From: Rhabdobacter roseus
Lineage (GTDB): Bacteria; Bacteroidota; Bacteroidia; Cytophagales; Spirosomataceae
Length of the DNA stretch: 64,000 bases
Direction of reading: 5' to 3'
Assembly (NCBI RefSeq): GCF_014202275.1
Contig: NZ_JACHGF010000014.1
Coordinates: forward strand, 1 to 64,000
Program-made: the position numbers and the translations under genes
Shown: positions 1 to 64,000 of the stretch, in pieces
Layout: each line of letters starts with the position of its first letter
How positions within the stretch are numbered: position 1 is the first letter of the stretch
The notes under the pieces: model-generated
Database searches by the model: none
Told to the model about the DNA's origin: nothing
What the model saw: only the letters and a program-made list of their open reading frames with translations

Positions 1-81
1 TACCAAGAAAGCACTGTGATAGTAGATTATTCAAAGAATATTAACTTGTACCAATTTGTAGAATCCGACTCCAAGAAATAG
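1..81 (+). CDS. C-terminal end of an unidentified gene (partial)
   Basis: Reading frame 1 is open from the window edge to a TAG at 79-81 and gives 26 residues ending in ESDSKK. The start lies outside the window, so identity cannot be judged. It sits in low-GC host DNA outside the prophage. It could be a chance open frame. Confidence 0.35.
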   Translation, partial: YQESTVIVDYSKNINLYQFVESDSKK

Positions 82-341
82 GGGGTTAGACCATTCCCTC
101 TGATTCAACTTCTAGATTACTAAGTAGTTCATCTATAAGGCTTTGAGTAATTTTATCCATATAATTGATAATCTTTTTATGTTTACTTACAAAAAGACAG
201 ATCAAGAACTTTCCTAATCATTTGCCACGGTAAATTAGTCAATATAATGAAAGCAGATAGCAAGTCAACATCCCTTAGAGGACACAGAACTCATTTGTCT
301 CAACTTTTTAGTGGGCAAAAACCAGGGCACAGCGAAAAACC
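82..341. other. host intergenic, no gene seen
   Basis: AT-rich stretch between the partial frame at the window edge and the hairpin at 342. Stops are frequent in all frames and I see no RNA gene. It is chromosomal flank to the left of attL. Confidence 0.4.
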
Positions 342-377
342 AAAAAGCCGCTCAGAAGCACTTCTGAGCGGCTTTTT
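342..377 (-). terminator. intrinsic terminator, probably the original tRNA-Ser terminator
   Basis: A perfect 17-bp inverted repeat (342-358 against 361-377) with a 2-nt loop ends in an A/T run. It directly abuts the attL copy of the tRNA 3' end. Before integration it would have lain immediately downstream of the minus-strand tRNA-Ser, so it is best read as the chromosomal terminator displaced ~45 kb from its tRNA by the prophage. Confidence 0.8.
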
Positions 378-399
378 GCAGAGGGAGAGGGATTCGAAC
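377..399. repeat. attL: 23-bp copy of the tRNA-Ser 3' end
   Basis: Positions 377-399 are identical to 45729-45751, which is the 3' acceptor/T-arm part of the tRNA-Ser gene. Identity stops at both edges (376/45728 and 400/45752 differ). A duplicated tRNA 3' end with an integrase gene next to the intact tRNA is the classical signature of tyrosine-recombinase integration. Confidence 0.9.
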
Positions 400-465
400 T
401 CTTAATCTTTTCTTTTTCATTGTGCATTTGTGGCCTGGAATGGCCGTTTTTGAGGTTGGTGTTGC

Positions 466-511
466 TGGCACTTTGCCATTTTTGTGTTGGCACTGGCACT
501 TATTTGGCACT
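466..511 (+). repeat. left arm-type integrase sites (TGGCACT x4)
   Basis: TGGCACT occurs at 466-472, 488-494, 494-500 and 505-511. The last pair, with 11-bp pitch, forms a 19-bp sequence (493-511) repeated exactly at 45650-45668 beside attR. Sites inside the element near both ends in the same orientation fit arm-type binding sites of a tyrosine integrase. Confidence 0.65.
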
Positions 512-614
512 AAATCGACTTGGATTTTAAATGTCTCTGGGCTTGCATAGGAGCTACTAAACTAACTTCAGGGCATAAGGCTCCTGCTAGAAATAATCCA
601 ATTTCGGACTGACC

Positions 615-632
615 AGCAGAAGCCATTCTGCT
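615..632. other. small hairpin upstream of the 715 gene
   Basis: A 7-bp perfect stem (615-621 with 626-632) with a 4-nt loop lies just upstream of the promoter at 646-680. No T-run follows, so it is not an obvious terminator. The rest of 400-714 holds the arm sites and this promoter; no gene is seen. Confidence 0.35.
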
Positions 633-633
633 A

Positions 634-680
634 CCCCTATTTTTTGTCCTTTAGGGGCTTTACCAGGGAGGCTAGCTTTG
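634..680 (+). promoter_or_regulatory. promoter of the 715 gene (GTCCTTT-N24-TTTG) with CCCCTA/TAGGGG arms
   Basis: GTCCTTT at 646-652 is followed after exactly 24 nt by TTTG at 677-680, within a perfect Bacteroidota -7 box TAGCTTTG (673-680). Spacing equals that of the five late promoters. CCCCTA (634-639) and TAGGGG (652-657) form an inverted repeat overlapping the -33 region, related to the palindrome at 2513 and 8280. The start codon is 34 nt downstream. Confidence 0.6.
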
Positions 681-714
681 CCACTGCTAGTTTGGACACT
701 CCCCCCCCATAATC

Positions 715-933
715 ATGGATTTAGAACAGTTAACCATCGAAGACCTTATGTCCCTCCTGAAGGCATCAGGAGCCTACCCCCGCCTCTCGGATCAAGAAAT
801 TGAATCCCTGGCGCTATCCAGAAGGCCGCTGGAGTTATTGTTGCTGGTGCAAAGCCTGGTGGCCTCAGAGATCTCGGTACCGGATGGTCAGATCAAGGCC
901 AAACTCAAGGAACTTCGACAGCTCCGCTGCTGA
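715..933 (+). CDS. small prophage protein of unknown function
   Basis: 72 aa, acidic and leucine-rich, probably all helical, with no motif I recognise. ATG at 715 lies 34 nt downstream of a strong promoter match, which supports expression. Its 3' end overlaps the oppositely oriented gene at 865-1215 by 69 nt, so transcription converges and only one may be expressed at a time. It sits in the accessory left arm between attL and the repressor, where phages commonly carry lysogenic cargo. Confidence 0.5.
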   Translation: MDLEQLTIEDLMSLLKASGAYPRLSDQEIESLALSRRPLELLLLVQSLVASEISVPDGQIKAKLKELRQLRC

Positions 934-1215
934 GCCCGCCCTCTGAATGCGAGGGGCCATTCTCTCTAGCCCCTCCTTTTCTGCCTGGGTAGGTTTACGG
1001 CTTAAAAACTTGGCAACGGCTTTGGCTAGGTACCCTTTTACCTTTTCAAGTCGTTTATCATAATCTTTGGGTGTGTCGCTGCTACCGTATTCAGCATCCA
1101 GCAGGATCTTGAAGGTTTGGGTCTCGGCTCCGTGCTTACCTCGTTCACATTTGAAGGCCCGGCGGATGAAAAATTCGTAGTCGTTTCCTCGCTGATAGGT
1201 TTCTGTGGAATTCAT
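865..1215 (-). CDS. small basic prophage protein of unknown function
   Basis: 116 aa from ATG at 1215; a TTG two codons further upstream is a less likely start. Rich in Lys, Arg and Glu and predicted helical, with no recognised domain. An aromatic, charged N-terminus (NDYEFFIRRAFKCERGKHG) and a helical C-terminal half are the only visible features. Convergent with the 715-933 gene and divergent from the 1259 gene, leaving only ~43 nt for two promoters. No function assigned. Confidence 0.5.
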   Translation of the reverse strand: MNSTETYQRGNDYEFFIRRAFKCERGKHGAETQTFKILLDAEYGSSDTPKDYDKRLEKVKGYLAKAVAKFLSRKPTQAEKEGLERMAPRIQRAGSAAELSKFLEFGLDLTIRYRDL

Positions 1216-1258
1216 ACACAATTTTGAGTAAATTGATATAGACTTTTATTTTTACTGA

Positions 1259-1492
1259 ATGCGCCGCATCCTTTTCCTTTCCGCTCTGACGCTCTTCTCG
1301 TTGCTTAGCGTCTATTTCTTGATCTGCTCTATTATCACCTTTACCAACCCCGCTATGGCTCCCAGCCCGGCTATTATCTTGGCCCAGTCAGGGATGATGT
1401 CCCACATGAATGATTTTGCCTTTGGCTTTTGCTCGGGCGTATTTCTAACCTTGTGGGTTGCCAAAGGGTCTTTCCGACGGTCAGAAGATTGA
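1259..1492 (+). CDS. small membrane protein
   Basis: 77 aa with two hydrophobic segments, roughly residues 4-30 and 50-68, separated by a Pro/Ala/Met-rich loop, and a short charged tail ending in RRSED. Likely inner membrane. Small two-helix membrane proteins in a prophage accessory arm are sometimes superinfection-exclusion factors; that role is inference from position only. Upstream sequence is AT-rich without a clear TAnnTTTG box. Confidence 0.5.
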   Translation: MRRILFLSALTLFSLLSVYFLICSIITFTNPAMAPSPAIILAQSGMMSHMNDFAFGFCSGVFLTLWVAKGSFRRSED

Positions 1493-1528
1493 TTTAGGCG
1501 GTTGATCCCGTATTATAGACATGCCGGA

Positions 1529-2032
1529 TTACTCCCAAGCAATTGGTATATTTTTTATCAACAAATTACTCTTTGGCTGCCCGTTTGGTGTATTAGGTTT
1601 ATCCGCAAAGCGATGATGGATCTGCAATGAAATACTAGTTATTAATTCTGCGGATGGAGGAAAATTACTGATATGGATTGTACTAAAAACTGGCACTTCA
1701 CTTAGCAATACGGCTTGCGAATAACCATTAGGCCTAAATAGCCAAGAAGTATCTCCATACAAATCAGGTCTATAAACATTACCTTTACTGTCAGTTACAG
1801 TAAAAAGGTAAGTTTCAATTGCTTTATCTAATTCGCCAACATTAGTAAATGACATTTTAATTGTTATTGTTTTATTATCTCTTTCTCCAGTAACAGATTG
1901 TACTTCCCAAACAACATTATTAGATTTTCGTACAAATTTATTTTTGTCGCTTTGTTGGGCAAATAACTCAGCACTACTAAAGACAACAGAGGTAATTGCT
2001 ATCGCTAATAAAATGATGTACTTAGTTTTCAT
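1529..2032 (-). CDS. secreted/periplasmic protein, DUF4352-like fold possible
   Basis: 167 aa with a Sec signal peptide (hydrophobic stretch at about residues 5-20, cleavage after LFAQ). The mature part looks all-beta: a run resembling telokin/Ig-like DUF4352 domains (ITIKMSFTNVGELDKAIETY) is followed by strands ending in HISNFPPS. Base composition is clearly AT-richer than the phage structural genes, so it looks like acquired cargo. It lies between attL and the repressor. Function unknown. Confidence 0.6.
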   Translation of the reverse strand: MKTKYIILLAIAITSVVFSSAELFAQQSDKNKFVRKSNNVVWEVQSVTGERDNKTITIKMSFTNVGELDKAIETYLFTVTDSKGNVYRPDLYGDTSWLFRPNGYSQAVLLSEVPVFSTIHISNFPPSAELITSISLQIHHRFADKPNTPNGQPKSNLLIKNIPIAWE

Positions 2033-2114
2033 ACGCGTTCGATTAATTTAGTTTAAATTATTAACTCACAAAATATTTAATTTCCAAAGATTTTAACTCT
2101 AGATTAAGCCCCCC

Positions 2115-2447
2115 CTACCTCAATCCCAAAAGCTGCGCTTTACGGTACTGAAACTCAGCTTCGGTCAGTACACCCTGCATCTTCAGGTCATTGAGCTTGC
2201 GAAGTTCATCGGCTACGTCGAGGCGGGTACCTTCGGGCTGACGGCCCTGGTTATACTTTTGATTGAAGGACGCTTCGGATTGCGTCAGGAAAATGATACC
2301 ATCGATCAGAGCTACGATGGCCGGGATGAAAGTCCAGCAAAATACCAGGTACAGAATCCCGAGACCTGTCTGGCCCAGGTAAAAGCGGTGAACGCCAAGG
2401 CCACCTAAGAAAAGAGCTAAAATGCCAGCAGTAGTTTTGTTCTTCAT
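2115..2447 (-). CDS. TM2-domain protein with C-terminal SHOCT motif
   Basis: 110 aa. Residues ~5-60 match the TM2 family: two helices with the conserved GGLGVHRFYLGQTGLGILY segment between them, and an Asp after the second helix. Residues ~80-108 resemble a SHOCT tail (LRKLNDLKMQGVLTEAEF). TM2 proteins are small inner-membrane proteins of poorly known role. Expressed leftward as lysogenic cargo; a promoter with an abutting 16-bp palindrome lies 35-81 nt upstream. The same palindrome precedes the HEPN cargo gene, so the two may be co-regulated. Confidence 0.8.
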   Translation of the reverse strand: MKNKTTAGILALFLGGLGVHRFYLGQTGLGILYLVFCWTFIPAIVALIDGIIFLTQSEASFNQKYNQGRQPEGTRLDVADELRKLNDLKMQGVLTEAEFQYRKAQLLGLR

Positions 2448-2481
2448 AATCAGCTAGAGGGGTTAAGTGAATGTAATCCAG

Positions 2482-2528
2482 CAAAGAAAAAAACTTATTA
2501 TTTAGTAGTACACCCCTATTTTTAGGGG
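2482..2528 (-). promoter_or_regulatory. promoter of TM2 gene with 16-bp palindrome operator
   Basis: CCCCTATTTTTAGGGG at 2513-2528 is identical to 8280-8295. Reading leftward it abuts the -33 position (2512-2509); 19 nt further is the -7-like box TTTCTTTG (2489-2482). The geometry is the same as upstream of the HEPN gene. The palindrome position just upstream of -33 fits either activator or repressor binding. Confidence 0.55.
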
Positions 2529-2590
2529 GTATATCCAATTATTTTTTTCCCTAACCTTGCGCCCCCTACGTAGATCTGAAAAGGTACCAC

Positions 2591-2971
2591 TCAATCATTT
2601 TTGAGCTGCTCAAGCTGCTTCTGAGCCTTTTCCTTATCTTCTTTTTCACGCCTTAAGGCGATTTTCTGTAACTCCAGTAGCTCGTCCTTATCAATAAGTA
2701 CCTGATTAGAATTAGGAATAACTCTCATTTCCCCCTTGGGATCTTGGCTTGCCTGAACACCTTTAAGCATTTCGCCCTGCCCAGATATTAGCCACTCTAT
2801 GTTCAGCTCAGGATACTTGGAGATAATTTTATCCAGCATCTCCACGCCAATGGTCTTCTTATTTGCGATTGGCTTAAATATGGCTCCTTTCGATACTCCA
2901 ATCGAAATTTCAAAGGAATTGATGGATCTTCCAGTGTAGTCAATAAACAGCTTGAGGCGCTCAGAAAACAT
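2591..2971 (-). CDS. CI-like XRE-family phage repressor
   Basis: 126 aa. Residues ~1-70 form a helix-turn-helix domain of the Bacteroidota phage-repressor type: a helical start, a recognition-helix region around GVSKGAIFKP, then the signature NIEWLISGQGEM. A hydrophilic linker leads into a Lys/Glu-rich C-terminal coiled coil (~95-126) probably used for oligomerisation. No LexA/CI self-cleaving protease domain is present, so induction may not be RecA-autocleavage dependent. Divergent from the replication operon, with four operators between, as in a lysogeny switch. Confidence 0.85.
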   Translation of the reverse strand: MFSERLKLFIDYTGRSINSFEISIGVSKGAIFKPIANKKTIGVEMLDKIISKYPELNIEWLISGQGEMLKGVQASQDPKGEMRVIPNSNQVLIDKDELLELQKIALRREKEDKEKAQKQLEQLKND

Positions 2972-3027
2972 TTTTGGATAAAATTTTCCTATTCGATATT
3001 AGGATGGAGAAAATTTTCAACATACCT

Positions 3028-3080
3028 TTACCAAGTAATTTCTACCAAGTAAAAATTACCAACTAAAATTTACTTGGTAA
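3028..3080. promoter_or_regulatory. four repressor operators on a 14-bp pitch
   Basis: Hyphenated palindromes TTACCAAGTAA (3028-3038), CTACCAAGTAA (3042-3052), TTACCAACTAA (3056-3066) and TTACTTGGTAA (3070-3080, the inverted form) start exactly 14 bp apart. They occupy the 155-bp gap between the divergent repressor and first early gene, so they are the likely CI operators controlling both directions. Confidence 0.8.
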
Positions 3081-3126
3081 AAATACAACTATTGGCAATT
3101 AGTACAAGAGCAAAAACCATAAACGA

Positions 3127-3393
3127 ATGGAATCGACCATCGAACGGCTCCGGAAGGAGTGTAAGCGGCTTATTGAAAAAGTAGGCGAAGAAAGGCTAAT
3201 CAATAAAGTACGGGAGGCCAACGACCACTACACCACCAGCAAAGGGTACTTTGAGTACAGGAACGTACTCCGCGAAAAGGGTAGCGTCGATGCCACCCAG
3301 CGTCTCATCGATACGCTTAGGAGTATCAAGCTACCGCCCAAAAAGACCCGTGGCAAACTCCTCAAAAATCAAAAACTCGTCTCCAACCCCTAG
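3127..3393 (+). CDS. first early rightward gene, small helical protein
   Basis: 88 aa, strongly basic and helical, starting 47 nt after the last operator. Its place opposite the repressor is where Cro-like or early regulatory proteins are usually coded, but I see no convincing helix-turn-helix. The C-terminal KKTRGKLLKNQK tail suggests nucleic-acid contact. It begins the replication operon, followed at 5-nt spacing by a tiny membrane protein. Confidence 0.6.
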   Translation: MESTIERLRKECKRLIEKVGEERLINKVREANDHYTTSKGYFEYRNVLREKGSVDATQRLIDTLRSIKLPPKKTRGKLLKNQKLVSNP

Positions 3394-3397
3394 CCCT

Positions 3398-3547
3398 ATG
3401 ATGTACTTCCTGCAAACCCACGCCACCCAGCTGGTGCTTGGCCTGTGCGCCCTGACCGTGATCGGTTGGCTTATCTACGAACTCACCATAGCCCCTGTAA
3501 TCCATGACTACGAAGACCACGACCCCACCGACCGCGAAGACCTCTGA
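3398..3547 (+). CDS. 49-aa single-pass membrane protein
   Basis: Start at ATG 3398 or the adjacent ATG 3401; a longer open frame from 3251 is rejected because its first 49 codons lie inside the preceding gene. One transmembrane helix (about residues 11-32, LVLGLCALTVIGWLIYELTI), then a short acidic tail of Asp/Glu. Overlaps the next gene by 44 nt in another frame, so translation may be coupled. Function unknown. Confidence 0.5.
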   Translation: MMYFLQTHATQLVLGLCALTVIGWLIYELTIAPVIHDYEDHDPTDREDL

Positions 3548-3707
3548 GCCCAACAAGGCCTCCAGAGCGCACACCCTCAAGGAGCGCACCACCGCCCGCC
3601 GGGCGCTCATCAAAAAAGCCCACGAAGAAGGCCGCCTGCTGACGGCCGCCGAACTGAAAAAGGCCCAACTGGCCGACCTGCAAGAACTCATCGATCTCTA
3701 CCGCTAA
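3504..3707 (+). CDS. small basic early protein
   Basis: 67 aa: a Thr/Pro-rich start, then a charged helical region (KERTTARRALIKKAHEEGR) and a second helix ending LQELIDLYR. The pattern resembles small nucleic-acid-binding or adaptor proteins in replication operons, but no family is recognised. It overlaps the upstream membrane-protein gene by 44 nt and ends 15 nt before the next gene. Confidence 0.5.
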   Translation: MTTKTTTPPTAKTSEPNKASRAHTLKERTTARRALIKKAHEEGRLLTAAELKKAQLADLQELIDLYR

Positions 3708-3722
3708 CCCACTACTACCCCC

Positions 3723-4103
3723 ATGACGATCTACCACGTAGAAATGACCTGCTGCGGCTGGCACGAGCTGCACGGCCTTCTGAGCAGCCTCACCCACCCA
3801 GCCCCGCACCTGCTCAGCGAAGAGCAGCAGCTCCTGCTCCAGACGGCCCACCGCCGCGTCCTTTCCTTTGTCTTTGAGCGTGGCCTGTCCTGCGGGCAGC
3901 GTCGCTACGCCCTGCTAAGCGAGCCCGAAGTAAAGGCCATCAAAGCCCTCTGTACGTTGTTTGAGGATACCCTCCTGGCCTACCTGGGGACCTCCGAGCC
4001 TAGTGAGCAGATCGTCCGGAAGTACGAGCGGCTCACGATGATTGTCCGCGCCCTGGCCCAGGCCGAGCCGCTCAGCGGCTACCTGATCCGCCGCCGCTCC
4101 TGA
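3723..4103 (+). CDS. early operon protein of unknown function
   Basis: 126 aa, helical, with a Cys pair and His/Cys-rich N-terminus (MTCCGWHELHG) and a conserved-looking central block. No known domain recognised. Located immediately upstream of the primase-helicase gene and transcribed with it, so a replication accessory role is plausible but unproven. The sequence contains a GTCCTTT word at 3858 that lacks the partner TTCG and is therefore not counted as a promoter. Confidence 0.6.
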   Translation: MTIYHVEMTCCGWHELHGLLSSLTHPAPHLLSEEQQLLLQTAHRRVLSFVFERGLSCGQRRYALLSEPEVKAIKALCTLFEDTLLAYLGTSEPSEQIVRKYERLTMIVRALAQAEPLSGYLIRRRS

Positions 4104-4156
4104 GCCCGTTAACCACCGCCGCGCCGCCCGCGTGCCCTCAAACCAGACCGTACCCT

Positions 4157-6892
4157 ATGCAATTCAGTTTTTTCCCCGGCCCCATTACCAACAAGCGGCC
4201 TTCCAAGACCATTACCCTGGCCGAGCTCATGGCCCTCGTCCGGTCCGACACCTACCGGGCGGCCGTGGAGAAAGTCCGCGCCCAGGCTACGCCCCAGGCC
4301 GCCAACTACCATAAAAAGCAGCTCGACTACGTCACGCCCTGCGGCGTGTTTGTGCCCACCCGCCTGGCCACCAACCTCCAGACCCACTCCGGCCTGCTGG
4401 TGGTGGACTTCGACCACCTGGCCGATGCTCCGGCCCTGCGGCTCCAGTTCCAGGCCGACCCCTACGTCATGGCCTGCTTCGTATCGCCCTCCGGCTCCGG
4501 GCTCAAGGTCATTGTGGCCGCTCCCGAAGCCACCACCCGTCACAAGGAAACCTACGCCGACCTGGCCCACTACTTCAACAACGTATATAGGCTACCGGAC
4601 GCCGAGAAAGTCGATATTTCGGGCTCCGATCCCAGCCGGGCCTGCTTCCTAAGCCACGACCCCGACGCCCACTACAACCCCCAGGCCCGGCCCTATAAGC
4701 TCCGTAACCAGCCCCCGCCCAAGCCCCGCACCGAGCAGCAGCTCCGGCAAGATGCCACCGAGCTCGAGCAGCACATCGCCACCGTGGTGGAGCGCCTGGA
4801 AACCCACCAGCTCGACGTCTGCAACGACTACGGCACCGAGTGGCTGCTCATTGCCTTCAGCATGGCCACCCTGGGCGAAGCGGGCCGGGGGTACTTTCAC
4901 CGCATCAGCCGCCTCAATGCCAAGTACGACGAGCACGACGCCGACGCCAAGTTCGAAAACGCCCTCAAGACCACTCGCTTCACCAGCCCGGCCAAGTTCT
5001 TCTCCATCTGCAAAGACTACGGCCTGGACGTATCCCGCCCCAAGCCCGAGAAAAAGCCCAAACCCGAGCCAAAGGCCACTGCTGAGCCCAAGGCCAAGGT
5101 ACCTAAAAAGGAAAGCCGCGAAGACGACGAAGACCCCACGCCCTACCACCCCTCGGTATGGTACCGCCGCGAGGGCAGCATCTGGATCAAGATCGGCAAG
5201 TACTGGGACAACGTAGCGCCCAACTTCCAGCTTTATATCAAGTACCGCACCGAAGACGAGCGCGAGGAAGTGACCTGGGTGCTGGAGATCAAGACCACCC
5301 CCGGCCCGCCGCAGTACCTGGAGGTACCCCACGAAGACTTCTGCTCGGCCAAGAAGCTCAAAACCCTGCTGGCCACCAAGCGGCTGGGCTTCAAGATCTC
5401 CGACGGCCACCTCGACGAGCTCCGCAGCTATCTCTTTACGGAGACCGACTTCAACACCGCCTACAAGATGATCCGCTTCGGCTACCACCCCGGCAGCCGG
5501 GTGTTTTTCTTCGCCAACGTAGCCCTGCACCTGGACAGTGGCCAGCTGCTCACGCCCGACGACTTCGGCATCGTCCAGACCCGCCAGCACATCCTGTCCA
5601 TGCCCATCAGCAACCGCAACAAGCAGAGCCGCTTCGAGCTCACGACCCAGCGCGTGTCCTTCCAGGACTTCTACCGCACCTACGTCACGGCCCATCTCTA
5701 CGAAAACGCCTTCCTGCCCACCTGCTTCTACCTGTTCTCGCTCTACCGCGACCTGGCCCTGGGCTACAAAAACTTCAGCCCGATCCTCTTTCTCAAAGGC
5801 GGCGCGGGTACCGGCAAGAGCTCCATGATCCGGGTCTTCACGGCGGCCTTTGGGCGCAAGCAGGAGGGCGTCAACCTCAAGAACAAGAACACCGACAGCG
5901 CCCTGGTCAAGATCATGTCGCAGACCAGTAACTGCATCACCTGGTTCGACGAGTACCACAACGAGCTCAACGGCCAGGAGGGAATCTTGCAGGCCGCCTA
6001 CGACAACGACGGCTACCACAAGAGCAGCGACACCGGCAGCATCCAGACCGACAACGTGGAGCTGCACAGTGCCCTGGCGCTCACCAGCAACTTCCTGCCC
6101 GAAAACCAGATCTTCTTCTCGCGCTGCGTGTTTGTGCCCATCACGGCCCAGGAAAAAACCGATCACCAGCGGCAGGCCTTCTTCCAGCTCGAAGACTGGC
6201 AGGAGGGCGGCCTGGGCTGCCTCTCGGTGGAGCTGCTACCCTACCGCGAGCTGCTCGAAAAGGGCGGCAACTACCAGCTGGGCTACAACCGCCTGTACCA
6301 CGCCCTCAAGGAGCGCTTTCGGGGCCAGAGCGTGCCGGAGCGCCTCTTTGCCAACATGGCCCAGCTCATGGCCGCGCCGTATATTCTGAATATTTTTGGG
6401 AAGATCAACCTGGTGCTGGAGCTGGCCCAGCCCACCGAGGCCGAGATCCTGGAAGAGTACGTGCGCATAGGCGAGGTGTACATCATGCGGCAGTGGCGCA
6501 TCATCAACGAGTCGAAGGCCGTGGCCGAGTTCTTCGAGATCATCCAGATGCTCCACGACCAGCGCCAGATCCAGGAGGATATCCACTTCTCGTTCAAAGG
6601 CCCGCTGATCCGGCTCAACTTCTCCAAATTGTACAATCATTTTGCGCTGAAGTATCGGCTCACGTTTCACAAATCTCCGCCCGACCGCGATACCATCCAG
6701 ACCGAGCTGGCCGCCCTGGCGGGCTACCCCGACTGGAACAGCCTCAAAAAACCCATCCGATTCATGCCCGAAGGCGATAGCAATTCGCAGGCGTCATCGA
6801 TGGCTATCTCGGGCTGTTGTGAGCTGGAATACAAGCTCATAACCGATCAGTTCGGCATCGACCTGGAGTCCAAAGCGCCCCGGTTTTACTGA
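4157..6892 (+). CDS. primase-helicase with VirE/BT4734-like N-terminus
   Basis: 911 aa. Residues ~1-190 match the BT4734-like/VirE N-terminal type found in Bacteroidota mobile-element replication proteins (VVDFDHL, then PSGSGLKVIVA). About 195-300 looks like the helical primase C-terminal region; 300-340 is a Lys/Pro/Glu-rich linker. The C-terminal half is a superfamily-3-like ATPase: Walker A GGAGTGKSS near residue 550, Walker B ITWFDEY near 595, and LALTSNF near 640. It would unwind and prime phage DNA. An iteron-rich origin-like region lies directly downstream, then SSB. Confidence 0.85.
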   Translation: MQFSFFPGPITNKRPSKTITLAELMALVRSDTYRAAVEKVRAQATPQAANYHKKQLDYVTPCGVFVPTRLATNLQTHSGLLVVDFDHLADAPALRLQFQADPYVMACFVSPSGSGLKVIVAAPEATTRHKETYADLAHYFNNVYRLPDAEKVDISGSDPSRACFLSHDPDAHYNPQARPYKLRNQPPPKPRTEQQLRQDATELEQHIATVVERLETHQLDVCNDYGTEWLLIAFSMATLGEAGRGYFHRISRLNAKYDEHDADAKFENALKTTRFTSPAKFFSICKDYGLDVSRPKPEKKPKPEPKATAEPKAKVPKKESREDDEDPTPYHPSVWYRREGSIWIKIGKYWDNVAPNFQLYIKYRTEDEREEVTWVLEIKTTPGPPQYLEVPHEDFCSAKKLKTLLATKRLGFKISDGHLDELRSYLFTETDFNTAYKMIRFGYHPGSRVFFFANVALHLDSGQLLTPDDFGIVQTRQHILSMPISNRNKQSRFELTTQRVSFQDFYRTYVTAHLYENAFLPTCFYLFSLYRDLALGYKNFSPILFLKGGAGTGKSSMIRVFTAAFGRKQEGVNLKNKNTDSALVKIMSQTSNCITWFDEYHNELNGQEGILQAAYDNDGYHKSSDTGSIQTDNVELHSALALTSNFLPENQIFFSRCVFVPITAQEKTDHQRQAFFQLEDWQEGGLGCLSVELLPYRELLEKGGNYQLGYNRLYHALKERFRGQSVPERLFANMAQLMAAPYILNIFGKINLVLELAQPTEAEILEEYVRIGEVYIMRQWRIINESKAVAEFFEIIQMLHDQRQIQEDIHFSFKGPLIRLNFSKLYNHFALKYRLTFHKSPPDRDTIQTELAALAGYPDWNSLKKPIRFMPEGDSNSQASSMAISGCCELEYKLITDQFGIDLESKAPRFY

Positions 6893-6931
6893 GTTTTTCG
6901 CTTTTTTTTCAGAAATGAAAATGAGCAAACG

Positions 6932-7123
6932 AGCTACTACATTACTACAAAACAATATAAGTACTTGATAATCAATAGTAGTAGTTGTAGTAAATGTGTA
7001 GTAAACCCGTAGTAAATGTGTAGTAATGTAGTATTTGTAGTAGGTGTAGCTACAGCTTTACTACAAAAAAATTGACTTAACTACTTGTTTATCAATTAAT
7101 TACAGAAATGTAGTAGTGTAGTA
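6932..7123. other. putative replication origin with TAGTA iterons
   Basis: This 264-nt gap between the helicase and the next gene carries about a dozen GTAGTA/TACTAC hexamers: TACTAC copies at the left edge and near 7058, and a dense run of GTAGTA from ~6975 to 7045 plus two at 7110-7122. Runs of A and T flank them. Iterons beside a phage primase-helicase and SSB are the usual make-up of a replicator. Confidence 0.6.
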
Positions 7124-7156
7124 AAAAAACAAGCCCCTTTTTTTCCTAAAAAAAAT

Positions 7157-7462
7157 ATGGAAGTCCAAACGCAAAACCCCCAAAGTACAATTTCGGCCCC
7201 GTCCGTTCCCGCCCTCCAACTCCACCGCTGGAGCCGCTGGCAAGATACCTCCGGGCGGCTGGTGCTCATCACCGGCTTCACCTACGCCCCCAACGAGGAC
7301 CGGCACCGGCGCTCCCCCTGGCAGATCGACCAGGTAGAGCTGCTCGACGTCCACGCCGAAGCCACCTACCGGCTCGACCACGCCCGCTTCCTGCGCCACG
7401 TCATCAGCGGCAAGCTCATGCCCTGGCGCGCTAACGTAGCAATCCCATCTACCAACCAATAA
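7157..7462 (+). CDS. unknown replication-operon protein
   Basis: 101 aa. A disordered Gln/Pro/Ser start, then a compact domain with Trp-rich core (HRWSRWQDTSGR) and several strands. No recognised family. It sits between the origin-like iterons and SSB, 15 nt upstream of the latter, so it is presumably co-translated with SSB and may act at the origin; that is inference. Confidence 0.55.
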   Translation: MEVQTQNPQSTISAPSVPALQLHRWSRWQDTSGRLVLITGFTYAPNEDRHRRSPWQIDQVELLDVHAEATYRLDHARFLRHVISGKLMPWRANVAIPSTNQ

Positions 7463-7477
7463 CCCCCATCCATCCCT

Positions 7478-7900
7478 ATGAAGCAGATCCAGATCATCGG
7501 ACACCTGGGCCGAGACGCCCGCAAGCACAACACCAACGGCCGCGAGTTTCTGGCCTTCACCGTGGCCGTGACCGAAAAGTGGAAAGACGCCGCCGGGCAA
7601 AAGCAGGAACGCACCGACTGGTTTAGCGTCATTTCGCAGCAGCTCACCCTGGCCCCCTACCTGGCCAAAGGTACCCAGGTCTACGTGCAAGGCCCCTTGC
7701 AGGCCAAGCCCTACCGCAACGAGACCTCCGGGCAGTGGGGTGTAGACCTAAGCATCAGCGCCGACAAAATCCAGCTCCTGAGCAGCAACAAGGATGCTCA
7801 GAGCCGCCCGGCCGCCCCGGCTGCTGGTACCTCTGAGCCCCTACCCTGGGAGCCAGCTCCGGTAGGTACCCAGCCCGGCGAGGATGGCGTGCCCTTCTAA
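7478..7900 (+). CDS. ssb: single-stranded DNA-binding protein
   Basis: 140 aa with the SSB OB-fold layout: an N-terminal strand (IQIIGHLGRDA), FTVAVTEKW, the conserved DWFSV, then KGTQVYVQGPLQAKPY. A Pro/Ala-rich linker and the acidic hydrophobic tip ending DGVPF, used by SSBs to recruit replication partners, complete it. It coats ssDNA during phage replication. Slightly shorter than chromosomal SSBs. Followed by an intrinsic terminator that ends the operon. Confidence 0.93.
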   Translation: MKQIQIIGHLGRDARKHNTNGREFLAFTVAVTEKWKDAAGQKQERTDWFSVISQQLTLAPYLAKGTQVYVQGPLQAKPYRNETSGQWGVDLSISADKIQLLSSNKDAQSRPAAPAAGTSEPLPWEPAPVGTQPGEDGVPF

Positions 7901-7907
7901 AACAAAA

Positions 7908-7938
7908 AAGCTTCGGGGCCAAGTACCCCGAAGCTTTC
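7908..7938 (+). terminator. terminator after ssb
   Basis: AAAGCTTCGGGG pairs with CCCCGAAGCTTT around a 7-nt loop. It lies 8 nt after the ssb stop and likely ends the replication transcript. Confidence 0.75.
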
Positions 7939-8017
7939 CCAAACCAGAAAACAAAATGCACTCCTAAAGATATGAAAAAACTCCATACCCTATACGTAAT
8001 CCAGAAAGGAGAGCGCC

Positions 8018-8215
8018 ATGCGTGAAAAATGCGTCTACTGCGGCCAGCCCGCCCTGCGCGGTGAGTGGTGGTGGTTTGTGCGGCCCGTGCGCTGCGCCTC
8101 CTGCCAACAGATCTTCGAAGAAGACCTCAAGAACAACTTTAACCCCAACCGCCTCAAACTCCTCACCGACGATCCCCACAGCTACATCAATCGCGTGAAT
8201 GTAGCCCCCGAGTGA
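8018..8215 (+). CDS. small zinc-ribbon protein
   Basis: 65 aa with two CxxC knuckles (C5-C8 and C26-C29) around a Trp-rich segment, typical of a zinc ribbon. A purine-rich AGAAAGGAG precedes the ATG by 6 nt, an unusually good Shine-Dalgarno for Bacteroidota. Likely a small nucleic-acid-binding or structural protein. Flanked by terminators at 7908 and 8243, so it is its own transcription unit. Confidence 0.65.
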   Translation: MREKCVYCGQPALRGEWWWFVRPVRCASCQQIFEEDLKNNFNPNRLKLLTDDPHSYINRVNVAPE

Positions 8216-8242
8216 CAAAATAAGGGTTTAGTGATAGTACCT

Positions 8243-8272
8243 AAATGCCTGAGCCACTTGGCCCAGGCATTT
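8243..8272 (+). terminator. terminator after zinc-ribbon gene
   Basis: AATGCCTG pairs with CAGGCATT, followed by a T-run. It separates the zinc-ribbon gene from the HEPN cargo promoter. Confidence 0.65.
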
Positions 8273-8279
8273 TTCTGTA

Positions 8280-8326
8280 CCCCTATTTTTAGGGGATTGT
8301 TTTTGTGGGGGATTTTGGGGATGTTT
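8280..8326 (+). promoter_or_regulatory. promoter of HEPN cargo with 16-bp palindrome operator
   Basis: Palindrome CCCCTATTTTTAGGGG (8280-8295), identical to 2513-2528, abuts a -33 ATTG (8296-8299); after 19 nt comes the -7-like box GATGTTTG (8319-8326). The implied start of transcription near 8333 lies after the ATG at 8321, which is why ATG 8357 is chosen for the gene. Confidence 0.6.
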
Positions 8327-8356
8327 GAGGGGAAGAATCAATTTACAAAGACAAAA

Positions 8357-9298
8357 ATGAAAAAATCCTCCAATGTTGAACAATGGGATGTTTGTTTTAT
8401 GGCTATCTGGCCATGCTTAGCTGAAATTGATGAAATTCATTATTCCCTAGAGGTTAAAAAAGAAACCTGGCCAACTAACATAACTTTTTTCTCAAAAGAG
8501 AATTTTGCTTTCCCTTATAACAACGCCCCAATTAACTTTCAAAATTCAGCCTTCATTACAATAGAATCAAAGATATATTTCGACGGAGATTACAATTCAC
8601 TTTTTAACCATTATGCAATAAATATTAAAAACTCTCAAAAGTTAATTGACAAATACATGAGAGTAATTAATGACTTTATCATTCGCTTAAAATACTCATA
8701 TAGTACTGATGAAAATTTCATGTTTCGCTTACGAAATATTGGAATTATCGACCTTACTATTCACAATTTATTTATCAACAACCATCCAATTTATTTACGC
8801 TCATCTCCCGCTTTCCCAAAGCATTATCCGATATTTCAAAATCAAAAAGATGGTATTGAGCTTAAAAATAATATAAATAGTGAATGGATCTTACTCACAC
8901 GTGCTGCTGACTTAATCAATATTGGTTATTATGGCGAAGGTCTTATTGTAAGTTTTGCGCTATTTGATTCTAAAGTTCAGGATTTTATAAAAAAAGGATT
9001 TAAGGGTCTAACAAACGATGAAATTGATTCAATTGTGAGAGGTATAGAAAAGAAAAGATTAAGCATTTATCTTGGACCTTTACTAAAATTACTTTACAAC
9101 AAAAGTTTAATGGATAACAACGAACTAAAAAAAGATTTAGTCTGGATCAATAAAAAAAGAAATGAAATAATGCACAATGGGGATTCTTGTACATATGAAG
9201 AAGCTGTTAAAGCTTTGGACATTGTAAATAACTTTTTAAAAGAATTAAATATACTGGGGAACAATTTAGATATTCCAAAACCTAGATTAATTTACTAA
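8357..9298 (+). CDS. HEPN-domain protein, putative RNase / anti-phage effector
   Basis: 313 aa from ATG 8357; earlier in-frame ATGs fall within promoter elements. The C-terminal ~100 residues are helical and contain R268-N269-x3-H273 (RNEIMH), the catalytic RNxxxH motif of HEPN ribonucleases, in a typical context (WINKKRNEIMHNG). The N-terminal ~180 residues are mixed alpha/beta and unrecognised, possibly a sensor. Base composition is far more AT-rich than neighbouring phage genes and the GGTAC word common elsewhere is absent, so it was recently acquired. Pairs with the next gene 25 nt downstream. Role in anti-phage defence is inference. Confidence 0.7.
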   Translation: MKKSSNVEQWDVCFMAIWPCLAEIDEIHYSLEVKKETWPTNITFFSKENFAFPYNNAPINFQNSAFITIESKIYFDGDYNSLFNHYAINIKNSQKLIDKYMRVINDFIIRLKYSYSTDENFMFRLRNIGIIDLTIHNLFINNHPIYLRSSPAFPKHYPIFQNQKDGIELKNNINSEWILLTRAADLINIGYYGEGLIVSFALFDSKVQDFIKKGFKGLTNDEIDSIVRGIEKKRLSIYLGPLLKLLYNKSLMDNNELKKDLVWINKKRNEIMHNGDSCTYEEAVKALDIVNNFLKELNILGNNLDIPKPRLIY

Positions 9299-9323
9299 AG
9301 TCATACAATAATTAATCCAAAAC

Positions 9324-10112
9324 ATGGAATCAAACCAACTTGTACATTATTTAACGACCAACGTTGAAAACCTAGATAACCTTGAAATATACTCAATCAT
9401 TAACTGTCTAAACGAAACGGAAATAGAACATTTATATTTCAATTATAATTTAGAGTATATTATTGTTAATTATATCACAAAATACAACAAAAATCATTTA
9501 AGAGATTACAATAATATAATTTTAGATTTACTACAAGGATTTGATAGATTATCTATTCAAGAAAGAAAAGAACTAAGAGAAAGTTTATTTACTATTGCCT
9601 TTAGCGCCACCCTTTTGACACAAATAAAAATATTTGAAAAATTATTAAACTCAGATGACGCTATTGAGAACAGACGTGCAGCACAGCTAAGTAAATTAAT
9701 CTGGAATGAGGATATCCAAGAAAAGGTCATCAATTTATATTTAAAAAAATACGATAAATTCATTGCCATAGAACTAATAAATAATTTAAGTAAAGATATT
9801 CTTCTAAATTATTTTTTAATATTATGGAATGAATCATTCAGAGACAAAGAAAAAGAGTACATGATAGAAAAAACCCTTCCTTTAAATGATACCATTTTAG
9901 ATTTCTTAGAACAGAATAATATAAAATTTTATTTACTCTCCATACTTAAACTAAATATAAGACTTGACGAAGTTGCTAAACTTTACCCTTCAATTGAATA
10001 TTATGAAAGGACTTATATTAAATGGATTACAGGCAAACTACAATACAAAACACTATTACTTAAATTAATTGAGCTTGATAAAGATTCGAAAACTGAATCC
10101 TTCATTTTTTAA
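9324..10112 (+). CDS. helical-repeat protein partnered with HEPN gene
   Basis: 262 aa, very AT-rich coding, almost entirely helical, with repeating pairs of amphipathic helices (for example LSKLIWNEDIQEKVINLYL and NNLSKDILLNYFLIL) that suggest a HEAT/ARM-like solenoid. No catalytic motif is seen. It begins 25 nt after the HEPN gene in the same direction, so the two form an operon and may act as effector and regulator/sensor. A structured non-coding segment follows. Function unknown. Confidence 0.65.
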   Translation: MESNQLVHYLTTNVENLDNLEIYSIINCLNETEIEHLYFNYNLEYIIVNYITKYNKNHLRDYNNIILDLLQGFDRLSIQERKELRESLFTIAFSATLLTQIKIFEKLLNSDDAIENRRAAQLSKLIWNEDIQEKVINLYLKKYDKFIAIELINNLSKDILLNYFLILWNESFRDKEKEYMIEKTLPLNDTILDFLEQNNIKFYLLSILKLNIRLDEVAKLYPSIEYYERTYIKWITGKLQYKTLLLKLIELDKDSKTESFIF

Positions 10113-10152
10113 TAGTCAAGTATTTTGCTTATTGATAAGTGAACAGTTTTGT

Positions 10153-10279
10153 AAATTACCCGACTGGATTTTCGTTACCAGAGACCGGGGATCCTAGCGA
10201 ACGCTCTAAAAGAGTTTACGAACTAACTCACGGATCAATAGCAGAGAATCCCCGAAGGCGTTACCTCCGGTAATTTTTT
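10153..10279 (+). ncRNA. candidate structured RNA downstream of the HEPN cassette
   Basis: No credible frame. Visible pairings: AAATTACC (10153-10160) with GGTAATTT (10269-10276) closing the whole unit; CTGG/CCAG; CGGGGAT (10186-10192) with ATCCCCG (10248-10254); AGTT/AACT inside. The 3' end is TTACC-TCC-GGTAA followed by a T-run, a terminator-like hairpin that competes with the closing stem. It could be a small RNA, or an attenuator/riboswitch-like leader for 10416. Confidence 0.4.
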
Positions 10280-10289
10280 ATCATTTCTT

Positions 10290-10409
10290 GGCCAAACTAA
10301 AATGTCTCATTACCAGTAAAATAACTGTAAAATTGTTGGCGGACGACTTGCACGTCGAGCACACAAGTGCGTACTTAGACTCATCAAAATAACCACCTAA
10401 AGCACTGGT
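10290..10409 (+). promoter_or_regulatory. structured leader of the 10416 gene
   Basis: ACCAGT (10311-10316) pairs with ACTGGT (10404-10409) just before the ATG, enclosing two small hairpins (GACG/CGTC and GCAC/GTGC near 10340-10370). This may be a 5' untranslated leader that controls the small gene. Pairings were found by eye only. Confidence 0.3.
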
Positions 10410-10415
10410 AAACAG

Positions 10416-10568
10416 ATGAAAACGCGCAACGAGCACTACAGAGGTCAAGTAATTAGCTACCAACGGGAAATCATGTTCAAGGGTACCGAAACGGTAACGG
10501 CCAAAATTGTGGCCATCTACGGCCGCACCCTGCTGCTCGACAACGGAGACGAGATTATTACCTACTAA
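10416..10568 (+). CDS. 50-aa protein, small beta-barrel-like
   Basis: ATG at 10416 to TAA at 10566-10568. The sequence alternates basic and hydrophobic residues with turn-rich strands (TAKIVAIYGRTLLLDNGDE) and resembles a minimal SH3/KOW-like barrel, possibly binding nucleic acid. It has the GC-rich codon use of the phage core, unlike the cargo just upstream. It is followed 12 nt later by another small gene and then a terminator. Confidence 0.55.
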   Translation: MKTRNEHYRGQVISYQREIMFKGTETVTAKIVAIYGRTLLLDNGDEIITY

Positions 10569-10580
10569 AAACGAGCCGAC

Positions 10581-10772
10581 ATGAGCAACGCCTACCAACC
10601 TTCCACCGAAGCCGACGACCTGAACCCCAACCTTCTATTTTCTACAACCTGGACCGAACTGCTGGTGGCCATCGCCAACGGCCAGGTAGACGCCCAGGAG
10701 CTCGCACGCCAGCAGCTGGCCGGCCGCGGCCTGGACCTGCTAGGAAAGTGGGTAGGTTACAAGAAAAAATAA
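10581..10772 (+). CDS. 63-aa phage protein of unknown function
   Basis: 63 aa with an acidic N-terminal half and a helical C-terminal half (LLVAIANGQVDAQELARQQL) ending in a basic GYKKK tail. No domain recognised. It forms a short operon with the 50-aa gene upstream; a strong terminator follows within 3 nt of the stop, closing the early/middle region before the first late promoter. Confidence 0.55.
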   Translation: MSNAYQPSTEADDLNPNLLFSTTWTELLVAIANGQVDAQELARQQLAGRGLDLLGKWVGYKKK

Positions 10773-10774
10773 TC

Positions 10775-10814
10775 AAAAAGCCCCCGCAGCTGTAAGCCAC
10801 TGCGGGGGCTTTTT
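10775..10814 (+). terminator. strong terminator before the first late promoter
   Basis: AGCCCCCGCAG (10779-10789) pairs with CTGCGGGGGCT (10800-10810), flanked by A- and T-runs. It isolates the late operon that starts at the promoter 24 nt downstream. Confidence 0.85.
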
Positions 10815-10837
10815 CTCGCCTTCTTCCCGCATTTCCC

Positions 10838-10872
10838 GTCCTTTTTCTTCCCCCCTGCACCTGGCACCTTCG
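10838..10872 (+). promoter_or_regulatory. phage late promoter P1 (GTCCTTT-N24-TTCG)
   Basis: GTCCTTT at 10838-10844 and TTCG at 10869-10872, preceded by ATTTCCC. Same 24-nt gap as P2-P5. It lies between a terminator and the 10897 gene, with TTCG 25 nt before the ATG, and would drive the portal operon. Confidence 0.7.
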
Positions 10873-10896
10873 TAGCTCTAATCAGCTAGCGAAGCG

Positions 10897-11214
10897 ATGT
10901 CCACACTCATTAAGCGCAAGGTTGCCATGGCTGCGCTCCGGGCCGACGACGCCCAGGGCCAGCCCAGCATCCACAGCATCCGGTACCGCAAGAAAGACGG
11001 CACCCTGGGCTACAAGGCCCACGTCTCCAAGAGCTTCCGGCACCTGCCCGGGGCCAGCAAGTACCGCGGCCAGGTGAGCCTGAACCACGAGTTCCTCTTT
11101 CGCAACCACGACGAGTCCGACCCCGCCCAGCAACATTTCCGGATCCTGATCGACCTCCTGGTGGAAGTCGACGGCCACATCATTGACCACACCAACGGAG
11201 AGTACCGCTCATGA
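10897..11214 (+). CDS. small protein preceding portal
   Basis: 105 aa, basic, strand-rich, with a pattern reminiscent of a small DNA-binding or head-associated protein (SIRYRKKDGTLGYKAHVSK). It is first in the late operon under P1 and overlaps the portal start by 4 nt, indicating translational coupling. Genes in this slot upstream of portal are sometimes small terminase subunits, but a better candidate lies beside the large terminase at 42099, so no function is assigned. Confidence 0.6.
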   Translation: MSTLIKRKVAMAALRADDAQGQPSIHSIRYRKKDGTLGYKAHVSKSFRHLPGASKYRGQVSLNHEFLFRNHDESDPAQQHFRILIDLLVEVDGHIIDHTNGEYRS

Positions 11215-12488
11215 TCACACCCATTGACCAGAATTTCTTCGTCATCGAGGGGAAGAACCAGAGTGTAGGCGTACAGCTCTACACCCGCGACGTCAGCTTC
11301 GGCAGCTCACAAGGTTATTATGTCGACGGCATCCACGACCATGTACGCTGGGGCGTCGGCGACAACCAGCCCAACGTGATCCGCCGCCTGGTGGAGAAGA
11401 ACACCATCGTGCGCTCGTTGCTCGAGTCGCTCCGAGACATGATCTACGGCTCGGGCGTGGGCTTCTTCCAGAAAACCATCGTCGACGGCAAGATCCAGCT
11501 CACGCCCTACCTCGATACCAAGCTTGAGGACTGGAGCGAGGCCACTGAGCTCACCGACTACGTCATCAGCGCCATCAATCAGCGCGTGGACAACGCCAAC
11601 ATCTTTACGCGCTGGCAGTACGATCCGATCGACGACTGGTTCCTGCTCAGCGTGTCGGACAGCTTCAAGACCCGCATCGGCCATCCCGAGAAGAAACCGG
11701 CCTACCACGTGAACCCCTACTTCGGGCAAATCGGCCAGTTTCACCTGGCCGACACGGAGCAGATCCCCGTCTTCGACCCCCGCAACCGGGAGCACAACCT
11801 GAAGCACACGGTCACGATGTCGCACGGCAAGGAGCAGCTGGGCGGCCAGCCGCACTACGCTTTCCCCAGCTGGTGGTGCTCGCAGGAAGCCATCGAGCTG
11901 GCCAACCTGATCACCGCCTTCCACAAAAACGGGATCCTGAACGGCTACAACATCAAGTACCTGATCAAAATGCCCCAGGACTACTTCGATAAGGACGGTA
12001 ACCGCAACCTGGACTCCAAGGACGTAAAGCAGCGCTGGAGCAAGTGGGGCGACAACCTCTCGAGCTGGCTATCGGGTACGGAGAACGTCAACAAGTCGAT
12101 GCTGATCAAGTACATGCGGGGAAGCGACGGCAAGATGATGGACAGTATCGATGTAGTGCCGCTGAAGAACCTCATGTCCGACGACGCCTACGACAAGGTC
12201 TGGAACAACTCCAACCAGGCCATTACCAACTCGGTGGGTATCCTGCCCACCCTGGCCGGGGTGAAGGCCGGATCCGGGAACGACTCCGGTAGCCAGATCC
12301 GGGTCATGGCCGACTACCAGCAGCACTTCCGGACGCCCATCCCGCGCCACATCGTGCTCAAGCCCGTGAACCAGGCCCTGCGCCTGATGGGCTATCGGGA
12401 CGTCATCGCGGCCTTCAAGGAAGTACGCATCACCACCCTCGATGCCAACCCGACGGGCTCCGAGGCCGTCGTCAACCAAGGATCTTAA
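11211..12488 (+). CDS. phage portal protein (Bacteroidota type)
   Basis: 425 aa. Portal-like features: an N-terminal segment leading into NTIVRSLLESLRDMIYGSGV, the region in which portals carry the first core helices, a central mixed domain, and a helical C-terminal part with GSQIRVMADYQQHFRTPIPRH, the alpha-helical stem/clip region. Portals form the dodecameric DNA-entry ring at a head vertex. Length and order (portal, then adaptor) support the call, although terminase and protease lie far away at 37-44 kb. Confidence 0.7.
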   Translation: MITPIDQNFFVIEGKNQSVGVQLYTRDVSFGSSQGYYVDGIHDHVRWGVGDNQPNVIRRLVEKNTIVRSLLESLRDMIYGSGVGFFQKTIVDGKIQLTPYLDTKLEDWSEATELTDYVISAINQRVDNANIFTRWQYDPIDDWFLLSVSDSFKTRIGHPEKKPAYHVNPYFGQIGQFHLADTEQIPVFDPRNREHNLKHTVTMSHGKEQLGGQPHYAFPSWWCSQEAIELANLITAFHKNGILNGYNIKYLIKMPQDYFDKDGNRNLDSKDVKQRWSKWGDNLSSWLSGTENVNKSMLIKYMRGSDGKMMDSIDVVPLKNLMSDDAYDKVWNNSNQAITNSVGILPTLAGVKAGSGNDSGSQIRVMADYQQHFRTPIPRHIVLKPVNQALRLMGYRDVIAAFKEVRITTLDANPTGSEAVVNQGS

Positions 12489-12502
12489 CGACCACACCAA
12501 CC

Positions 12503-13471
12503 ATGCTTTTAGATTCCAACCAACTCAAAGCCCAGCTGGGCGGCGTGCAGGGCAAACTCAACTTCGAGACCGTGGCCCCCTTCGTAAAATCTGCAGCCTG
12601 GGATTTTCGCCGGGCCGTGGGCCGGGAGCTCTACGCGTTCCTGGAGACCTACGATGGCGAAGATCCCCAGCTGACCGAGCTCCAGGAGGCGGCGCAGGGC
12701 TGCGTCGCCTGGGCGGCCTTCGACCGCGCCGCGCCCCATCTCAAGCTCCGGATTGGGGACCTGGGCATCATGAAGAACTCCCCCTCCAACACGGTGGCCA
12801 TCACCAAGTGGGAGTACGTAGACCTGCGCGAGTCCAACATGGTGATGGTGGACCTGTACTGGGAGTTTTTCTGGGAGCGGCTCGACGAAGCCCGCCCCGA
12901 GGCCTGGACCACCTCCGAGGCCTACCAGCGCCACCACAGCTACTTCATCCGCTCGGCCGCGGAGCTTACCAAGTACCTGCCCCTAGCGGGCCGCAACCGG
13001 CGCTTTTTCGACGCCATTACGGAATACATCCGGCGCGCCGAGCAGCTCTACATCGAGGACGTGCTCACCGAGGGCGTCTTCGAGGAGCTGAAGGGCAAGT
13101 GGCAGAGCGCCCAGGCCAGCCTGACGCCCCTGGAGACCAAGCTCGTGGAGCGGATCCGGGAGGCGTTGGCTCACCTGGCCATCTACGAGGCCTACCCCTA
13201 CTTGCCCATCAAGGTGGACCAGCAGGGCTTCCGGCAGGTCAGGATGCAGGACGGCCTCCAAGAGGAAGATCCCGCCGAACGGCCCAACCGCCAGGCGCAG
13301 CGCCGCCAGCTCTGGCAAGACGGCCAGCTCTACCTGGGCCGCCTGCGCAGTTTCCTAAACCGCCACGCCACCGAAAGTACCTTCCCCAGCTACTACGAGC
13401 AAAACCTGGCTCCGCAGCCCGACGACGAAGACTTCGACGATTTCACCCATAAACCACACGTAATCCTATGA
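12503..13471 (+). CDS. head-tail adaptor, DUF6712-like, internally duplicated
   Basis: 322 aa, helical. Two halves share a pattern: a helical bundle, then a conserved segment of the type A-x-x-A-Y/F-x-x-x-x-P-x-L (AAFDRAAPHLKLRIGDLG near residue 75 and AIYEAYPYLPIKVDQQG near 235). This looks like the DUF6712 family found downstream of Bacteroides phage portals and predicted to be neck or head-completion proteins. It is 14 nt after portal and overlaps the next start by 4 nt. Confidence 0.65.
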   Translation: MLLDSNQLKAQLGGVQGKLNFETVAPFVKSAAWDFRRAVGRELYAFLETYDGEDPQLTELQEAAQGCVAWAAFDRAAPHLKLRIGDLGIMKNSPSNTVAITKWEYVDLRESNMVMVDLYWEFFWERLDEARPEAWTTSEAYQRHHSYFIRSAAELTKYLPLAGRNRRFFDAITEYIRRAEQLYIEDVLTEGVFEELKGKWQSAQASLTPLETKLVERIREALAHLAIYEAYPYLPIKVDQQGFRQVRMQDGLQEEDPAERPNRQAQRRQLWQDGQLYLGRLRSFLNRHATESTFPSYYEQNLAPQPDDEDFDDFTHKPHVIL

Positions 13472-15651
13472 GAAAATTGCTTTTGTTGGGGCTGCTTACG
13501 GCAAGTAGCCTGGCCTTCGGCCAAAGTACCCTCCATCACGGCCCCGACACCGTGGCCACCCAGCGCTGGGTACGTGAGTATCTGAAGGGCCTGGTGGTAG
13601 AGCCGCCGGTGGTGGTAGATCCACCTTCTGGGCTCGATCCCTGCGAGGCTGGCCCCGAGATCCGGAGCATCAGCTCTGTGACCACCACCAGCCTGGTAGT
13701 GCTCTTCCATGGCAAGAATGTGTTCGGCCTGGACTTCCAGATCCTGTCGGGCGGTACCGTGGTACGATCTGGCCAGCTGGAGCCGAAATCCAACCTGCTC
13801 ACCATCTCCTACGCCCGGCTGGAGCCAGGTACCTACACCCTGCGCCTGGTGGGGAATACCTGTGCCGGAGCCGACAGCAAAACGTTTCCGATTCCCCAGG
13901 AAACTGGATACGAGCCTGGCCCGCCGCCCGTCGTACTGGATCCGGTTGGCGACCGTACCCTGGCAAGCTGGCGCTACATCGGCCGCACGGATACCACCTA
14001 CCTGGACATCGAGCTGCGCCGCGACGGCAACCGGTACCTGATTACCGACCGCGCCGCCTTCCCGCTGCGCGCGGGCTACGAGTACTGGTACACGATCAAC
14101 GGTACAATCGTGAAGTCGGGCGTGCCGCTGAAGGACTACCCATATCTTTCCATTTCGGGGGTATTGGATGTAAAAAAACACCACTTCGTGCGGGGCCTGG
14201 ATACCCCGGCCCGCTGGTCGAGCAGCAGCCCGGGCAACGCCTGGTACAAGCCCGACGCCTCCTACACCTGGGGGCCGGGGAGCGACGTCGGCGGCCAGTC
14301 GATCATCCTGCTCGAAGGCGGCGACGAGCAGACCGGCATCCCCTGGCTAAGCCTGGTGCCTACCTGGTACCAGGGCGACCACACGATGTCCTGGCCGTAC
14401 CGCGCGCCGGAAGGGAAAGTACCTTCTGGAAAATTACTCGGCTTTAACGCCCGGGTAGTAGGGATATCCAACGCCCTCCGGAGGAGCCGGGGCGAAACCC
14501 ACACCACCGACGACCCTACGGTACCCGAGCACCAGCGCCTGGGGCGCGTCATCGGCTGCGTGGCGCTGGGCATCACGACCGACGCCGGTACCCGCGACTA
14601 CTACCGCTCGATGGCCGACCGCTTCCCGCTCAGCGGAGCGGCAGCCTACGAAATGAACGAGGGGGCCGTCTGGCTCCCGCACGGCAGCTGGCAGGTACGT
14701 ACCATGATGGAGCGGCTCACGGAAAGGTACCTGTCCAAGGGCCACGACTACTTCCTGAATGCGGACTACGGCGGCTACAACTATTTGACGCCCCCGATCT
14801 GGAACCGAGACTTCGAGGGAGATCCGGTCTGGCGGTACCGCGTGTCGGCCGACGAGCTCCGGTCTCGGGATAAGTACTTCCGGGCGTTCGGCGGCTCCAT
14901 CAACTCCATCACCGTGAAGCACTACGGTACGGATCCGGACTTTCAAGGACCTGGCATCTGTAACCAGATTTTTCTCTTCGAGCAGATCAAAAAGGCAGGG
15001 TATAAGGCGATTCTCTTTGGCTGGAATTTCATGGAAATTTTCCAGCACGGGTATGCGCCCGGATTTGCCTGGCAGAATGAGATAGGGAATGGGACAGCGC
15101 TCTCGTCCAGCCTGGCGGTGCAGCCCTACGAGGAAGCGGTGACGATGGGTTTTTTGGCTAATTGGTACGGCGACGGCCTCTGGATCTGGGATGGCCAGGC
15201 TCCGCGAAATCGGGACGCCAGTACCCTGGGCATGACCTACGAGCCTAAGAAGACCACCTTGTGGAATGGGGCCACGATCCGGACGGATCGGGACAGCTTC
15301 GAAGGTACCTTCCAGCCCGAACCCGACGCCGCCCTGGACGGCTACTACGCCGGAGCCGTGACGCTCACCAACCAGGTAGCCGGTACCGAAGGCGGCGAGC
15401 GAAGGTACCTTCCTTTTTCCGTCGACGGGAAAAGTTACGGCACGGAGCCCGACGGCTCCGACGTGCTTACGGCCCTTGATCAGAAGCGGGGCCTGTGCCA
15501 GATCCGGACGCAGGGCAACCAAGCGACGCTCCTTTTCCTGGATCCGTTCGCCTCACTCACCTGGCGGGATTTCTCCGTAACGATATCCGGAAAAACGTTC
15601 ACCGGCCGGGTATTCGGCAATAGGATCCACGTCGCAAATCTGAACTTATGA
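13468..15651 (+). CDS. secreted 727-aa protein with Ig/FN3-like N-terminus
   Basis: Starts with a clear Sec signal peptide (basic start, leucine-rich core, cleavage after AFGQ). Residues ~45-240 look like one or two Ig/FN3-like beta domains; the remaining ~480 residues are rich in Trp, Tyr and Gly with a glycoside-hydrolase-like appearance (KHYGTDPDFQGPGICNQ, then ILFGWNFMEIF), possibly a TIM barrel. No catalytic assignment is possible by eye. It is unusual for a late structural operon: translationally coupled to both neighbours (4-nt overlaps), upstream of lysis genes, yet exported. Confidence 0.65.
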   Translation: MRKLLLLGLLTASSLAFGQSTLHHGPDTVATQRWVREYLKGLVVEPPVVVDPPSGLDPCEAGPEIRSISSVTTTSLVVLFHGKNVFGLDFQILSGGTVVRSGQLEPKSNLLTISYARLEPGTYTLRLVGNTCAGADSKTFPIPQETGYEPGPPPVVLDPVGDRTLASWRYIGRTDTTYLDIELRRDGNRYLITDRAAFPLRAGYEYWYTINGTIVKSGVPLKDYPYLSISGVLDVKKHHFVRGLDTPARWSSSSPGNAWYKPDASYTWGPGSDVGGQSIILLEGGDEQTGIPWLSLVPTWYQGDHTMSWPYRAPEGKVPSGKLLGFNARVVGISNALRRSRGETHTTDDPTVPEHQRLGRVIGCVALGITTDAGTRDYYRSMADRFPLSGAAAYEMNEGAVWLPHGSWQVRTMMERLTERYLSKGHDYFLNADYGGYNYLTPPIWNRDFEGDPVWRYRVSADELRSRDKYFRAFGGSINSITVKHYGTDPDFQGPGICNQIFLFEQIKKAGYKAILFGWNFMEIFQHGYAPGFAWQNEIGNGTALSSSLAVQPYEEAVTMGFLANWYGDGLWIWDGQAPRNRDASTLGMTYEPKKTTLWNGATIRTDRDSFEGTFQPEPDAALDGYYAGAVTLTNQVAGTEGGERRYLPFSVDGKSYGTEPDGSDVLTALDQKRGLCQIRTQGNQATLLFLDPFASLTWRDFSVTISGKTFTGRVFGNRIHVANLNL

Positions 15652-16064
15652 AACGTCTCTTTTTTTTCCTGATCCTGCTGGGCTTGACCGACTGCCGCAC
15701 CATGCAGCAGCTGCACCACCAGGTGGATAGCTCCGCCGTCCGCTCCGAGCAGAGCGCCCAGAAGTGGAGCCGCGAGGTCATCACCGAGTACGCCCTGGAC
15801 ACGCTCTGGCGCACCAGGTACGACACCATCTATAAGTATAGGTACCTGGACCGGCCGGTGCCCTACGAGGTACCCGTCTACCGCACCATCACCCGCGAGA
15901 GTGGGGAAGCTTCTGCCTCCCGCCAGGAAGAAAAGCAAGTTAGCGTCGATACCAAAGAAAAGGAGGCGCACCTGCCCCTCATTACTCAACTCTCCTTCCT
16001 GCTTTGTGCCATATCCGTTCTGGGAGCCATTGGTCTGGGAATGCTAACCTTACTGCGTCGATGA
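15648..16064 (+). CDS. putative unimolecular spanin (lipoprotein with C-terminal TM)
   Basis: 138 aa. A hydrophobic N-terminal signal ends in LGLTDC, giving a candidate lipobox Cys at residue 16, although Asp at -1 is atypical. The middle is hydrophilic and helical to extended, and residues ~112-134 form a transmembrane helix (LLCAISVLGAIGLGMLTLL). Lipid anchor at one end and inner-membrane helix at the other is the topology of u-spanins, which fuse inner and outer membranes at the end of lysis. Adjacent to holin-like and lysin-like genes. Confidence 0.6.
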   Translation: MKRLFFFLILLGLTDCRTMQQLHHQVDSSAVRSEQSAQKWSREVITEYALDTLWRTRYDTIYKYRYLDRPVPYEVPVYRTITRESGEASASRQEEKQVSVDTKEKEAHLPLITQLSFLLCAISVLGAIGLGMLTLLRR

Positions 16065-16426
16065 ACCTACTACTCGCTCAGATCGAGCAAACCGCCGTGG
16101 CCGAAGGCTTCAGCCTGGCCAAGGACGTCACGCCCGCTACCATGGCTGGGTACGCCTTTGCCGTAGTCGTGCTGGCCGTGGGACTGTACGTATTCTACAA
16201 GCTCTACACCAAGGAAAAGGACTATAACAAGGACGTCACCAAGGCCATGGGTGACTTCAACCAGAAGTCCATCGAGGTCATGATTGCCGTGAAAGGCCGC
16301 CTAGACGACCAGCAGCGCATGGGCGACAACATCACCGAGATCCGCCACCAGGTCGACTCGCTGGGCTCGAAGTTCGACGAGCTCAACCGCAAGCTCGACC
16401 GCGGCCAAACCGTGCGCGTCAGCTGA
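16061..16426 (+). CDS. holin-like one-TM protein with coiled coil
   Basis: 121 aa from ATG 16061 (overlapping the spanin stop as ATGA); an upstream in-frame start at 16004 is rejected because it lies within the spanin gene. A transmembrane helix spans about residues 27-46 (YAFAVVVLAVGLYVFYKLY), followed by a charged coiled coil with repeated heptads. Sits between spanin and lysin genes, so a holin or holin-modulator role is likely. Function inferred from position and topology. Confidence 0.6.
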   Translation: MNLLLAQIEQTAVAEGFSLAKDVTPATMAGYAFAVVVLAVGLYVFYKLYTKEKDYNKDVTKAMGDFNQKSIEVMIAVKGRLDDQQRMGDNITEIRHQVDSLGSKFDELNRKLDRGQTVRVS

Positions 16427-16518
16427 TGGCCTGGCTACCCATTACCCTGCTGGCCCTGCACGGCACCTTGGCCTTTTTCCTCTATCAAGCCTTGAAAGAA
16501 AAACAATGGAAATCCTAG
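16426..16518 (+). CDS. 30-aa membrane peptide in lysis cassette
   Basis: ATG at 16426 shares its A with the preceding TGA; TAG at 16516-16518. The peptide has one hydrophobic helix (about residues 3-22) and a basic tail (KEKQWKS). It overlaps the next gene by 13 nt. Tight overlaps on both sides and its hydrophobic nature suggest a translated lysis accessory, such as a small holin or antiholin. Confidence 0.45.
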   Translation: MAWLPITLLALHGTLAFFLYQALKEKQWKS

Positions 16519-16973
16519 TAAAACGCGTGGCTCAGGGACCGAACACCACCCTGGGCCACTTGTATATCGATGGGGTGTTTGAGTGTTACACGCTGGAGGA
16601 TACCGACCGCGGTCTGCACTCGAAGATGACCCTGGCCGAGCTGCTCCGGATAAAGCTCCACAGCTGGACCTGTATCCCCACCGGCCGCTACAAGCTGGGC
16701 AAGCGGTACTCGCCTGCCTTCAAAAGGATACTCCCCTGGCTACTCTCGGTGCTGGGGTTCGAGTACATCTATTTTCACAGCGGCAACAAGCACGAAGAAA
16801 CCAAGGGCTGCTTGCTAACCGGGACAGATTTCAAGAAACTCAAGAACGGAGATTTCTACGCAACAGACTCCCGCCCGGCCTTCAACTCACTCTGGGAGAA
16901 AATGGAAGCCGCCTGGGCAAGAAATGAGGAAGTGTGGTGTGCCGTGGAGCGGGAGTATATTCCATCCGCTTAA
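16506..16973 (+). CDS. DUF5675-family protein, probable phage lysis enzyme
   Basis: 155 aa matching the DUF5675 family: an N-terminal strand pattern (LGHLYIDGVFECYTLED), a conserved PTGRYKL segment, and the C-terminal YFHSGNKHEETKGCLLTG with His and Cys residues resembling an L,D-transpeptidase-like active site. Members occur in phage lysis cassettes of Bacteroidota and are presumed cell-wall active. Last gene of the lysis cassette; it ends 2 nt before the convergent lipase gene, with no terminator between. Confidence 0.75.
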   Translation: MEILVKRVAQGPNTTLGHLYIDGVFECYTLEDTDRGLHSKMTLAELLRIKLHSWTCIPTGRYKLGKRYSPAFKRILPWLLSVLGFEYIYFHSGNKHEETKGCLLTGTDFKKLKNGDFYATDSRPAFNSLWEKMEAAWARNEEVWCAVEREYIPSA

Positions 16974-16974
16974 A

Positions 16975-19338
16975 TTAGGGAGACTCTTTACCTTGTATAA
17001 GTACCTTTGAATTTGGACCCGTAAAATTAATTGCTCCTCCTTTATAGATAATTTCCCTTGCTTCCGCATTTTGGGAAGCAAGGGAAACAGTGTGTCCAGA
17101 ATGAATAATGACGATATCACTACTTAGGGGAACGCGACCGCAGGTCCAGGTGGTCGTATTTTCCCAAGCCCCGGTCTGTTTACTTTGACATAGGTTCGTT
17201 GCCACATAAAAGAAAGAGGTATCGGAAACCACCTCGCCTGAAGGTGTCTCACCCAGTACCATCACTTCGCGTTTGCCGACATATGCTCCTGCCGATGCCA
17301 CATATTGCGCGGTGGATCCCGCTTTCATGGCTACGTACACCGAGTCGTAACTGTAACGTACAATCGTCCTGATGTTGGATAGCCCCGAACCGCTCGCTGC
17401 GATCGGAACCTGATTGCCCGGTTCCCAATAGCTTCCTTTTTCTGGTGAAGTTATGCTTATGGAGGCTGTACTCGATGTGCTAGCCCCCTTTCCTTGCGTA
17501 GGGAAGGTGGGAGATTGCGGATTATAATCAAGTGCCACTGGGTCAAACCCCATACAAAAACTACCGCCTTGTGGATCTGAACGGAGTAATCTTTTCACAG
17601 CCAAAATAACCTGCTGGTTGCCTGGTGCACCCATGTGGATTTGGTTGGGTATAGAGGTAGTACATGCACCCGTCAATCCCCCTTTTTGACTGGAAGCCGA
17701 TACAATTAAATCATTCTCTATATCCGGAAAAAAGATGAGTCCCGTGCGGTAAGAGCCAAAAGCGTCCAGGATCCAACCCAGGCTAAATGTTTTGTCTTTC
17801 AGCATCAAAAAATCATTAACTTCTTCCGGGGTAGCGTATTCAGCCGTGACTATAGTATGTGATGGTACCATATTATCATTAAGCCTGCTACCGTTCAGAT
17901 CCTGGTCTATGGCGGTGCTATTGACCCTGAGATCGTCGACCGCCCCTTCATCGCATAAAGAGTTATTGGATGTAAAAAACTGCTTTATGACATTTGCGCA
18001 AGCAATCTCATTGGCTCGTTGGTTGCTGATATCCAATAAAAAGTTGGCCATCTGAGAGCCCGAGTGCGGCGTATTGATGGTGACCAACTTATGGATATCA
18101 GACCGGTAGTTATCACTCTGCAAATAGAGTCGGGATAGAATCCCTCCCATGCTGTGCCCCACGATATCTACACTACCCGCCGAAATGTTTTTTCCACGTA
18201 GTCCACTGAGGAGATCCGTAATGTTGCGGGGAATCACGTTACTATTTTCGGCAAAATGCTTGTTGTTTGTCGCCGAATAGTCTACCCGGCGGACCAAATC
18301 AAACGTATAGAGCTCATCCTTTAACAACTCTTGCTCCATCATGGCAAAAGATGTTCGATCTGACCACAGCCCATGGACCATTAAGACGGGAGCACGGTTA
18401 ACCTCAATAAAAAATTGCATCCCCGATGTCCCCGGGATACTTACATTGGCCGTAAAAGCGAAGTAGGGTGCTTCGGAATTCACAAACTCTGGGTGCTTAT
18501 AGCGCATTACCAGGCTATCGGCTGTCCGCGATAAAACGGTAAGGCTCCCGTAAATAGATGCCGGACTAGGCAAAGTGATGTTGGCCTGGCTGTAATTCCG
18601 ATTTCCACCCGACAGTTTGAAAATGGAAGCCTCACTGCCATCGGCGCACACCTTAAAGGTACCTGCGCCCGAGGTTGAAGCCAGCAGCTGCCTTTGGTTC
18701 AAGGGGGGATGGTTGGATACTTGGTGGTAGTGCTGTACGGCAGAATTCATTCGTACCTCATATTCCATTTTTACCACACAATTACCGGAAGCCGATGAAG
18801 CAGGACACGAAAGCGTGTACGTTGTTGGGGATGTGGGAGCAACAATAAGGCTATTGCCAGTATCTCCGGTTGACCATACCGGATTGGTCGGGCAATTGGC
18901 CGTGAGTGTAACCGGCTCTCCGGGATTGATAGTTCGTGTAGGTCCACCCATCCCGTAATCATAATGGGTGTATCCTTTAACCGTGGAGACATTCACTCTT
19001 TCACTCATATTATTAAGCCCGTAGGGAGGCACACTACAATAGAATTGGTGTGTGTATAAACCAGGACCTACAACAAAATACGCAGAACCCTCCGGCAAGG
19101 TCGTATAAGGGGGATATGGCAACACGGAGTACATACTAAATCCCGCATAATTTATGAATGGGATAGAGCCAGGGGTAGGACATGTAACAATAAATACTAA
19201 GGTATCAGGGTGGCATCCTGTTCGTGCGTCTCCCACGATAACCGGGGGAGCGATCTGCCCAAACCCAATGTGGCTTTGGCAAACAAGTAGAAAAAAACCT
19301 AAAAGTACCGATAAAGTAGGGCGTATAATTCTATTCAT
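16975..19338 (-). CDS. secreted alpha/beta-hydrolase (lipase-like), prophage cargo
   Basis: 787 aa with an N-terminal signal peptide. A beta-rich ~300-residue region is followed by an alpha/beta-hydrolase domain: VLMVHGLWSD forms the oxyanion turn and GHSMGG near residue 393 carries the nucleophile Ser, in a PGAP1/triacylglycerol-lipase-like context. The C-terminal ~200 residues hold Ig-like and beta-helix-like segments, with no clear T9SS sorting tail. It is reversed relative to the late operon and has lower GC, so it looks like inserted cargo that may be expressed from the lysogen. Substrate unknown. Confidence 0.75.
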   Translation of the reverse strand: MNRIIRPTLSVLLGFFLLVCQSHIGFGQIAPPVIVGDARTGCHPDTLVFIVTCPTPGSIPFINYAGFSMYSVLPYPPYTTLPEGSAYFVVGPGLYTHQFYCSVPPYGLNNMSERVNVSTVKGYTHYDYGMGGPTRTINPGEPVTLTANCPTNPVWSTGDTGNSLIVAPTSPTTYTLSCPASSASGNCVVKMEYEVRMNSAVQHYHQVSNHPPLNQRQLLASTSGAGTFKVCADGSEASIFKLSGGNRNYSQANITLPSPASIYGSLTVLSRTADSLVMRYKHPEFVNSEAPYFAFTANVSIPGTSGMQFFIEVNRAPVLMVHGLWSDRTSFAMMEQELLKDELYTFDLVRRVDYSATNNKHFAENSNVIPRNITDLLSGLRGKNISAGSVDIVGHSMGGILSRLYLQSDNYRSDIHKLVTINTPHSGSQMANFLLDISNQRANEIACANVIKQFFTSNNSLCDEGAVDDLRVNSTAIDQDLNGSRLNDNMVPSHTIVTAEYATPEEVNDFLMLKDKTFSLGWILDAFGSYRTGLIFFPDIENDLIVSASSQKGGLTGACTTSIPNQIHMGAPGNQQVILAVKRLLRSDPQGGSFCMGFDPVALDYNPQSPTFPTQGKGASTSSTASISITSPEKGSYWEPGNQVPIAASGSGLSNIRTIVRYSYDSVYVAMKAGSTAQYVASAGAYVGKREVMVLGETPSGEVVSDTSFFYVATNLCQSKQTGAWENTTTWTCGRVPLSSDIVIIHSGHTVSLASQNAEAREIIYKGGAINFTGPNSKVLIQGKESP

Positions 19339-19467
19339 AAGGCATCAAATGGTCACTTAACATTAGCCAGCAAAGAAAATAGATTTACTCACATTAGTTT
19401 GTAAAAGTTGCTAAAATTCATCTATCCTGTCCTTTCCCTTCAACATACATGGGCGCAACTTGCCCTC

Positions 19468-20331
19468 ATGAAAGTCATCTCCATCAACGGCCGGGCCTTC
19501 CAGCTGCCCGAAAGCTGGACCGAAGTACCCGCCGAGCGGCTCCCCGAGCTGCTCCGGCTGCTCTTCGTGCTGCCCGAAAGCGGCTCGACCTACCACGAGC
19601 TGCTGCGCGTGCTGCTGGGCTACAGCCCCAAGGCCTGGCGTAAGCTCATGCAGCGCTTCTTTTCGCCGGAGCGCTCCGAAGCCCAGCGCCAGGCCAGCGC
19701 CCAGGCCCTGGCCGAGCTGCTGCGCCTGGTGGGCTGGATGCGCTCCGACGACCTCACGGCCGCGCCCTTTCCCCACCTGGTGGTGGACGGCACGCCCTGG
19801 CTGCTCTTCGAGGAAGGCTTCGCCACGATGACCTACGGCGAGCTGGCCGACGCCTACATCCACGCCCAGGCCTTCGTGAAGCAGCTGGTGGAAGGCGAAG
19901 AGCGGCTCGACCGCCTGGTGGCCACGCTGTGCCGCCCCGAGCGGGCCGGGGCCTACCAGCAGGACCCCGCCTGGAACGGCGACCGCCGCCAGGACTACAA
20001 CGAGCACCAGGCGCGCCACCGGGCGGCTCAGCTCCGCGGCCGCTACGTGCCGGAGAAGATTCTGGTGCTGGTGTACTTCATGGGCAGCCTGAAGGATTTC
20101 TACGCCCACTTCGACCTCTGGGACGACGACGAGTCCGCCCCGCCCCGGCCCGAAGACTACCCCGGCCAGAACCTGCTAAAAAACCAGCATTTGCTGGCCG
20201 AAAAGCAGATCTTCGGCAGCATGCCCGCTACGCGCCAGGCCAACGTGCACGAGGTGTTCCAGTTTCTGGAAGAGCACCGCAAGGACGTGAAGGAAGAAAA
20301 TCAACGCCGCCAGGCCCAAGCTCAAGACTGA
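19468..20331 (+). CDS. tail-region protein of unknown function
   Basis: 287 aa from ATG 19468; an in-frame ATG at 19408 would add 20 residues with AT-rich, non-phage-like coding. Helical and Leu/Glu-rich, with a conserved-looking domain around ELLRVLLGYSPKAWRKLMQ and a charged C-terminal helix. It is the first gene after the reversed lipase and is followed at 2 nt by another tail-region gene. Proteins in this slot in Bacteroidota siphophages are usually tail assembly factors; function not established. Confidence 0.6.
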   Translation: MKVISINGRAFQLPESWTEVPAERLPELLRLLFVLPESGSTYHELLRVLLGYSPKAWRKLMQRFFSPERSEAQRQASAQALAELLRLVGWMRSDDLTAAPFPHLVVDGTPWLLFEEGFATMTYGELADAYIHAQAFVKQLVEGEERLDRLVATLCRPERAGAYQQDPAWNGDRRQDYNEHQARHRAAQLRGRYVPEKILVLVYFMGSLKDFYAHFDLWDDDESAPPRPEDYPGQNLLKNQHLLAEKQIFGSMPATRQANVHEVFQFLEEHRKDVKEENQRRQAQAQD

Positions 20332-20333
20332 CC

Positions 20334-20798
20334 ATGACCCCCACCGACTCCCTTTTCTGGCCCTACCTGCGGCCCATCCTGGAAGCCCAGCCGGGCGTGA
20401 CCTACGTGCAGCTCTCGGATGCCAACGGCATGGACCGGCTCCTGGAAGACAGCCGCTCGGAAGATGTCTACCCCGGCATCTTCGTAATGAGGCCCAAGTG
20501 GAACGGCCGCACCGTCGACAACGCCCTGCTGCTGACGGATTTTCAGGTAATCGCCTACTTTTTTTGCCCGGCCAAGCCCGACGACCGCGCCAGCCAGGAT
20601 GCCGCCTACCAGCAGGCCGAAGCCCTGGCTAGTGGGGTGATCCAACAGCTCCAGGAGCACCGCTACACCTACCAGAACTACCTGGACTTCGACTCCATCC
20701 GGATGGAGCCGGTGCTCTACCACACCGGCGTCGATGCGGCGTACGGCTACGAATTGAAATTCAAACTCGGCCTGGAGGCCAATATGATCTATGCGTAA
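20334..20798 (+). CDS. probable head-tail/tail completion protein
   Basis: 154 aa from ATG 20334; a longer in-frame extension lies inside the preceding gene and is rejected. Mixed alpha/beta, with strands at both ends (IFVMRPKWNGRTVDNALLL and YGYELKFKLGLEAN). The pattern resembles small tail-completion proteins that ring the head-tail joint. Overlaps the next gene by 8 nt. No confident family assignment. Confidence 0.55.
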   Translation: MTPTDSLFWPYLRPILEAQPGVTYVQLSDANGMDRLLEDSRSEDVYPGIFVMRPKWNGRTVDNALLLTDFQVIAYFFCPAKPDDRASQDAAYQQAEALASGVIQQLQEHRYTYQNYLDFDSIRMEPVLYHTGVDAAYGYELKFKLGLEANMIYA

Positions 20799-21057
20799 GA
20801 CCTTCCTTTTTCTGAAAGCGCTCGGGCGGCTCATCGTGGTGGCGCTGCACCTGGTGGTGCTCGGGGCGTGGCTCTGGCTGTATGACCGCCGCAAGAAAAT
20901 CGGGTTCTGGCTGGTGTGGATCCTGCTAGTACCGCTGGTGTTTGGCCGGTACCTCTGGAGCGATCTGCGCCACGGGCGCTTCCGGCACGCCACGGCCTGG
21001 GTGAAGACCGGGCTGGTACGGCAGACTGTGTGGCATAGGCTAGTCTTGGGCCGCTAG
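20791..21057 (+). CDS. small two-TM protein
   Basis: 88 aa with two hydrophobic helices (about residues 11-31 and 38-53) and Arg-rich ends. Overlaps the preceding gene by 8 nt. A membrane protein in the tail-gene block is odd; it might be a second lysis or superinfection factor. The late promoter P2 starts 11 nt after its stop. Confidence 0.5.
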   Translation: MRKTFLFLKALGRLIVVALHLVVLGAWLWLYDRRKKIGFWLVWILLVPLVFGRYLWSDLRHGRFRHATAWVKTGLVRQTVWHRLVLGR

Positions 21058-21067
21058 GCTCCATTTC

Positions 21068-21102
21068 GTCCTTTCTGCCTATTTCAGCGCCCGCGATCTT
21101 CG
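21068..21102 (+). promoter_or_regulatory. phage late promoter P2 (GTCCTTT-N24-TTCG)
   Basis: GTCCTTT at 21068-21074 and TTCG at 21099-21102, preceded by ATTTC. This is the only one of the five without a clear terminator just upstream. TTCG ends 19 nt before the ATG at 21121. Confidence 0.65.
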
Positions 21103-21120
21103 TTCGAAACTTAGAAGACT

Positions 21121-23145
21121 ATGATCGACGACCTGGCGCTCAACCTCGCATACCTGCCGCTGCAACTCAGCCGCAATAAACTCACCCACACCATCGAGGC
21201 CGCCGACCCGGCGCTGACCAGTCGGGCGGGGCTAAAGTACTTCCTGACCCTGCTGGTACCGGACTTTCCCTTCTCGTCCACGTTCGAGGAGTTGCACACC
21301 TCGGAGGGCCGCGAGACGCCCGTCGACGTGCAGGGCGGGCTCCAGCGCTTTGCCGGGGCGGTGTTTCGCTACAACCGCGGCCGGGGCGGCAAGCTCGACG
21401 GCCTGTTGACCTACGCCAAGCCCCGCCGCCAACAAAACGTGCTGAGCCTGTCGCTCAGCCAAACGATGGCCTTCTGCCTCCGGGAGGGCATCCAGGGCGG
21501 GGAGCCCGCCGTGGACGTAGAGAATACCCTGCCCAAGCGGTACGTGATCAAGGCAGGCCTGGCCAACGAAGACTTCGTGGCCTACGGCGACACCTTTTTC
21601 ACCAGCTGGCAGAGCGGAGCCCGGCAGTTCCTGACCTGGCAGCCCAACTACAAGCGCGTAGCCTACGCCCAGGAAGAGTACCTGTACTTCCTGCTCAATT
21701 TCAGCCCCGCGCCCCAGCAGCTGCGCCTGCGGGTGCAGTGGTACCAGGCCGACGGCACGGCCTCCGGAGCGAGCACCGTGCTTACCCTGGACAACCCCCT
21801 GCTGATGTCGGTGGTGGCCTGCCCGGTGGGGGCCTCGGTACTGGCCCTGCCCACCGAGGCCGCGCGCTACGACGTGTGGCTTTCCAACGAAGCCAACAAG
21901 CGCCTGAGCGAGGTACGCTCCTACTGGCTCGACGACACCCACACCCCCTACGACCGCAGCATCCTGTTCGTGAACTCCCTGGGCGGCTGGGATACCCTGC
22001 GGCTCACCGGCCAGGGCCAGCGCACGCTCACCGTGGCCCAGCAGGTGGCCGACGTGGAGCGGCCGGCGGGCGCGGGCGTGGACTTCTCGGAGCTGCTCGT
22101 GGTCCAGACCGAGGGTGAGTACACCCTCCAGGTGAGCACGGGGTACTTTCGCTCCGACGCGGCCGCCTACCTGCGGTACCTGGACGAGCTGCTGCTTTCC
22201 GAGGAGATGTACCTCATTACCGACAAGGGCCACCGGCCGCTCCAGCTGCTCACCAACAGCGTGGTAGATGCCATCGACGACGCCGACCTGGTGGCGCGCA
22301 CCTTCAGCTTTCGGATCCTGGACACGGTGGAGAACTACTCCGACCTACCCCCTACCGAGCCTGCACCGCTGCGGCCCATGGCCTGGCGGGGCGTGAACCT
22401 GGGCCACGTACTGGACGCCTTCGGCAAGCGCACCGGCAAGCTGGTATTTCAGCGGCTGGAGCGGATCTACGCCGACGACAACAGCCTGGTGAAGCCCTAC
22501 ACCGTGAAGCCCAACGTGCAGGGCGACCCTGACTACGTGCCGCCCATTACCGACAGCAGCATCGAGCCGGGCTCGACGCCCTACCCCAGCGCGGCGATCA
22601 GCCGGGCCGGTACCTTCCTGCGCGCTACCTGCGCCAGCGGCTACCTGGGCGGCCCGGCCACGATCGTGATTGCGGCCGGGCGCTACGGAGCCGAAACCGA
22701 AGGCACGGCCGACGAGCGGGCCGAAGCCGAGTACGCCAGCCGAAACACCCAGGCCACGGCCGACGCCAGCGGCAGCTGCACGCTCAACAACACGCCGGTG
22801 CACCTGGCCATCCACCACCAGATCCCCATGAACGTCCACGTGGTGATCGCCAACGGCCTGTACGGCCCGGTGGTTTCGCTGCGCGTGAACGACACTGAGC
22901 TGGTGGGTAACAGTACTGGGCAATCGCCGCCGATCGTGAACCGGTCGGTGGCCACGCTCATGCCGGGCACCTACAACATCCTGGCCCGGGTGCAGTACAA
23001 CAACACGCCCCGCCACCCCTGCCGCCTGCGCCTGGTGGGCAAGAACCGCGAAATAACCGTCACGACCGACGGTTTCTACCTGTTCGAGAACGTGGTGGTG
23101 AACAGCGCCGATAGTCCTCTCACCGTAGAAGTACTCAACCTATGA
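21121..23145 (+). CDS. large structural protein, probable tail/baseplate component
   Basis: 674 aa, strand-rich over residues 1-430 with repeated beta-domain features (RLRVQWYQADGTASGAST, GVDFSELLVVQTEGEYTLQ). A middle block resembles DUF5977 tail proteins (YASRNTQATADASGSCTLNN), and the end looks like small Ig modules. No catalytic motif. First gene after promoter P2, overlapping the next by 4 nt. Location upstream of the tape measure and size fit a distal-tail, baseplate or spike component. Confidence 0.6.
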   Translation: MIDDLALNLAYLPLQLSRNKLTHTIEAADPALTSRAGLKYFLTLLVPDFPFSSTFEELHTSEGRETPVDVQGGLQRFAGAVFRYNRGRGGKLDGLLTYAKPRRQQNVLSLSLSQTMAFCLREGIQGGEPAVDVENTLPKRYVIKAGLANEDFVAYGDTFFTSWQSGARQFLTWQPNYKRVAYAQEEYLYFLLNFSPAPQQLRLRVQWYQADGTASGASTVLTLDNPLLMSVVACPVGASVLALPTEAARYDVWLSNEANKRLSEVRSYWLDDTHTPYDRSILFVNSLGGWDTLRLTGQGQRTLTVAQQVADVERPAGAGVDFSELLVVQTEGEYTLQVSTGYFRSDAAAYLRYLDELLLSEEMYLITDKGHRPLQLLTNSVVDAIDDADLVARTFSFRILDTVENYSDLPPTEPAPLRPMAWRGVNLGHVLDAFGKRTGKLVFQRLERIYADDNSLVKPYTVKPNVQGDPDYVPPITDSSIEPGSTPYPSAAISRAGTFLRATCASGYLGGPATIVIAAGRYGAETEGTADERAEAEYASRNTQATADASGSCTLNNTPVHLAIHHQIPMNVHVVIANGLYGPVVSLRVNDTELVGNSTGQSPPIVNRSVATLMPGTYNILARVQYNNTPRHPCRLRLVGKNREITVTTDGFYLFENVVVNSADSPLTVEVLNL

Positions 23146-24539
23146 TCCGGATCAACGGCTACGAAGTACTCACCCTGCCGGGCCAACGGGTGGAGTACAC
23201 CCTTACCAACCCCTACCTGGTGTACAGCCAGATCCTGGGCAGCCAGGCCCAACTGCCCGACCTGCCCGCTGTGCGGCAAAACCGGGCCATTTTTCAGTAC
23301 TACGAGGAGCCCCAGGCGGGCGGCTACCTGCCCGAGCTGCTCTTCCAGCACTTCTACGGCGGGGAGCTCATCCGGGAGGGCTTCTACGTGCTCACGGAGG
23401 CCAGCGAAGCGGGCTACAAGGGCACCTACACCGACAAGCTCGGGCTGTTTTTCGGCGATTACCAGCAGAGCCTGCTGAGCGAGATCCCCCTGGGGGTACT
23501 GGATCCGGAGCTGCCCTTACCAGCGGACGGGCTTTTGATGGTAGACGGCCAGGCCGCGGCCTGCTTGCCTACCCTTGTGAACGACACGTTTTACGGGGCC
23601 AACGGCGCGGCGCTAGGCTACTCGGGCCGGATCAATGACTACCAGGAGGGTGCTTATGAAGACGGGCCAAAGGTACCTTGTGTATTCGTGACCTGGCTGC
23701 TGAAGCGGATCGCGGCCGTGACGGGTACCACCGTGGGCGGGAGCTTCTTTTCGCACCCACAATGGAGCCAGCTGGTGCTGGTGAATATGCGCGAGTGGGA
23801 AAGCGGGCCGATTGACGTGCGCAACCACCTGCCCGCCTGGACGATCCCGCAGCTGCTGCTGGAGCTACGGAAGGTACCCAACTTGGCGCTCACCTTCAAC
23901 GCCGTGACGCGCCACCTGGACGTGGATTTTTGGGAAGATAGCCTCCGGCAGCCCACGCGCCGGGACTGGTCGGCCAAGGCCGTGCGGGGCGAAGTGAAGA
24001 CCCCCGAGCCGAACACCCGGGTGCAGTTGAGCCAGGTGGTGGATTCGGGCGACGCCCTGGCCAAGGACAAGCCGCCCGTGCTGTCCGATTACCTTTCCGA
24101 AGAAACGGAAGGTACCAGGAACGGTATTGCCCAGCTACCTATGCAGCTGTCGACGATGGTGGTGGACGAAGCCACCGGCCTGGCGGCCTGCCGCCAGGAG
24201 GGCCAGAGTAGCCAGCTGGCGCAGCAGGCCAAGGCCTGGGCGCCGCGGCTGCTGTTCTGGCAGGGCGTGGTGGCGGGCTACCCCCGGGCGCTGCCCACCC
24301 TGGGCGGCCTGAGCCTGTACCCGCAGGACCTGGCCACCACCAGCTGGCGCGAGACGATCGCGCTCCGCAAGCGGATGTTCTACCTTCAGAAGGATTTCGT
24401 GCTCACGGAAACGGACCTGGCCCGGCTGGATTTCCGGGAAAAAATCCACGTGGATGGGGTAGACTACCTGATAGCGCAGCTGAATGTGGCGGTGCCGATC
24501 GAGGGCGTGGCAACGGCGCTATTGATCGGGGGCGTGTGA
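23142..24539 (+). CDS. structural protein, probable tail/baseplate component
   Basis: 465 aa, mixed alpha/beta, with a pattern typical of large tail proteins in Bacteroidota phages: an N-terminal beta region (LPGQRVEYTLTNPYLVYS), a central helix-rich section, and a C-terminal beta domain ending in the hydrophobic ALLIGGV. Translationally coupled to the gene upstream (4-nt overlap). Its 3' end overlaps a reversed small gene by 21 nt, where cargo is inserted. Exact role not resolvable by eye. Confidence 0.6.
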   Translation: MIRINGYEVLTLPGQRVEYTLTNPYLVYSQILGSQAQLPDLPAVRQNRAIFQYYEEPQAGGYLPELLFQHFYGGELIREGFYVLTEASEAGYKGTYTDKLGLFFGDYQQSLLSEIPLGVLDPELPLPADGLLMVDGQAAACLPTLVNDTFYGANGAALGYSGRINDYQEGAYEDGPKVPCVFVTWLLKRIAAVTGTTVGGSFFSHPQWSQLVLVNMREWESGPIDVRNHLPAWTIPQLLLELRKVPNLALTFNAVTRHLDVDFWEDSLRQPTRRDWSAKAVRGEVKTPEPNTRVQLSQVVDSGDALAKDKPPVLSDYLSEETEGTRNGIAQLPMQLSTMVVDEATGLAACRQEGQSSQLAQQAKAWAPRLLFWQGVVAGYPRALPTLGGLSLYPQDLATTSWRETIALRKRMFYLQKDFVLTETDLARLDFREKIHVDGVDYLIAQLNVAVPIEGVATALLIGGV

Positions 24540-24740
24540 GTCGGGATTCCGGATAATGGTGTAGAAGTACCAACTGGCCATGTTTTTCAGGTTGATTTGT
24601 ATCAAGGCTTCGTCGGTTGAGTCGACTTCTATGACCTCTAACAGGATCGGCAGGTGCCGCCTTACCTGGATCGTGGGCCGGGTAGGTTGGTAGGCATCCA
24701 TCTCCTGATGGGTACGAAATGACTTTATGGCCACTTTCAT
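24519..24740 (-). CDS. small reversed cargo protein
   Basis: 73 aa from ATG 24740; an upstream in-frame ATG at 24818 is rejected because its codons run through the terminator hairpin at 24758-24793. The protein starts VAIKSFRTHQEMDAYQ, has a short strand (ILLEVIEVD) and ends SHAPDQ. Its last 21 nt overlap the end of the rightward tail gene. Unknown function, perhaps a second member of a small two-gene cargo. Confidence 0.45.
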   Translation of the reverse strand: MKVAIKSFRTHQEMDAYQPTRPTIQVRRHLPILLEVIEVDSTDEALIQINLKNMASWYFYTIIRNPDSHAPDQ

Positions 24741-24757
24741 GACTGGGTTGTACTGGC

Positions 24758-24793
24758 AAAAAAGAAAGGCCGCTCCGGATTCCGAAGCGGCCT
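24758..24793 (-). terminator. terminator of the leftward small gene
   Basis: AGGCCGCT (24767-24774) pairs with AGCGGCCT (24786-24793); reading leftward it is followed by a T-run (plus-strand A-run at 24758-24763). It ends the 24809-25036 transcript. Confidence 0.75.
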
Positions 24794-24808
24794 CAAACCG
24801 AAATTTTT

Positions 24809-25036
24809 TTATATGCACGTGACTTCTAAGAAGTGTACCCGTGGATCGCGCCGGTCGGGTGGGTGAATGACATAGAGTTTTCGTTCACCATTTTCTTCCG
24901 TGATGTAATAGGGCACCCAAAGGCGCTCCCGGATGAAAATGGGGACGTTGCGGCGTTTCCACCGCTCACCCCGCGCATCGAGTCGGCTAAAGACTTCCCG
25001 CGCGGAGACAATGTTGTCTTCGAGGCTTGCTTCCAT
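24809..25036 (-). CDS. small reversed cargo protein
   Basis: 75 aa with a charged helical start and a strand-rich C-terminus containing Arg/Tyr-rich segments (ERLWVPYYITEENGERKLY). No domain recognised. It lies between the tail block and the Dam-like methylase, opposite to both, and ends just before a terminator. Likely a lysogenically expressed accessory gene; possibly regulatory, but no evidence. Confidence 0.5.
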   Translation of the reverse strand: MEASLEDNIVSAREVFSRLDARGERWKRRNVPIFIRERLWVPYYITEENGERKLYVIHPPDRRDPRVHFLEVTCI

Positions 25037-25165
25037 GATTTACTTACCTGTTGTTGACCCGGTGGCGCATCCGGGAGAATGTGTACTGTCCGAAATGTAC
25101 GGATTATTGTCCTTTGGCGGGCTGGAAATGCGTCAAATTTTTGCCGCCTCATTCATTTACTAGCC

Positions 25166-25975
25166 ATGAAAACGAAACCAGTCAAGCGCGAAATGCGCAC
25201 GCCCATCAGCTACTACGGGGGTAAGCAGCGCATGGTACCCGCCATCCTGCCCAAGATCCCCAAGCACCACACCTACGTCGAGCCCTTCTTTGGGGGCGGA
25301 GCCGTATTCTGGGCCAAGCCACCTTCCCAGGCCGAAGTGGTCAACGACATCAACCACCGGCTCGTCACCTTCTACAAGGTACTTAAGTACGATTTCGAGG
25401 ATCTGGCCAGCCGGGTCGACGAGACGTTTCACAGCCGGGCCCAGCACCGGGAATCCGACGAGCTGTACCTCTCGCAGCAGGAGGAAATCACCCAGCCGGT
25501 GGCCTGTGCCTGGAGCGTGTGGGTGCAGACCAACATGAGCTTCGGGACGATGATCGGCGGGGGCTTCGGATACGACCGGGGCGGGAAGTGCGCCCTGAAG
25601 ATCGCCAACAAAAAGGCCGCGCTGACGTCGGCCTTCCAGGACCGGCTCCGGCGCGTGACCATCGAGTGCTATGACGTGCTGAAGGTAATCCGGGCCTACG
25701 ACGCGCCGGATGCTTTTTTCTACCTGGATCCACCCTACGTCACCTCCAACCAGGGCCATTACGGCGGCTACACGATGGACGACTTCCGGGCGCTGCTGGA
25801 TGCCTGCGCGACCATGCAGGGGACTTCCCTGCTGAGCAGCTACCCGGAAGAGATCCTGATGGAGTACCGCGACCGGTACGGCTGGAAGAGCGAAGACCAC
25901 GTGAAGGCGCTCTGCGTGGATGGCCGCCGGAAGGAGGCCAAAACGAAAACCGAGTGCCTGACCTGGAACTACTAG
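25166..25975 (+). CDS. Dam-family DNA adenine-N6 methyltransferase
   Basis: 269 aa from ATG 25166; a 29-residue in-frame extension to 25079 does not resemble the family and overlaps upstream regulatory sequence. Motif I is FFGGG (residues 41-45, SAM binding); motif IV DPPY near 188 is the catalytic motif of alpha-type adenine methylases, followed by a YGGY segment. No restriction endonuclease is adjacent, so it is an orphan, probably protecting phage DNA or altering its regulation. A badly damaged relative lies in the host flank at 56138-56636. Confidence 0.9.
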   Translation: MKTKPVKREMRTPISYYGGKQRMVPAILPKIPKHHTYVEPFFGGGAVFWAKPPSQAEVVNDINHRLVTFYKVLKYDFEDLASRVDETFHSRAQHRESDELYLSQQEEITQPVACAWSVWVQTNMSFGTMIGGGFGYDRGGKCALKIANKKAALTSAFQDRLRRVTIECYDVLKVIRAYDAPDAFFYLDPPYVTSNQGHYGGYTMDDFRALLDACATMQGTSLLSSYPEEILMEYRDRYGWKSEDHVKALCVDGRRKEAKTKTECLTWNY

Positions 25976-25986
25976 CCCCACCCTTT

Positions 25987-26012
25987 AACCCCGCCCTGAG
26001 CGGGGCTTTTTG
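25987..26012 (+). terminator. terminator after the methylase
   Basis: CCCCGC (25989-25994) pairs with GCGGGG (26000-26005) followed by CTTTTTG. The late promoter P3 starts 2 nt later. Confidence 0.8.
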
Positions 26013-26013
26013 T

Positions 26014-26048
26014 GTCCTTTCCTGCCGCCTGGAAGCCTGCCAACTTCG
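26014..26048 (+). promoter_or_regulatory. phage late promoter P3 (GTCCTTT-N24-TTCG)
   Basis: GTCCTTT at 26014-26020 and TTCG at 26045-26048. The first 13 nt (GTCCTTTCCTGCC) are identical to P5. It directly follows a terminator and precedes the tail-completion and tape-measure operon, with TTCG 28 nt before the ATG at 26077. Confidence 0.7.
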
Positions 26049-26076
26049 CTAGTGAACCACATCATTAGCTACGATT

Positions 26077-26703
26077 ATGGCCGATTTCGAGGATAGCCCC
26101 ATCCTACACAAACTTCTGCAAGATTTCACCAAGCGCGTCGAGCGCGGCCTGCAAGACGCCGTGCGGCGCGAGGGCGTGGTGCTTACCGGCGAGCTGCTGC
26201 ACTCCATCCGGGCGGGCAGCGTAACCCAGGGCAAGGGCTGGATCAGCGCCCATATCTACTACTCGGATCTGCTCCGGATCAAGGATATGAAGGTACTTAA
26301 CTACAGTACCATCCCGCCCCTTGGTCCGCTGGCGCGCTGGGTGGAGCAGGTCGGTACCGGGCGCTTTGCCTACGTGCCGGGCTACCCCGCGGGCGTGCGG
26401 CCCGCTACCGAGATCGAGACGATCTACCGCATTGCGGCCGGGATCCAGCACCACCTGCGGGCCACCCCCAACGTGCAGCGCGGCTACCGGGGTATCTACA
26501 ACGAAACGCTCAAGTACAATCTGATCCCGCAGTTTTACGAGGACATGCGCGCGGCCGCCAACGTGTGGGCCGCCCAGCAGTTTCGGGACGCCTTCGGCTT
26601 CGAGACGACCATTAACCTGCCGACCGAAAACGTGAACGCCAGCCGGATCCAGGCGGCCTGGAATGCCCGTACCACCAAAGTAGCCCGCCAGTACGCCTCA
26701 TGA
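26077..26703 (+). CDS. probable tail completion protein before tape measure
   Basis: 208 aa, helical at both ends with a central loop (ARWVEQVGTGRFAYVPGYP). Shape and place just before the tape measure resemble HK97 gp10-like or minor tail proteins, but similarity is not decisive. It overlaps the tape-measure start by 4 nt, so the two are co-translated. First gene of the P3 operon. Confidence 0.55.
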   Translation: MADFEDSPILHKLLQDFTKRVERGLQDAVRREGVVLTGELLHSIRAGSVTQGKGWISAHIYYSDLLRIKDMKVLNYSTIPPLGPLARWVEQVGTGRFAYVPGYPAGVRPATEIETIYRIAAGIQHHLRATPNVQRGYRGIYNETLKYNLIPQFYEDMRAAANVWAAQQFRDAFGFETTINLPTENVNASRIQAAWNARTTKVARQYAS

Positions 26704-29700
26704 TCGGAGACGTGCTCACCCTGGAGATGCGTGGCGAGGCCGTGCAGCTCCAGAAGACCCTCGATGGCCTGAACAAGGAAGCGAAGGATCTGCGGAAGAC
26801 GATCGCCGAGATCGAAAAAAACGGCGGGAAGGGCTCGGAGGAGTGGCAGAAGTACAAGAACCAGCTGAAAGAAACCCAGCAGGAAGCCCAGAAGCTGGCC
26901 AAGGAGCTCAAGACCATGGATGTGTCGAAGATGACCATGCGTCAGCTGGAGCAGCACGCCAAGGACCTGGCCAAGGAGCTGAAAAATGCCGACCGCAGCT
27001 CGCAGGATTTTGCCAAAAATGCCAAGCGCCTGGGCGAAGTAGAGAAGGAGCTGGGCAAGGCCAAAAAGCAGGCGGCCGACCTGAAAAACGAGGGCGAGGG
27101 CCTGGGTAAGCCGGGCTTGTGGAGCAAGATCAGTACGGGTGCCAAGAGCGTGGGTACGGCCTTCCAGGGCTTCCTGGCTCTACAAGTTGTACAGTGGCTC
27201 TTCAACGTGGGAAAAGCGGTGTTTGACACCACGGCCAAGTTTGAGGGCTACGAAAAATCACTGGCGGCCACCTACCAGGCCACCATGAAAAAAGAGGAAG
27301 CCGAAAAGGCGGCGGCGGCCAGCATGAAAGCACTGGCCCAAATAGCCAAAGATACCCCGCTGACCCTGGACGAAGTGACCAAGGGGTATGTGTCCCTGGC
27401 TACCCGGGGTTTAAGACCGGGCGAAGAGCAAATGAAGCGCCTGATCGATGTATCGACCAAATCGCGACTTCCCTTAGATCAATTGGGCGAGGCCATCAAG
27501 GACATCAATAACAATGAACGCTGGTCAGAATTTGGGATCAAGGTCAAGACCTCCGGGGATAAAATTAGCACGACGGTTAATGGGGTAACCCAATCCTTTG
27601 AGCGGTCTGAGCAGGGGGCAATGGATATGGTCGTGGCGCTGGGTAGCGTACCGGGGACCTTCCAGTTTGCGGGCCAGGCGATGGATTCCCTGGGGGGGAA
27701 ATCCTCCAACGTAGAAGATGCCATGGGCGCTTTGATGCGGACCATCGGTACGCGCCTGGCCCCCATTTTCATGGCTTTACTAAGCGCTATTGAAACGGGC
27801 ATAAACTGGCTGGGCGAGCTAATCGATGCCAGCGATCCGGTAACGAAAGTATTTGAGGATATCTATGAGGCGGTAGGGGATGTGGTCTCGTCCTTCATGC
27901 ACTTCATTTCCTCCATCATCCCTGACTTCATCAAGGGCGGGGTGTCCCTGGACAGCGTCATGAAGTACGTGGCCATCGCTTTTAGAGCAGTCCTGACCCC
28001 TACGCATGTGGCCATAGGAGCACTGCGGCTTTTGTACGATGCTATGGCCGGAGTCGTCGAAGGAGCGAAGGGATTGTATAAGGCTTTTACCGGCGATCTG
28101 GCCGGGGCTGCGGAGTCTTTCGCCAAATCCAAATCCAATTTTGCGAGTATCGGTACCCACGCGACGGATACTTTTGAGAAGATAAAAAAAGGATGGACCG
28201 AAGCGTTTGTCGACCAGCCTCAGAAAGATAGTACCAAGGCTGCTTTGGCCGCAGAAACCGCCGAAGAGAAGCGGCAACGGCTTATTCTGGACGCCCAGCG
28301 AAAGGCCCAGGATGCCCGTGAAGAAGCCGAAAAAAAGGCGGCTGGTAAGCGGGAAAAATCCCAGCAGAAGACCCTGGAGCTCATTGCTCAGCTGGAAGGG
28401 GAGCACGACCAGCAGGTAGCCAAAAACAGCCTGGAAACCGAGGAAGCGAAGATCCAGGAGAAAAAGCGCAAGCGCCTGAAGGAGGTGGACGACTCCCTGG
28501 CCGACGAAAAAACGAAGGAGAAAGCCCGGGCGCTCATCATCCGGAACGCCGACGCGGAGCTGCACCAGGTGCGCGAAAAAGACAACAAGAAGGCCCTGGA
28601 GCTCATGGCCCAGCTGGAGGCGGAGCACGACCAGAAGGTGGCCGACAACAGCCTGGAGATCGAAGAGAGCAAGATCCGGGAAAAACAGCGTAAGCGTACG
28701 AAGGAAATCCAAGACTCGCGCGCCGACGAAGCCGTGAAGGCGCAGGCCATCGAGGCCATCAACCGCACGGCCGAAGCGGACCTGGAGAAGGTGCGGCTGG
28801 AGTTCCGGCAGAAGCGGCAGAAAGCCGACGACGAAGCGGCGCAGAAGCGGCTCGAAGCCGAAAACGTGATCCGGGAGCAGGAGCGCCGGGCCGAAGCGGC
28901 GGTGTACGATTTCCGGGAAATGCAGGCCCGGGGCAACGCCACCAAGCTGGCCGCGATCCGGAAGGAGCGGCTGGATACGGAGTTGCGGCTTACCCAGGAG
29001 AAGCTCGCCGCCGAAATGCTGGCCGAGCAGGCCAAGGCTACCCGGGACATCGCCGACGCCGAGCTGCTGGCGCGCACGCTGAACGCCATCGACGACCGCT
29101 ACCAGCAGGAATCCTTGCTGGCCACGGCGCAGGCGGCGGAGAAAAAGAAGGCCATCGATAAGGACCTGCACGAGCAGAAGCAGGCCAACCGGCAGGCCTA
29201 CTCCAACATGTTCTCGGCGCTGCTACGCGGTGACGTCGACGGCTTCGTGTCGGCCGCCCAGAGCAAGGTGCAGCACCACAAGGCGGCCTGGCAGGAGAAG
29301 CTCAGCGCCGACATGGGCAGCTACCAGATGGGGGCCGACATGGCTCAGCAGGCCGTGAACTTCCTGAACGACCTGGCCCAGCGCCGGGCCGAGCGGGCCA
29401 TTGCCCTGGCCAACCAGGAGCGGGACGAGAAGGTGGTCATCCTTCAGAACGAGCTCTCGGTCACCGAATCGCTGATCAGCAGCCACTCGCAGTACGTGAC
29501 CGACCTGAAAACCGCCGAGAAGGATCGCCTGGCTGAGCTCCAGCGCGTGCTGACCAGCGAAACCGCCAGCGAGGAAGAGAAGCGCGACGCCATGAAGCGC
29601 TACTACTCCGAGCAGCTCCAGCAGATGAAGGAGGCCGAAGAGCAGAAGATCGCCGACCTGCAACGGATGGCCAACCTGGCTAAGACTGAAGACGAGAAGG

Positions 29701-30896
29701 CGGCCATCGAGGCCAAGATCGCGATGGCCAAGGAGGAGAGCGCGGAGAAGATCCGGCTGGCCGAAGAAGAGCTGGAGGCTAAGAAGGCCACCATCGATGA
29801 GCTGAGCGAGTTCACCACCGAGACCACCGAAGCGGCGCTGACCGAAGCCAAAACCGCCAGCGAGAAGCAGGTGACCATGGCCGAAGACGAAGCGGTGAAA
29901 AAGGCCTCGATGAAGGAAGAGTTGGAAGAGCTCATCGCGGCCGAGAACCGGAAAGCCCGGGCTACGGAAGCGGCTGAGAAGAAAAAAGCCTGGGAGGCCC
30001 AAAAGAAGGCGGATATCGCCACGGCGCTCATCACCGGCGCGCTGGCGATCCTGAAGGCACTGGCGAATTTTTTCCCACTCAACATCGTTCTGGCGGCGGT
30101 GGCGGGGGTAACCACGGCCATCCAGATTAACAAGATCAAGAACCAACCTATGCCGTCATTCGACCACGGTGGATTCGTGGCGCAGGGGGGCAAGCACGGT
30201 AGCCAGTACGGTGACGGGGGGATTGCGCTTATAGACCGGGCCAGCGGCCGGGAGGTGGGCGAGATGGAGGGTGACGAAGCGATTATAAGTGCCAAGCAGA
30301 CGGCCGCGAACTGGCCGCTGATCCAGCGGATGTTTCAGAATGCCCGCACACCGGGCAAAGCGGCCGCGCCGGTGGCCGACCTAGCGGGAGCGCCCCCTAT
30401 GGCCTTCCGGGACGGTGGGCGCTTCGAGAGCCCGTACTTCGAGCGGGGTATGTACCTCTTTGGCGGGAAAAAGAAAAAGGCGGAAGCGGCCGCCCGCGAG
30501 GCCGAGCAGGAGGCCGCCAAGGCCCAGGCCGACGCCGACGCGGCCATGGGGGATCTGGACTTCGACGGCAGCGCCTACGGGGGCGTGGATGGCGGCGGGG
30601 CCGGGATCACCGGCGACACCGGGGCCGCCCAGGCTGCCCACGAAGCCGCCCAGCGGCAGGGTGAAAAGCAGCTGGAGCTGCTGCAAGGAATCCTGGAAGA
30701 AACCGAGGCCAACGGAAGTACCCTCACGGAGCTGGTGCAGGCCGTGAAGGCCGTGAAAGGAGCGGTAGACAGCGTGCAGAGCGCCGTGCAGGAGAACGTC
30801 AGCGCCACCCGGGGCGTGGAAGGAGCCGTGAACGCGGCCAACACCCACGGGCGCTTCTCGGAGCTTATCGGGGCCATCAGCAGCCTGGGTGGCTAG
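26700..30896 (+). CDS. phage tail tape measure protein
   Basis: 1398 aa: a long coiled-coil N-terminus rich in Lys/Glu, a hydrophobic membrane-like segment around residues 345-400, an extended Ala/Glu/Lys coiled-coil body, a second hydrophobic stretch around 1110-1145 (LAILKALANFFPLNIVL), and a Gly-rich C-terminus. Two near-identical ~74-residue units occur in tandem near residues 560-705. Tape measures set tail length; at about 0.15 nm per residue this one predicts a tail of roughly 210 nm. Confidence 0.85.
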   Translation: MIGDVLTLEMRGEAVQLQKTLDGLNKEAKDLRKTIAEIEKNGGKGSEEWQKYKNQLKETQQEAQKLAKELKTMDVSKMTMRQLEQHAKDLAKELKNADRSSQDFAKNAKRLGEVEKELGKAKKQAADLKNEGEGLGKPGLWSKISTGAKSVGTAFQGFLALQVVQWLFNVGKAVFDTTAKFEGYEKSLAATYQATMKKEEAEKAAAASMKALAQIAKDTPLTLDEVTKGYVSLATRGLRPGEEQMKRLIDVSTKSRLPLDQLGEAIKDINNNERWSEFGIKVKTSGDKISTTVNGVTQSFERSEQGAMDMVVALGSVPGTFQFAGQAMDSLGGKSSNVEDAMGALMRTIGTRLAPIFMALLSAIETGINWLGELIDASDPVTKVFEDIYEAVGDVVSSFMHFISSIIPDFIKGGVSLDSVMKYVAIAFRAVLTPTHVAIGALRLLYDAMAGVVEGAKGLYKAFTGDLAGAAESFAKSKSNFASIGTHATDTFEKIKKGWTEAFVDQPQKDSTKAALAAETAEEKRQRLILDAQRKAQDAREEAEKKAAGKREKSQQKTLELIAQLEGEHDQQVAKNSLETEEAKIQEKKRKRLKEVDDSLADEKTKEKARALIIRNADAELHQVREKDNKKALELMAQLEAEHDQKVADNSLEIEESKIREKQRKRTKEIQDSRADEAVKAQAIEAINRTAEADLEKVRLEFRQKRQKADDEAAQKRLEAENVIREQERRAEAAVYDFREMQARGNATKLAAIRKERLDTELRLTQEKLAAEMLAEQAKATRDIADAELLARTLNAIDDRYQQESLLATAQAAEKKKAIDKDLHEQKQANRQAYSNMFSALLRGDVDGFVSAAQSKVQHHKAAWQEKLSADMGSYQMGADMAQQAVNFLNDLAQRRAERAIALANQERDEKVVILQNELSVTESLISSHSQYVTDLKTAEKDRLAELQRVLTSETASEEEKRDAMKRYYSEQLQQMKEAEEQKIADLQRMANLAKTEDEKAAIEAKIAMAKEESAEKIRLAEEELEAKKATIDELSEFTTETTEAALTEAKTASEKQVTMAEDEAVKKASMKEELEELIAAENRKARATEAAEKKKAWEAQKKADIATALITGALAILKALANFFPLNIVLAAVAGVTTAIQINKIKNQPMPSFDHGGFVAQGGKHGSQYGDGGIALIDRASGREVGEMEGDEAIISAKQTAANWPLIQRMFQNARTPGKAAAPVADLAGAPPMAFRDGGRFESPYFERGMYLFGGKKKKAEAAAREAEQEAAKAQADADAAMGDLDFDGSAYGGVDGGGAGITGDTGAAQAAHEAAQRQGEKQLELLQGILEETEANGSTLTELVQAVKAVKGAVDSVQSAVQENVSATRGVEGAVNAANTHGRFSELIGAISSLGG

Positions 30897-30960
30897 CGAG
30901 TGGTTGTAAGAAATTCAGGATTTTTTCGTATACTTAGACGCTTTTTCACTCAACTATCCA

Positions 30961-31449
30961 ATGACCAAAAAAATCGCAATTGCCCTACCACTCTATCTGA
31001 AGAAGTTTTTTCTGTACGAGTACCAAGGCTACCAGGTGGAGCGCCCTAATGGCTCCCTGGATGAGATCCACGTGGACAAGACCAGCGAGCTGGGCAAGCT
31101 GATCCACCTGGTGAGCCGCCCGATCCCCTTCACCCAGGCGGCCCATAAGCCGACCGGCGCGGGGGTACTGTCGATCCGCTACTACGTGCGGGAGAAGATC
31201 TACGAAGTGCCGGTGGAGAAGCTACCCCTGCTGGCGTACCAGATGGAGGAGATCTTCCGGCGCACGCTCATCTGTGAGGTGCGGGGGGTACACGACGTGG
31301 TGGGTGGCGACTACGGCCCCTACGTGGCCCGGGTACTGGAGCGCCGGGGCATTGTGCGCGACGTGGACCTGGACTACCAGACGGCCCGCAAGATTTACCG
31401 CGACCACCTGGAAAAAAATAAAAAAAAACAGGCAAAAATATTTGCCTAA
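30961..31449 (+). CDS. 162-aa protein after tape measure
   Basis: Mixed alpha/beta, ending with a basic helix (YQTARKIYRDHLEKNKKKQ) and a Lys run encoded by an A-rich tract. No domain recognised. It is followed within 4 nt by three 20-bp tandem repeats, then a terminator and late promoter P4. The basic C-terminus would suit a DNA-binding protein, and binding to the adjacent repeats is a possible but untested link. Confidence 0.55.
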   Translation: MTKKIAIALPLYLKKFFLYEYQGYQVERPNGSLDEIHVDKTSELGKLIHLVSRPIPFTQAAHKPTGAGVLSIRYYVREKIYEVPVEKLPLLAYQMEEIFRRTLICEVRGVHDVVGGDYGPYVARVLERRGIVRDVDLDYQTARKIYRDHLEKNKKKQAKIFA

Positions 31450-31452
31450 AAA

Positions 31453-31512
31453 GTAACGGATTTGCGCAGTTTGTAACGGATTTGCGCAGTTTGTAACGGA
31501 TTTGCGTAGTTG
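31453..31512 (+). repeat. three tandem 20-bp repeats
   Basis: GTAACGGATTTGCGCAGTTT at 31453-31472, repeated at 31473-31492 and, with two changes, at 31493-31512. Pitch is two DNA turns, so one face of the helix is presented three times. Non-coding, between the 162-aa gene and the terminator. Confidence 0.8.
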
Positions 31513-31520
31513 GTATTTTG

Positions 31521-31567
31521 ACGAAAACGGCCCCGGCGTATAACCGTGGCCGTTTTCGCTTTTTTTT
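31521..31567 (+). terminator. terminator before P4
   Basis: CGAAAACGGCC (31522-31532) pairs with GGCCGTTTTCG (31548-31558), followed by eight T. Strong intrinsic terminator directly after the tandem repeats. Confidence 0.85.
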
Positions 31568-31591
31568 GGGGCGGGAAATACCCCATTTCCC

Positions 31592-31626
31592 GTCCTTTCA
31601 AATGGGCCTCTGGCCCCCTACATTCG
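31592..31626 (+). promoter_or_regulatory. phage late promoter P4 (GTCCTTT-N24-TTCG)
   Basis: GTCCTTT at 31592-31598 and TTCG at 31623-31626, preceded by ATTTCCC as at P1. The ATG of the next gene lies only 4 nt beyond TTCG, so if this is a -7 box the mRNA would be leaderless or nearly so. Confidence 0.65.
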
Positions 31627-31630
31627 GGCC

Positions 31631-32170
31631 ATGTTAGGCCAACTCCACACCCTTGCTCCTACCTCCCGGCCCAACCCCGGTTTTCTGACCCACGTGTACC
31701 TGATCCCCGCGGATGGCGTAGCCTACGTGCTACCGCCTACCGCGGGGCTGGTGCTGCCGGAGCGGGGCGTGGGGATCGTACCGGGCGCGCTAATCACGCA
31801 GCTGAAGCCCCGGGCGCTGACGGCCACGCTCACCGAGGGACAACAGCAGGGAGCCGATGGCCCCTCCTACCTGGTGGAGATCACGGTACCCTTTGCCAGC
31901 GACTACCTGCCCCTGGCGGCCTGGGTGCAGCAGCACGCCCGGCGGCGCTTCGTGGTGGTGCTGCGCGACACGCTGGGCAACGCCTACCTGGTAGGTACCC
32001 GCGAGAACGGCGCGCGCCTGGCCTGGGGCCGCCAGATCCAGAGCCGCCACGCCCAGAGCCTGGTACTGCGGGCGGTAAGCCTGCACCCGATGGCCACGCT
32101 GGCCAGCGTGGATCCGGAGGTACTCTTTCCGAACCGGGACTGGGACTACAGTTTTGACTTATCTTTCTAA
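31631..32170 (+). CDS. 179-aa structural protein, start uncertain
   Basis: Strand-rich with a Pro-rich start (LAPTSRPNPGFLTHVYLIP) and several short beta segments. No recognised family. ATG 31631 lies almost on the promoter P4 box, which implies a leaderless transcript or a wrong start; no other good ATG is near. Followed at 12 nt by the 603-aa fiber gene. Possible baseplate or tail-tip protein. Confidence 0.5.
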   Translation: MLGQLHTLAPTSRPNPGFLTHVYLIPADGVAYVLPPTAGLVLPERGVGIVPGALITQLKPRALTATLTEGQQQGADGPSYLVEITVPFASDYLPLAAWVQQHARRRFVVVLRDTLGNAYLVGTRENGARLAWGRQIQSRHAQSLVLRAVSLHPMATLASVDPEVLFPNRDWDYSFDLSF

Positions 32171-32182
32171 TATATCCACACC

Positions 32183-33994
32183 ATGCCTTGGAATCCGAAT
32201 ACCACATTGATCAACGGCCTAGTTGATTCGAACATTAGGAGCTCACCGCCGGAAGCCCCCATGGTGAACACGGCGGAAACGGTTCGTGAGTTTCTGAAGC
32301 TGTACTGGAACACCATCAGCACCCAGGTGGGTGCTGCGATCAACTTCGTGGACCTGACGGACTCGCAGCTGCGGGCCTTGTTCACGCAGGCCATCAACGC
32401 CGCCAGCCAGGCTCAGCTCTCAGCCCTGGCCGCGGCGGCTATCGCCCTGGGCCAAAGTACCGGCCGCCCTGCCGTGCGCCCCACCCTGCTGCTGGATTTC
32501 GTGAACAGCCGGGCCGTGGACCCCAGGCTGGTATGTACCCGCAGCAGCATCGCTACCTACTACGATGCCAAGGGGGTACTACGCACGGCCGTGGCCAATC
32601 AGCCGCGTTTAGACCACGACCCGGTGACGGGAAAGTGCCTGGGCCTACTGGCAGAAGAAAGCCGCACGAACCTGTTTTCGTACAGCAATACCTACACGGA
32701 CGCCAGCTGGACGAAATCCAACTTAGCCCTGGAAGCGGCTTCGACCCTGGGGCCCGATGGCCTCATGAGCGCCACCAAGATGACCATTACCGCGAATGGT
32801 AGCAACCCTTTCTTCAACAAGTCGGTTTCCAGCACCAGTGGTACGGCTTATACCCGCTACATCATCGCCAAGGCAGGCACCAACAATACGGTGATTTTTG
32901 AGGTCACTTCCGCTTCCTGGGGCGGGAGCAGTTTTACGACTCGGTTTAATTTGGAGACGGGCGTGATTTCGGGCACCACCGCCAATGCGTTTATGCGGCA
33001 CCTAGGCAATGGCTGGTATATCTGTGGGCGGACGGACACGGCGGCTACAACCACCGTGGGGAACACGATTTATGTCGGCACGGTCTATGGTCCGGCCACG
33101 GAAGCGGGCACTTTTGTTTATGTGTGGGGGAGCCAATTCGAGGCGGGTACCTCCCGATCCTCTTTCATACCTACGATGGCCGGGGCAGTCACTCGCGCGG
33201 CTGATCAGTATAGTATCACGGGTACTGATTTCAGCAGCTGGTACAATGCCGAAGAATGGAGCATGTATTCTGAATTTAGCTACTCATCCGTACCTGTCAC
33301 GGGTGGCGGACCTGTTAGCCACAGTGTGTACAGTTTTACCATTGCAGACGGTACTGCCTACATTAGCGGGGGGCGTCGTTTTTCGGGCACGATGTTGCTA
33401 GCCGGAACGGGCTATACCACCACCCAGGAAGCGGGATCCATCAATGTGATGGGCCAAATCCATAGGGCCATCCAGCACTATAAGGCGGGTAGCACAGGAG
33501 GTGGAATCAATGGAGAGGGTGTTGCCGACGCTAACAATACGGCCAACTTCACACCGAATCGGCTCTTGTTATGGCGGCACACGGGTGCCACCACTATATT
33601 AGGCTTAGGGCATATTCGTTGCCTGGCCTACTACCCCAAGCGCCTTTCCAACCCTGAAGGCCTGGCGCTCACTGCCCAGGTGAACTTGGTGGGAAAAGAG
33701 GCCGAAAAGGCCCCCACCGTGGGTGATCTGGGCTCAGCAGCCTTTGCGAGCATCGAGGGGCTGCTGATGCGGGCCAACCGCCAGGAATTTACGCCGGAAG
33801 GTACCGGGGCCAGTCGTACGGTCACCATCCGGCGGCCCTATGACTTCACCTTTGCCCTGGTAGACGCCACCGGCGCGACGGTGACGGCTCAGCCCCCGGC
33901 GAGCTGCACCAGGGATACCGACTACTCCCTGACCTTTAACGCTCCGGCGGGCCGGATTTTGACCTATTCAATCACTCCTCTATTTACGAGCTAA
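32183..33994 (+). CDS. tail fiber protein with carbohydrate-binding-like domain
   Basis: 603 aa. A short N-terminal region is followed by an Ala-rich helical segment (QAQLSALAAAAIAL), then the phage-fiber block YDPVTGKCLGLLAEESRTNL and a large LamG/jelly-roll-like beta region containing SWTKSNLALEAAST, typical of carbohydrate-binding fiber modules. The last ~75 residues form a separate beta domain that also appears as the stand-alone gene at 36961. Likely receptor-recognition fiber. Confidence 0.75.
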   Translation: MPWNPNTTLINGLVDSNIRSSPPEAPMVNTAETVREFLKLYWNTISTQVGAAINFVDLTDSQLRALFTQAINAASQAQLSALAAAAIALGQSTGRPAVRPTLLLDFVNSRAVDPRLVCTRSSIATYYDAKGVLRTAVANQPRLDHDPVTGKCLGLLAEESRTNLFSYSNTYTDASWTKSNLALEAASTLGPDGLMSATKMTITANGSNPFFNKSVSSTSGTAYTRYIIAKAGTNNTVIFEVTSASWGGSSFTTRFNLETGVISGTTANAFMRHLGNGWYICGRTDTAATTTVGNTIYVGTVYGPATEAGTFVYVWGSQFEAGTSRSSFIPTMAGAVTRAADQYSITGTDFSSWYNAEEWSMYSEFSYSSVPVTGGGPVSHSVYSFTIADGTAYISGGRRFSGTMLLAGTGYTTTQEAGSINVMGQIHRAIQHYKAGSTGGGINGEGVADANNTANFTPNRLLLWRHTGATTILGLGHIRCLAYYPKRLSNPEGLALTAQVNLVGKEAEKAPTVGDLGSAAFASIEGLLMRANRQEFTPEGTGASRTVTIRRPYDFTFALVDATGATVTAQPPASCTRDTDYSLTFNAPAGRILTYSITPLFTS

Positions 33995-33996
33995 TA

Positions 33997-34428
33997 ATGA
34001 AAAAAGCCCAACTCAGTAACACTGATTTTTCGGTACGGATCCTGCCCACCGAAATGCGCTACAGCCCCGTTTCGGACATGTACGCGGGTACCTTCCCGGT
34101 GCCCGACGGAGCAGGTGGCACGGTGGATGTGCCCATGAACCTGATTCGCCTGCAATACATCATCTACGCCGGGAAGTACAAGAAAACGATCCTGGCTCCG
34201 GATGAGCTGGGGATAGACGTGGAAACCACGGTGTGGGAAGACTTTACGACGCCGGTGCCTTTTGACGAGGGCGTTCGGGAGATCCCCTACAAGCTGTACC
34301 TGGCCATTGAGGCCTACCGCGACGAGCCCAGCCCTGAGCTGCTGGCCCAGATCAACGCGCAGCTGACGGGCTTTCTCTTCGAGCGCAGCATGGCGGGCTT
34401 TGTGTTGCAGGTAAGCCAGATTTCCTGA
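33997..34428 (+). CDS. 143-aa fiber-associated protein
   Basis: Strand-rich first half with a conserved-looking GTFPVPDGAGGTVDVPMNL, then a helical C-terminus. Placed between two fiber genes, starting 2 nt after one and overlapping the next small gene by 1 nt. It may be a fiber chaperone or a small baseplate protein; family not recognised. Confidence 0.5.
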   Translation: MKKAQLSNTDFSVRILPTEMRYSPVSDMYAGTFPVPDGAGGTVDVPMNLIRLQYIIYAGKYKKTILAPDELGIDVETTVWEDFTTPVPFDEGVREIPYKLYLAIEAYRDEPSPELLAQINAQLTGFLFERSMAGFVLQVSQIS

Positions 34429-34754
34429 TGGCGACCTACGTGTTCCAGACCGTGGACATCCTGGGCGTGCGCCGGGGGGATAGCTTCGAGGCCAGCTTCG
34501 AGATTGGCGAAGAACTAGACCTGACCGGCTGCACCGCCCGGGCCCAGCTGCGTAGGTACCCCAGTGACTTCCAGAAGGCCCTGGAGCTGGACGTGGAGCT
34601 CGACGGGCAGCTGCTGCTGCTGAGTAAGGCCGCCCAGTCGATGCACCTGGCGGCGGCTACCTACCACTACGACGTGGAGATCACCGACCCGACGGGGCTG
34701 GTGATCACGCTTTTTGGGGGAAAATTCGAGATTACACACGACGTGACGCGATGA
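34428..34754 (+). CDS. small BppU-like / fiber-attachment protein
   Basis: 108 aa, all-beta. The pattern of strands (RRGDSFEASFEIGEELDL, then YDVEITDPTGLVITLFGG) resembles the N-terminal immunoglobulin-like domain of baseplate upper proteins (BppU family) that anchor fibers. It overlaps both neighbours by 1-4 nt and lies directly upstream of the repeat-bearing fiber gene. Similarity judged by eye only. Confidence 0.55.
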   Translation: MATYVFQTVDILGVRRGDSFEASFEIGEELDLTGCTARAQLRRYPSDFQKALELDVELDGQLLLLSKAAQSMHLAAATYHYDVEITDPTGLVITLFGGKFEITHDVTR

Positions 34755-36958
34755 GCCTAACCAAGATACAACCGCAAACCGTGGGGCCGGTGAAAGTACC
34801 CATCCAGCGCCTGGGCCCGCGCGGAGCCAAGGGCTGGACGCCCCTGCTGCGGGCCGTAAGTGACGGCCCGCGCAAGCTCCTGGAGCTCTACGACTGGACC
34901 GGGGGCCTGGCTCCCAAGCCGCACACGGGCTACGTGGGCCCCGCGGGCCTGGTGGCCGACCTAGCCCTGGCGCTGGACTTCACCGGCCGGGGCCTGGCCA
35001 GCGTGGCCCAGGACCCAGAGGCTAACCTGGTCTTCACCTACGACGACGGGGTGACGGAGACCATCCCGGCCTACTTCGCGCCGGTGTTGGCGGCCGCCGC
35101 CCAGGTCGATGCCGACGCCCAGGCCGTGGAGCTGACGCGGGCGCTGCTGGAAGCCCTGAAGCTGTCGGTAGAAGGTACCGCCGCCACCGTGGACCTGGAT
35201 GCCCAGGCGGTGGAAATGACGCGGGCGTTGTTGGAAGCCCTGAAGCTGTCGGTAGAAAGCACCGCTACTACGGTAGGTCATGATGCCCAGGCGGTAGAGC
35301 TGACGCGGGCGCTGCTGGAAGCCCTGAAGCTGTCGGTAGAAGGTACCGCCGCCACCGTGGACCTGGATGCCCAGGCGGTGGAAATGACGCGGGCGTTGTT
35401 GGAAGCCCTGAAGCTGTCGGTAGAAGGCACGGCCGCCACGGTAGATCTTGATGCCCAGGCGGTAGAGCAGACCCGGGCGCTGCTGGCAGCGCTGGCTGAG
35501 CAGGTAGGCCAGGACAAACAAGCCGTGGAAGGCATCCTGGCGGCCTTCGAGCAGCTCTACGGGCACGGCCAGGCCATTAGCCTGGCCGTGCAGCAATCCT
35601 TCCAAAATGCTGTGCAGTCGGAGCTGGCACTGAATCTAGCCTTGGTATACCGGAACGAGACGGAGCAGAAGCGGATCGAGGTCAACGCCCTGCTGACCCA
35701 GGCGGCGGAGATCGTCTTCAACGGGGCAACGGATAGGCCAACGATCCGGCCTAGTTTTCGGTGGCACCGTGACCAGGGCGTGCTGGATCCACGCATCGAG
35801 CTTTCGTATTCAGGGCTCTTAGCGGTCTTCGATCGGTTTGGGAGCCTGCGATGGGTACCGGCCAGCGCCCGAGCCTTGGATTACGACCCGGTGACGGGGG
35901 CTTGCCTGGGCTTGCCGGTTTTCCAGGGGCGCGCTAACTTGCTCTCCAGCCGAAATTTTACGACCGGTTGGGGGGCCAATGCGGGAGGCGATGTGGTGTT
36001 CCCCCTCCTAATAGAAACGGACTCACGATTTTCGGAGCGATATAAGCTCGTCCCAACCGCAAGCAATGGCTTACATCGCATTTTCCACAGTAATGTCACG
36101 TTGGTGTCCGGGCAGGCTTATGCGCTTTCTGTAGTGGCGCGGGCGGGTGAATACCGCTACCTATCTCTGCGCATGGCGGGTGCTGCTGGAGTTCCTAGTG
36201 CGACCATCGTTTTCGACCTAATTGACAAGGTGGCCACGACCGCCACGGGGCTTAGTACTGCCATTCGAGACCTGGGGGGCGGGGTGCTACAATGCGATCT
36301 CGTCGGTACAGCGGCAGCTAACGGCACCATGAATGCTTATGTCGGTGTATCGGATGTTTTCACGAGCAACTACCCGTCCTGGATTGCCGATGGCACGAGT
36401 GGTATATATGTTTACGCCGTCAACCTCCAGACAGGCGGCTCTTCTACCCCGATCATTGGGGCGGCCCGTGGAAACATTTTGGCGCAGATAAGCGGATTGG
36501 CTCTATCACAATTTTTCAACCCGAATGAGGGTACCATCGTGGTCGAGTTCATAAGCACCGCGCCTGTCGGCGATTCAACAAGGATGATTAGCTTCAACTC
36601 TGGGGGTGCTGCGAGTACAGGAGGACACATTCAGATTGCAACCAGTAGTACCGCTGGACAAGGGTCTGTAATGCAAAAACGCCCCAACGGAGGGGTGGTG
36701 CAGACTAGAAGCCTTGGTACTTATGTGCCTGGCAGTGTATATAAGGTTGCTGGGGCTTATGATCAGAATGAGATTAGGGCTAGTAGAAACGGATCCGCAG
36801 TACTAAACTCGAATGTAGCAGGTAGTATAGGTGCAATAATGCGCATGGAACTAGGGGCTCAAGCCCAGGACAATTTTCTGAATGGCTGGATCCGAAGTAT
36901 TGAATTTTTCCCCAAAAAACTACCTGATTCCCAACTTGTAGCCCTATCTCGCCTATAA
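34751..36958 (+). CDS. tail fiber protein with coiled-coil repeats and lectin-like head
   Basis: 735 aa. Residues ~1-115 form an attachment region including a collagen-like patch (GPRGAKGWTP). Residues ~122-260 hold five 28-residue units (DAQAVELTRALLEALKLSVE...), each four heptads long, forming a trimeric coiled-coil stalk. Residues ~320-735 contain YDPVTGACLGL and a LamG/jelly-roll-like carbohydrate-binding region similar to the 603-aa fiber. It lacks the C-terminal beta domain of that fiber, which is encoded by the next gene. Likely a receptor-binding fiber. Confidence 0.75.
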   Translation: MSLTKIQPQTVGPVKVPIQRLGPRGAKGWTPLLRAVSDGPRKLLELYDWTGGLAPKPHTGYVGPAGLVADLALALDFTGRGLASVAQDPEANLVFTYDDGVTETIPAYFAPVLAAAAQVDADAQAVELTRALLEALKLSVEGTAATVDLDAQAVEMTRALLEALKLSVESTATTVGHDAQAVELTRALLEALKLSVEGTAATVDLDAQAVEMTRALLEALKLSVEGTAATVDLDAQAVEQTRALLAALAEQVGQDKQAVEGILAAFEQLYGHGQAISLAVQQSFQNAVQSELALNLALVYRNETEQKRIEVNALLTQAAEIVFNGATDRPTIRPSFRWHRDQGVLDPRIELSYSGLLAVFDRFGSLRWVPASARALDYDPVTGACLGLPVFQGRANLLSSRNFTTGWGANAGGDVVFPLLIETDSRFSERYKLVPTASNGLHRIFHSNVTLVSGQAYALSVVARAGEYRYLSLRMAGAAGVPSATIVFDLIDKVATTATGLSTAIRDLGGGVLQCDLVGTAAANGTMNAYVGVSDVFTSNYPSWIADGTSGIYVYAVNLQTGGSSTPIIGAARGNILAQISGLALSQFFNPNEGTIVVEFISTAPVGDSTRMISFNSGGAASTGGHIQIATSSTAGQGSVMQKRPNGGVVQTRSLGTYVPGSVYKVAGAYDQNEIRASRNGSAVLNSNVAGSIGAIMRMELGAQAQDNFLNGWIRSIEFFPKKLPDSQLVALSRL
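35114..35533 (+). repeat. 84-bp in-frame tandem repeat in fiber gene
   Basis: Five units start at 35114, 35198, 35282, 35366 and 35450, four nearly identical at the DNA level and the fifth diverging. Unit length (28 codons) equals four heptads. Such repeats can expand or contract by slippage and so change stalk length. Confidence 0.85.
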
Positions 36959-36960
36959 CC

Positions 36961-37281
36961 ATGCCGCTAATTCCCGGAAATAGCCCCCACCAGATACCAA
37001 CCAACGACCAGCTTGGTGCCCAGCTAGACGCCCAGCAGCTCGTCCGCTTCCGCCTTCGCCAGGAATTTAGTCTGCGCGGTACCGGCGCAAGCGAAACCGT
37101 CACAATCAGGCGGCCATACCTCTTTGAGTTCGCCATAGTGGACTCGGTGGGTACCACGAGTCTGATGTTGCCCAATGGCAACGCGGACGGCTCTTTTAGT
37201 GCCGATACGCCCTACTTATTGACGTTCACCACACCGGTGGGCAACCTGCTCACGTACTCCATCACGCCGATTATCCAATGA
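36961..37281 (+). CDS. stand-alone copy of the fiber C-terminal domain
   Basis: 106 aa. From about residue 28 to the end it matches the last ~75 residues of the 603-aa fiber: shared GTGASxTVTIRRPYxF, then a closing LTYSITP. It begins 2 nt after the 735-aa fiber, whose end lacks this domain, so a fiber has apparently been split or the module duplicated. It may assemble at the fiber tip or act as a trimerisation cap. Overlaps the next gene by 4 nt. Confidence 0.65.
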   Translation: MPLIPGNSPHQIPTNDQLGAQLDAQQLVRFRLRQEFSLRGTGASETVTIRRPYLFEFAIVDSVGTTSLMLPNGNADGSFSADTPYLLTFTTPVGNLLTYSITPIIQ

Positions 37282-37715
37282 GAACCTATCCCGACGTGCC
37301 GCTGGCCAAATGCACCAGCGGCAAGCCCACCTGGTGGATGGTGACCGAAGACGTGCTGTGCGAAGATGCGGACGGCAGCCGGTATATTATCCCGGCGGGC
37401 TTCGTGAGCAACTTCGCCAGTATGCCCAGCCTGCTGTACCCGCTGATCCCGCCCCATGGGCCGAGCGCGATCCCGAGCGTGAAGCACGACTACCGCTACA
37501 CCCACCTGGTGGGCATGGGTGAGCTGGGCTACTGGGAAGCGAGGCTAGCCGCCGACCGGCAGTACTACCGCGACCTTAGAAAAGCGGGCGTGAAGCGAAA
37601 AATAGCCCGGGCGATGTACCGGGGTGTGCGGGCCGGTGGCTGGTGGTGGTGGAACCGCCACGCGCGCCGAAAGCTTGGTGAGCTCATGCAGATCTACGTA
37701 TCTTTACATCTTTAA
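37278..37715 (+). CDS. DUF1353-family protein
   Basis: 145 aa with DUF1353 hallmarks: ITC-like strand start, the conserved PAGFVSNFASMPSLLYPLIPP block and the VKHDYRY motif. The family is common next to phage fiber and lysis genes; biochemical role is unknown, though a hydrolase has been suggested. C-terminal part is Trp/Arg-rich. Last gene of the P4 operon, ending 20 nt before a terminator. Confidence 0.8.
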   Translation: MRTYPDVPLAKCTSGKPTWWMVTEDVLCEDADGSRYIIPAGFVSNFASMPSLLYPLIPPHGPSAIPSVKHDYRYTHLVGMGELGYWEARLAADRQYYRDLRKAGVKRKIARAMYRGVRAGGWWWWNRHARRKLGELMQIYVSLHL

Positions 37716-37734
37716 TGGTGTGGATATATGTCGG

Positions 37735-37768
37735 AAAGCCCGGTCGCAGTAGCGGCTGGGCTTTTTTG
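37735..37768 (+). terminator. terminator before P5
   Basis: A 13-bp stem (37735-37747 with 37752-37764, two G-T pairs) with a 4-nt loop and a T-run after it. It overlaps the open frame that seems to begin at 37715, which shows that frame's first codons are not translated as part of the protease. Confidence 0.8.
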
Positions 37769-37774
37769 TTTTTC

Positions 37775-37809
37775 GTCCTTTCCTGCCTACCCTTTCCCCT
37801 ATTACTTCG
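37775..37809 (+). promoter_or_regulatory. phage late promoter P5 (GTCCTTT-N24-TTCG)
   Basis: GTCCTTT at 37775-37781 and TTCG at 37806-37809; first 13 nt identical to P3. It follows a terminator and drives the head operon (protease, scaffold, capsid). TTCG is 34 nt before the GTG start at 37844. Confidence 0.7.
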
Positions 37810-37843
37810 CCACAGACTTATATCCGCACCAATTTCTACCAAT

Positions 37844-38701
37844 GTGAACGCAGATACTTTTTCGGGCTTGTGGTACCTGGAGAAAGACTTCTCCGACCGG
37901 ATGATGGACATCATGCTACCGCGCCTGGCGGCGGGCAAGGACCCTATCCCCGAGCACTTCCTTCGCGCCCAGCGGCCCCAGAGCGGGATCAAGATCTACG
38001 ACGAAAACGGAGACTTCAACCTGAATGCCTACTACCTGCGCGAGTTTGTGCGGGATGGAGGTGGTGATGTGGCCGTGATCCCGATTAATGGCACCATGAG
38101 CCGCTACGGCTTTTGCGGCTTCGGTAACGAGCGCATCGCGGCCATCCTGGCCGAAGCCGAGCGCCAGCAAGACGTGAAGGGCGTGGTGCTTAAGATAGAC
38201 ACGCCGGGCGGTACCGTAGACTCCACCGATATGCTGGCCGACGCCGTGCGGACCTTCAGCAAGCCCATTGTGGCCTGGACCAACTACTGCGCTTCGGCGG
38301 GGTACTTCGTGGCCAGCCAGGCGGACCTGATCGTGATGGAGAACTCGATCTCCAGCTCAGTGGGCAGCATTGGGGTGCTGATGGTGTACGTGGACCGCTC
38401 CGAGGCCCTGGAAAAGGCCGGGCTGAAGGTGGAAATTTTCCGCTCGGAGGGCTCGGAAGACAAGGCCCGGATCAACGGCGTGGAGCCGCTCACGGAGGAC
38501 CTGCGGGCGGAGATCCAGACGGAGCTCAACGAGGCGCGGCGGAGCTTTCACGGCTACGTGCGCCGCGGCCGGGCGGGCAAGCTCCAGAGCGACGAAGCAC
38601 TCACCGGCCGCATGTACAAGAAAAAAGAGGCCCTGAAGCTGGGCCTGGTAGACCGCCTGGGCAGCCTGGGCGATGCCATCCAGCTGGCGCGCCGCGCCTA
38701 A
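37844..38701 (+). CDS. S49/ClpP-like head maturation protease
   Basis: 285 aa from GTG 37844; the open frame continues upstream to 37715 but that part contains a terminator and promoter P5. SppA/S49-type features: VIPINGTMSRYG, KIDTPGGTVDS, and the nucleophile Ser in YCASAGYFVAS near residue 150, followed by SSVGSIGV; a Lys further on would complete a Ser-Lys dyad. The C-terminal part ends in GRMYKKKEALKLGLVD. It would cleave scaffold and capsid during head maturation. First gene of the head operon. Confidence 0.85.
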   Translation: MNADTFSGLWYLEKDFSDRMMDIMLPRLAAGKDPIPEHFLRAQRPQSGIKIYDENGDFNLNAYYLREFVRDGGGDVAVIPINGTMSRYGFCGFGNERIAAILAEAERQQDVKGVVLKIDTPGGTVDSTDMLADAVRTFSKPIVAWTNYCASAGYFVASQADLIVMENSISSSVGSIGVLMVYVDRSEALEKAGLKVEIFRSEGSEDKARINGVEPLTEDLRAEIQTELNEARRSFHGYVRRGRAGKLQSDEALTGRMYKKKEALKLGLVDRLGSLGDAIQLARRA

Positions 38702-38736
38702 ACCAACGATTTTTCCACGCTTATCTATAGACCCAA

Positions 38737-39159
38737 ATGAGCAAACCAACCGGACTGGCGGGCATTCTGGCCAGCCTTTTCCCCAGCAGCAACCAACCCC
38801 TGAGCGAGAAGCTCAGCACCGAAGAATTCAATGCCTTCTCGGGCGAGGTGAACGAGCTGAACCAGCGACTCGCCGCCCAGAAGGAAGGTAACGAAAAAGT
38901 TACCGCGGACCTGGCCGCCGCCCAGCAGCAGCTCACCGAAGCCACCACCAAGCTCACCGCGGCCGAGAAGCAGGCTACCGAGCTGCAAGGCCAGCTGAGC
39001 GCCGTGACGACCGAGCGCGACAAGTACAAGGCCTACTACGACAAGGCAGCTGGCGTGGGTACGCAAGAGCCCACGGCCGACGAAAACAGCCGCGGCCGCG
39101 AGCTGACCAGCTACAACCAGCACGCCCGGGAGGTGTATCACCAGGTACACGGCAAGTAG
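38737..39159 (+). CDS. probable scaffolding protein
   Basis: 140 aa, highly helical and charged, with a continuous coiled coil over residues ~30-105 (VTADLAAAQQQLTEATTKL) and a basic C-terminal tail, as in phage scaffolds. It lies between the S49 protease and the major capsid protein, which is the usual scaffold slot. Likely cleaved by the protease during maturation. Confidence 0.7.
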   Translation: MSKPTGLAGILASLFPSSNQPLSEKLSTEEFNAFSGEVNELNQRLAAQKEGNEKVTADLAAAQQQLTEATTKLTAAEKQATELQGQLSAVTTERDKYKAYYDKAAGVGTQEPTADENSRGRELTSYNQHAREVYHQVHGK

Positions 39160-39210
39160 GCCTGATCGCCCTTTATTTACTTAGTATTCACCCCATTTTT
39201 TTAACCAACC

Positions 39211-40179
39211 ATGCCAGCAGTAATCAATTTTGAAAATTTCCACGAGGACCTGATGCGGACCATCGACGGCAACGGAGCGATCCTGCAAGAGGCAGTCGTC
39301 CACGGTGCCTCCAGCCTGGGCACTGACTTTACCGTGCTCAAGACCCGCGACCGCGCCGCCCTGGTGCGGATGGATGTGAAGGACGCCTGGCGGCCCGCTG
39401 GGGACGACTTTAGTCCTAAAGAAGCGCTTGACGTAAAAACCCGCTATGCCAGCTTCAAGGAAGCCGACATCGACCTGGAGATCAAGCTCTCGGACATTAA
39501 AGAGGCCTACCAAACCTACCTGGGCTGGCTTAAAACGCCCGGTCGTACGCTCCAAGACGTCAATGCGAATCCCTTCGAGCTGTTCTTCCTGAACCACATC
39601 GTGGCGCGCCACTTTGAGTTCGTGCGCCTGAATACGGCCTGGAATGGCGTATACAACGGGGCAGGAGCGGGCTCGGGAGCCATTGCCGACGGCTTCATCG
39701 CGATGTTCACCACCGGTCGCGGGGTGGGCGGTGATATCGCTTCCTCCCACGTATTTGATGGGACAGCCCTCACCGCCAGCAACGCCTACGCGCAGTTCAA
39801 TGGCGTGGCCAACCTGGTGGCCAGCCAGCGCCCCAAGATGCTCAACCAGGAGCTGAACGTGTACTGTAGCCTCTCGGCCTACGACAAGTACCGCCACAAC
39901 CGCCGGACGTTGTTTGCCGAGCACGTGGGGCCCGCTGACCGTCCTGCCGTGCTGGACGACTACTCGAACATGAAGTTTGTGGTAGACCCCGGCCTGGCGG
40001 GCAAGGATACCATCGTGGTAACGCCTAAGAAAAACCTGCTTTTCGTGGCCAACGAGGACCCCAACGTGTACTCGATCAACATCGTGAAGGCCATTAAGAG
40101 CTGGCAGATCACGATCCGCACGAGCCTGGGCTTCGACTACGCTACGCCCGACTGGTTGTTCCTGAACGACGTCGTGTAG
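39211..40179 (+). CDS. major capsid protein
   Basis: 322 aa. Starts with a short helical N-terminus, then a mixed alpha/beta body with regions suggestive of an HK97-like fold (a Gly-rich TTGRGVGGDIASS loop, the TLFAEHVGPADRPAVLDDY segment and a C-terminal beta block ending DWLFLNDVV). Size, position after scaffold and adjacency to a strong hairpin support the call. No family hit can be checked here. Confidence 0.7.
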   Translation: MPAVINFENFHEDLMRTIDGNGAILQEAVVHGASSLGTDFTVLKTRDRAALVRMDVKDAWRPAGDDFSPKEALDVKTRYASFKEADIDLEIKLSDIKEAYQTYLGWLKTPGRTLQDVNANPFELFFLNHIVARHFEFVRLNTAWNGVYNGAGAGSGAIADGFIAMFTTGRGVGGDIASSHVFDGTALTASNAYAQFNGVANLVASQRPKMLNQELNVYCSLSAYDKYRHNRRTLFAEHVGPADRPAVLDDYSNMKFVVDPGLAGKDTIVVTPKKNLLFVANEDPNVYSINIVKAIKSWQITIRTSLGFDYATPDWLFLNDVV

Positions 40180-40185
40180 GTACTT

Positions 40186-40210
40186 GGGCTCCGGAACGTT
40201 TCGGAGCCCC
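40186..40210 (+). terminator. hairpin after capsid gene (partial terminator)
   Basis: GGGCTCCG (40186-40193) pairs with CGGAGCCC (40202-40209). No T-run follows, so it may only attenuate transcription or protect the 3' end of the abundant capsid mRNA. A CTCCTTT word at 40215 lacks the TTCG partner and is not counted as a promoter. Confidence 0.5.
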
Positions 40211-40261
40211 TACCCTCCTTTATCATTTCTTTTCCACACTTTATTTTTCTGCACCTTATTT

Positions 40262-40957
40262 ATGAAGCCTTATTTGAAATTTTTGATGGGGGCGCTGCTC
40301 CTGATCCTGGTAGCCAGCGTAACGCAGGCGACCGGCAACGTGATGACGGGCCTGGCGGCCGGAAGCGTGGCCGTGGCTGGCCTCCAGCACCTGGCGGGGG
40401 TGTCGCTGATCGAGATCCAGGGCCTGGCCACGGCCGCGCTGATCGGGATCAAACGCAAGTCTCAAAACCCGACCATGGGCGGAGCCAAGCGGCTCTACAT
40501 TGTGCTCACGGAAGACCTGGAGGAAGAGTTTCTGACCTACGCGCTGGCGCTAACGACCGGGGAGTTTTCGGGGGCGATTCCGCTCCTGGATGGTAAGAAG
40601 TTCGTGGAGCTGGAAGCCTGGTACGATAGCACGAAGTTTGACACCGAAATGAAGATCGGGACGGGCTTTACGCAGAGCGTCGAATTCAAGTTCCTGGGCT
40701 ACTACGCCGAAACGGTGAAGCTCTCGGCGCTGCTCTACGAAACGCCGGTAAACGTGATCGTGCAGGGTAACGACGATAAGCTGTACTACATCGGCCAGAA
40801 GTACATCCCGATGATGTTCGAAATGAAGGGCGTGATGCCCGAAAAAGGAACTTCGCGCAAGGAGACGACCTTCACGGCCAAGCAGGACGGGATGCTGGTA
40901 CCGGTGATGCCGCTGGCGGCCACGGTGACCTTCGAGGTAGCGCCACTGGTGGCCTAA
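40262..40957 (+). CDS. putative major tail protein with hydrophobic N-terminus
   Basis: 231 aa from ATG 40262; 26 in-frame residues further upstream are discounted because they cover the attenuator region. Residues ~5-65 are strongly hydrophobic, with one or two membrane-like helices, while ~75-231 form a beta-rich domain (FVELEAWYDSTKFDTEMKI, TFEVAPLVA) resembling tail-tube or decoration proteins. A membrane-like leader on a virion protein is odd and may be removed or may reflect a gene fusion. Confidence 0.5.
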   Translation: MKPYLKFLMGALLLILVASVTQATGNVMTGLAAGSVAVAGLQHLAGVSLIEIQGLATAALIGIKRKSQNPTMGGAKRLYIVLTEDLEEEFLTYALALTTGEFSGAIPLLDGKKFVELEAWYDSTKFDTEMKIGTGFTQSVEFKFLGYYAETVKLSALLYETPVNVIVQGNDDKLYYIGQKYIPMMFEMKGVMPEKGTSRKETTFTAKQDGMLVPVMPLAATVTFEVAPLVA

Positions 40958-41016
40958 ACCGTAGAAAATTTCGCACCGGCAGCTGGCCGGCGGCGCATTT
41001 TCAGAATAATCTACTG

Positions 41017-41048
41017 CCTGGGCTAACCTTTCAAGGGGTTAGCCCAGG
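41017..41048 (+). terminator. hairpin terminator after tail protein
   Basis: A 12-bp stem (41017-41028 with 41037-41048) and short loop, followed by a T-rich tract. Likely a terminator or attenuator within the head operon. Confidence 0.6.
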
Positions 41049-41078
41049 TACTTTTCCAACTTCTTTTTTCTACCAACT

Positions 41079-41264
41079 ATGTACAAAGTAGCCGATAACG
41101 CCGCCGGGCATGTCTTCGTGAATGGTACTACGCGCTCCCTAGAGAGTTGCACCCAGGAGGACCTGGCGGTGCTGCACCAAAATGGAGATAGCAGGGTACA
41201 ACTGGTGAAGGCGGTGCTTTCCCAGGTCGAACCGACCGGGGTACCCGAGAAAAAAGGCAAGTAA
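41079..41264 (+). CDS. 61-aa protein of unknown function
   Basis: Small, with a beta-like N-terminus (AAGHVFVNGTTRSLESC) and a helical middle ending in a basic EKKGK tail. No family recognised. It lies after a hairpin in the head region; a small minor head or decoration protein is possible. Confidence 0.5.
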   Translation: MYKVADNAAGHVFVNGTTRSLESCTQEDLAVLHQNGDSRVQLVKAVLSQVEPTGVPEKKGK

Positions 41265-41330
41265 GGCCTGGTTTCGAGAAAGCCCGATTTCAGAATTTTT
41301 TCCTGGACAAATCATTTTCCACCCATCACT

Positions 41331-41669
41331 ATGGACATCAAAAAACTTAAGGCGTCGGTCCAGCTAGCGCAGATGCGCTTCAATAGCAACCCTTCAGACC
41401 AAAACAGGCAGATCCTACAGGGTGCGCTGCAAGCGCTGGAGAGCCATTTGGAATCAGTGGCCACTGAGGCAGTGAACACACTAACCGAGGATCCGGAAAC
41501 CGAAGAACCAGTCACCACGGGGGCAGTCTCCACTGAGGCCGTCTCCACTTCGGCAGTAGAAACGGCTCCCGTGGAGACTGCTCCGGTAGAGACCGCTCCC
41601 GAGGCTCCGGCCCCCGTGGAAACGGCCCCAGAGGAACCCGCACAAAAAAAAACCACCGAGGAGAAGTAG
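41331..41669 (+). CDS. upstream half of a candidate -1 frameshift pair
   Basis: 112 aa. The first ~45 residues are helical; the rest is low-complexity Val/Glu/Thr/Ala/Pro repeats (VSTEAVSTSAVETAPVETAP), probably disordered. Nine consecutive A at 41644-41652 lie 14 nt before the TAG stop. A -1 slip there enters the open frame of the next gene, which lacks an ATG at its start. The fused product would join a helical head, a disordered linker and a coiled coil. Confidence 0.6.
   Translation: MDIKKLKASVQLAQMRFNSNPSDQNRQILQGALQALESHLESVATEAVNTLTEDPETEEPVTTGAVSTEAVSTSAVETAPVETAPVETAPEAPAPVETAPEEPAQKKTTEEK
41643..41653 (+). other. A9 slippery site, candidate -1 frameshift signal
   Basis: CAA-AAA-AAA-ACC in the upstream frame can re-pair after a -1 slip to read AAC-CAC onward in the downstream frame, which is open from here to 42112. 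Homopolymer A runs cause ribosomal or polymerase slippage. No strong stem was seen immediately downstream (the 41910 hairpin is too far), so transcriptional slippage is also possible. Confidence 0.5.
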
Positions 41670-41710
41670 CTAAGGCTTCACCCGACCCCAACGTACTAGA
41701 GCAGCTGCTG

Positions 41711-42112
41711 GTGCAGGCCGATGGGCTGCATCGGGCAGCTGCTCTTCTTTCTAATACCCTGCACGAGTACCGTCCGGACGACGTGGCTGGCGTGAAGCCG
41801 GTGATCGAGCAGATCCTGGCCAAGCGTGAAGAATGGAAACGGGTGATGCTCCAGGTCGAACACGTGAAGAAAACGGGCAAGCTGCCGGATCCGGTGCAGG
41901 TACCTTCTTCAGTTCCGCCAGCCAATGGCCTGGCGGAACTGAAGCTGGAGCTGGCCCGGATAAACGTCAATATTTCCAAGACCAAGAAAAAGCTGGAGCA
42001 AAATCCTGAGCATAAGAAAGCCCAGCACTGGGCGGCGGATCTGGATAAGCTCGAAGCGCTCAAGGATGATCTGAAAACCCAAATCGTAGCCCTCACCTAT
42101 GCGACAACATAA
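41711..42112 (+). CDS. downstream half of frameshift pair (or GTG-start gene)
   Basis: 133 aa if started at GTG 41711, but the frame is open back to the A9 site at 41644, giving about 20 further codons. Helical, with a Lys/Glu/Leu coiled coil at the end (NVNISKTKKKLEQNPEHKK). It contains a 12-bp inverted repeat at 41910-41941. Overlaps the small terminase candidate by 14 nt. Probably a minor head or tail-assembly factor. Confidence 0.55.
   Translation: MQADGLHRAAALLSNTLHEYRPDDVAGVKPVIEQILAKREEWKRVMLQVEHVKKTGKLPDPVQVPSSVPPANGLAELKLELARINVNISKTKKKLEQNPEHKKAQHWAADLDKLEALKDDLKTQIVALTYATT
41910..41941 (+). repeat. 12-bp inverted repeat inside a gene
   Basis: CAGTTCCGCCAG (41910-41921) is perfectly complementary to 41930-41941 across an 8-nt loop, inside a coding region. 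Unusually stable for coding DNA; it may be a regulatory mRNA hairpin or a protein-binding site near terminase. Confidence 0.6.
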
Positions 42113-42677
42113 TAAGTACCTCGAAAAGGTATACGAGGAAATGGATATCTACCGCCAGCACCTGCTGACGGGCAAGGAGCTGACTACCCAGCAGGAAGAC
42201 ACCTTCGAGAAGATCGACGTACTGCGCGGCTGGCTCCGGCAGGGCTTCAGCGACGTCGACGTGATCAAGCTGGCCAAGAACGACCCACGCCTGCGGGTGC
42301 AGGACCGGCGCGCCCGGGAGCTGCTCAGCATGGCCTACGAGATTTTCGCCGAACTGCGGCAGCTCCGGAACCGGGATGGGATCAAATTCATGTACGCGGA
42401 GCTGATGCGCACAACCGCCCAGAAAATTTTCGAGGATTACGAAAAGCTGCGCGATTCGGGGGAAGATCACCGGGCAGCGGCGGCGTTACTGCGGGAGTAC
42501 AAAAACCTACTGAAGGAAGCAGCCACCATCGACGGGGCCTACGATACCTCCAAGGTGAAAACCGACGAGAAGAAAAAGCCCACCAAGATCGTGATCAAGC
42601 GCAAAACGGTGGTCAAGAATGGAAAAACGGAAAGTGATCACTTAACCCAGGAAGCCGAATATGAAGTCGACGAGTGA
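42099..42677 (+). CDS. probable terminase small subunit
   Basis: 192 aa, helical, with a possible helix-turn-helix (LRQGFSDVDVIKLAKNDPR) and a basic C-terminal tail rich in Lys/Thr. It overlaps the large terminase start by 17 nt, the usual arrangement for TerS-TerL. TerS recognises phage DNA for packaging. Family identity was not confirmed. Confidence 0.6.
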   Translation: MRQHNKYLEKVYEEMDIYRQHLLTGKELTTQQEDTFEKIDVLRGWLRQGFSDVDVIKLAKNDPRLRVQDRRARELLSMAYEIFAELRQLRNRDGIKFMYAELMRTTAQKIFEDYEKLRDSGEDHRAAAALLREYKNLLKEAATIDGAYDTSKVKTDEKKKPTKIVIKRKTVVKNGKTESDHLTQEAEYEVDE

Positions 42678-44154
42678 GCTGATCCAGGAAGTAGAAGTCA
42701 ATGACAAGCAGGGTGACTTCGTGGAAGCGGTGATGTACGACCTGACGGCCGAGGGTACCAAAACGGCCGCCATGATCGGCGGGATCGGTTCGGGGAAGTC
42801 GGTGGCCATGGCGCTGCTCATGCTGATCAGCAAGGAAGAACTGCCCCAGGCGAAGGGGCAGTTCGCCTGCCTTACCGTGACGCAGTTCCAGCGGGCTATT
42901 TTTCCAGGGGTGAAATCAGTTTGGCGGGAGCACTTCGACCTGCGGGAGTACGATTTCAAGAGCGGTACCGGCGACTACGTGCTCTGGCGCAAGCCTCCGG
43001 AGGATTGGGAAAGGCCCTGGCAGGAGCCCGACAACTGGGATAACTGCATCAGCTTTCCCAACGGCTGGGTGATGGAGGTATGCGGCTATAAGCTCAATCC
43101 GGATAGCCACCGCGGCCGCAACGACGATTTTGCCTTCATGGATGAAGCGCTCCTTTTTAAGCGGGAGTGGCTGAAGATCCTGGAGGGCCGGATCCGGGCC
43201 AACGTGGGCAAGTACGACTCCCCTTTTCACTGGCTGATTTCGGTATTTTCTTCCCCGCCTTACGGCAGTACCGGCGAGTGGATGTTCGACGTGGAAGAGT
43301 TTCAGAAAGAAGAGCCGGACCGGTACCTGTTTATGCAGGTGACGACTCGGGATAACGCGATTTTTTTACCTGGTAATTACATTGCCAACCTGAAAAAGAA
43401 GCTCACGAAAATTGAGTTTGACGTGGAAGTGTTGGGAAAAAGGCTCTCGAAAATACCGAAGTCTTTTTATCCTGCCCTGGATTGGGACCGCCATACCGAG
43501 ATTGACGAAGAAACTTTTTATGACCCCACCAAAGATCTGGTGGCGGTCTTTGATTTTAACGCCCACTTTACTTCCTGTACGGTTTGGCAGGACTTTGGGG
43601 AGCCACAACATTGCGTGATGAACGCTTTTGTGAAGGAGCCTGATGTAGACATGACCATGGCGCAGACCCTGGCCGTGGAGCTGCTGGACCTGCTGGACCA
43701 CCACCAGGAGCGCCGCATCGTAATCACCGGTGACCGGAATGGAAATAATAAATCGGCCGGTACCAAAATGAAAGAGGACGGTACCTGGGTAACTAATTTC
43801 GAGGAAGTGGTGGATGTTTTTGAGCAGGCTGGTTGGGAAGTAGTTTCGGCACCGCTTTCCTACAACCCCTTCAAGGATGAGATCCAGAAGCTGATGCATG
43901 GTATCCTGTCGGAGACCCGGGACGATGGCCTGCACATGCGCTTCCACCCAGTGCACGCGAAGAGTACTGTCGTATCGATGCAGCGCACGCCCATCACCAA
44001 GGACTACAAGAAGGACAAGAGCAGCGAGACCAAGAAGAGCGAGGACCAGGAGCGGGCCACCCACCTGTCGGACACGGTCGACTACTATGCGGTGTGGCGT
44101 TGCAACGGCGGGCATGCCTGGTCAGCGAGCGGCTTCGAAGTGGAGTTCCTCTGA
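42661..44154 (+). CDS. terminase large subunit
   Basis: 497 aa. ATPase domain: Walker A GGIGSGKS (residues 40-47), Walker B around DFAFMDEAL near 160. Nuclease domain in the second half: VAVFDFNAHF with the acidic metal ligand and ITGDRNG further on, as in RNase H-like TerL nucleases. It drives DNA packaging and end cutting. Placed at the right end of the late region beside the integrase, ~30 kb from the portal, a rare arrangement. Confidence 0.9.
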   Translation: MKSTSELIQEVEVNDKQGDFVEAVMYDLTAEGTKTAAMIGGIGSGKSVAMALLMLISKEELPQAKGQFACLTVTQFQRAIFPGVKSVWREHFDLREYDFKSGTGDYVLWRKPPEDWERPWQEPDNWDNCISFPNGWVMEVCGYKLNPDSHRGRNDDFAFMDEALLFKREWLKILEGRIRANVGKYDSPFHWLISVFSSPPYGSTGEWMFDVEEFQKEEPDRYLFMQVTTRDNAIFLPGNYIANLKKKLTKIEFDVEVLGKRLSKIPKSFYPALDWDRHTEIDEETFYDPTKDLVAVFDFNAHFTSCTVWQDFGEPQHCVMNAFVKEPDVDMTMAQTLAVELLDLLDHHQERRIVITGDRNGNNKSAGTKMKEDGTWVTNFEEVVDVFEQAGWEVVSAPLSYNPFKDEIQKLMHGILSETRDDGLHMRFHPVHAKSTVVSMQRTPITKDYKKDKSSETKKSEDQERATHLSDTVDYYAVWRCNGGHAWSASGFEVEFL

Positions 44155-44350
44155 GAAAAAACGTGAGGGATTTCGAGAGGGGGGGGCCTTTCAGCAATTC
44201 GTTTTTTCGAAAAATGGAAATTGCCAAAATGTCAAAGGGCGGGCCTCACTCTCGGACTTTCGGCCTCAAAAAAACTTTTTTTTCAGACAACAGACAGATC
44301 GCCAGTGGCTTGGCCGAAAAAGTGAAGCAAAAAGGGTGCAACTTTTCAAT
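44155..44350. other. non-coding gap between terminase and integrase
   Basis: About 200 nt with runs of G, A and T and no supported frame; short open frames here are weak. It could contain a packaging (pac/cos) site because it borders the terminase, but no motif is evident. Confidence 0.3.
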
Positions 44351-44392
44351 AATGGGCCTAAAAAGGTAATACTCACCCTATTTAGGCCCATT
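44351..44392. terminator. bidirectional terminator between terminase and integrase
   Basis: AATGGGCCTAAA (44351-44362) pairs with TTTAGGCCCATT (44381-44392). It lies between convergent genes and probably serves both. Confidence 0.7.
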
Positions 44393-44422
44393 CAAAAGCC
44401 CCTTTTTGAAGTCAACCTTCCC

Positions 44423-45622
44423 TTAATTGGTATGGTCTGCCGATGGTTCGGGGAAGCAGTCCAGCGCATCTTCATATAGAAAGAGCCCTAATTCCCGGAG
44501 GTATTTATCAGTGGTACTAATGTCTTTATGTCGACACTGAGCCTGAATCAGCTTAATGTCCTTCGTGGCCAGGTAGAGCGCAATTACGCCCGTGTGCTTC
44601 CAACCATAGAGATCATAATCTTGATCCGTGAGGTCAGCCCTGGCCAGAACTCTCCGGTTGTGATCATACATGTATTTATCATTCAACGCTACCGGTCCCG
44701 GCTTCCCATCCTTTGAGAATACATAATAGGTAGAAGGATACTCACGGAGTTTGTATTCTTGAATCAATACCTCCAGTCCTTTGGGGATCTTGACGTGTTC
44801 GGTTAGGTTGTTTTTGGCTAATTCAGCCGGGACTACAATCGTTTTCTTTAGGATGTGCTTGATCCGGAGCTTTTGGGCTTCCTCACGAGGTCGCAAAAAA
44901 CAATAGTATAGGAAATTAACAAACAGCCAAAGCTGATGATCTTCTACATCGTCTAGGCAAATCTTCTTGAACGTCCTGACCTGAGCGGGCGTGTACGGAA
45001 TATGCTGAGTGCTGCGGCCTTTTCTTTTTTGGAGCTTCAGGAAGGGATTATCCTTGAGTATTTCCCGGTTAATAAGAAACGCCCACATAGTCCGGAGCGT
45101 ACTGATAAAATTGCTGTAGGTCTTTTTGGCAACACCTATTTTACCTGTACGTTTGGACACCTTCGTATCCAGATGATCCGAAAAGGCAAACGCCAGCTGA
45201 TTGTTAAATTGAGAAACGGGCAAATTCAGAATCCCAGCTTTCTCCGCCCAGGCTTTGAACTCCCTAATATCTTTTTTGTAGGCAATATTAGTATTTTTAC
45301 CAACGGTCTTCCCTCGTTTATCCAGGAAGAAATCGCAGGCTTTTCCCAGCGGAGTGAGCGGGCTTATCTCAGGCTCTGGCACTTCAATAGGATCAACAAC
45401 CGCCCCAGCTTCTAACTCTTGAGTAATGATCTCAATAATGAATTTGGCCTGCTCGTAACGCTCCTTCGCCGTGGGTTGATTGACAATCACACGCTTCCTG
45501 ACCAACTGCCCCTTTTGCTCTGACCAGGCATAATAACCTACATACCATCTCTTGGAAATATCCCCATTTGAATCAAAAAGAATGGGCTCTCGGTATGGAT
45601 ATCTGGTAGGAATTTTACTCAT
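44423..45622 (-). CDS. int: tyrosine recombinase / phage integrase
   Basis: 399 aa from ATG 45622 (residues SKIPTRYPYREP); a longer frame to 45772 would run through the tRNA and attR, so it is rejected. N-terminal AP2/SAM-like DNA-binding region, then a catalytic domain with Arg in LRPREEAQKL, WKHTGV, CRHKD and the nucleophile Tyr in TTDKYL. Bacteroidota-type integrase. It recombines the tRNA-Ser 3' end; its gene sits next to attR with TGGCACT arm sites near both element ends. Confidence 0.93.
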   Translation of the reverse strand: MSKIPTRYPYREPILFDSNGDISKRWYVGYYAWSEQKGQLVRKRVIVNQPTAKERYEQAKFIIEIITQELEAGAVVDPIEVPEPEISPLTPLGKACDFFLDKRGKTVGKNTNIAYKKDIREFKAWAEKAGILNLPVSQFNNQLAFAFSDHLDTKVSKRTGKIGVAKKTYSNFISTLRTMWAFLINREILKDNPFLKLQKRKGRSTQHIPYTPAQVRTFKKICLDDVEDHQLWLFVNFLYYCFLRPREEAQKLRIKHILKKTIVVPAELAKNNLTEHVKIPKGLEVLIQEYKLREYPSTYYVFSKDGKPGPVALNDKYMYDHNRRVLARADLTDQDYDLYGWKHTGVIALYLATKDIKLIQAQCRHKDISTTDKYLRELGLFLYEDALDCFPEPSADHTN

Positions 45623-45649
45623 AAATAAGCCAAAAGATTCAACAATTTG

Positions 45650-45668
45650 CTGGCACTTATTTGGCACT
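45650..45668 (+). repeat. right arm-type integrase sites
   Basis: TGGCACT at 45651-45657 and 45662-45668 form the same 19-bp unit found at 493-511, 61 bp inside attR and just upstream of int. Likely arm sites; they may also autoregulate int. Confidence 0.65.
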
Positions 45669-45686
45669 GAGGCATTTTTTGGAAAC

Positions 45687-45721
45687 GAAAAACGCCTCAA
45701 AGTTCCTGACTGTGAGGCGTT
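45687..45721 (-). terminator. phage-supplied tRNA-Ser terminator
   Basis: AACGCCTCA (minus 45721-45713) pairs with TGAGGCGTT (45699-45691) and runs into T's leftward. It lies 8 nt after the attR repeat, so the integrated phage provides the tRNA with a new terminator in place of the one now at 342-377. Confidence 0.75.
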
Positions 45722-45728
45722 TAAGTGC

Positions 45729-45751
45729 TGCAGAGGGAGAGGGATTCGAAC
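45729..45751. repeat. attR: 23-bp direct repeat within tRNA-Ser
   Basis: Identical to 377-399. It covers the 3' acceptor strand and T-arm of the tRNA, so the tRNA is restored to full length after integration. Confidence 0.9.
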
Positions 45752-45815
45752 CCCCGGTACCTTACGGTACAACGGTTTTCAAGACCGCCGCGTTCGACCA
45801 CTCCGCCATCCCTCT
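45731..45815 (-). tRNA. tRNA-Ser(TGA)
   Basis: 85 nt without CCA. Acceptor AGAGGGA pairs perfectly with TCCCTCT; discriminator G, as expected for Ser; D-arm, anticodon loop CTTGAAA with TGA, a long variable arm (TGTACCGTAAGGTACC region) and TTCGAAT T-loop. The variable arm includes GGTACC. CCA is not fully encoded. It is the prophage attachment gene. Confidence 0.93.
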
Positions 45816-45925
45816 AGAAGATTTGCTGGGTCGCAAACGTGGTGCAAATGTAAGGAGGATTTTTTTTCAGTCAATAGTTTTGACATAAAATTTCTTCGAC
45901 AGGCGGTTCTCTGCGCGATTAGTCC

Positions 45926-45968
45926 TAATTTTGTGGCCTCAAACTACCCCCGCCCCTCGGGGTAGTTT
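45926..45968 (+). promoter_or_regulatory. purL promoter -7 box and leader hairpin
   Basis: TAATTTTG (45926-45933) matches TAnnTTTG. An 11-bp hairpin (CAAACTACCCC with GGGGTAGTTTG, 45939-45968) follows in the leader, 24 nt before the GTG start. No T-run, so it may protect or regulate the 5' end rather than terminate. Confidence 0.5.
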
Positions 45969-45992
45969 GCGTCAACTCTAACTGATAACCAA

Positions 45993-48269
45993 GTGGCTCC
46001 TACCGAAGTAACGGACGGCAACGTCCTCCCTACCGTCGAAACCGCCCGCAAGCTAGGCGTACTCCCCGAAGAGTTTGAAAAAATTAAAGAAATCCTGGGC
46101 CGTGACCCCAACTTCACCGAGCTGAGTATCTTTTCGGTGATGTGGTCGGAGCACTGCTCCTATAAAAACTCCATCGTGTGGCTCAAAACCCTCCCGCGCG
46201 ACTCCGACCGGATGCTCGCCAAGGCGGGGGAAGAAAACGCCGGCCTGGTGGACATCGGCGACGGCCTGGCCTGTAGCTTCAAGATCGAGTCGCACAACCA
46301 CCCCTCGGCGCTGGAGCCCTACCAGGGTGCGGCTACGGGCGTGGGCGGGATCAACCGCGACATCTTCACGATGGGCGCGCGGCCCATTGCCCAGCTCAAC
46401 TCGCTGCGCTTCGGCAACCCCAACCTCCCCAAAACCAAGTGGCTCGTGAAGGGCGTGGTGAAGGGCATCGGCGACTACGGCAACGCCTTCGGTATCCCGA
46501 CGGTGGGTGGTGAGGTATTTTTTGACGAATGCTACAACACCAACCCCCTCGTGAACGCCTTTTCGGCGGGGATTGTGGAGGTCGATAAGGTAGCTAAGGC
46601 TACTTCCTACGGCGTGGGCAATCCGGTGTTTATCGTGGGCTCGGCCACGGGCAAGGACGGTATCCACGGAGCTACGTTCGCTTCGGAAGATATTTCGGAT
46701 AAATCCAACGAAAAACTACCCGCCGTGCAGGTAGGCGATCCCTTCATGGAGAAGCTGCTGCTGGAAGCCACGCTGGAGATCATCGCCACGGGTCACGTGA
46801 TCGGGATTCAGGACATGGGCGCGGCGGGGATCATCTGCTCCACCTCCGAAATGAGCGCCAAGGGCGAGCACGGCATGATCATCGACCTCGACAAGGTACC
46901 TACGCGCCAGGCCAACATGCACGGCTGGGAAATCCTACTGTCGGAGTCGCAGGAGCGGATGCTGGTGGTGGTAGAGAAAGGCAAGGAGGACATCATCAAC
47001 GCCATCTTCGACAAGTGGGACCTGCACTGCGCCCAGATCGGCGAGGTAGTAGCGCCCGGCCCCCACGACACGGGCCGTCTGCACTTCTACCAGCACGGCC
47101 AGCTCATCGCGGACGTACCCGCCCACGACCTGGTGCTGGGCGGCGGCGCGCCGCAGTACCACCGCGAGTACCGCGAGCCCGCCTACTACCAGCAGTTCAA
47201 GCAATTTGATAGCAACCAGGTACCTGACGTAGCCGCTGACGAGCTCACCGCCGTAGCGAAACACCTGCTGTCGCACCCCAACATCGCCTCCAAAAAATGG
47301 GTGTACGAGCAGTACGACTCGATGGTAGGTACCGCCAACCGCAGCACCAACCGCCCCTCCGACGCCGCCCTGGTGCGCATCCGCGACGCCAAGCACCCCA
47401 ACTATAAGAAGGGCATCGCCATGACGGTGGACTGCAACAGCCGCTACGTCAACGCCGACCCCTTCGTGGGCGCGCAGATTGCGGTGTCGGAAGCGGCCCG
47501 CAACCTCACCTGCACCGGTGCCGAGCCGCTGGCCGTGACCAATAACCTCAATTTTGGCAATCCCTACGTACCGGAAGTATACTGGCAGTTTGTGCAGGCC
47601 GTCAAGGGCATGGGCGCGGCTTGTCTGAAATTTGCCACGCCAGTGACGGGTGGTAACGTGAGCTTCTACAACCAGAGCTCCGACGACGGCCCCGTGTTCC
47701 CGACGCCCACCATCGGGATGATTGGCCTGGTGGAAAACCCCGAGCACCAGATGACGCTCGACTTCAAGGCCGAAGGCGACCTGATCTACCTCGTAGGTCC
47801 CCCCCAGAACGACATCGCCTCCTCGGAGTACCTTTACTCCTACCGCGGTGTGAAGCAGTCGCCTGCGCCCGCCTTCAACCTGGACGAAGAATACACCCTA
47901 CACCAGAGCATCAAGCAGCTGATTGCGCAAGGGGTGATCGCCTCGGCACACGACGTCTCGGACGGCGGGCTGTTCGTGGCCCTGGCGGAGTCGGCGATGC
48001 CGCGCGGCCTGGGCTTTAGCATCTCGACCGACGACAACTTCCGGACCGACGCCTACCTCTTCGGCGAGGCGCAGAGCCGGGTACTGGTATCGGTGAAGCC
48101 CGAGCAGCAAGGTACCTTCCAGCAGCTGCTGGGCGCGGAGCTCAAGACCGAGCACGCCCTGCTGGGTACCGTCACGGCCGAAGGGTTCGTCGTGAACGGC
48201 CAGACGGTGCTAAGTACCGCCGACGCCAAGGACTTGTACGATAACTCACTGGGACGCCTGATGGCCTAA
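45993..48269 (+). CDS. purL: phosphoribosylformylglycinamidine synthase subunit PurL
   Basis: 758 aa from GTG 45993. Conserved PurL blocks: FSVMWSEHCSYKNS (ATP/FGAR region), KIESHNHPSALEPYQGAATGVGGI, and later GGNVSFYNQSS and SAHDVSDGGLF. It converts FGAR to FGAM with ATP and glutamine-derived ammonia in purine synthesis. The short PurL form works with separate PurQ and PurS. GGTACC words occur repeatedly within it. Housekeeping gene marking the host side of attR; followed by a strong terminator. Confidence 0.97.
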   Translation: MAPTEVTDGNVLPTVETARKLGVLPEEFEKIKEILGRDPNFTELSIFSVMWSEHCSYKNSIVWLKTLPRDSDRMLAKAGEENAGLVDIGDGLACSFKIESHNHPSALEPYQGAATGVGGINRDIFTMGARPIAQLNSLRFGNPNLPKTKWLVKGVVKGIGDYGNAFGIPTVGGEVFFDECYNTNPLVNAFSAGIVEVDKVAKATSYGVGNPVFIVGSATGKDGIHGATFASEDISDKSNEKLPAVQVGDPFMEKLLLEATLEIIATGHVIGIQDMGAAGIICSTSEMSAKGEHGMIIDLDKVPTRQANMHGWEILLSESQERMLVVVEKGKEDIINAIFDKWDLHCAQIGEVVAPGPHDTGRLHFYQHGQLIADVPAHDLVLGGGAPQYHREYREPAYYQQFKQFDSNQVPDVAADELTAVAKHLLSHPNIASKKWVYEQYDSMVGTANRSTNRPSDAALVRIRDAKHPNYKKGIAMTVDCNSRYVNADPFVGAQIAVSEAARNLTCTGAEPLAVTNNLNFGNPYVPEVYWQFVQAVKGMGAACLKFATPVTGGNVSFYNQSSDDGPVFPTPTIGMIGLVENPEHQMTLDFKAEGDLIYLVGPPQNDIASSEYLYSYRGVKQSPAPAFNLDEEYTLHQSIKQLIAQGVIASAHDVSDGGLFVALAESAMPRGLGFSISTDDNFRTDAYLFGEAQSRVLVSVKPEQQGTFQQLLGAELKTEHALLGTVTAEGFVVNGQTVLSTADAKDLYDNSLGRLMA

Positions 48270-48303
48270 GGGTACCTTGAGGTATCTGCTTGAAAGTACC
48301 TTT

Positions 48304-48350
48304 CCCCGCTTTTCCGGAATTATTCCTGGAAAAGCGGGGTTGCTTTTTTT
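48304..48350 (+). terminator. terminator after purL
   Basis: CCCCGCTTTTCC (48304-48315) pairs with GGAAAAGCGGGG (48328-48339) with a further inner pairing, then a T-run. Confidence 0.85.
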
Positions 48351-48398
48351 AAAGTACCCTTACTTAGTACGCGGAAAGTACCTCTGAGTTACTAATTC

Positions 48399-49064
48399 TT
48401 ATTTTTTAGGATAACCGTAGTAGGGGCTTTTCTTGGTAGCCGTTTCCATAAGATCATCAACCACTCTGGATGCTGCACTTCGCATACCCCTTGGCAACTT
48501 AGCATCATACTGCCAGAGAACCTTGCTCAACTCCTGATCGTACAGCTCCAAGGTTACTTTTGTATTGGAAGAATATGGTGTACCGCCATAGCGTTGAGCC
48601 GGACCGCCACCAATGAGAAAATCGAAGGTCTTAGCTTCCGAATCCGTCATTTTTCTTTTTAGTTTAAAATGTGCCGTAAGAATGGCATCCACACCAAGTA
48701 CTTCTGCTATTTCATTTGGCGAAGCCATCTTTCCTTCAAAGTACCCTGCTTCTTCTAATAATAGATTAGTATCCTGAATTCTCTGAATATCCACCAGGAT
48801 ACGCTTCTGCGTTTTCCCCATTAACATCCAGGTATAGATTCGTTGCTGGTAGTTCAATGACTCCCGTCTTTCCTGGTCCCGAAAAGCGTCAGAATTTCGT
48901 TCATTTCCCCCTTGAATTGAAACCTCCGGCGGGATGATAGCCATCATTCGGTGCGTAGAGGCACGTGCACGGGAGTCGGGGCTCTGGTAGTTTTTGGGGC
49001 CGCAGCCGCTAAATAAAAGGCTGAGACTAAGTACCAGAGCAAGAGGAGGTAGTTTTAGTGGCAT
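48399..49064 (-). CDS. lipoprotein of unknown function
   Basis: 221 aa with a signal peptide and lipobox LLFSGC, so lipid-anchored. The mature part includes a segment LVDIQRIQDTNLLLEEAGYF and an ADAxLxAHFKL-like block (LGVDAILTAHFKLKRKM) plus TLELYDQELSKVLWQYDAK, resembling periplasmic proteins of the TolB/curlin-transport CsgG-like class in secondary structure. A conserved family name is not assigned. Divergent from the ABC exporter. Confidence 0.7.
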   Translation of the reverse strand: MPLKLPPLALVLSLSLLFSGCGPKNYQSPDSRARASTHRMMAIIPPEVSIQGGNERNSDAFRDQERRESLNYQQRIYTWMLMGKTQKRILVDIQRIQDTNLLLEEAGYFEGKMASPNEIAEVLGVDAILTAHFKLKRKMTDSEAKTFDFLIGGGPAQRYGGTPYSSNTKVTLELYDQELSKVLWQYDAKLPRGMRSAASRVVDDLMETATKKSPYYGYPKK

Positions 49065-49206
49065 AAACTGGTGTGTTAAATTCTATGTGTCGCTACAAAG
49101 GTAAGGTACCTTCGCTTTTACCCAACACGATGTAACGGCCAAAGTACCCCGTCCCAAAACATTTCGCCCGCTCGGGAGTATACTTTTACAGCATTACGAC
49201 TAGGGC

Positions 49207-50991
49207 ATGAGTATCTGGGACATCTTCAAGCGGCTGCAACCTTTCGTCCGGCCCTACCGGCGGCTCATCCTGTTTGCGTTGCTGCTCACGCTGCTGGGCT
49301 CCCTCACGGCCCAGGTCAATCCCATCATTTTACGCTACACCGTGGATACCATCCAGACCATGCTGGACCGCGGCTCAGGCGTGGCGCAAGGTACCTGGCT
49401 ACTCACCGAAATCTCCCTGGTGCTGTTTGCCAAAGAGCTCATCAATACCTTCATTGTGTTTGGGCAAAGGTACTTTGGCGAGAAAATCCGCATCCAGGTG
49501 TCGAGCGAACTGTCGCAGTCGGCCGTGGACCGCATCCTGAGCTACGGGCTGCGCTTTTACAGCGACAACGACAACCAGAAAGGCAAGCTCCAGACGCGCA
49601 TCGACCGGGGCGTGGAAAGCCTTACGAAGCTCATCCAGAATTTCTTCATCGACATCCTGCCGCTTTTTGCCAACGCCATCGTGGCGCTGGGGGTGATGTT
49701 TTCGGCCAATGTGTACGTGGGTAGCATTGCGCTGGGCATCCTGCCGATCTACTTCTGGGTGAGCTACCAGCAGGCCGACAAGCTGCAGGGCGTACGACGC
49801 AAGCTCAAAACCCAGCGCGAAAATAAGAGCAGCGGACTCATCAACCTCATCGAGTCCATTCTGGTGATCAAATCCTTCGTGCGGGAACGTTTTGAAGGCA
49901 AGCGGCAGTACGGGCTACAGCAGGAGCTCATGGCCTCGCAACTCAAAACCCGCCGCACCAACTTCCTCTTCGACGGCATCAAGAGCTTCGTGGAGCAAAT
50001 CGGCGTGGTACTGATCATCATCCTGACGGCCTACCTCGTGCTGGATCAGCAGATGTCCATCGGGGCCATCATGTTTCATATCCTGCTGTTCAACAACGTG
50101 TCGGCACCGATCCGACAGCTGCACCGCATCTACGACGAAATGAACGACGCCCTTACCTACTCCGAGGGCTTCTTCGACATCCTGGACGACAACCTGGCCG
50201 CCGAAACGGGAGGTACCTACCAGCCCGCCCAGATCCGGGGGTACTTTGAGCTGCGCGACGTATCCTTTACCTACCCCAACGGCACCCAGGCCCTGCACCA
50301 CGTGAGCATGAGCATCCGCCCCGGCCAAACGGTGGCGCTGGTGGGGCTATCGGGCGCGGGCAAAAGTACCCTCATCAACCTGCTGGTGCGCTTCTACGCG
50401 CCCGACTCGGGCCAGATCCTGCTGGACGAAGTACCCCTGGAGCAGTACGACCTGCCCACGCTCCGCGACGACCTGGGCATGGTACTTCAGAAAAACCATA
50501 TTTTTAAAGGCTCCATCGAAGAGAACATCCGCTACGGCAAGATGGACGCCAGCCACGACGAAATCGTCCAGGCCGCGCGGCAGGCCTACCTCCACGACCA
50601 GATTATGGAACTACCCCAGGGTTATGAGTCGGACGCCCAGCTGCTCTCGGGCGGGCAGCAGCAACGGATTTCCATCGCGCGGCTATTCCTGAAAAATCCG
50701 CCGGTTATTTTCCTGGACGAGCCCACCGCCAGCCTGGACGCCATCGCCACCGAGCAGATCAAAAACAGCCTCGACGCCATCAAGCAGGGCCGCACGGTGG
50801 TGATCATCTCGCACAGTCTCTCCCAAATCATCGACTCCGACTGCATCTACGTCATGAAAAAGGGCCGGGTAGTGGAGCACGGTACCCACGAGGAGCTCTA
50901 CGAGCGCGAAGGTACCTACCGCGAAATCTTCGACGCCTCGGCCAAAAGCCTCAATCTCGACAAGATCGCCCGGACATTCGACAAAGAATAA
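49207..50991 (+). CDS. ABC exporter (MsbA-like half transporter)
   Basis: 594 aa. An N-terminal six-helix transmembrane domain (residues ~1-330) is fused to an ATPase: Walker A GLSGAGKST near 383, signature LSGGQQQRISIARL, Walker B PVIFLDEP with TASLD, and H-loop ISHSLSQI. Half-transporters dimerise and export lipids, drugs or peptides; substrate cannot be deduced. Single gene; a nested inverted-repeat element starts at its stop. Confidence 0.95.
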   Translation: MSIWDIFKRLQPFVRPYRRLILFALLLTLLGSLTAQVNPIILRYTVDTIQTMLDRGSGVAQGTWLLTEISLVLFAKELINTFIVFGQRYFGEKIRIQVSSELSQSAVDRILSYGLRFYSDNDNQKGKLQTRIDRGVESLTKLIQNFFIDILPLFANAIVALGVMFSANVYVGSIALGILPIYFWVSYQQADKLQGVRRKLKTQRENKSSGLINLIESILVIKSFVRERFEGKRQYGLQQELMASQLKTRRTNFLFDGIKSFVEQIGVVLIIILTAYLVLDQQMSIGAIMFHILLFNNVSAPIRQLHRIYDEMNDALTYSEGFFDILDDNLAAETGGTYQPAQIRGYFELRDVSFTYPNGTQALHHVSMSIRPGQTVALVGLSGAGKSTLINLLVRFYAPDSGQILLDEVPLEQYDLPTLRDDLGMVLQKNHIFKGSIEENIRYGKMDASHDEIVQAARQAYLHDQIMELPQGYESDAQLLSGGQQQRISIARLFLKNPPVIFLDEPTASLDAIATEQIKNSLDAIKQGRTVVIISHSLSQIIDSDCIYVMKKGRVVEHGTHEELYEREGTYREIFDASAKSLNLDKIARTFDKE

Positions 50992-51128
50992 AAAGGTACT
51001 TTGTATCTTTGGCTCGCTCACCCCCATTGCCAATGGGGGTGTAATCAATTTGCGTTTTAAACGCGAGTCTGATGTCAGCCCAATTGGCAATTGGGCTGAG
51101 CAAGTTAGGCAAATACAAAGTACCTTTT
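50991..51128. repeat. 138-bp nested inverted-repeat element (REPIN/MITE-like)
   Basis: AAAAGGTACTTTGTAT (50991-51006) is perfectly inverted at 51113-51128. Inside are two near-perfect palindromes: 51019-51041 (11-bp stem, 1-nt loop) and 51075-51099 (12-bp stem, 1-nt loop). The -7 box TATCTTTG (51004-51011) for the next gene overlaps its left edge. Resembles a REPIN or small non-autonomous element. Confidence 0.65.
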
Positions 51129-51144
51129 CCCTAATCAACCTACA

Positions 51145-52122
51145 ATGAAAAAACAACCCTTAGTACTTCTCTTTCTCCTAAGTACCTCCCTGGCTTTTGC
51201 TCAAAGTACCTCTAAAACCGCTGGTAACCCCGTATTTCCCGGCTGGTACGCCGACCCGGAGGGGATTATCTTTAACAATACCTACTGGATCTACCCTACC
51301 TACTCGGCTCCCTACAACCAGCAGGTTTTTCTGGACGCCTTCTCCTCACCCGACCTCGTGACCTGGACCAAGCACAGCCGCATCCTCGACACCACGAGCA
51401 TCCGCTGGGCCAAGCGCGCCGTATGGGCACCGGCCATTGTGCAGAAAGACCAAAAGTACTACCTCTTCTTCGGGGCCAACGACATCCAGAGCGACCAGGA
51501 GCACGGCGGCATTGGCGTGGCCGTGGCCGACCGTCCCGAGGGTCCTTTCAAAGATCACCTCGGCAAGCCGCTCATCGACAAGTTCCATAACGGCGCACAG
51601 CCCATCGACCAGTTTGTGTTCAAGGACAAAGACGGCCAGTACTACCTATTTTACGGCGGCTGGCGGCACTGCAACGTCGCCAAGCTCAACGCCGACTTCA
51701 CGGGCTTTGTGCCCTTTCCCGACGGAAGTACCTTCAAGGAAATCACGCCCCAGGGCTACGTCGAGGGACCGTTTATGTTTATCCGTAACGGCAAGTACTA
51801 CTTCATGTGGTCGGAGGGCGGCTGGACCGGCCCCAACTACTCCGTAGCCTACGCCGTAGCCGACTCGCCCTTTGGGCCCTTCGAGCGCGTGGGCAAGATC
51901 TTGCAGCAAGACCCGCAGGTAGCGACCGGGGCCGGGCACCACTCCGTGATCCAGGTACCTAACCAGGACCAGTGGTACATCGTGTACCACCGCCGTCCGC
52001 TGGGCGAAACCGACGGCAACCACCGCGTGACGTGCATCGACGAAATGCACTTCGACGAAAAAGGACTCATTAAGCCCGTCAAGATCACGCACGAAGGCGT
52101 GAAGGCGCGTCCTCTTAGGTAA
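51145..52122 (+). CDS. secreted GH43-family glycoside hydrolase
   Basis: 325 aa with signal peptide ending SLAFAQ. A five-bladed beta-propeller GH43 pattern: catalytic base Asp in WYADPEG (residue 37), the pKa-modulating Asp in AQPIDQFVF, and the acid Glu in YVEGPFMF. Family members are arabinofuranosidases and xylosidases acting on plant hemicellulose. Exact substrate is unknown. Periplasmic or secreted. TATCTTTG promoter at 51004. Confidence 0.9.
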   Translation: MKKQPLVLLFLLSTSLAFAQSTSKTAGNPVFPGWYADPEGIIFNNTYWIYPTYSAPYNQQVFLDAFSSPDLVTWTKHSRILDTTSIRWAKRAVWAPAIVQKDQKYYLFFGANDIQSDQEHGGIGVAVADRPEGPFKDHLGKPLIDKFHNGAQPIDQFVFKDKDGQYYLFYGGWRHCNVAKLNADFTGFVPFPDGSTFKEITPQGYVEGPFMFIRNGKYYFMWSEGGWTGPNYSVAYAVADSPFGPFERVGKILQQDPQVATGAGHHSVIQVPNQDQWYIVYHRRPLGETDGNHRVTCIDEMHFDEKGLIKPVKITHEGVKARPLR

Positions 52123-52242
52123 GCCCAAAAGGTACTTTGACCTACAAAAGATTTCGTTGTCTTGCGAATTAATAGCACAAAAAGAGTACTTTTACGCTTT
52201 ATGTTATCGTAGATAGTAAACACCAAATTCGCTCACGCGCTT

Positions 52243-53787
52243 ATGAAACGATTGTACTATCCCCTGATTCTGCTGCTAGCGGCGCACACGCTGATGGCCC
52301 AGGAAGTCAGTCAGGAGGCCATGCAGAAGATCCGCAAGGAAGGCCTGGAAAACTCCAAAGTGGCCGACATCGCCTTTCGCCTCACCGACGCCTCCGGGCC
52401 GCGCCTCACCAACTCGCCCGGCTACCAGCGCGCCGCCGAGTGGTCGGTGGATCAGCTGAAAAAGTGGGGTCTCCAGAACGCCCGGCTCGAAGAGTGGGGG
52501 GAATTTGGCAAAGGCTGGCAGGTAGAGAAAAGCTACATCGCCATGACCAAGCCCTACTACATGCCCTTTATCGCCATCCCTAAAGCCTGGACGGGAGGTA
52601 CTTCGGGGCCCATCACGGGCGAGGTAGTGGTAGTGGATATCAACCAGGAGGAAGACCTCAAAAAATACGAGGGTAAGCTCCGGGATAAGATCATCCTGAT
52701 CAAGGGCGAAGCCAATACCGCGCCTACCTTCAAGGCTGACGCCGTGCGCTACACCAGCGAAGACCTGGACAAAATGGCCGATTCCGAAGCCTTCGGCTCG
52801 CGCAATTTTACGCCCGAAATGCTGGAAAGGTACCGCGCCATGCGCACCTTCCGCAACCGGGTCGATAGCTTCCTGCTGGCCCAAAAAGTGAAGATGGAGA
52901 TCGTGGCACGCCAGGGTAAGCACGGTACCTTCTTCACCAGCAACGGTGCCTCCTTCCGCGGCGACGCCCCCGAGCCGGGTCCGTCGTTTGAGATGGCCCC
53001 TGAGCACGCGTACCTCATGGCCCGCCTGGCCGAGAACGGCATCCCCGTGACGGTGGAGGCCGACATCAAAACGACCTTTTATAACAAGCTGACTTCTTCC
53101 AACGTCATCGCCGAAATTCCTGGCACCGACCCTAAGCTCAAAGACGAAGTAGTAATGCTGGGTGCCCACCTTGACTCCTGGCACGGAGCCACCGGTGCTA
53201 CCGACAACGCCGCCGGAAGTACCGTCATGATGGAGGTGATCCGGATTCTGCAAACGACGGGGCTGAAGCCCAAGCGCACCATCCGGATTGCGCTGTGGTC
53301 GGGTGAGGAGCAGGGGCTGTACGGCTCGCGCAACTACGTCAAAAATACCTTTGGCGACCCGCAAACCATGAAACTCAAGCCCGCGCACGAGAAGCTTTCG
53401 GCCTACTACAACATCGACAACGGCACGGGGCGCATCCGGGGCGTGTACCTGCAGGGCAACGAAGCCGTGCGGCCCATTTTTGAGAAATGGCTCGCGCCCT
53501 TTGCCGACATCATTGACCATCCCACCGTTACGCTGCGCAACACCGGCGGTACCGACCACGTAAGCTTCGACGCGCTGGGGCTGCCGGGTTTTCAGTTTAT
53601 TCAGGATGGCATCGAGTACGGCAGCCGCACGCACCACACCAACGTAGATACCTACGAGCGCCTGGTGATGGACGACCTCAAGCAAATGGCTACCATCGTG
53701 GCGGCCTTTGTGTACAACACCGCCCAAATGGACCAAAAACTACCCCGCAAGCCGCTGCCCAAAGCACCGGATTCGGTCGGTAGATAG
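52243..53787 (+). CDS. secreted M28-family zinc aminopeptidase
   Basis: 514 aa with signal peptide (ends TLMAQ). An N-terminal region with a PA-like inserted domain is followed by the M28 peptidase core: LGAHLDSWHGATGATDNAAG holds the first His and bridging Asp; SGEEQGLYGS the Glu pair; later Asp/His (YNIDNG, GTDHVSFDALG, HHTNVDTY) complete the site. Likely a periplasmic peptidase (aminopeptidase S/PSMA-like). Terminator follows. Confidence 0.92.
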   Translation: MKRLYYPLILLLAAHTLMAQEVSQEAMQKIRKEGLENSKVADIAFRLTDASGPRLTNSPGYQRAAEWSVDQLKKWGLQNARLEEWGEFGKGWQVEKSYIAMTKPYYMPFIAIPKAWTGGTSGPITGEVVVVDINQEEDLKKYEGKLRDKIILIKGEANTAPTFKADAVRYTSEDLDKMADSEAFGSRNFTPEMLERYRAMRTFRNRVDSFLLAQKVKMEIVARQGKHGTFFTSNGASFRGDAPEPGPSFEMAPEHAYLMARLAENGIPVTVEADIKTTFYNKLTSSNVIAEIPGTDPKLKDEVVMLGAHLDSWHGATGATDNAAGSTVMMEVIRILQTTGLKPKRTIRIALWSGEEQGLYGSRNYVKNTFGDPQTMKLKPAHEKLSAYYNIDNGTGRIRGVYLQGNEAVRPIFEKWLAPFADIIDHPTVTLRNTGGTDHVSFDALGLPGFQFIQDGIEYGSRTHHTNVDTYERLVMDDLKQMATIVAAFVYNTAQMDQKLPRKPLPKAPDSVGR

Positions 53788-53821
53788 TTGGATGCTGGTT
53801 AAAAGTACCTGATCGTACATC

Positions 53822-53860
53822 AAAAAAGGAAGTGAGGCGAAGTACCTTGCTTCCTTTTTT
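53822..53860 (+). terminator. terminator after M28 peptidase
   Basis: AAAAAAGGAAG (53822-53832) pairs with CTTCCTTTTTT (53850-53860), bidirectional in form. Confidence 0.75.
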
Positions 53861-53901
53861 TGTAGGCGATGAAGGGCAAATCGCCCAACGCGAAAATTCA
53901 G

Positions 53902-53909
53902 TACCTTTG
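53902..53909 (+). promoter_or_regulatory. -7 box of the Rpn gene
   Basis: TACCTTTG matches TAnnTTTG and overlaps an AGTACC word. It lies 18 nt before ATG 53928, which supports that start over the longer frame from 53832. Confidence 0.5.
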
Positions 53910-53927
53910 GATCTAAAACAGCAACTC

Positions 53928-54848
53928 ATGGCAGAATTCGTAGAGCGCTATATCAATCCCTTCACCGACTACGGCTTTAAGCGCCTCTTCGGCGAGGAGC
54001 CTAACAAAGACCTGCTAAGGGATTTCCTGAACGTACTTTTGCAGGAAGAACAAGGTGAGATCGTAGACTTGACCTACCTCAAAAGCGAGCACCTGGGTAC
54101 CAGCGAGCTAGACCGAAAGGCTATCTTCGATCTATATTGTGAGAATGACAAAGGCGAGAAATTCATTGTCGAGCTACAGAAGGCCAAGCAGAACTTCTTC
54201 AAAGACCGCACCGTCTACTACTCGACCTTCCCTATTCGGGAACAAGCCAAGCGTGCCGACTGGAATTATGAGTTAAAGGCCGTCTACACCATCGCCATTC
54301 TGGATTTTGTGTTTGACGAAGACAAAAACGATCCGACCAAGTTCAGGTATGATGTCAAGCTCACCGACACAGAGACCAAGCAAGTATTTTACGACAAGCT
54401 TACGTTCATCTACCTGGAAATGCCCAAGTTCAACAAAACGGTCGATGAACTGGAAAGTCGGTTTGACAAGTGGCTCTACGTCTTGAGAAATCTGAATCGC
54501 CTAGACAAGGTACCTGACAAACTCCGCGAAAGAGTCTTTGAAAAGCTCTTTGAAACGGCCGAGATCGCCAAATTCACTCCGGATCAAATCCGCTCCTACG
54601 AGGACAGCTTGAAGTACTACCGCGATTTGAAAAATTCGTTGGATACGGCCAAAGAAGAGGGAATCATGGAGGGCTTTGAGAAAGGAATCGAGAAAGGAAT
54701 TGAAAAAGGGATTGAAAAAGGAATGGAGAAAGAAAAGGTAGAAGTGGCCAAAAATGCTTTAAAAATGGGGCTATCCATGCAGGCCATTATCCAGCTAACG
54801 GGATTGAGTGAATCCCTCATTGAGCAACTAAGAATAAAGCTGGAGTAA
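53928..54848 (+). CDS. Rpn-family recombination-promoting nuclease / PD-(D/E)XK transposase-like
   Basis: 306 aa from ATG 53928; a longer frame covers the terminator and promoter. It starts with the family signature (NPFTDYGFKRLFGEEPNKDLL), then the PD-(D/E)XK nuclease core with FIVELQKAKQNFF. The C-terminus has a repeated EKGIEKGIEKG motif followed by a helix. Rpn proteins are DNA endonucleases that promote RecA-independent recombination and are often multi-copy. Adjacent to a zone of gene decay. Confidence 0.85.
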   Translation: MAEFVERYINPFTDYGFKRLFGEEPNKDLLRDFLNVLLQEEQGEIVDLTYLKSEHLGTSELDRKAIFDLYCENDKGEKFIVELQKAKQNFFKDRTVYYSTFPIREQAKRADWNYELKAVYTIAILDFVFDEDKNDPTKFRYDVKLTDTETKQVFYDKLTFIYLEMPKFNKTVDELESRFDKWLYVLRNLNRLDKVPDKLRERVFEKLFETAEIAKFTPDQIRSYEDSLKYYRDLKNSLDTAKEEGIMEGFEKGIEKGIEKGIEKGMEKEKVEVAKNALKMGLSMQAIIQLTGLSESLIEQLRIKLE

Positions 54849-54890
54849 GTACCTCAAAAAGACAAGTAACCCATGTGATTTTCCTAGCAC

Positions 54891-55003
54891 CAGGCGGCCG
54901 TCCCGGCCGTGGAGCAGCTCACGCGGGTATTTGCCAAAGAAGTAGGGGCGCGCCACATCAACGTCAACTCCATCTCGCCCGACCCCACTGACACCGAGCT
55001 CCC
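54891..55003 (+). pseudogene. fragment of a short-chain dehydrogenase/reductase gene
   Basis: Frame from CAG 54891 reads QAAVPAVEQLTRVFAKEVG, then INVNSISPDPTDTEL, which matches the SDR helix and the PGxxxT loop region after the catalytic Lys. Neither N-terminal Rossmann core nor C-terminus is present. A fossil fragment of about 38 codons; it ends where the duplicated TRIC block begins. Confidence 0.7.
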
Positions 55004-55011
55004 TGCTCCCG

Positions 55012-55617
55012 CCAGTTTGCAACTGGTGGTGGTGTTCGATCACCAACAGCCATAGCGCGGTTTCTAAACTGGCGACATTTTCCCCAAACCCTACCGAAAT
55101 AACTACGGGATGCGCCACTGGTACTTCACGGCCAGGATGCGGATGACAATGATGAGCGCCGAGACCGCGATGAAGGCCGTGTTGCGCTCCGCGCCCAGGT
55201 AGTCAAGTACCAGGTACGCCACTGCCCCGGCCAGGCAGGCGGTGGCGTACACCTCCTTGCGGTAGATGATGGGAATCTCGTTGGTGAGCGTATCGCGGAT
55301 CACCCCACCCATGACGGCCGAAAACATGCCCATGATGGCGGCGATCTCGGGCCGGACGCCCAGCGAGAGGGCCTTCTCGGTACCGACGATGGTAAAAAGC
55401 GCAATACCGAAGGTATCAAACAGGAAGAGCGTGCGGCGCAGGTGCATGAGCTGCCGGTAAAAAACAAAGGTAGCCAGTACGCCCGCCAGAATGGCGTACA
55501 GGATGGTGATGTCACTAATCCAGACGAGCGGATAGCTACCCAGCAGGACGTCGCGCAGGGTACCGCCGCCGATGGACGAGATGAAGGCCGTGAAGGTAGC
55601 CGCGAACCAGTCGGGGC
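55012..55617. repeat. first copy of a ~610-bp direct duplication
   Basis: Nearly identical to 59268-59894, 4256 bp downstream. It covers the TRIC coding region apart from its 5' end, plus a downstream palindromic repeat (CCAGTTTGCAACTGG at 55012-55026). Identity ends at ~55617 within the gene. Confidence 0.85.
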
Positions 55618-55666
55618 ACGAAGCTAAAAACGTGGAGCTTTCCTTCAGCACACCATGGCGAAACAT
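55103..55666 (-). pseudogene. truncated TRIC-type channel gene (duplicate)
   Basis: Residues from PDWFAATF to the end match the intact gene at 59369 almost residue for residue. The first ~28 residues, containing the first transmembrane helix, are replaced by an unrelated 16-residue start (MFRHGVLKESS...), because the duplication ends there. The open frame survives but the protein would lack a helix and probably its promoter. C-terminal three residues also differ (RIP versus RIPDFFR). Likely non-functional. Confidence 0.75.
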
Positions 55667-55672
55667 GTTGTT

Positions 55673-56137
55673 GGGCGTTCGGGGCCAATTCTTTTGCGGA
55701 TGGACTATCCCTTTTAACGGTCAGTACTTGCGGTTTTTATTATTTCATAGAGTGCCTGGGAAGAAATACGGTTGTCAATCGGCCAAGTACCTGGACGTGG
55801 CGCAAACCACTCACCCGCAATCAGGCGCGGTTCTCTAAGCGGGGGGTAGTTCTGACACGGCTGCACAGTAAAGCGCATCGTGAAGCGGAATACCTCGGCT
55901 GTAGCCGCCGAGTAGGTGTAAAGGGAGTAGAAGCTTCATGAGGAGGAGTTTTATTTTTTTCATTAGGACGAAAGCGATTGGGCATGGTGAATCCCCCTTT
56001 TTAGAGGGCATCATCCTGCCGAGCTAGGTTATTAAGGCCAAAAGTACCTCTTATGAACCGGGAAAATACGTTCTGGTGGGCAGTGGTGGGGTAATTGGGA
56101 AATGCCGGACCCTGAAAGACGCAGCTAAGACAATGCC
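55673..56137. other. non-coding, degenerate DNA
   Basis: No supported gene. Weak open frames only; GGTAC-type words are few. Probably remnant of the insertion or deletion history between the truncated TRIC copy and the methylase pseudogene. Confidence 0.4.
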
Positions 56138-56636
56138 ATGTTCTGGGGCAAGCCACCCTGCCAGGCCGAAGTGGTCAACGACATCAACCACTGGCTCATC
56201 ACTTCCTACAAAGGACTGAAGTACGACTTAGAGGAGTTGGCTGCCAAGGTAGACGAGACTTTTCGCAGCCGGGCTCAGCAGAAGGAAATCACCAACCCAG
56301 CGGCCTGCGCCTGGAGTGTGTGGGTGCAGGCCAACCTGTGCTTCGATGTGCTGAAGGTAACCTAAGACGCGTCGGACGCGTTTTTCTACCTCTTATCCAC
56401 CCTACCTTTCGGCCAACCAGGACCACTACGGCGGCGACAGCCTGGACGACTTCCGCGCGCTGCTGGATGCCTGCACCACCATGAAAGGAACGTTTTTGCT
56501 CAGCAGTTAGTCATAAGAGATCCTGATGAAGTACCCCAGCAGTTCGGCTGGAAAAGTGAGGACCACGTGAAAGCACTCTGCGTGGATGGACGCAGGAAAG
56601 AGGCCCAAACGAAGGGAGAGTGCCGGACCTGGAACA
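56138..56636 (+). pseudogene. decayed Dam-like methylase related to the prophage gene
   Basis: Segments align to the prophage methylase: FWGKPPCQAEVVNDINHW, DETFRSRAQ, ACAWSVWVQ, CFDVLKV, then DAFFYL, DHYGG and DFRALLDAC, and DHVKALCVDG at the nucleotide level. A ~43-codon deletion, an in-frame stop (TAA ~56363), a frameshift within the DPPY region and further stops (~56507) disrupt it; 5' end is missing. Relic of a related phage or of duplicated cargo. Confidence 0.85.
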
Positions 56637-56639
56637 ACT

Positions 56640-56788
56640 GGCCTTACTACTCACAACAAGTAACTCTAGTAAAGCTGATTGTCGGTATTGGAACGATAAA
56701 AAAAAATTAAATTTTGTTTAATTTACTTTAAACAAACTCGAGGAAAAGTGGTAGTATAGCAAGCTCCAATCTCCTACCTACACCTACG
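56640..56788 (+). promoter_or_regulatory. promoter region of first receiver gene
   Basis: AT-rich. An inverted repeat TTTGTTTAA...TTAAACAAA near 56713-56737 surrounds a possible start of transcription, with AAATTTTG as a weak -7 box. Possible operator. Confidence 0.35.
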
Positions 56789-57295
56789 ATGTATCAAATA
56801 AATAGTACCGAGCCCAGGTCACCCTATGAGCTAAGCGGTATCCGAATTTTGGTGGTTGAAGATAACCCCATTAATACGTTTGCCCTGGGAGCTTATCTAA
56901 AGCGATGGGGGTGTGTTTTCGATGTAGCATCCAATGGACTCGAAGCCCTTCAGAAGCTGGATTCAAGCTTCGATCTCGTGCTCATGGATATTCACATGCC
57001 AGAAATGGACGGATTAGAAGCCACGCGCTTGCTGCGGCTGCGGGGAGAGATTTTACCCATTATTGCCCTGACGGCCGACTGTACCCTGGATGTTCAGCTC
57101 GACCTTTATGAGGGGGGCTTTTCGGCCGTACAATATAAACCTATTCAACCCAAGAATCTCCTGGATTTGATCCTGCATTTGAGAAGCCACCATCCGATCG
57201 GTACCCTTGGAATTCCTGATGAAATCCGGCCGGAACAACCCGCAGCTAGGCTATACTTAGGGGGAGGGGCTACACCAGCTCAGGCGCGCTTCTAA
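56789..57295 (+). CDS. stand-alone response-regulator receiver protein
   Basis: 168 aa. REC domain at residues ~18-130: acidic pair E24/D25 (VVEDNP), phospho-acceptor D67 (LVLMDIHMPEMDG), T95 (ALTAD) and K117 (YKP). It resembles the receivers of hybrid kinases, with no output domain; the C-terminal ~35 residues are Pro/Ala-rich. Presumably a phosphorelay intermediate or signal sink. Paralogue of the 57737 gene. Overlaps a convergent gene by 26 nt. Confidence 0.9.
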   Translation: MYQINSTEPRSPYELSGIRILVVEDNPINTFALGAYLKRWGCVFDVASNGLEALQKLDSSFDLVLMDIHMPEMDGLEATRLLRLRGEILPIIALTADCTLDVQLDLYEGGFSAVQYKPIQPKNLLDLILHLRSHHPIGTLGIPDEIRPEQPAARLYLGGGATPAQARF

Positions 57296-57560
57296 TCACG
57301 TAGATCACCGAAAGGGGCTCCTCCCGGCCAATGTGCGGCCCTTGTACCTGTTCAGCGCTTTGGTAGAGCTTGGTTTTGACCTGCTGAATTCGATAGGAAT
57401 TGCCCTGAATCGTGATAAAGGTACCGGGATAAAGGCGACCAATACCCAATGGCATGTCCGCCGAGCAAACGGCGGCCAGATCATCGGCTTGGTCAGCAAA
57501 GTAAATGAGTCGGCGGTCTTCGAGTTCAAAACGCAGGGTGCTGGGGATACCTGTCATCAA
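57270..57560 (-). CDS. small protein of unknown function
   Basis: 96 aa, beta-rich, beginning TGIPSTLRFELEDRRL and containing GRLYPGTFITIQGNSYRI, a compact-barrel-like pattern. Convergent with the first receiver gene. No family recognised. Conceivably related to c-di-GMP or PilZ-like proteins, but key motifs are absent. Confidence 0.5.
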   Translation of the reverse strand: MMTGIPSTLRFELEDRRLIYFADQADDLAAVCSADMPLGIGRLYPGTFITIQGNSYRIQQVKTKLYQSAEQVQGPHIGREEPLSVIYVIRSAPELV

Positions 57561-57667
57561 CTAGGGTTTTAGAGGGGGAAAGAACAGTACAAAGGTACCT
57601 TTCGCGCCTAAGGCGGAAATAGGACCTAAATCATATTCTAGGGTGATGGAATTGATGTTCGTACATT

Positions 57668-57701
57668 TAATTTTGAACAATAGCCTACTGAACACTGTTC
57701 A
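57668..57701 (+). promoter_or_regulatory. promoter and palindromic operator of second receiver gene
   Basis: TAATTTTG at 57668-57675 is a perfect -7 box. The 13-bp palindrome TGAACACTGTTCA (57689-57701) lies just downstream, with a TGAACA half-site at 57674, a position suited to repression. Confidence 0.55.
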
Positions 57702-57736
57702 TTAAATAGTGAATAAGATCACCCTCTTCCATAAAC

Positions 57737-58168
57737 ATGACATCACCCCAGGCCGACCAGGCCGACCCAATACCCGCAAATCCGGATAAAACCGCCCAGA
57801 TCCACCTTTTGCTCGTGGATGATAGTAGTATCAATTGCTTTGCCCTGCGCGCTTACCTGATCAGGCGGGGCTTTGCCGTCACCATCGCCCAAAATGGGCA
57901 AGAAGCGTTGGAAAAATTTGATACGGGCGTGCACCAGCTAATTCTCATGGATCTTCAAATGCCAGTGATGGATGGCTACCAGGCGACGCGCTTGTTGCGC
58001 GAGCGGGGGGAGGTATTACCCATTGTGGCTTTGACGGCCAGCCTGCCCCAGGAGGTAGAAGAAAAAGTCTATGCAGCAGGCTTTTCCGGTATTTTAAATA
58101 AGCCGGTCGATCCGGATCAATTTATTAGGCAAATTTATCAGTTGCTCGGTGCTGAATCATCGGACTAA
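57737..58168 (+). CDS. stand-alone response-regulator receiver protein
   Basis: 143 aa. REC domain with D28/D29, phospho-acceptor D72 (LILMDLQMPVMDG), T100 and K122 (NKPVD). A short disordered N-terminus precedes it. Similar to the 56789 protein (both have a TRLLRxRGE-x-LPI-x-ALTA block), so a duplicated pair. No output domain. A palindromic operator precedes the gene. Confidence 0.9.
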   Translation: MTSPQADQADPIPANPDKTAQIHLLLVDDSSINCFALRAYLIRRGFAVTIAQNGQEALEKFDTGVHQLILMDLQMPVMDGYQATRLLRERGEVLPIVALTASLPQEVEEKVYAAGFSGILNKPVDPDQFIRQIYQLLGAESSD

Positions 58169-59368
58169 CCGTTGTACATCGCCTCTTCCTTCTCTGGTAA
58201 GCCCTGCCCGACTGCGGGGCTCCTTTCGAGGTCCTTTCTCCCCAGCCAAGGGTCTGTCCACCTAGCTACCCACCCACATCTGGGTTAAGAACAGGGACAA
58301 TTTGGAGATAACCCATCCTACAAATCGCCAACAAGCCTTTGTCAAACGCGCCGTGCGCGGCCTGCAACATCCCCGCGCCGGGGTGATGCTTCCCGGCAGC
58401 CCCCCCCTCCGGGCGTGTCACATCCGTGTCTCCCAAGCGGGGCACTGCATCGAAAGCCCCGAAATACGATCCCTGAAAGAGCCGTAGAACCTGCTAGGTC
58501 CCATAGCCCTGGCTGATGCGCGGGGAGGCTACCCCCGGCCGGTCTTATCTCGCATTTGCGATTTTTTGCCGCCGCCTTGTCGCACCAATCATCCTTAACT
58601 GCAAGGGCCTGCCACATCGGCAGGCCGATCCTTCCCGGCAGTCCGTTTTTGAAGGCCAGGTACTCTAGCCGCCGCAAACCAGGATCAACGCCCGCTTGCC
58701 TTTGTCAACAACAGGCCATCCATACCCGCTGAAAAAGTCCTGTTTTTTGAACCTATTACCGCAGCTCTACAGGCTTTGTCAAAAATTCCTTTTTTGAAGT
58801 TTTTCCTCAAAAAGTAAAAGGACCGGGATCCACAAGGTTCCTATCACCCCTCATTCCCCTCCCCAAACGTCCGCAGGAAAGCGGAATTTGCGCTCCCATT
58901 TACTGACGGTGGCGCAGAGAGCCCAGGAAAAGCCGTTATTTCTTTATACGATACTACCGGTACGTTACAATCAACATTCAACAATTCGATTGTTTCCAAG
59001 ATTTTAGAATAATTTTTTACTAATTTCGACATACATATTGGGGTTTGTTTATCGACTTTAAGATTATGAAATTCAGTATCTTAAACCAATATGTGCGTAT
59101 TTTTCTTCCGTATTATATTTCACCCAACGGGTTATAAATAAAGACTTTTTTATCTGAGTTACTAAACCCTTTGAAGTAGCAGCGAGGGAGAGTATGATGT
59201 GCCTTTGGTTCAGATTTTGCCATAGTCTAACTTTGTGATCCCTTCTATTTTATTTCCCTTGCTGCCTCCAGTTTGCAACTGGTGGTGGTGTTCGCTGTCC
59301 GGTTTTATTTATCACCAACAGCTATAGCGCGGTTTCTGAACTGGTAGTAGCAGAGAGACATTCCCCCC
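58169..59368. other. 1.2-kb gap without supported genes
   Basis: GC-rich first half with a terminator-like hairpin (58199-58221) and a GTCCTTTCTCC word at 58231 that lacks the TTCG partner at +31, the same order as terminator plus late promoter in the prophage; a likely phage relic. The second half is AT-rich. A 62-codon minus-strand frame at 58844-59032 (starts SKLVKNYSKILETIELL) may be a gene fragment. Confidence 0.5.
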
Positions 59369-59894
59369 CTACCGAAAAAAATCCGGGATGCGCCACTGGT
59401 ACTTCACGGCCAGGATGCGGATGACGATGATGAGCGCCGAGGCGGCGATGAAGGCCGTGTTGCGCTCCGCGCCCAAGTAGTCGAGTACCAGGTACGCCAC
59501 CGCCCCCGCCAGGCAGGGGGTGGCATATACCTCCTTGCGGTAGATGATGGGAATCTCGTTGGTGAGCGTATCGCGGATCACCCCGCCCATGACGGCCGAA
59601 AACATGCCCATGATGGCGGCGATCTCGGGCCGGACGCCCAGCGAGAGGGCCTTCTCGGTACCGACGATGGTAAAAAGCGCAATACCGAAGGTGTCAAAGA
59701 GGAAGAGCGTGCGGCGCAGGTGCATGAGCTGCCGGTAAAAAACAAACGTAGCCAGTACCCCGGCCAGGATGGCGTACAGGATGGTGATGTCGCTAATCCA
59801 GACGAGCGGATAACTACCCAGCAGGACGTCGCGCAGGGTACCGCCGCCGATGGACGAGATGAAGGCCGTGAAGGTAGCCGCGAACCAGTCGGGG
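59268..59894. repeat. second copy of the ~610-bp duplication (source copy)
   Basis: Matches 55012-55617 with few differences and small length changes in the non-coding part. This copy continues into a complete gene 5' end, so it is probably the ancestral locus. Confidence 0.85.
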
Positions 59895-59977
59895 TGCTCG
59901 GTGTCTTTGACGGCCAGCGCTCCCGAAATGGCAAAGGCAAACGTCCCGACGATTTCCAGAATGTATTGAATGCTCAT
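59369..59977 (-). CDS. TRIC-type (YadS/UPF0126) cation channel family protein
   Basis: 202 aa, seven hydrophobic helices. Family hallmarks: an N-terminal helix (YILEIVGTFAFAISGALAV), then GGGTLRDVLLGSYPLVW and the repeated GGVIRDTLTNEIPII, the internal repeat of TRIC channels. Members form trimeric potassium-permeable channels in bacteria. The intact gene; a 5'-truncated copy lies at 55103. Confidence 0.9.
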   Translation of the reverse strand: MSIQYILEIVGTFAFAISGALAVKDTEHPDWFAATFTAFISSIGGGTLRDVLLGSYPLVWISDITILYAILAGVLATFVFYRQLMHLRRTLFLFDTFGIALFTIVGTEKALSLGVRPEIAAIMGMFSAVMGGVIRDTLTNEIPIIYRKEVYATPCLAGAVAYLVLDYLGAERNTAFIAASALIIVIRILAVKYQWRIPDFFR

Positions 59978-60008
59978 AAAGTACCTTGGTCTGTCAAGTA
60001 CCTTTAAA

Positions 60009-60278
60009 CTAACGCCTTACGGTAAAATCAGCGTAGCCCACTACCGCGCCTTCCTCGGTATGTACCTCATCGACCCGCGCCAGCAGTGGCCCCTCGTGGC
60101 ACCAGCACACCAGCGCCAGCAGCGGCGGCTCCGGTCCCTCGGCTTCGATGTACACCTCGCCGTTGGGTAGGTTCTGGGCAAATCCTTTGAGGCCCAGCTC
60201 CTGTGCCTTTTTTTCGGCCGAGGCGCGGTACCATACGCCCTGCACGCGTCCCCGTACGGTAATCTTCAGGTGTTTCAT
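60009..60278 (-). CDS. acyP: acylphosphatase
   Basis: 89 aa, standard length. Motif GRVQGVWYRASAEKKAQELG holds the catalytic Arg in the P-loop-like VQGVxxR, and a following GFAQNLPNGEV contains the Asn. It hydrolyses acyl phosphates. Located between the TRIC gene and the methyltransferase, all leftward. Confidence 0.95.
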   Translation of the reverse strand: MKHLKITVRGRVQGVWYRASAEKKAQELGLKGFAQNLPNGEVYIEAEGPEPPLLALVCWCHEGPLLARVDEVHTEEGAVVGYADFTVRR

Positions 60279-60300
60279 GGTTAGGTATTACCGGTTTTTA

Positions 60301-60888
60301 CTATTTCCCTAACACCGTAATGGTAAAGGTGTTTCGGGTACATTGCACGACGGTTTGGTCGATCCTGGGGAAGGTACTTTCGTTCACCATGCGGCGCCAG
60401 GGTTCGTTGCGCGCGTCGCCGTTGACACTCACGATGAAGATGCCGTCCTGGCGCAGGTACCTGGCCAGCCGCCCAAGTACCTTATCCACCGAGCCGCCGT
60501 AGTAGATGGCCTCGTTGATGATGATGCAATCAAAATCCGTGTCGGGCACGTAGGTGTTCATGTCGGCCACGAGGTACCTGGTCTTTTCGTTTTCGTGGCC
60601 TTTCCCCTTGGCCACGGCCACGTCCGAGACGTCCGTGGAGTAGTAGAGGCTGTACCGGGAGGCGTCGAAGCGTTGCTGTAGGTACCCCTCCCCCGCCCCG
60701 ATCTCCAGGATGCGGCCCTGGGGTTTCAGGAATTGGGCGTAGCCCGCAATCACGCTGAACCGGCTCAGTTCTTCCAGGTCGCCCAGGGTACCCCAGCGGC
60801 CCGTTTCGTACTGGTAGTTGAGCCGATCGCGGTCGCGGCGCAGTACTTTCCGGTTGAATAAATTCTTGATTTTCGTAAAAAAAGCCAT
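60301..60888 (-). CDS. class I SAM-dependent methyltransferase
   Basis: 195 aa. SAM-binding motif I GRILEIGAGEGYLQ, an acidic residue after the second strand (YSTDVSD), then CIIINEAIYYG as motif IV-like, as in small UbiE/BioC-type methyltransferases. Substrate unknown. Leftward, in line with acylphosphatase. Confidence 0.85.
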   Translation of the reverse strand: MAFFTKIKNLFNRKVLRRDRDRLNYQYETGRWGTLGDLEELSRFSVIAGYAQFLKPQGRILEIGAGEGYLQQRFDASRYSLYYSTDVSDVAVAKGKGHENEKTRYLVADMNTYVPDTDFDCIIINEAIYYGGSVDKVLGRLARYLRQDGIFIVSVNGDARNEPWRRMVNESTFPRIDQTVVQCTRNTFTITVLGK

Positions 60889-61210
60889 AGGTAAAAGGTA
60901 CTTTGGACGAGCCCCGAGGTTTTCTGGTCCGAAGATAGGCGGTCGCCCTGAACCTAGCAGGTACTTTACGGATTTTATTTGAATGAATCGTTGGGCCTGG
61001 GTTCACAGGTACTTTCGGTGCCGCCGATTTTTTGGGGTCGTTGGGCCAAAAGGTACCTTTGAATAAAAATGGGTGCGAAGGTATTTTGGAAGAGCCGCTC
61101 GTAAGAAGAGAGTCAGGAAAAAAAATCGATTTTTTTAGAAAGGTACCTGGGGCCCGGTGGTATCTTTGACAAACTACCCGTACCAAGGTACTTTACCAAC
61201 CTACATCTCT
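60889..61210. promoter_or_regulatory. intergenic region dense in GGTAC words; promoter of 61211 gene
   Basis: Within 322 nt there are about seven AGGTAC/GGTACC-type words. TATCTTTG at 61161-61168 is a perfect -7 box for the rightward gene, 42 nt before its ATG. No gene is seen. Confidence 0.5.
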
Positions 61211-62878
61211 ATGACCAAACGTCTACTCCTTCTTTTACTAGGGTACTTGGTTTATGTTCCCCTTTTCGCCCAAACCTACGACCTCATCATCCGGAACGGT
61301 ACCCTCTACGACGGCTCCGGCGGGGTACCTTACACGGGCGACCTGGCCATTCAGGGGCAACGCATCGCGGCCATAGGTACTTTCAAAGGCAAAGCCAAAC
61401 GGGAAATCAACGCCCGCGGACTGGCCGTAGCGCCGGGCTTCGTAAACATGCTCAGCCACGCCTACAGCTCGCTGCTGGTAGACGGCCGCTCGCTGTCGGA
61501 CCTGCGCCAGGGCGTCACGCTGGAAGTTTTTGGCGAAAATTCCATGGGCCCGCTCTCCGAAGCCATGCGGCAAGACATGCTGGCCCAGCAGGGCGACTAC
61601 AAGTACGAAGTACCCTGGACTACCCTGGGTGAATTCCTGACGCACCTTGAAAAGAAAGGCGTGGCGACCAACTTCGCTTCCTTCGTGAGCGCCTCGGAGG
61701 TACGGGAGCACGAGCTGGGACAAATCAACCGCGCGCCCAACGCCGAAGAGCTCCGCCGCATGAAAAAGCTGGTGGAACAGGCCATGCAGGAAGGGGCCAT
61801 GGGCCTGACCACGATGCTGATCTACGTACCGGCTACTTTCGCCACCACCGAGGAAATTGTGGAGCTGGCAAAAGTGGCCGCAAAATACGGCGGGATGTTT
61901 ACGGCCCACATGCGCAGCGAGGGCAATCGCCTTGAACAGGCCGTGGACGAAATGTTTCAAATCAGCCAGCAGGCGCAGATCCCGACGGAAATCTACCACC
62001 TCAAATCCGCCGGACAGGCCAACTGGCCTAAGCTGGACCGCGTTATGGCCAAGATCGACAGCGCCCGCCGGGCGGGGCTGCCCATCACCGCCAACATGTA
62101 CAACTACACCGCCGGAGCCACCGGCCTGGACGCCGCCATGCCGCCCTGGGTGCAGGAAGGTGGCCTGCAGGAGTGGCGCCGCCGCCTGCAAGACCCCGCC
62201 CTGCGCCAGCGCGTAGCCACCGACATGACCGACCCCACCCAAGCCTGGGAAAACCTGGCGCTGGCCTCCGGCCCCGACGGGATGCTGCTGCTGGGTTTTA
62301 AGCAGGATTCGCTAAAAAAATACTCCGGCCAAACCCTCACCGAAGTGGCGCGGCTACGCGGCCAATCCTGGACCGAAACGGCCATGGACCTGGTGGTGCA
62401 CGACGACTCCCGCGTGGGCGTGGCCTACTACATGATGTCGGAAGAGAACGTCAAAAAGCAAATTGCCCTGCCCTACATGCGCTTCGGCTCCGATGCGGGC
62501 TCCATTGCGCCGGAAGGGTTCTGGCTGAAGGCCAGCCGCCACCCGCGTACCTACGGCAATTTTGCGCGGCTGCTGGGCAAGTACGTCCGCGACGAGCGGG
62601 TCATCAGCCTGCCGGAGGCCATCCACCGCCTCACGGCCCTGCCCTGCCAAAGCCTGAAGATCAAGGAACGCGGCCTGCTACAGGTAGGTTACTACGCCGA
62701 CGTGGTGGTTTTTGACCCGGCTACCATCCAGGATAAAGCCACTTTCGAAAAGCCGCACCAACTGGCCGAAGGCGTGGTACATGTATTGGTAAACGGCACT
62801 CAGGTACTTGACAACGGCAGCCATACCCACGCCATGCCGGGCCTGGCCGTGCGGGGGCCCGGCTGGAAGCCAAAATAG
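61211..62878 (+). CDS. secreted D-aminoacylase / N-acyl-D-amino-acid deacylase-like amidohydrolase
   Basis: 555 aa from ATG 61211; 18 upstream in-frame codons cover the promoter. Signal peptide (ends VPLFAQ), then the amidohydrolase start YDLIIRNGTLYDGSG and the domain typical of N-acyl-D-amino-acid deacylases: GFVNMLSHAYSS, AHMRSEGNRLEQAV, HLKSAG, and a C-terminal GLLQVGYYADVVVFDP. The first metal motif reads LSHAY rather than the usual HxHxD, so the metal site is reduced as in this family. Periplasmic or outer-membrane-side. Confidence 0.88.
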   Translation: MTKRLLLLLLGYLVYVPLFAQTYDLIIRNGTLYDGSGGVPYTGDLAIQGQRIAAIGTFKGKAKREINARGLAVAPGFVNMLSHAYSSLLVDGRSLSDLRQGVTLEVFGENSMGPLSEAMRQDMLAQQGDYKYEVPWTTLGEFLTHLEKKGVATNFASFVSASEVREHELGQINRAPNAEELRRMKKLVEQAMQEGAMGLTTMLIYVPATFATTEEIVELAKVAAKYGGMFTAHMRSEGNRLEQAVDEMFQISQQAQIPTEIYHLKSAGQANWPKLDRVMAKIDSARRAGLPITANMYNYTAGATGLDAAMPPWVQEGGLQEWRRRLQDPALRQRVATDMTDPTQAWENLALASGPDGMLLLGFKQDSLKKYSGQTLTEVARLRGQSWTETAMDLVVHDDSRVGVAYYMMSEENVKKQIALPYMRFGSDAGSIAPEGFWLKASRHPRTYGNFARLLGKYVRDERVISLPEAIHRLTALPCQSLKIKERGLLQVGYYADVVVFDPATIQDKATFEKPHQLAEGVVHVLVNGTQVLDNGSHTHAMPGLAVRGPGWKPK

Positions 62879-63029
62879 CGCCTACTTGACTACCCTTGGA
62901 AGGAGGAACGCCGGGTACTTGGAAGTGCTCCGCGCGGCTTCGCCCGGATTCATCCCCGACTTTGCGACGTTGGTGCTGGTTTTAGGGGTACTTCGTCCGA
63001 TTTTACTTCTGGGGAGCTCCGCCACTAGG

Positions 63030-63037
63030 TACATTTG
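63030..63037 (+). promoter_or_regulatory. -7 box of the 2TM operon
   Basis: TACATTTG is a perfect TAnnTTTG match 66 nt before the ATG at 63104, with TTCT at the -33 position. Confidence 0.5.
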
Positions 63038-63103
63038 TATCAAGCAATTCGGGTAAAACCCCCAACGTAAATTACTTTTATTGACCTAACTAACCCGGAA
63101 ACC

Positions 63104-63457
63104 ATGGAAACGATTAACCCCGATGGAACCAACCCATTCAGCAACGTGAACCTGAACGACCCAACCTCCCTGGAATCGTCTCGTAACAAGTACCTGTGGA
63201 AGAAAGCCAAAAATCGCGCGGCTTTTAAAATCCACCTCCGTACCTACCTCATCGTCAACAGCGCCTTGTGGTTGTTTTACTTGTTCATGAATCTTCAAAC
63301 GGACAACTACCTCCACCCCTGGCCGATCTGGTCCATGCTGGGTTGGGGCATTGGGCTGGTGTCTCACTACTTTTCGGCTTATAGCAATCTCAACGAGCAG
63401 AGTATGGCCGAACGCGAGTACATCAAATTGCTGAAAGAACGTAACGAATTGAATTAA
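63104..63457 (+). CDS. 2TM-domain protein
   Basis: 117 aa. After a disordered start, residues ~40-115 match the 2TM domain: Arg/Lys-rich entry (KKAKNRAAFKIHL), two helices with Trp-rich turns, and the closing AEREYIKLLKER. Common in Bacteroidota, often beside sensor kinases of the LytS type; function unknown. Paired with the next gene 21 nt later. Confidence 0.85.
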   Translation: METINPDGTNPFSNVNLNDPTSLESSRNKYLWKKAKNRAAFKIHLRTYLIVNSALWLFYLFMNLQTDNYLHPWPIWSMLGWGIGLVSHYFSAYSNLNEQSMAEREYIKLLKERNELN

Positions 63458-63478
63458 TCCTTTCCATAAACAGAACTC

Positions 63479-63751
63479 ATGGAATCTACCAACGAAAAAC
63501 TCTGGCGCATCGCCCGTCAGCGGGCCCGGGTAAAAAACAACGCCATCAGCTACCTGATTGTCAACACCTTTCTCATCGGAATATGGTACTTTTCCAGCGG
63601 CTACAGCCATTTTTTCTGGCCTATGTTTCCGCTCATCTTTTGGGGAATGGGCCTGGGTTTTGAGTACTACCACGCCTACCACGACAACGGCGGGGTAGCC
63701 GAGCGCGAGTACCAAAAGCTATTGAAAGAAGAAGAACGCTCACGGCGCTAG
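63479..63751 (+). CDS. 2TM-domain protein (paralogue)
   Basis: 90 aa with the same 2TM layout as the upstream gene: ARQRARVKNNAISYLIVN, a second helix around FWPMFPLIFWGMGLGFEYYHAY, and AEREYQKLLKEEER. Tandem duplicate, same operon. A bidirectional terminator follows. Confidence 0.85.
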   Translation: MESTNEKLWRIARQRARVKNNAISYLIVNTFLIGIWYFSSGYSHFFWPMFPLIFWGMGLGFEYYHAYHDNGGVAEREYQKLLKEEERSRR

Positions 63752-63773
63752 GCAAAATATGCCGAATACCGGA

Positions 63774-63802
63774 AAGGTAGGCTCATCATGAGTCTACCTT
63801 TT
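63774..63802. terminator. bidirectional terminator
   Basis: AAAGGTAGGCT pairs with AGTCTACCTTT (one G-T pair) between convergent genes. It overlaps the stop of the T9SS protein gene. Confidence 0.7.
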
Positions 63803-64000
63803 CACGATACGCTTTGTCAGCATTTGTTCACCCATCCGGACCCGTAAGATATACCCCCCTGGAGGTACTTCGTCGAGGTTTAGGATCGCCTCTCCCCCTT
63901 GCATTTCCTGCTCTCGCTGCGTACGTCCCAGCGCATCGAGTAGCTCCAACCGGGCCGTAGCTGGCCCCCCCCAGCCCTGAATCCGGACCGTCAGCGCGCT
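63794..64000 (-). CDS. C-terminus of a T9SS type A sorting-domain protein (partial)
   Basis: 68 codons to the TAG at 63796-63794; the 5' part is beyond the window. Residues LELLDALGRT, then LDEVPPGGYILRVRMGEQM and the ending LTKRIVKR are the type IX secretion C-terminal domain pattern, so the protein is exported through T9SS and its tail is cleaved at the surface. Full function unknown. Confidence 0.85.
   Translation of the reverse strand, partial: SALTVRIQGWGGPATARLELLDALGRTQREQEMQGGEAILNLDEVPPGGYILRVRMGEQMLTKRIVKR

Follow-up and report, generated by a model that had tools for sequence, protein, structure and literature searches.

A conserved two-box element predicted to act as the late promoter of a Bacteroidota tailed-phage lineage

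Described promoters closest to the element

The primary-sigma promoters of Bacteroidota combine a -33 box, TTTG, with a -7 box, TAnnTTTG, and in the published maps the +1 matches the position 5 nt past the -7 box; leaderless mRNAs seem uncommon in these bacteria (PMC6847099; PMC9723704). An alternative -7 box of the TTGC kind, motif SM5, is given for F. psychrophilum (PMC9723704). In phage Mu, late promoters with non-consensus boxes, one of them for mom DNA modification, are activated by protein C (PMC4461284), and at T4 middle promoters the MotA box replaces the -35 element and the lower box stays (PMC6755090). Among the matches listed by our literature searches, which cover subscription papers thinly, we came upon none that describes a conserved late promoter of Bacteroidota phages.

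Here we analyze an element of the form GTCCT-N23-AnnTT(C/T)G from a prophage of Rhabdobacter roseus, lying in a 64,000-nucleotide stretch of DNA (the window), and from related prophages, where a pattern free of any weight matrix, GTCCT-N26-TT(C/T)G, is matched 118 times in 25 regions, counting the terminase strand (hereafter matrix-free sites). The element is like the host promoter in the position of its lower box, in A at -11, T at -8 and -7 and G at -5, and in the predicted distance to the start; it differs in that T at -12 is kept in only 34 of the 118 sites, C stands at -6 in 53, the G of the -33 box is found in 8, and a GTCCT box is added.

Like the promoters served by Mu C, the predicted late promoters share a box and are spread across the late region, with eight sites in the window ahead of putative late operons, one of them for a modification gene, here a Dam-type methylase. 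The box and the host RNA polymerase differ from those of Mu, the promoters are more numerous here, and no C or Mor relative was recognised in the ORFs scanned. The likeness to the T4 MotA/AsiA system, one of sequence only, is that a phage box stands where the -35 element would be and the lower box remains. However, the MotA box is centred near -30, whereas the upper box here spans -39 to -35; T4 depends on an excellent -10 box, whereas the lower box here is weakened; and the element serves structural genes. Pfam gave no MotA- or AsiA-like match in 37 window ORFs, a search that distant relatives could escape. In the cultured Polaribacter phage Leef_1 (Helgolandviridae), GTCCTTT stands upstream of four genes with an identical 35-nt geometry; among them are, in a record annotated for coding genes only, the hypothetical gene just ahead of portal and the neck gene. 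The lower box of Leef_1, in contrast, is AnnTTGC (three sites) or TTAG (one), and never TTYG at this spacing.

Sites, terminators and genes in the prophage

The features of the prophage are as follows.

377..45751, no strand: prophage with a 23-bp direct repeat as its boundaries (377-399 and 45729-45751), of which the right copy overlaps tRNA-Ser (45730-45815)
646..680, plus: predicted late promoter variant, GTCCTTT...TTTG, ahead of a 72-aa ORF (715-933); score 29.4
10775..10814, plus: terminator hairpin before the first late unit; -28.2 kcal/mol, z -6.17
10838..10872, plus: predicted late promoter ahead of the P105/portal unit (10897 on); score 32.0
19429..19463, plus: predicted late promoter variant, TTGC, ahead of T307; score 23.7
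21068..21102, plus: predicted late promoter ahead of T674 (21121), with no terminator upstream
25109..25143, plus: predicted late promoter variant, TTTG, ahead of the Dam-type methylase gene, whose ATG is at 25166; score 18.7, short of the strict weight-matrix cut of 19.76 bits
25989..26010, plus: terminator, from the simple scan and folding (-12.1 kcal/mol, z -2.5)
26014..26048, plus: predicted late promoter ahead of T208, tape measure and T162 (26077 on)
31522..31567, plus: terminator, missed by the simple scan; -23.4 kcal/mol, z -3.0
31592..31626, plus: predicted late promoter ahead of T179, whose ATG (31631) lies 4 nt past TTCG
37733..37772, plus: terminator, from the simple scan and folding (-25.0 kcal/mol, z -5.7)
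37775..37809, plus: predicted late promoter ahead of the unit that encodes the S49 protease (probable GTG start at 37844), the capsid and the terminase
44423-45772, minus: putative integrase ORF, so assigned by its position and because it clusters with a family of 410 aa that is present in 27 of 31 regions

The original prediction was of five identically spaced GTCCTTT-N24-TTCG sites, each before an operon's first gene and four of them just after an intrinsic terminator, and all of this is borne out. The sites at 10838, 21068, 26014, 31592 and 37775 are exact and on the plus strand, against 0.02 such matches expected in the window (mean of shuffles); each lies ahead of the first gene of a block. 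With the three variants, at 646, 19429 and 25109, which were not part of that prediction, there are eight sites, and all eight fall within the repeat-bounded prophage. A hairpin with a T-run stands upstream of the exact sites at 10838, 26014, 31592 and 37775 (z -2.5 to -6.2), and folding finds none ahead of 21068 (z -0.2). On the plus strand a simple terminator scan recovers only the terminators of 26014 and 37775 among these four, reports the hairpin at 10775..10814 on the minus strand only, and yields terminator-like sites that are not in excess of shuffles (13 versus 14.8; 7 versus 6.5). The late region thus appears to be cut into separate units, as had been proposed, with sites at the heads of gene blocks and terminators upstream of four.

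Hairpins directly before four sites would also suit a repeated phage signal other than a promoter, namely a site for antitermination, RNA processing or DNA processing located behind terminators. We judge this very improbable: a T-run combined with a stable upstream hairpin is present at only 27 of 106 sites, so the element has no fixed link with terminators; the methylase gene retains its own site after relocation within the genome; and the offset of start codons is consistent with a transcription start. An ATG with an open frame lies exactly 4 nt past the box at 20 of the 118 matrix-free sites and at 5 of 30 in other families, the related count at 4000 random places being 1.35%, and this offset fits initiation at the predicted +1. 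The mRNA from the 31592 site should therefore be leaderless. The 19429 site, which is preceded by a reverse-strand gene (16975-19338) and falls outside the matrix-free TTYG pattern by its TTGC box, also has an ATG (19468) starting 4 nt past the box.

The string GTCCTTT-N24-TTCG is not by itself phage-specific. Searching the 6.92-Mb genome, as had been suggested, returned 8 exact matches, of which 5 are the prophage sites and the other three lie within open frames of at least 100 codons; a backwards-read control string is, on the other hand, commoner (18 versus 8). With two mismatches allowed, the window count is that of chance (22 versus 19.6), and among the matches listed the string is scattered across 201 of the family's 222 genomes, many of which have it more rarely than the control, so that enrichment of the loose string was rejected. 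The signal resides instead in exact spacing, strand, place and conservation.

Conservation and architecture of the boxes

Across the 25 prophage regions, each of which has at least one matrix-free site (a single one apiece in G119b, G247 and G387), the 118 matches at n=26 compare with 2-11 at each of twelve other spacings of GTCCT-Nn-TTYG and with 9 on the non-terminase strand. In 400 kb of host DNA, both strands included, there are 2 matches at n=26, no more than at other spacings. Sites of at least 19.76 bits likewise number 92 in the 19 training regions of the weight matrix and 1 in the same host sample (both strands), and the exact string recurs in 13 of 18 further prophage regions, with 25 copies on the terminase strand and none on the opposite one. 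The original prediction, which would have been refuted by an equal frequency of the motif in random host intergenic DNA, had suggested a phage-dedicated specificity; these counts support it.

The signal extends to ten regions of other families, with 30 matches at n=26, 0-7 at other spacings and 2 on the opposite strand, and to five Flavobacteriia loci, where it lies mainly on the T162 strand (15 versus 3 opposite). In Bacteroidales loci no excess stands out, the forward counts being 6 (n=23) and 4 (n=24) and those of the opposite strand 4 and 3, and the cultured phages 11b, 6H, P12024S and B124-14 have no match at the n=26 spacing. The sites precede the same orthologous genes in related phages: the S49 protease in 20 of 24, T179 in 18 of 24 and T208 in 15 of 24, P105 and T674 in about half (11 of 23 each), and the Dam gene in 10 of 11, there with a score of at least 17. 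The same survey found no site ahead of TerL, portal, MCP, T465, T257, T133, T192 or T162.

The lower box is TTTG in 65 matrix-free sites and TTCG in 53, and TTTG in 26 of 30 sites of the other-family regions, by which it appears to be a relaxed form of the host -7 box and which led us to reject TTCG as the mark of a special box; TTGC-type boxes make up 5 of 106 sites. The spacing fits the host boxes, 91 of the 118 have A at -11 although the pattern did not require it, and the Bacteroidota-promoter geometry originally proposed appears sound. Of the G-to-C change proposed for both boxes, that of the lower box fails as a rule. The G of the -33 box is rare but not wholly missing, turning up at the window site 25109, in the 8 matrix-free sites mentioned and in 1 of 32 sites with the exact string, and the element as such does not carry the host TTTG; the figure of 0 of 106 for matrix-chosen sites comes from a matrix that penalises G. 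Since that matrix scores against G at -32 and in favour of A at +1, two counts were repeated matrix-free, which left the other conclusions as they were. The proposed upstream GTCC proved real, with a corrected outline: the core is GTCCT, at -39 to -35 and usually extended by TT or TC, and because GTCCTA and GTCCTAC stand at the same spacing in other lineages the trailing TT is not essential. What is new in the element is the upstream GTCCT box, the lower one appearing to be a relaxed host -7 box.

Candidate readers of the element

We consider it probable that one deep lineage of Bacteroidota tailed phages has GTCCT-N23-AnnTT(C/T)G as its late promoter, used by host sigma-A together with a phage activator. 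The lower box (-12 to -5) would be a weakened form of the -7 box that the primary sigma of the host recognizes, with transcription starting 5 nt past its last G. The upper box, occupying the place of the host -33 box, would be the target of an activator encoded by the phage, which recruits the host RNA polymerase through class-II activation or sigma appropriation. One activator may in this way turn on some eight late units together, each separate and four of them insulated by an upstream terminator. What is observed is the sequence of the element with its spacing, strand, placement and conservation; promoter activity, the start site, the use of sigma-A, the activator and the late timing are predicted.

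It is unlikely that a different sigma, phage-encoded or an alternative one of the host, reads the whole element. Both boxes and the spacing between them are indeed fixed, TTGC-type boxes occur here much as in motif SM5, and the Nonlabens phage P12024S has a gene annotated as sigma-70 region 2. Against this, the lower box retains the A, T, T and G of the host -7 box, with TTTG at least as frequent as TTCG; Pfam scanning of 37 window ORFs detects no sigma domain; P12024S is itself without the motif; and the motif is not in excess in the host sample.

It is also rather improbable that the phages exploit a transcription factor of the host that is conserved across Bacteroidota and has few targets in the host itself. 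Such a factor would accommodate the sharing of the core by phages with unrelated early regions, among which no early gene family common to all phages with the box was found, and a host site on the minus strand of L104 scores 19.9. Yet this is the only site of the 400-kb host sample above the strict cut, the two matrix-free host matches do not rise above other spacings, and both exact refined matches outside the prophage sit in long open frames. Moreover, a second prophage in the same genome carries a different, private box, GCAACTTTCCTT, four times, these being all 4 copies in the genome, which suggests that specificity may be set by the phage. The two boxes in this one cell have TCCTT in common, and a shared host factor therefore keeps some of its probability.

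The search for the phage activator of the preferred reading considered several proteins and picked out none. T162, present in 29 of 31 regions, has a confident model (pLDDT 94.7) with a best PDB match at E 0.87, structural-aligner Z of at most 4.3, and a single viral match at E <=0.001, to a Leef_1 protein (2.1e-5); it was dropped because it also occurs in phage 6H and in Bacteroidales loci lacking the motif. The early gene F114 occurs in 12 of 31 regions and is absent from the window prophage, with a relative in the second prophage; its predicted model is beta-alpha-alpha-beta-alpha-alpha with no evident helix-turn-helix, and its best structural match (Z 7.8) is in a range that the aligner rates common. 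The early region of G208 encodes a LytTR protein (PF04397, 2.6e-11). Further matches of the LytTR search resemble response regulators. Two window candidates, a zinc-site protein (8018-8215; weak DksA-like match, E 0.0013) and a 63-aa ORF (10581-10772; phrog_22970), were set aside, neither having relatives in the other 24 regions searched.

If the late-promoter reading is true, it would provide a simple sequence rule for recognizing the late operons of many prophages and the borders between operons, point to a missing activator, predict conserved leaderless phage mRNAs, and offer phage-switched promoters for use in Bacteroidota. More tentatively, at not quite an even chance, there may be a phylum-wide late-promoter code, in which an ancient lineage drives its virion genes through GTCCT at -39, read by an undescribed class of activators, and in which every phage has a box dialect of its own, so that prophages within one cell can be turned on separately.

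Density, spacing and strand of the GTCCT element

The original prediction placed a putative phage late promoter, GTCCTTT-N24-TTCG, at five sites of the window (10838, 21068, 26014, 31592 and 37775), and the string is present at each of these, on a single strand, against a shuffle expectation of 0.02. The sites fall within the following feature:

~377 to 45751, prophage, between two 23-bp repeats, the right repeat overlapping tRNA-Ser

The host portion of the window holds a probable membrane-protein gene in two copies, 93% identical over 587 aligned bp, at 55103-55666 (truncated) and 59369-59977; they flank response-regulator-like genes.

The whole 6.92-Mb source genome holds eight exact matches, five inside the window and three beyond it inside open frames. 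With two mismatches allowed, the window count (22 vs 19.6 expected) is at chance level; a backwards-read control string is commoner than the motif across the genome (18 vs 8), and the string is scattered over 201 of the 222 genomes of the family. Abundance by itself is therefore no proof, which is carried instead by the density, spacing, strand and place of the sites.

Terminase large subunit (TerL) matches occur in 55 of the 222 genomes, the window's own counted; TerL, MCP, TMP and integrase are our own readings wherever no Pfam match is cited. Our comparison set comprised the prophage regions around 18 TerL matches (45-77% identity) in 18 other genomes, three of which (G163, G170 and G172) are closely related. 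Here the exact string appears 25 times on the terminase strand and never on the other, with 13 of the 18 regions positive and G065, G053, G175, G176 and G110 lacking it. The weight-matrix search in related prophages envisaged by the original prediction, iterated on the window plus these 18 regions with the best reverse-strand score (19.76) as limit, yielded 92 late-strand sites at or above the limit, 88 of them by more than 0.5 bit, as opposed to one in 400 kb of host sequence read on both strands and two in reversed or complemented phage sequence. The single host site (score 19.9) lies at position 6799 on the minus strand of host sequence L104.

Since those phages also supplied the training set of the matrix, counts of the fixed pattern GTCCT-Nn-TTYG weigh more. 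Across 25 regions (these 19 and six with more distant TerL), the terminase strand has 118 sites at n=26, and each of the twelve remaining values of n between 20 and 32 gives 2-11; the other strand has 9 and 5-19, and each of the 25 regions has at least one site. The host sample gives 2 at n=26 and 2-9 elsewhere, no excess at the right spacing. The stricter GTCCTT-Nn-AnnTTYG, on both strands of the 19 regions, occurs 70 times at n=22, at most five times at other spacings and not at all in the host.

The lower box and the genes behind it

Published maps have the host -7 box TAnnTTTG spanning -12 to -5 and transcription starting (+1) four or five nt further on (PMC9723704, PMC6847099). At the 118 matrix-free sites, position -11, which the pattern does not set, is A in 91, T in 22, C in 3 and G in 2, and -12 is C in 40, T in 34, G in 33 and A in 11. 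The 106 matrix-chosen sites of the 25 regions end in TTCG (45), TTTG (43), TTGC (5), TTTC (5), TTAG (3), TTCA (3) or CTTG (2). The claim that both boxes are G-to-C variants of the host's survives in part: the G that ends the host's -33 TTTG (position -32) is rare at matrix-free sites (G 8, C 58, T 45, A 7; window site 25109 is among those with G), but TTCG is not the rule (TTTG 65, TTCG 53). Set beside the published box, these letters indicate that the lower box is a weakened form of the host box and no new box. Its TTGC form resembles the TAnnTTGY box, SM5, which is also reported in F. psychrophilum (PMC9723704).

We infer the 'late' timing of the promoter from the genes controlled; labels such as P105, T179 and T162 were assigned here by protein length and are not database names. 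Sites of at least 17 bits precede the S49 protease (20/24), T179 (18/24), T208 (15/24), the Dam-type methylase (10/11), P105 and T674 (11/23 each), TMP (3/24) and T307 (2/22), and none precedes T257, T133, the scaffold-like gene, MCP, T465, DUF6712, T162, portal, T192 or TerL. The methylase keeps its own site even when it is found behind TerL and not among the tail genes, a placement seen in the regions G172, G163, G058, G065 and G085. In the window, a small module (24519-25975) combines two reverse-strand ORFs with a Dam-type methylase that has a putative late promoter to itself. The reverse-strand gene 16975-19338, inserted in the late region, encodes an alpha/beta-hydrolase (PGAP1-like) domain; the putative TTGC-type late promoter at 19429, just after it, seems to make transcription start afresh.

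An ATG that opens a frame of 45 codons or more stands exactly 4 nt past the box, the expected place of +1, at 20 of the 118 matrix-free sites (runner-up offset 24, with 7) and at 23 of the 106 matrix-chosen ones; a related count put this offset at 1.35% over 4000 random places. T179 is the main gene so arranged, and its mRNA is thus predicted to be leaderless in many phages. Upstream of the 106 sites we find a T-run at 56, a stable hairpin at 37 (vs 10 of 106 random places) and both at only 27; terminators are therefore frequent, yet outside the element. The terminators anticipated before four window sites were recovered by folding (four of eight sites in all), two of them being listed on the plus strand by a simple scan.

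Search for the reader of the upper box

Neither the host sample counts nor the genome matches in open frames give a visible sign that the host genome uses the element. A second, distantly related prophage of the same genome has GCAACTTTCCTT before its genes: all four copies of this 12-mer in 6.92 Mb lie in it. The lower box has the same spacing at three sites and fits only one base off at the fourth. This prophage spans G000:C3 ~656629-674550 (L208-L210) on the minus strand, the 12-mer standing before four genes or gene blocks. Two prophages with two private boxes in one cell argue for phage-encoded readers; the TCCTT shared by the boxes would also allow for one factor acting on both. No reader emerged from gene clustering, iterated profiles, Pfam and PHROGs or from two structure models. 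T162 (30961-31449), present in most phages of the lineage, has a confidently predicted fold with no clear solved-structure match.

The logic is like that of phage Mu, in which four late promoters, including that of a DNA-modification gene, depend on activation by protein C (PMC4461284), and like that of T4 middle promoters, whose -35 element is replaced by a phage box (PMC6755090). We do not class the element with either system, since no protein relatives of them were recognised here.

Reach of the element across the phylum

Phages of other families of the order have the same spacing with their own dialects: GTCCTAC in regions G377, G506 and G384, GTCCTA in G274 (33% GC) and, weakly, GTCCTTAAA in G387 (best score 21.7 vs 20.9 on the other strand). 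In six regions of other families, GTCCT tops the count of 5-mers that stand a fixed distance before AnnTTYG, with 12 occurrences (the other strand's best is 10). A 395-genome sample of the phylum gave TerL matches in six, and the regions of four of these, new to the analysis, carry GTCCT-N23-(A/T)nnTTYG on the terminase strand (G332 3, G654 2, G700 5, G879 4). For these ten regions combined, the matrix-free count is 30 at n=26, against 0-7 at other spacings and 2 on the opposite strand; one site each comes from G247 and G387.

We also grouped 75 named or metagenome TerL loci by organism name. Forward counts at n=23 vs the sum of ten other spacings are 34 vs 8 for the Spirosomaceae group, 9 vs 1 for Hymenobacteraceae, 11 vs 4 for Flavobacteriia, 3 vs 2 for other Cytophagales, 1 vs 1 for Chitinophagales, 5 vs 1 for unplaced loci and 6 vs 7 for Bacteroidales; the opposite strand gives 8 vs 6 for Flavobacteriia and 4 vs 20 for Bacteroidales. 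In five Flavobacteriia loci with a reverse-strand T162, the motif with a wider lower box occurs 15 times in reverse and 3 times forward.

Among cultured phages, Polaribacter phage Leef_1 has four sites of exactly this geometry, with lower box AnnTTGC or TTAG; one of these sites serves the gene that precedes portal and has an ATG 4 nt downstream. No such site occurs in Flavobacterium phages 11b and 6H, Nonlabens phage P12024S or Bacteroides phage B124-14. In P12024S (L292, JQ823122), a gene annotated with sigma-70 region 2 (20595-21074) directly precedes the terminase genes, and this phage may use its own sigma. Over all these phages and loci, the element is thus the mark of one lineage and not of every phage in the phylum.
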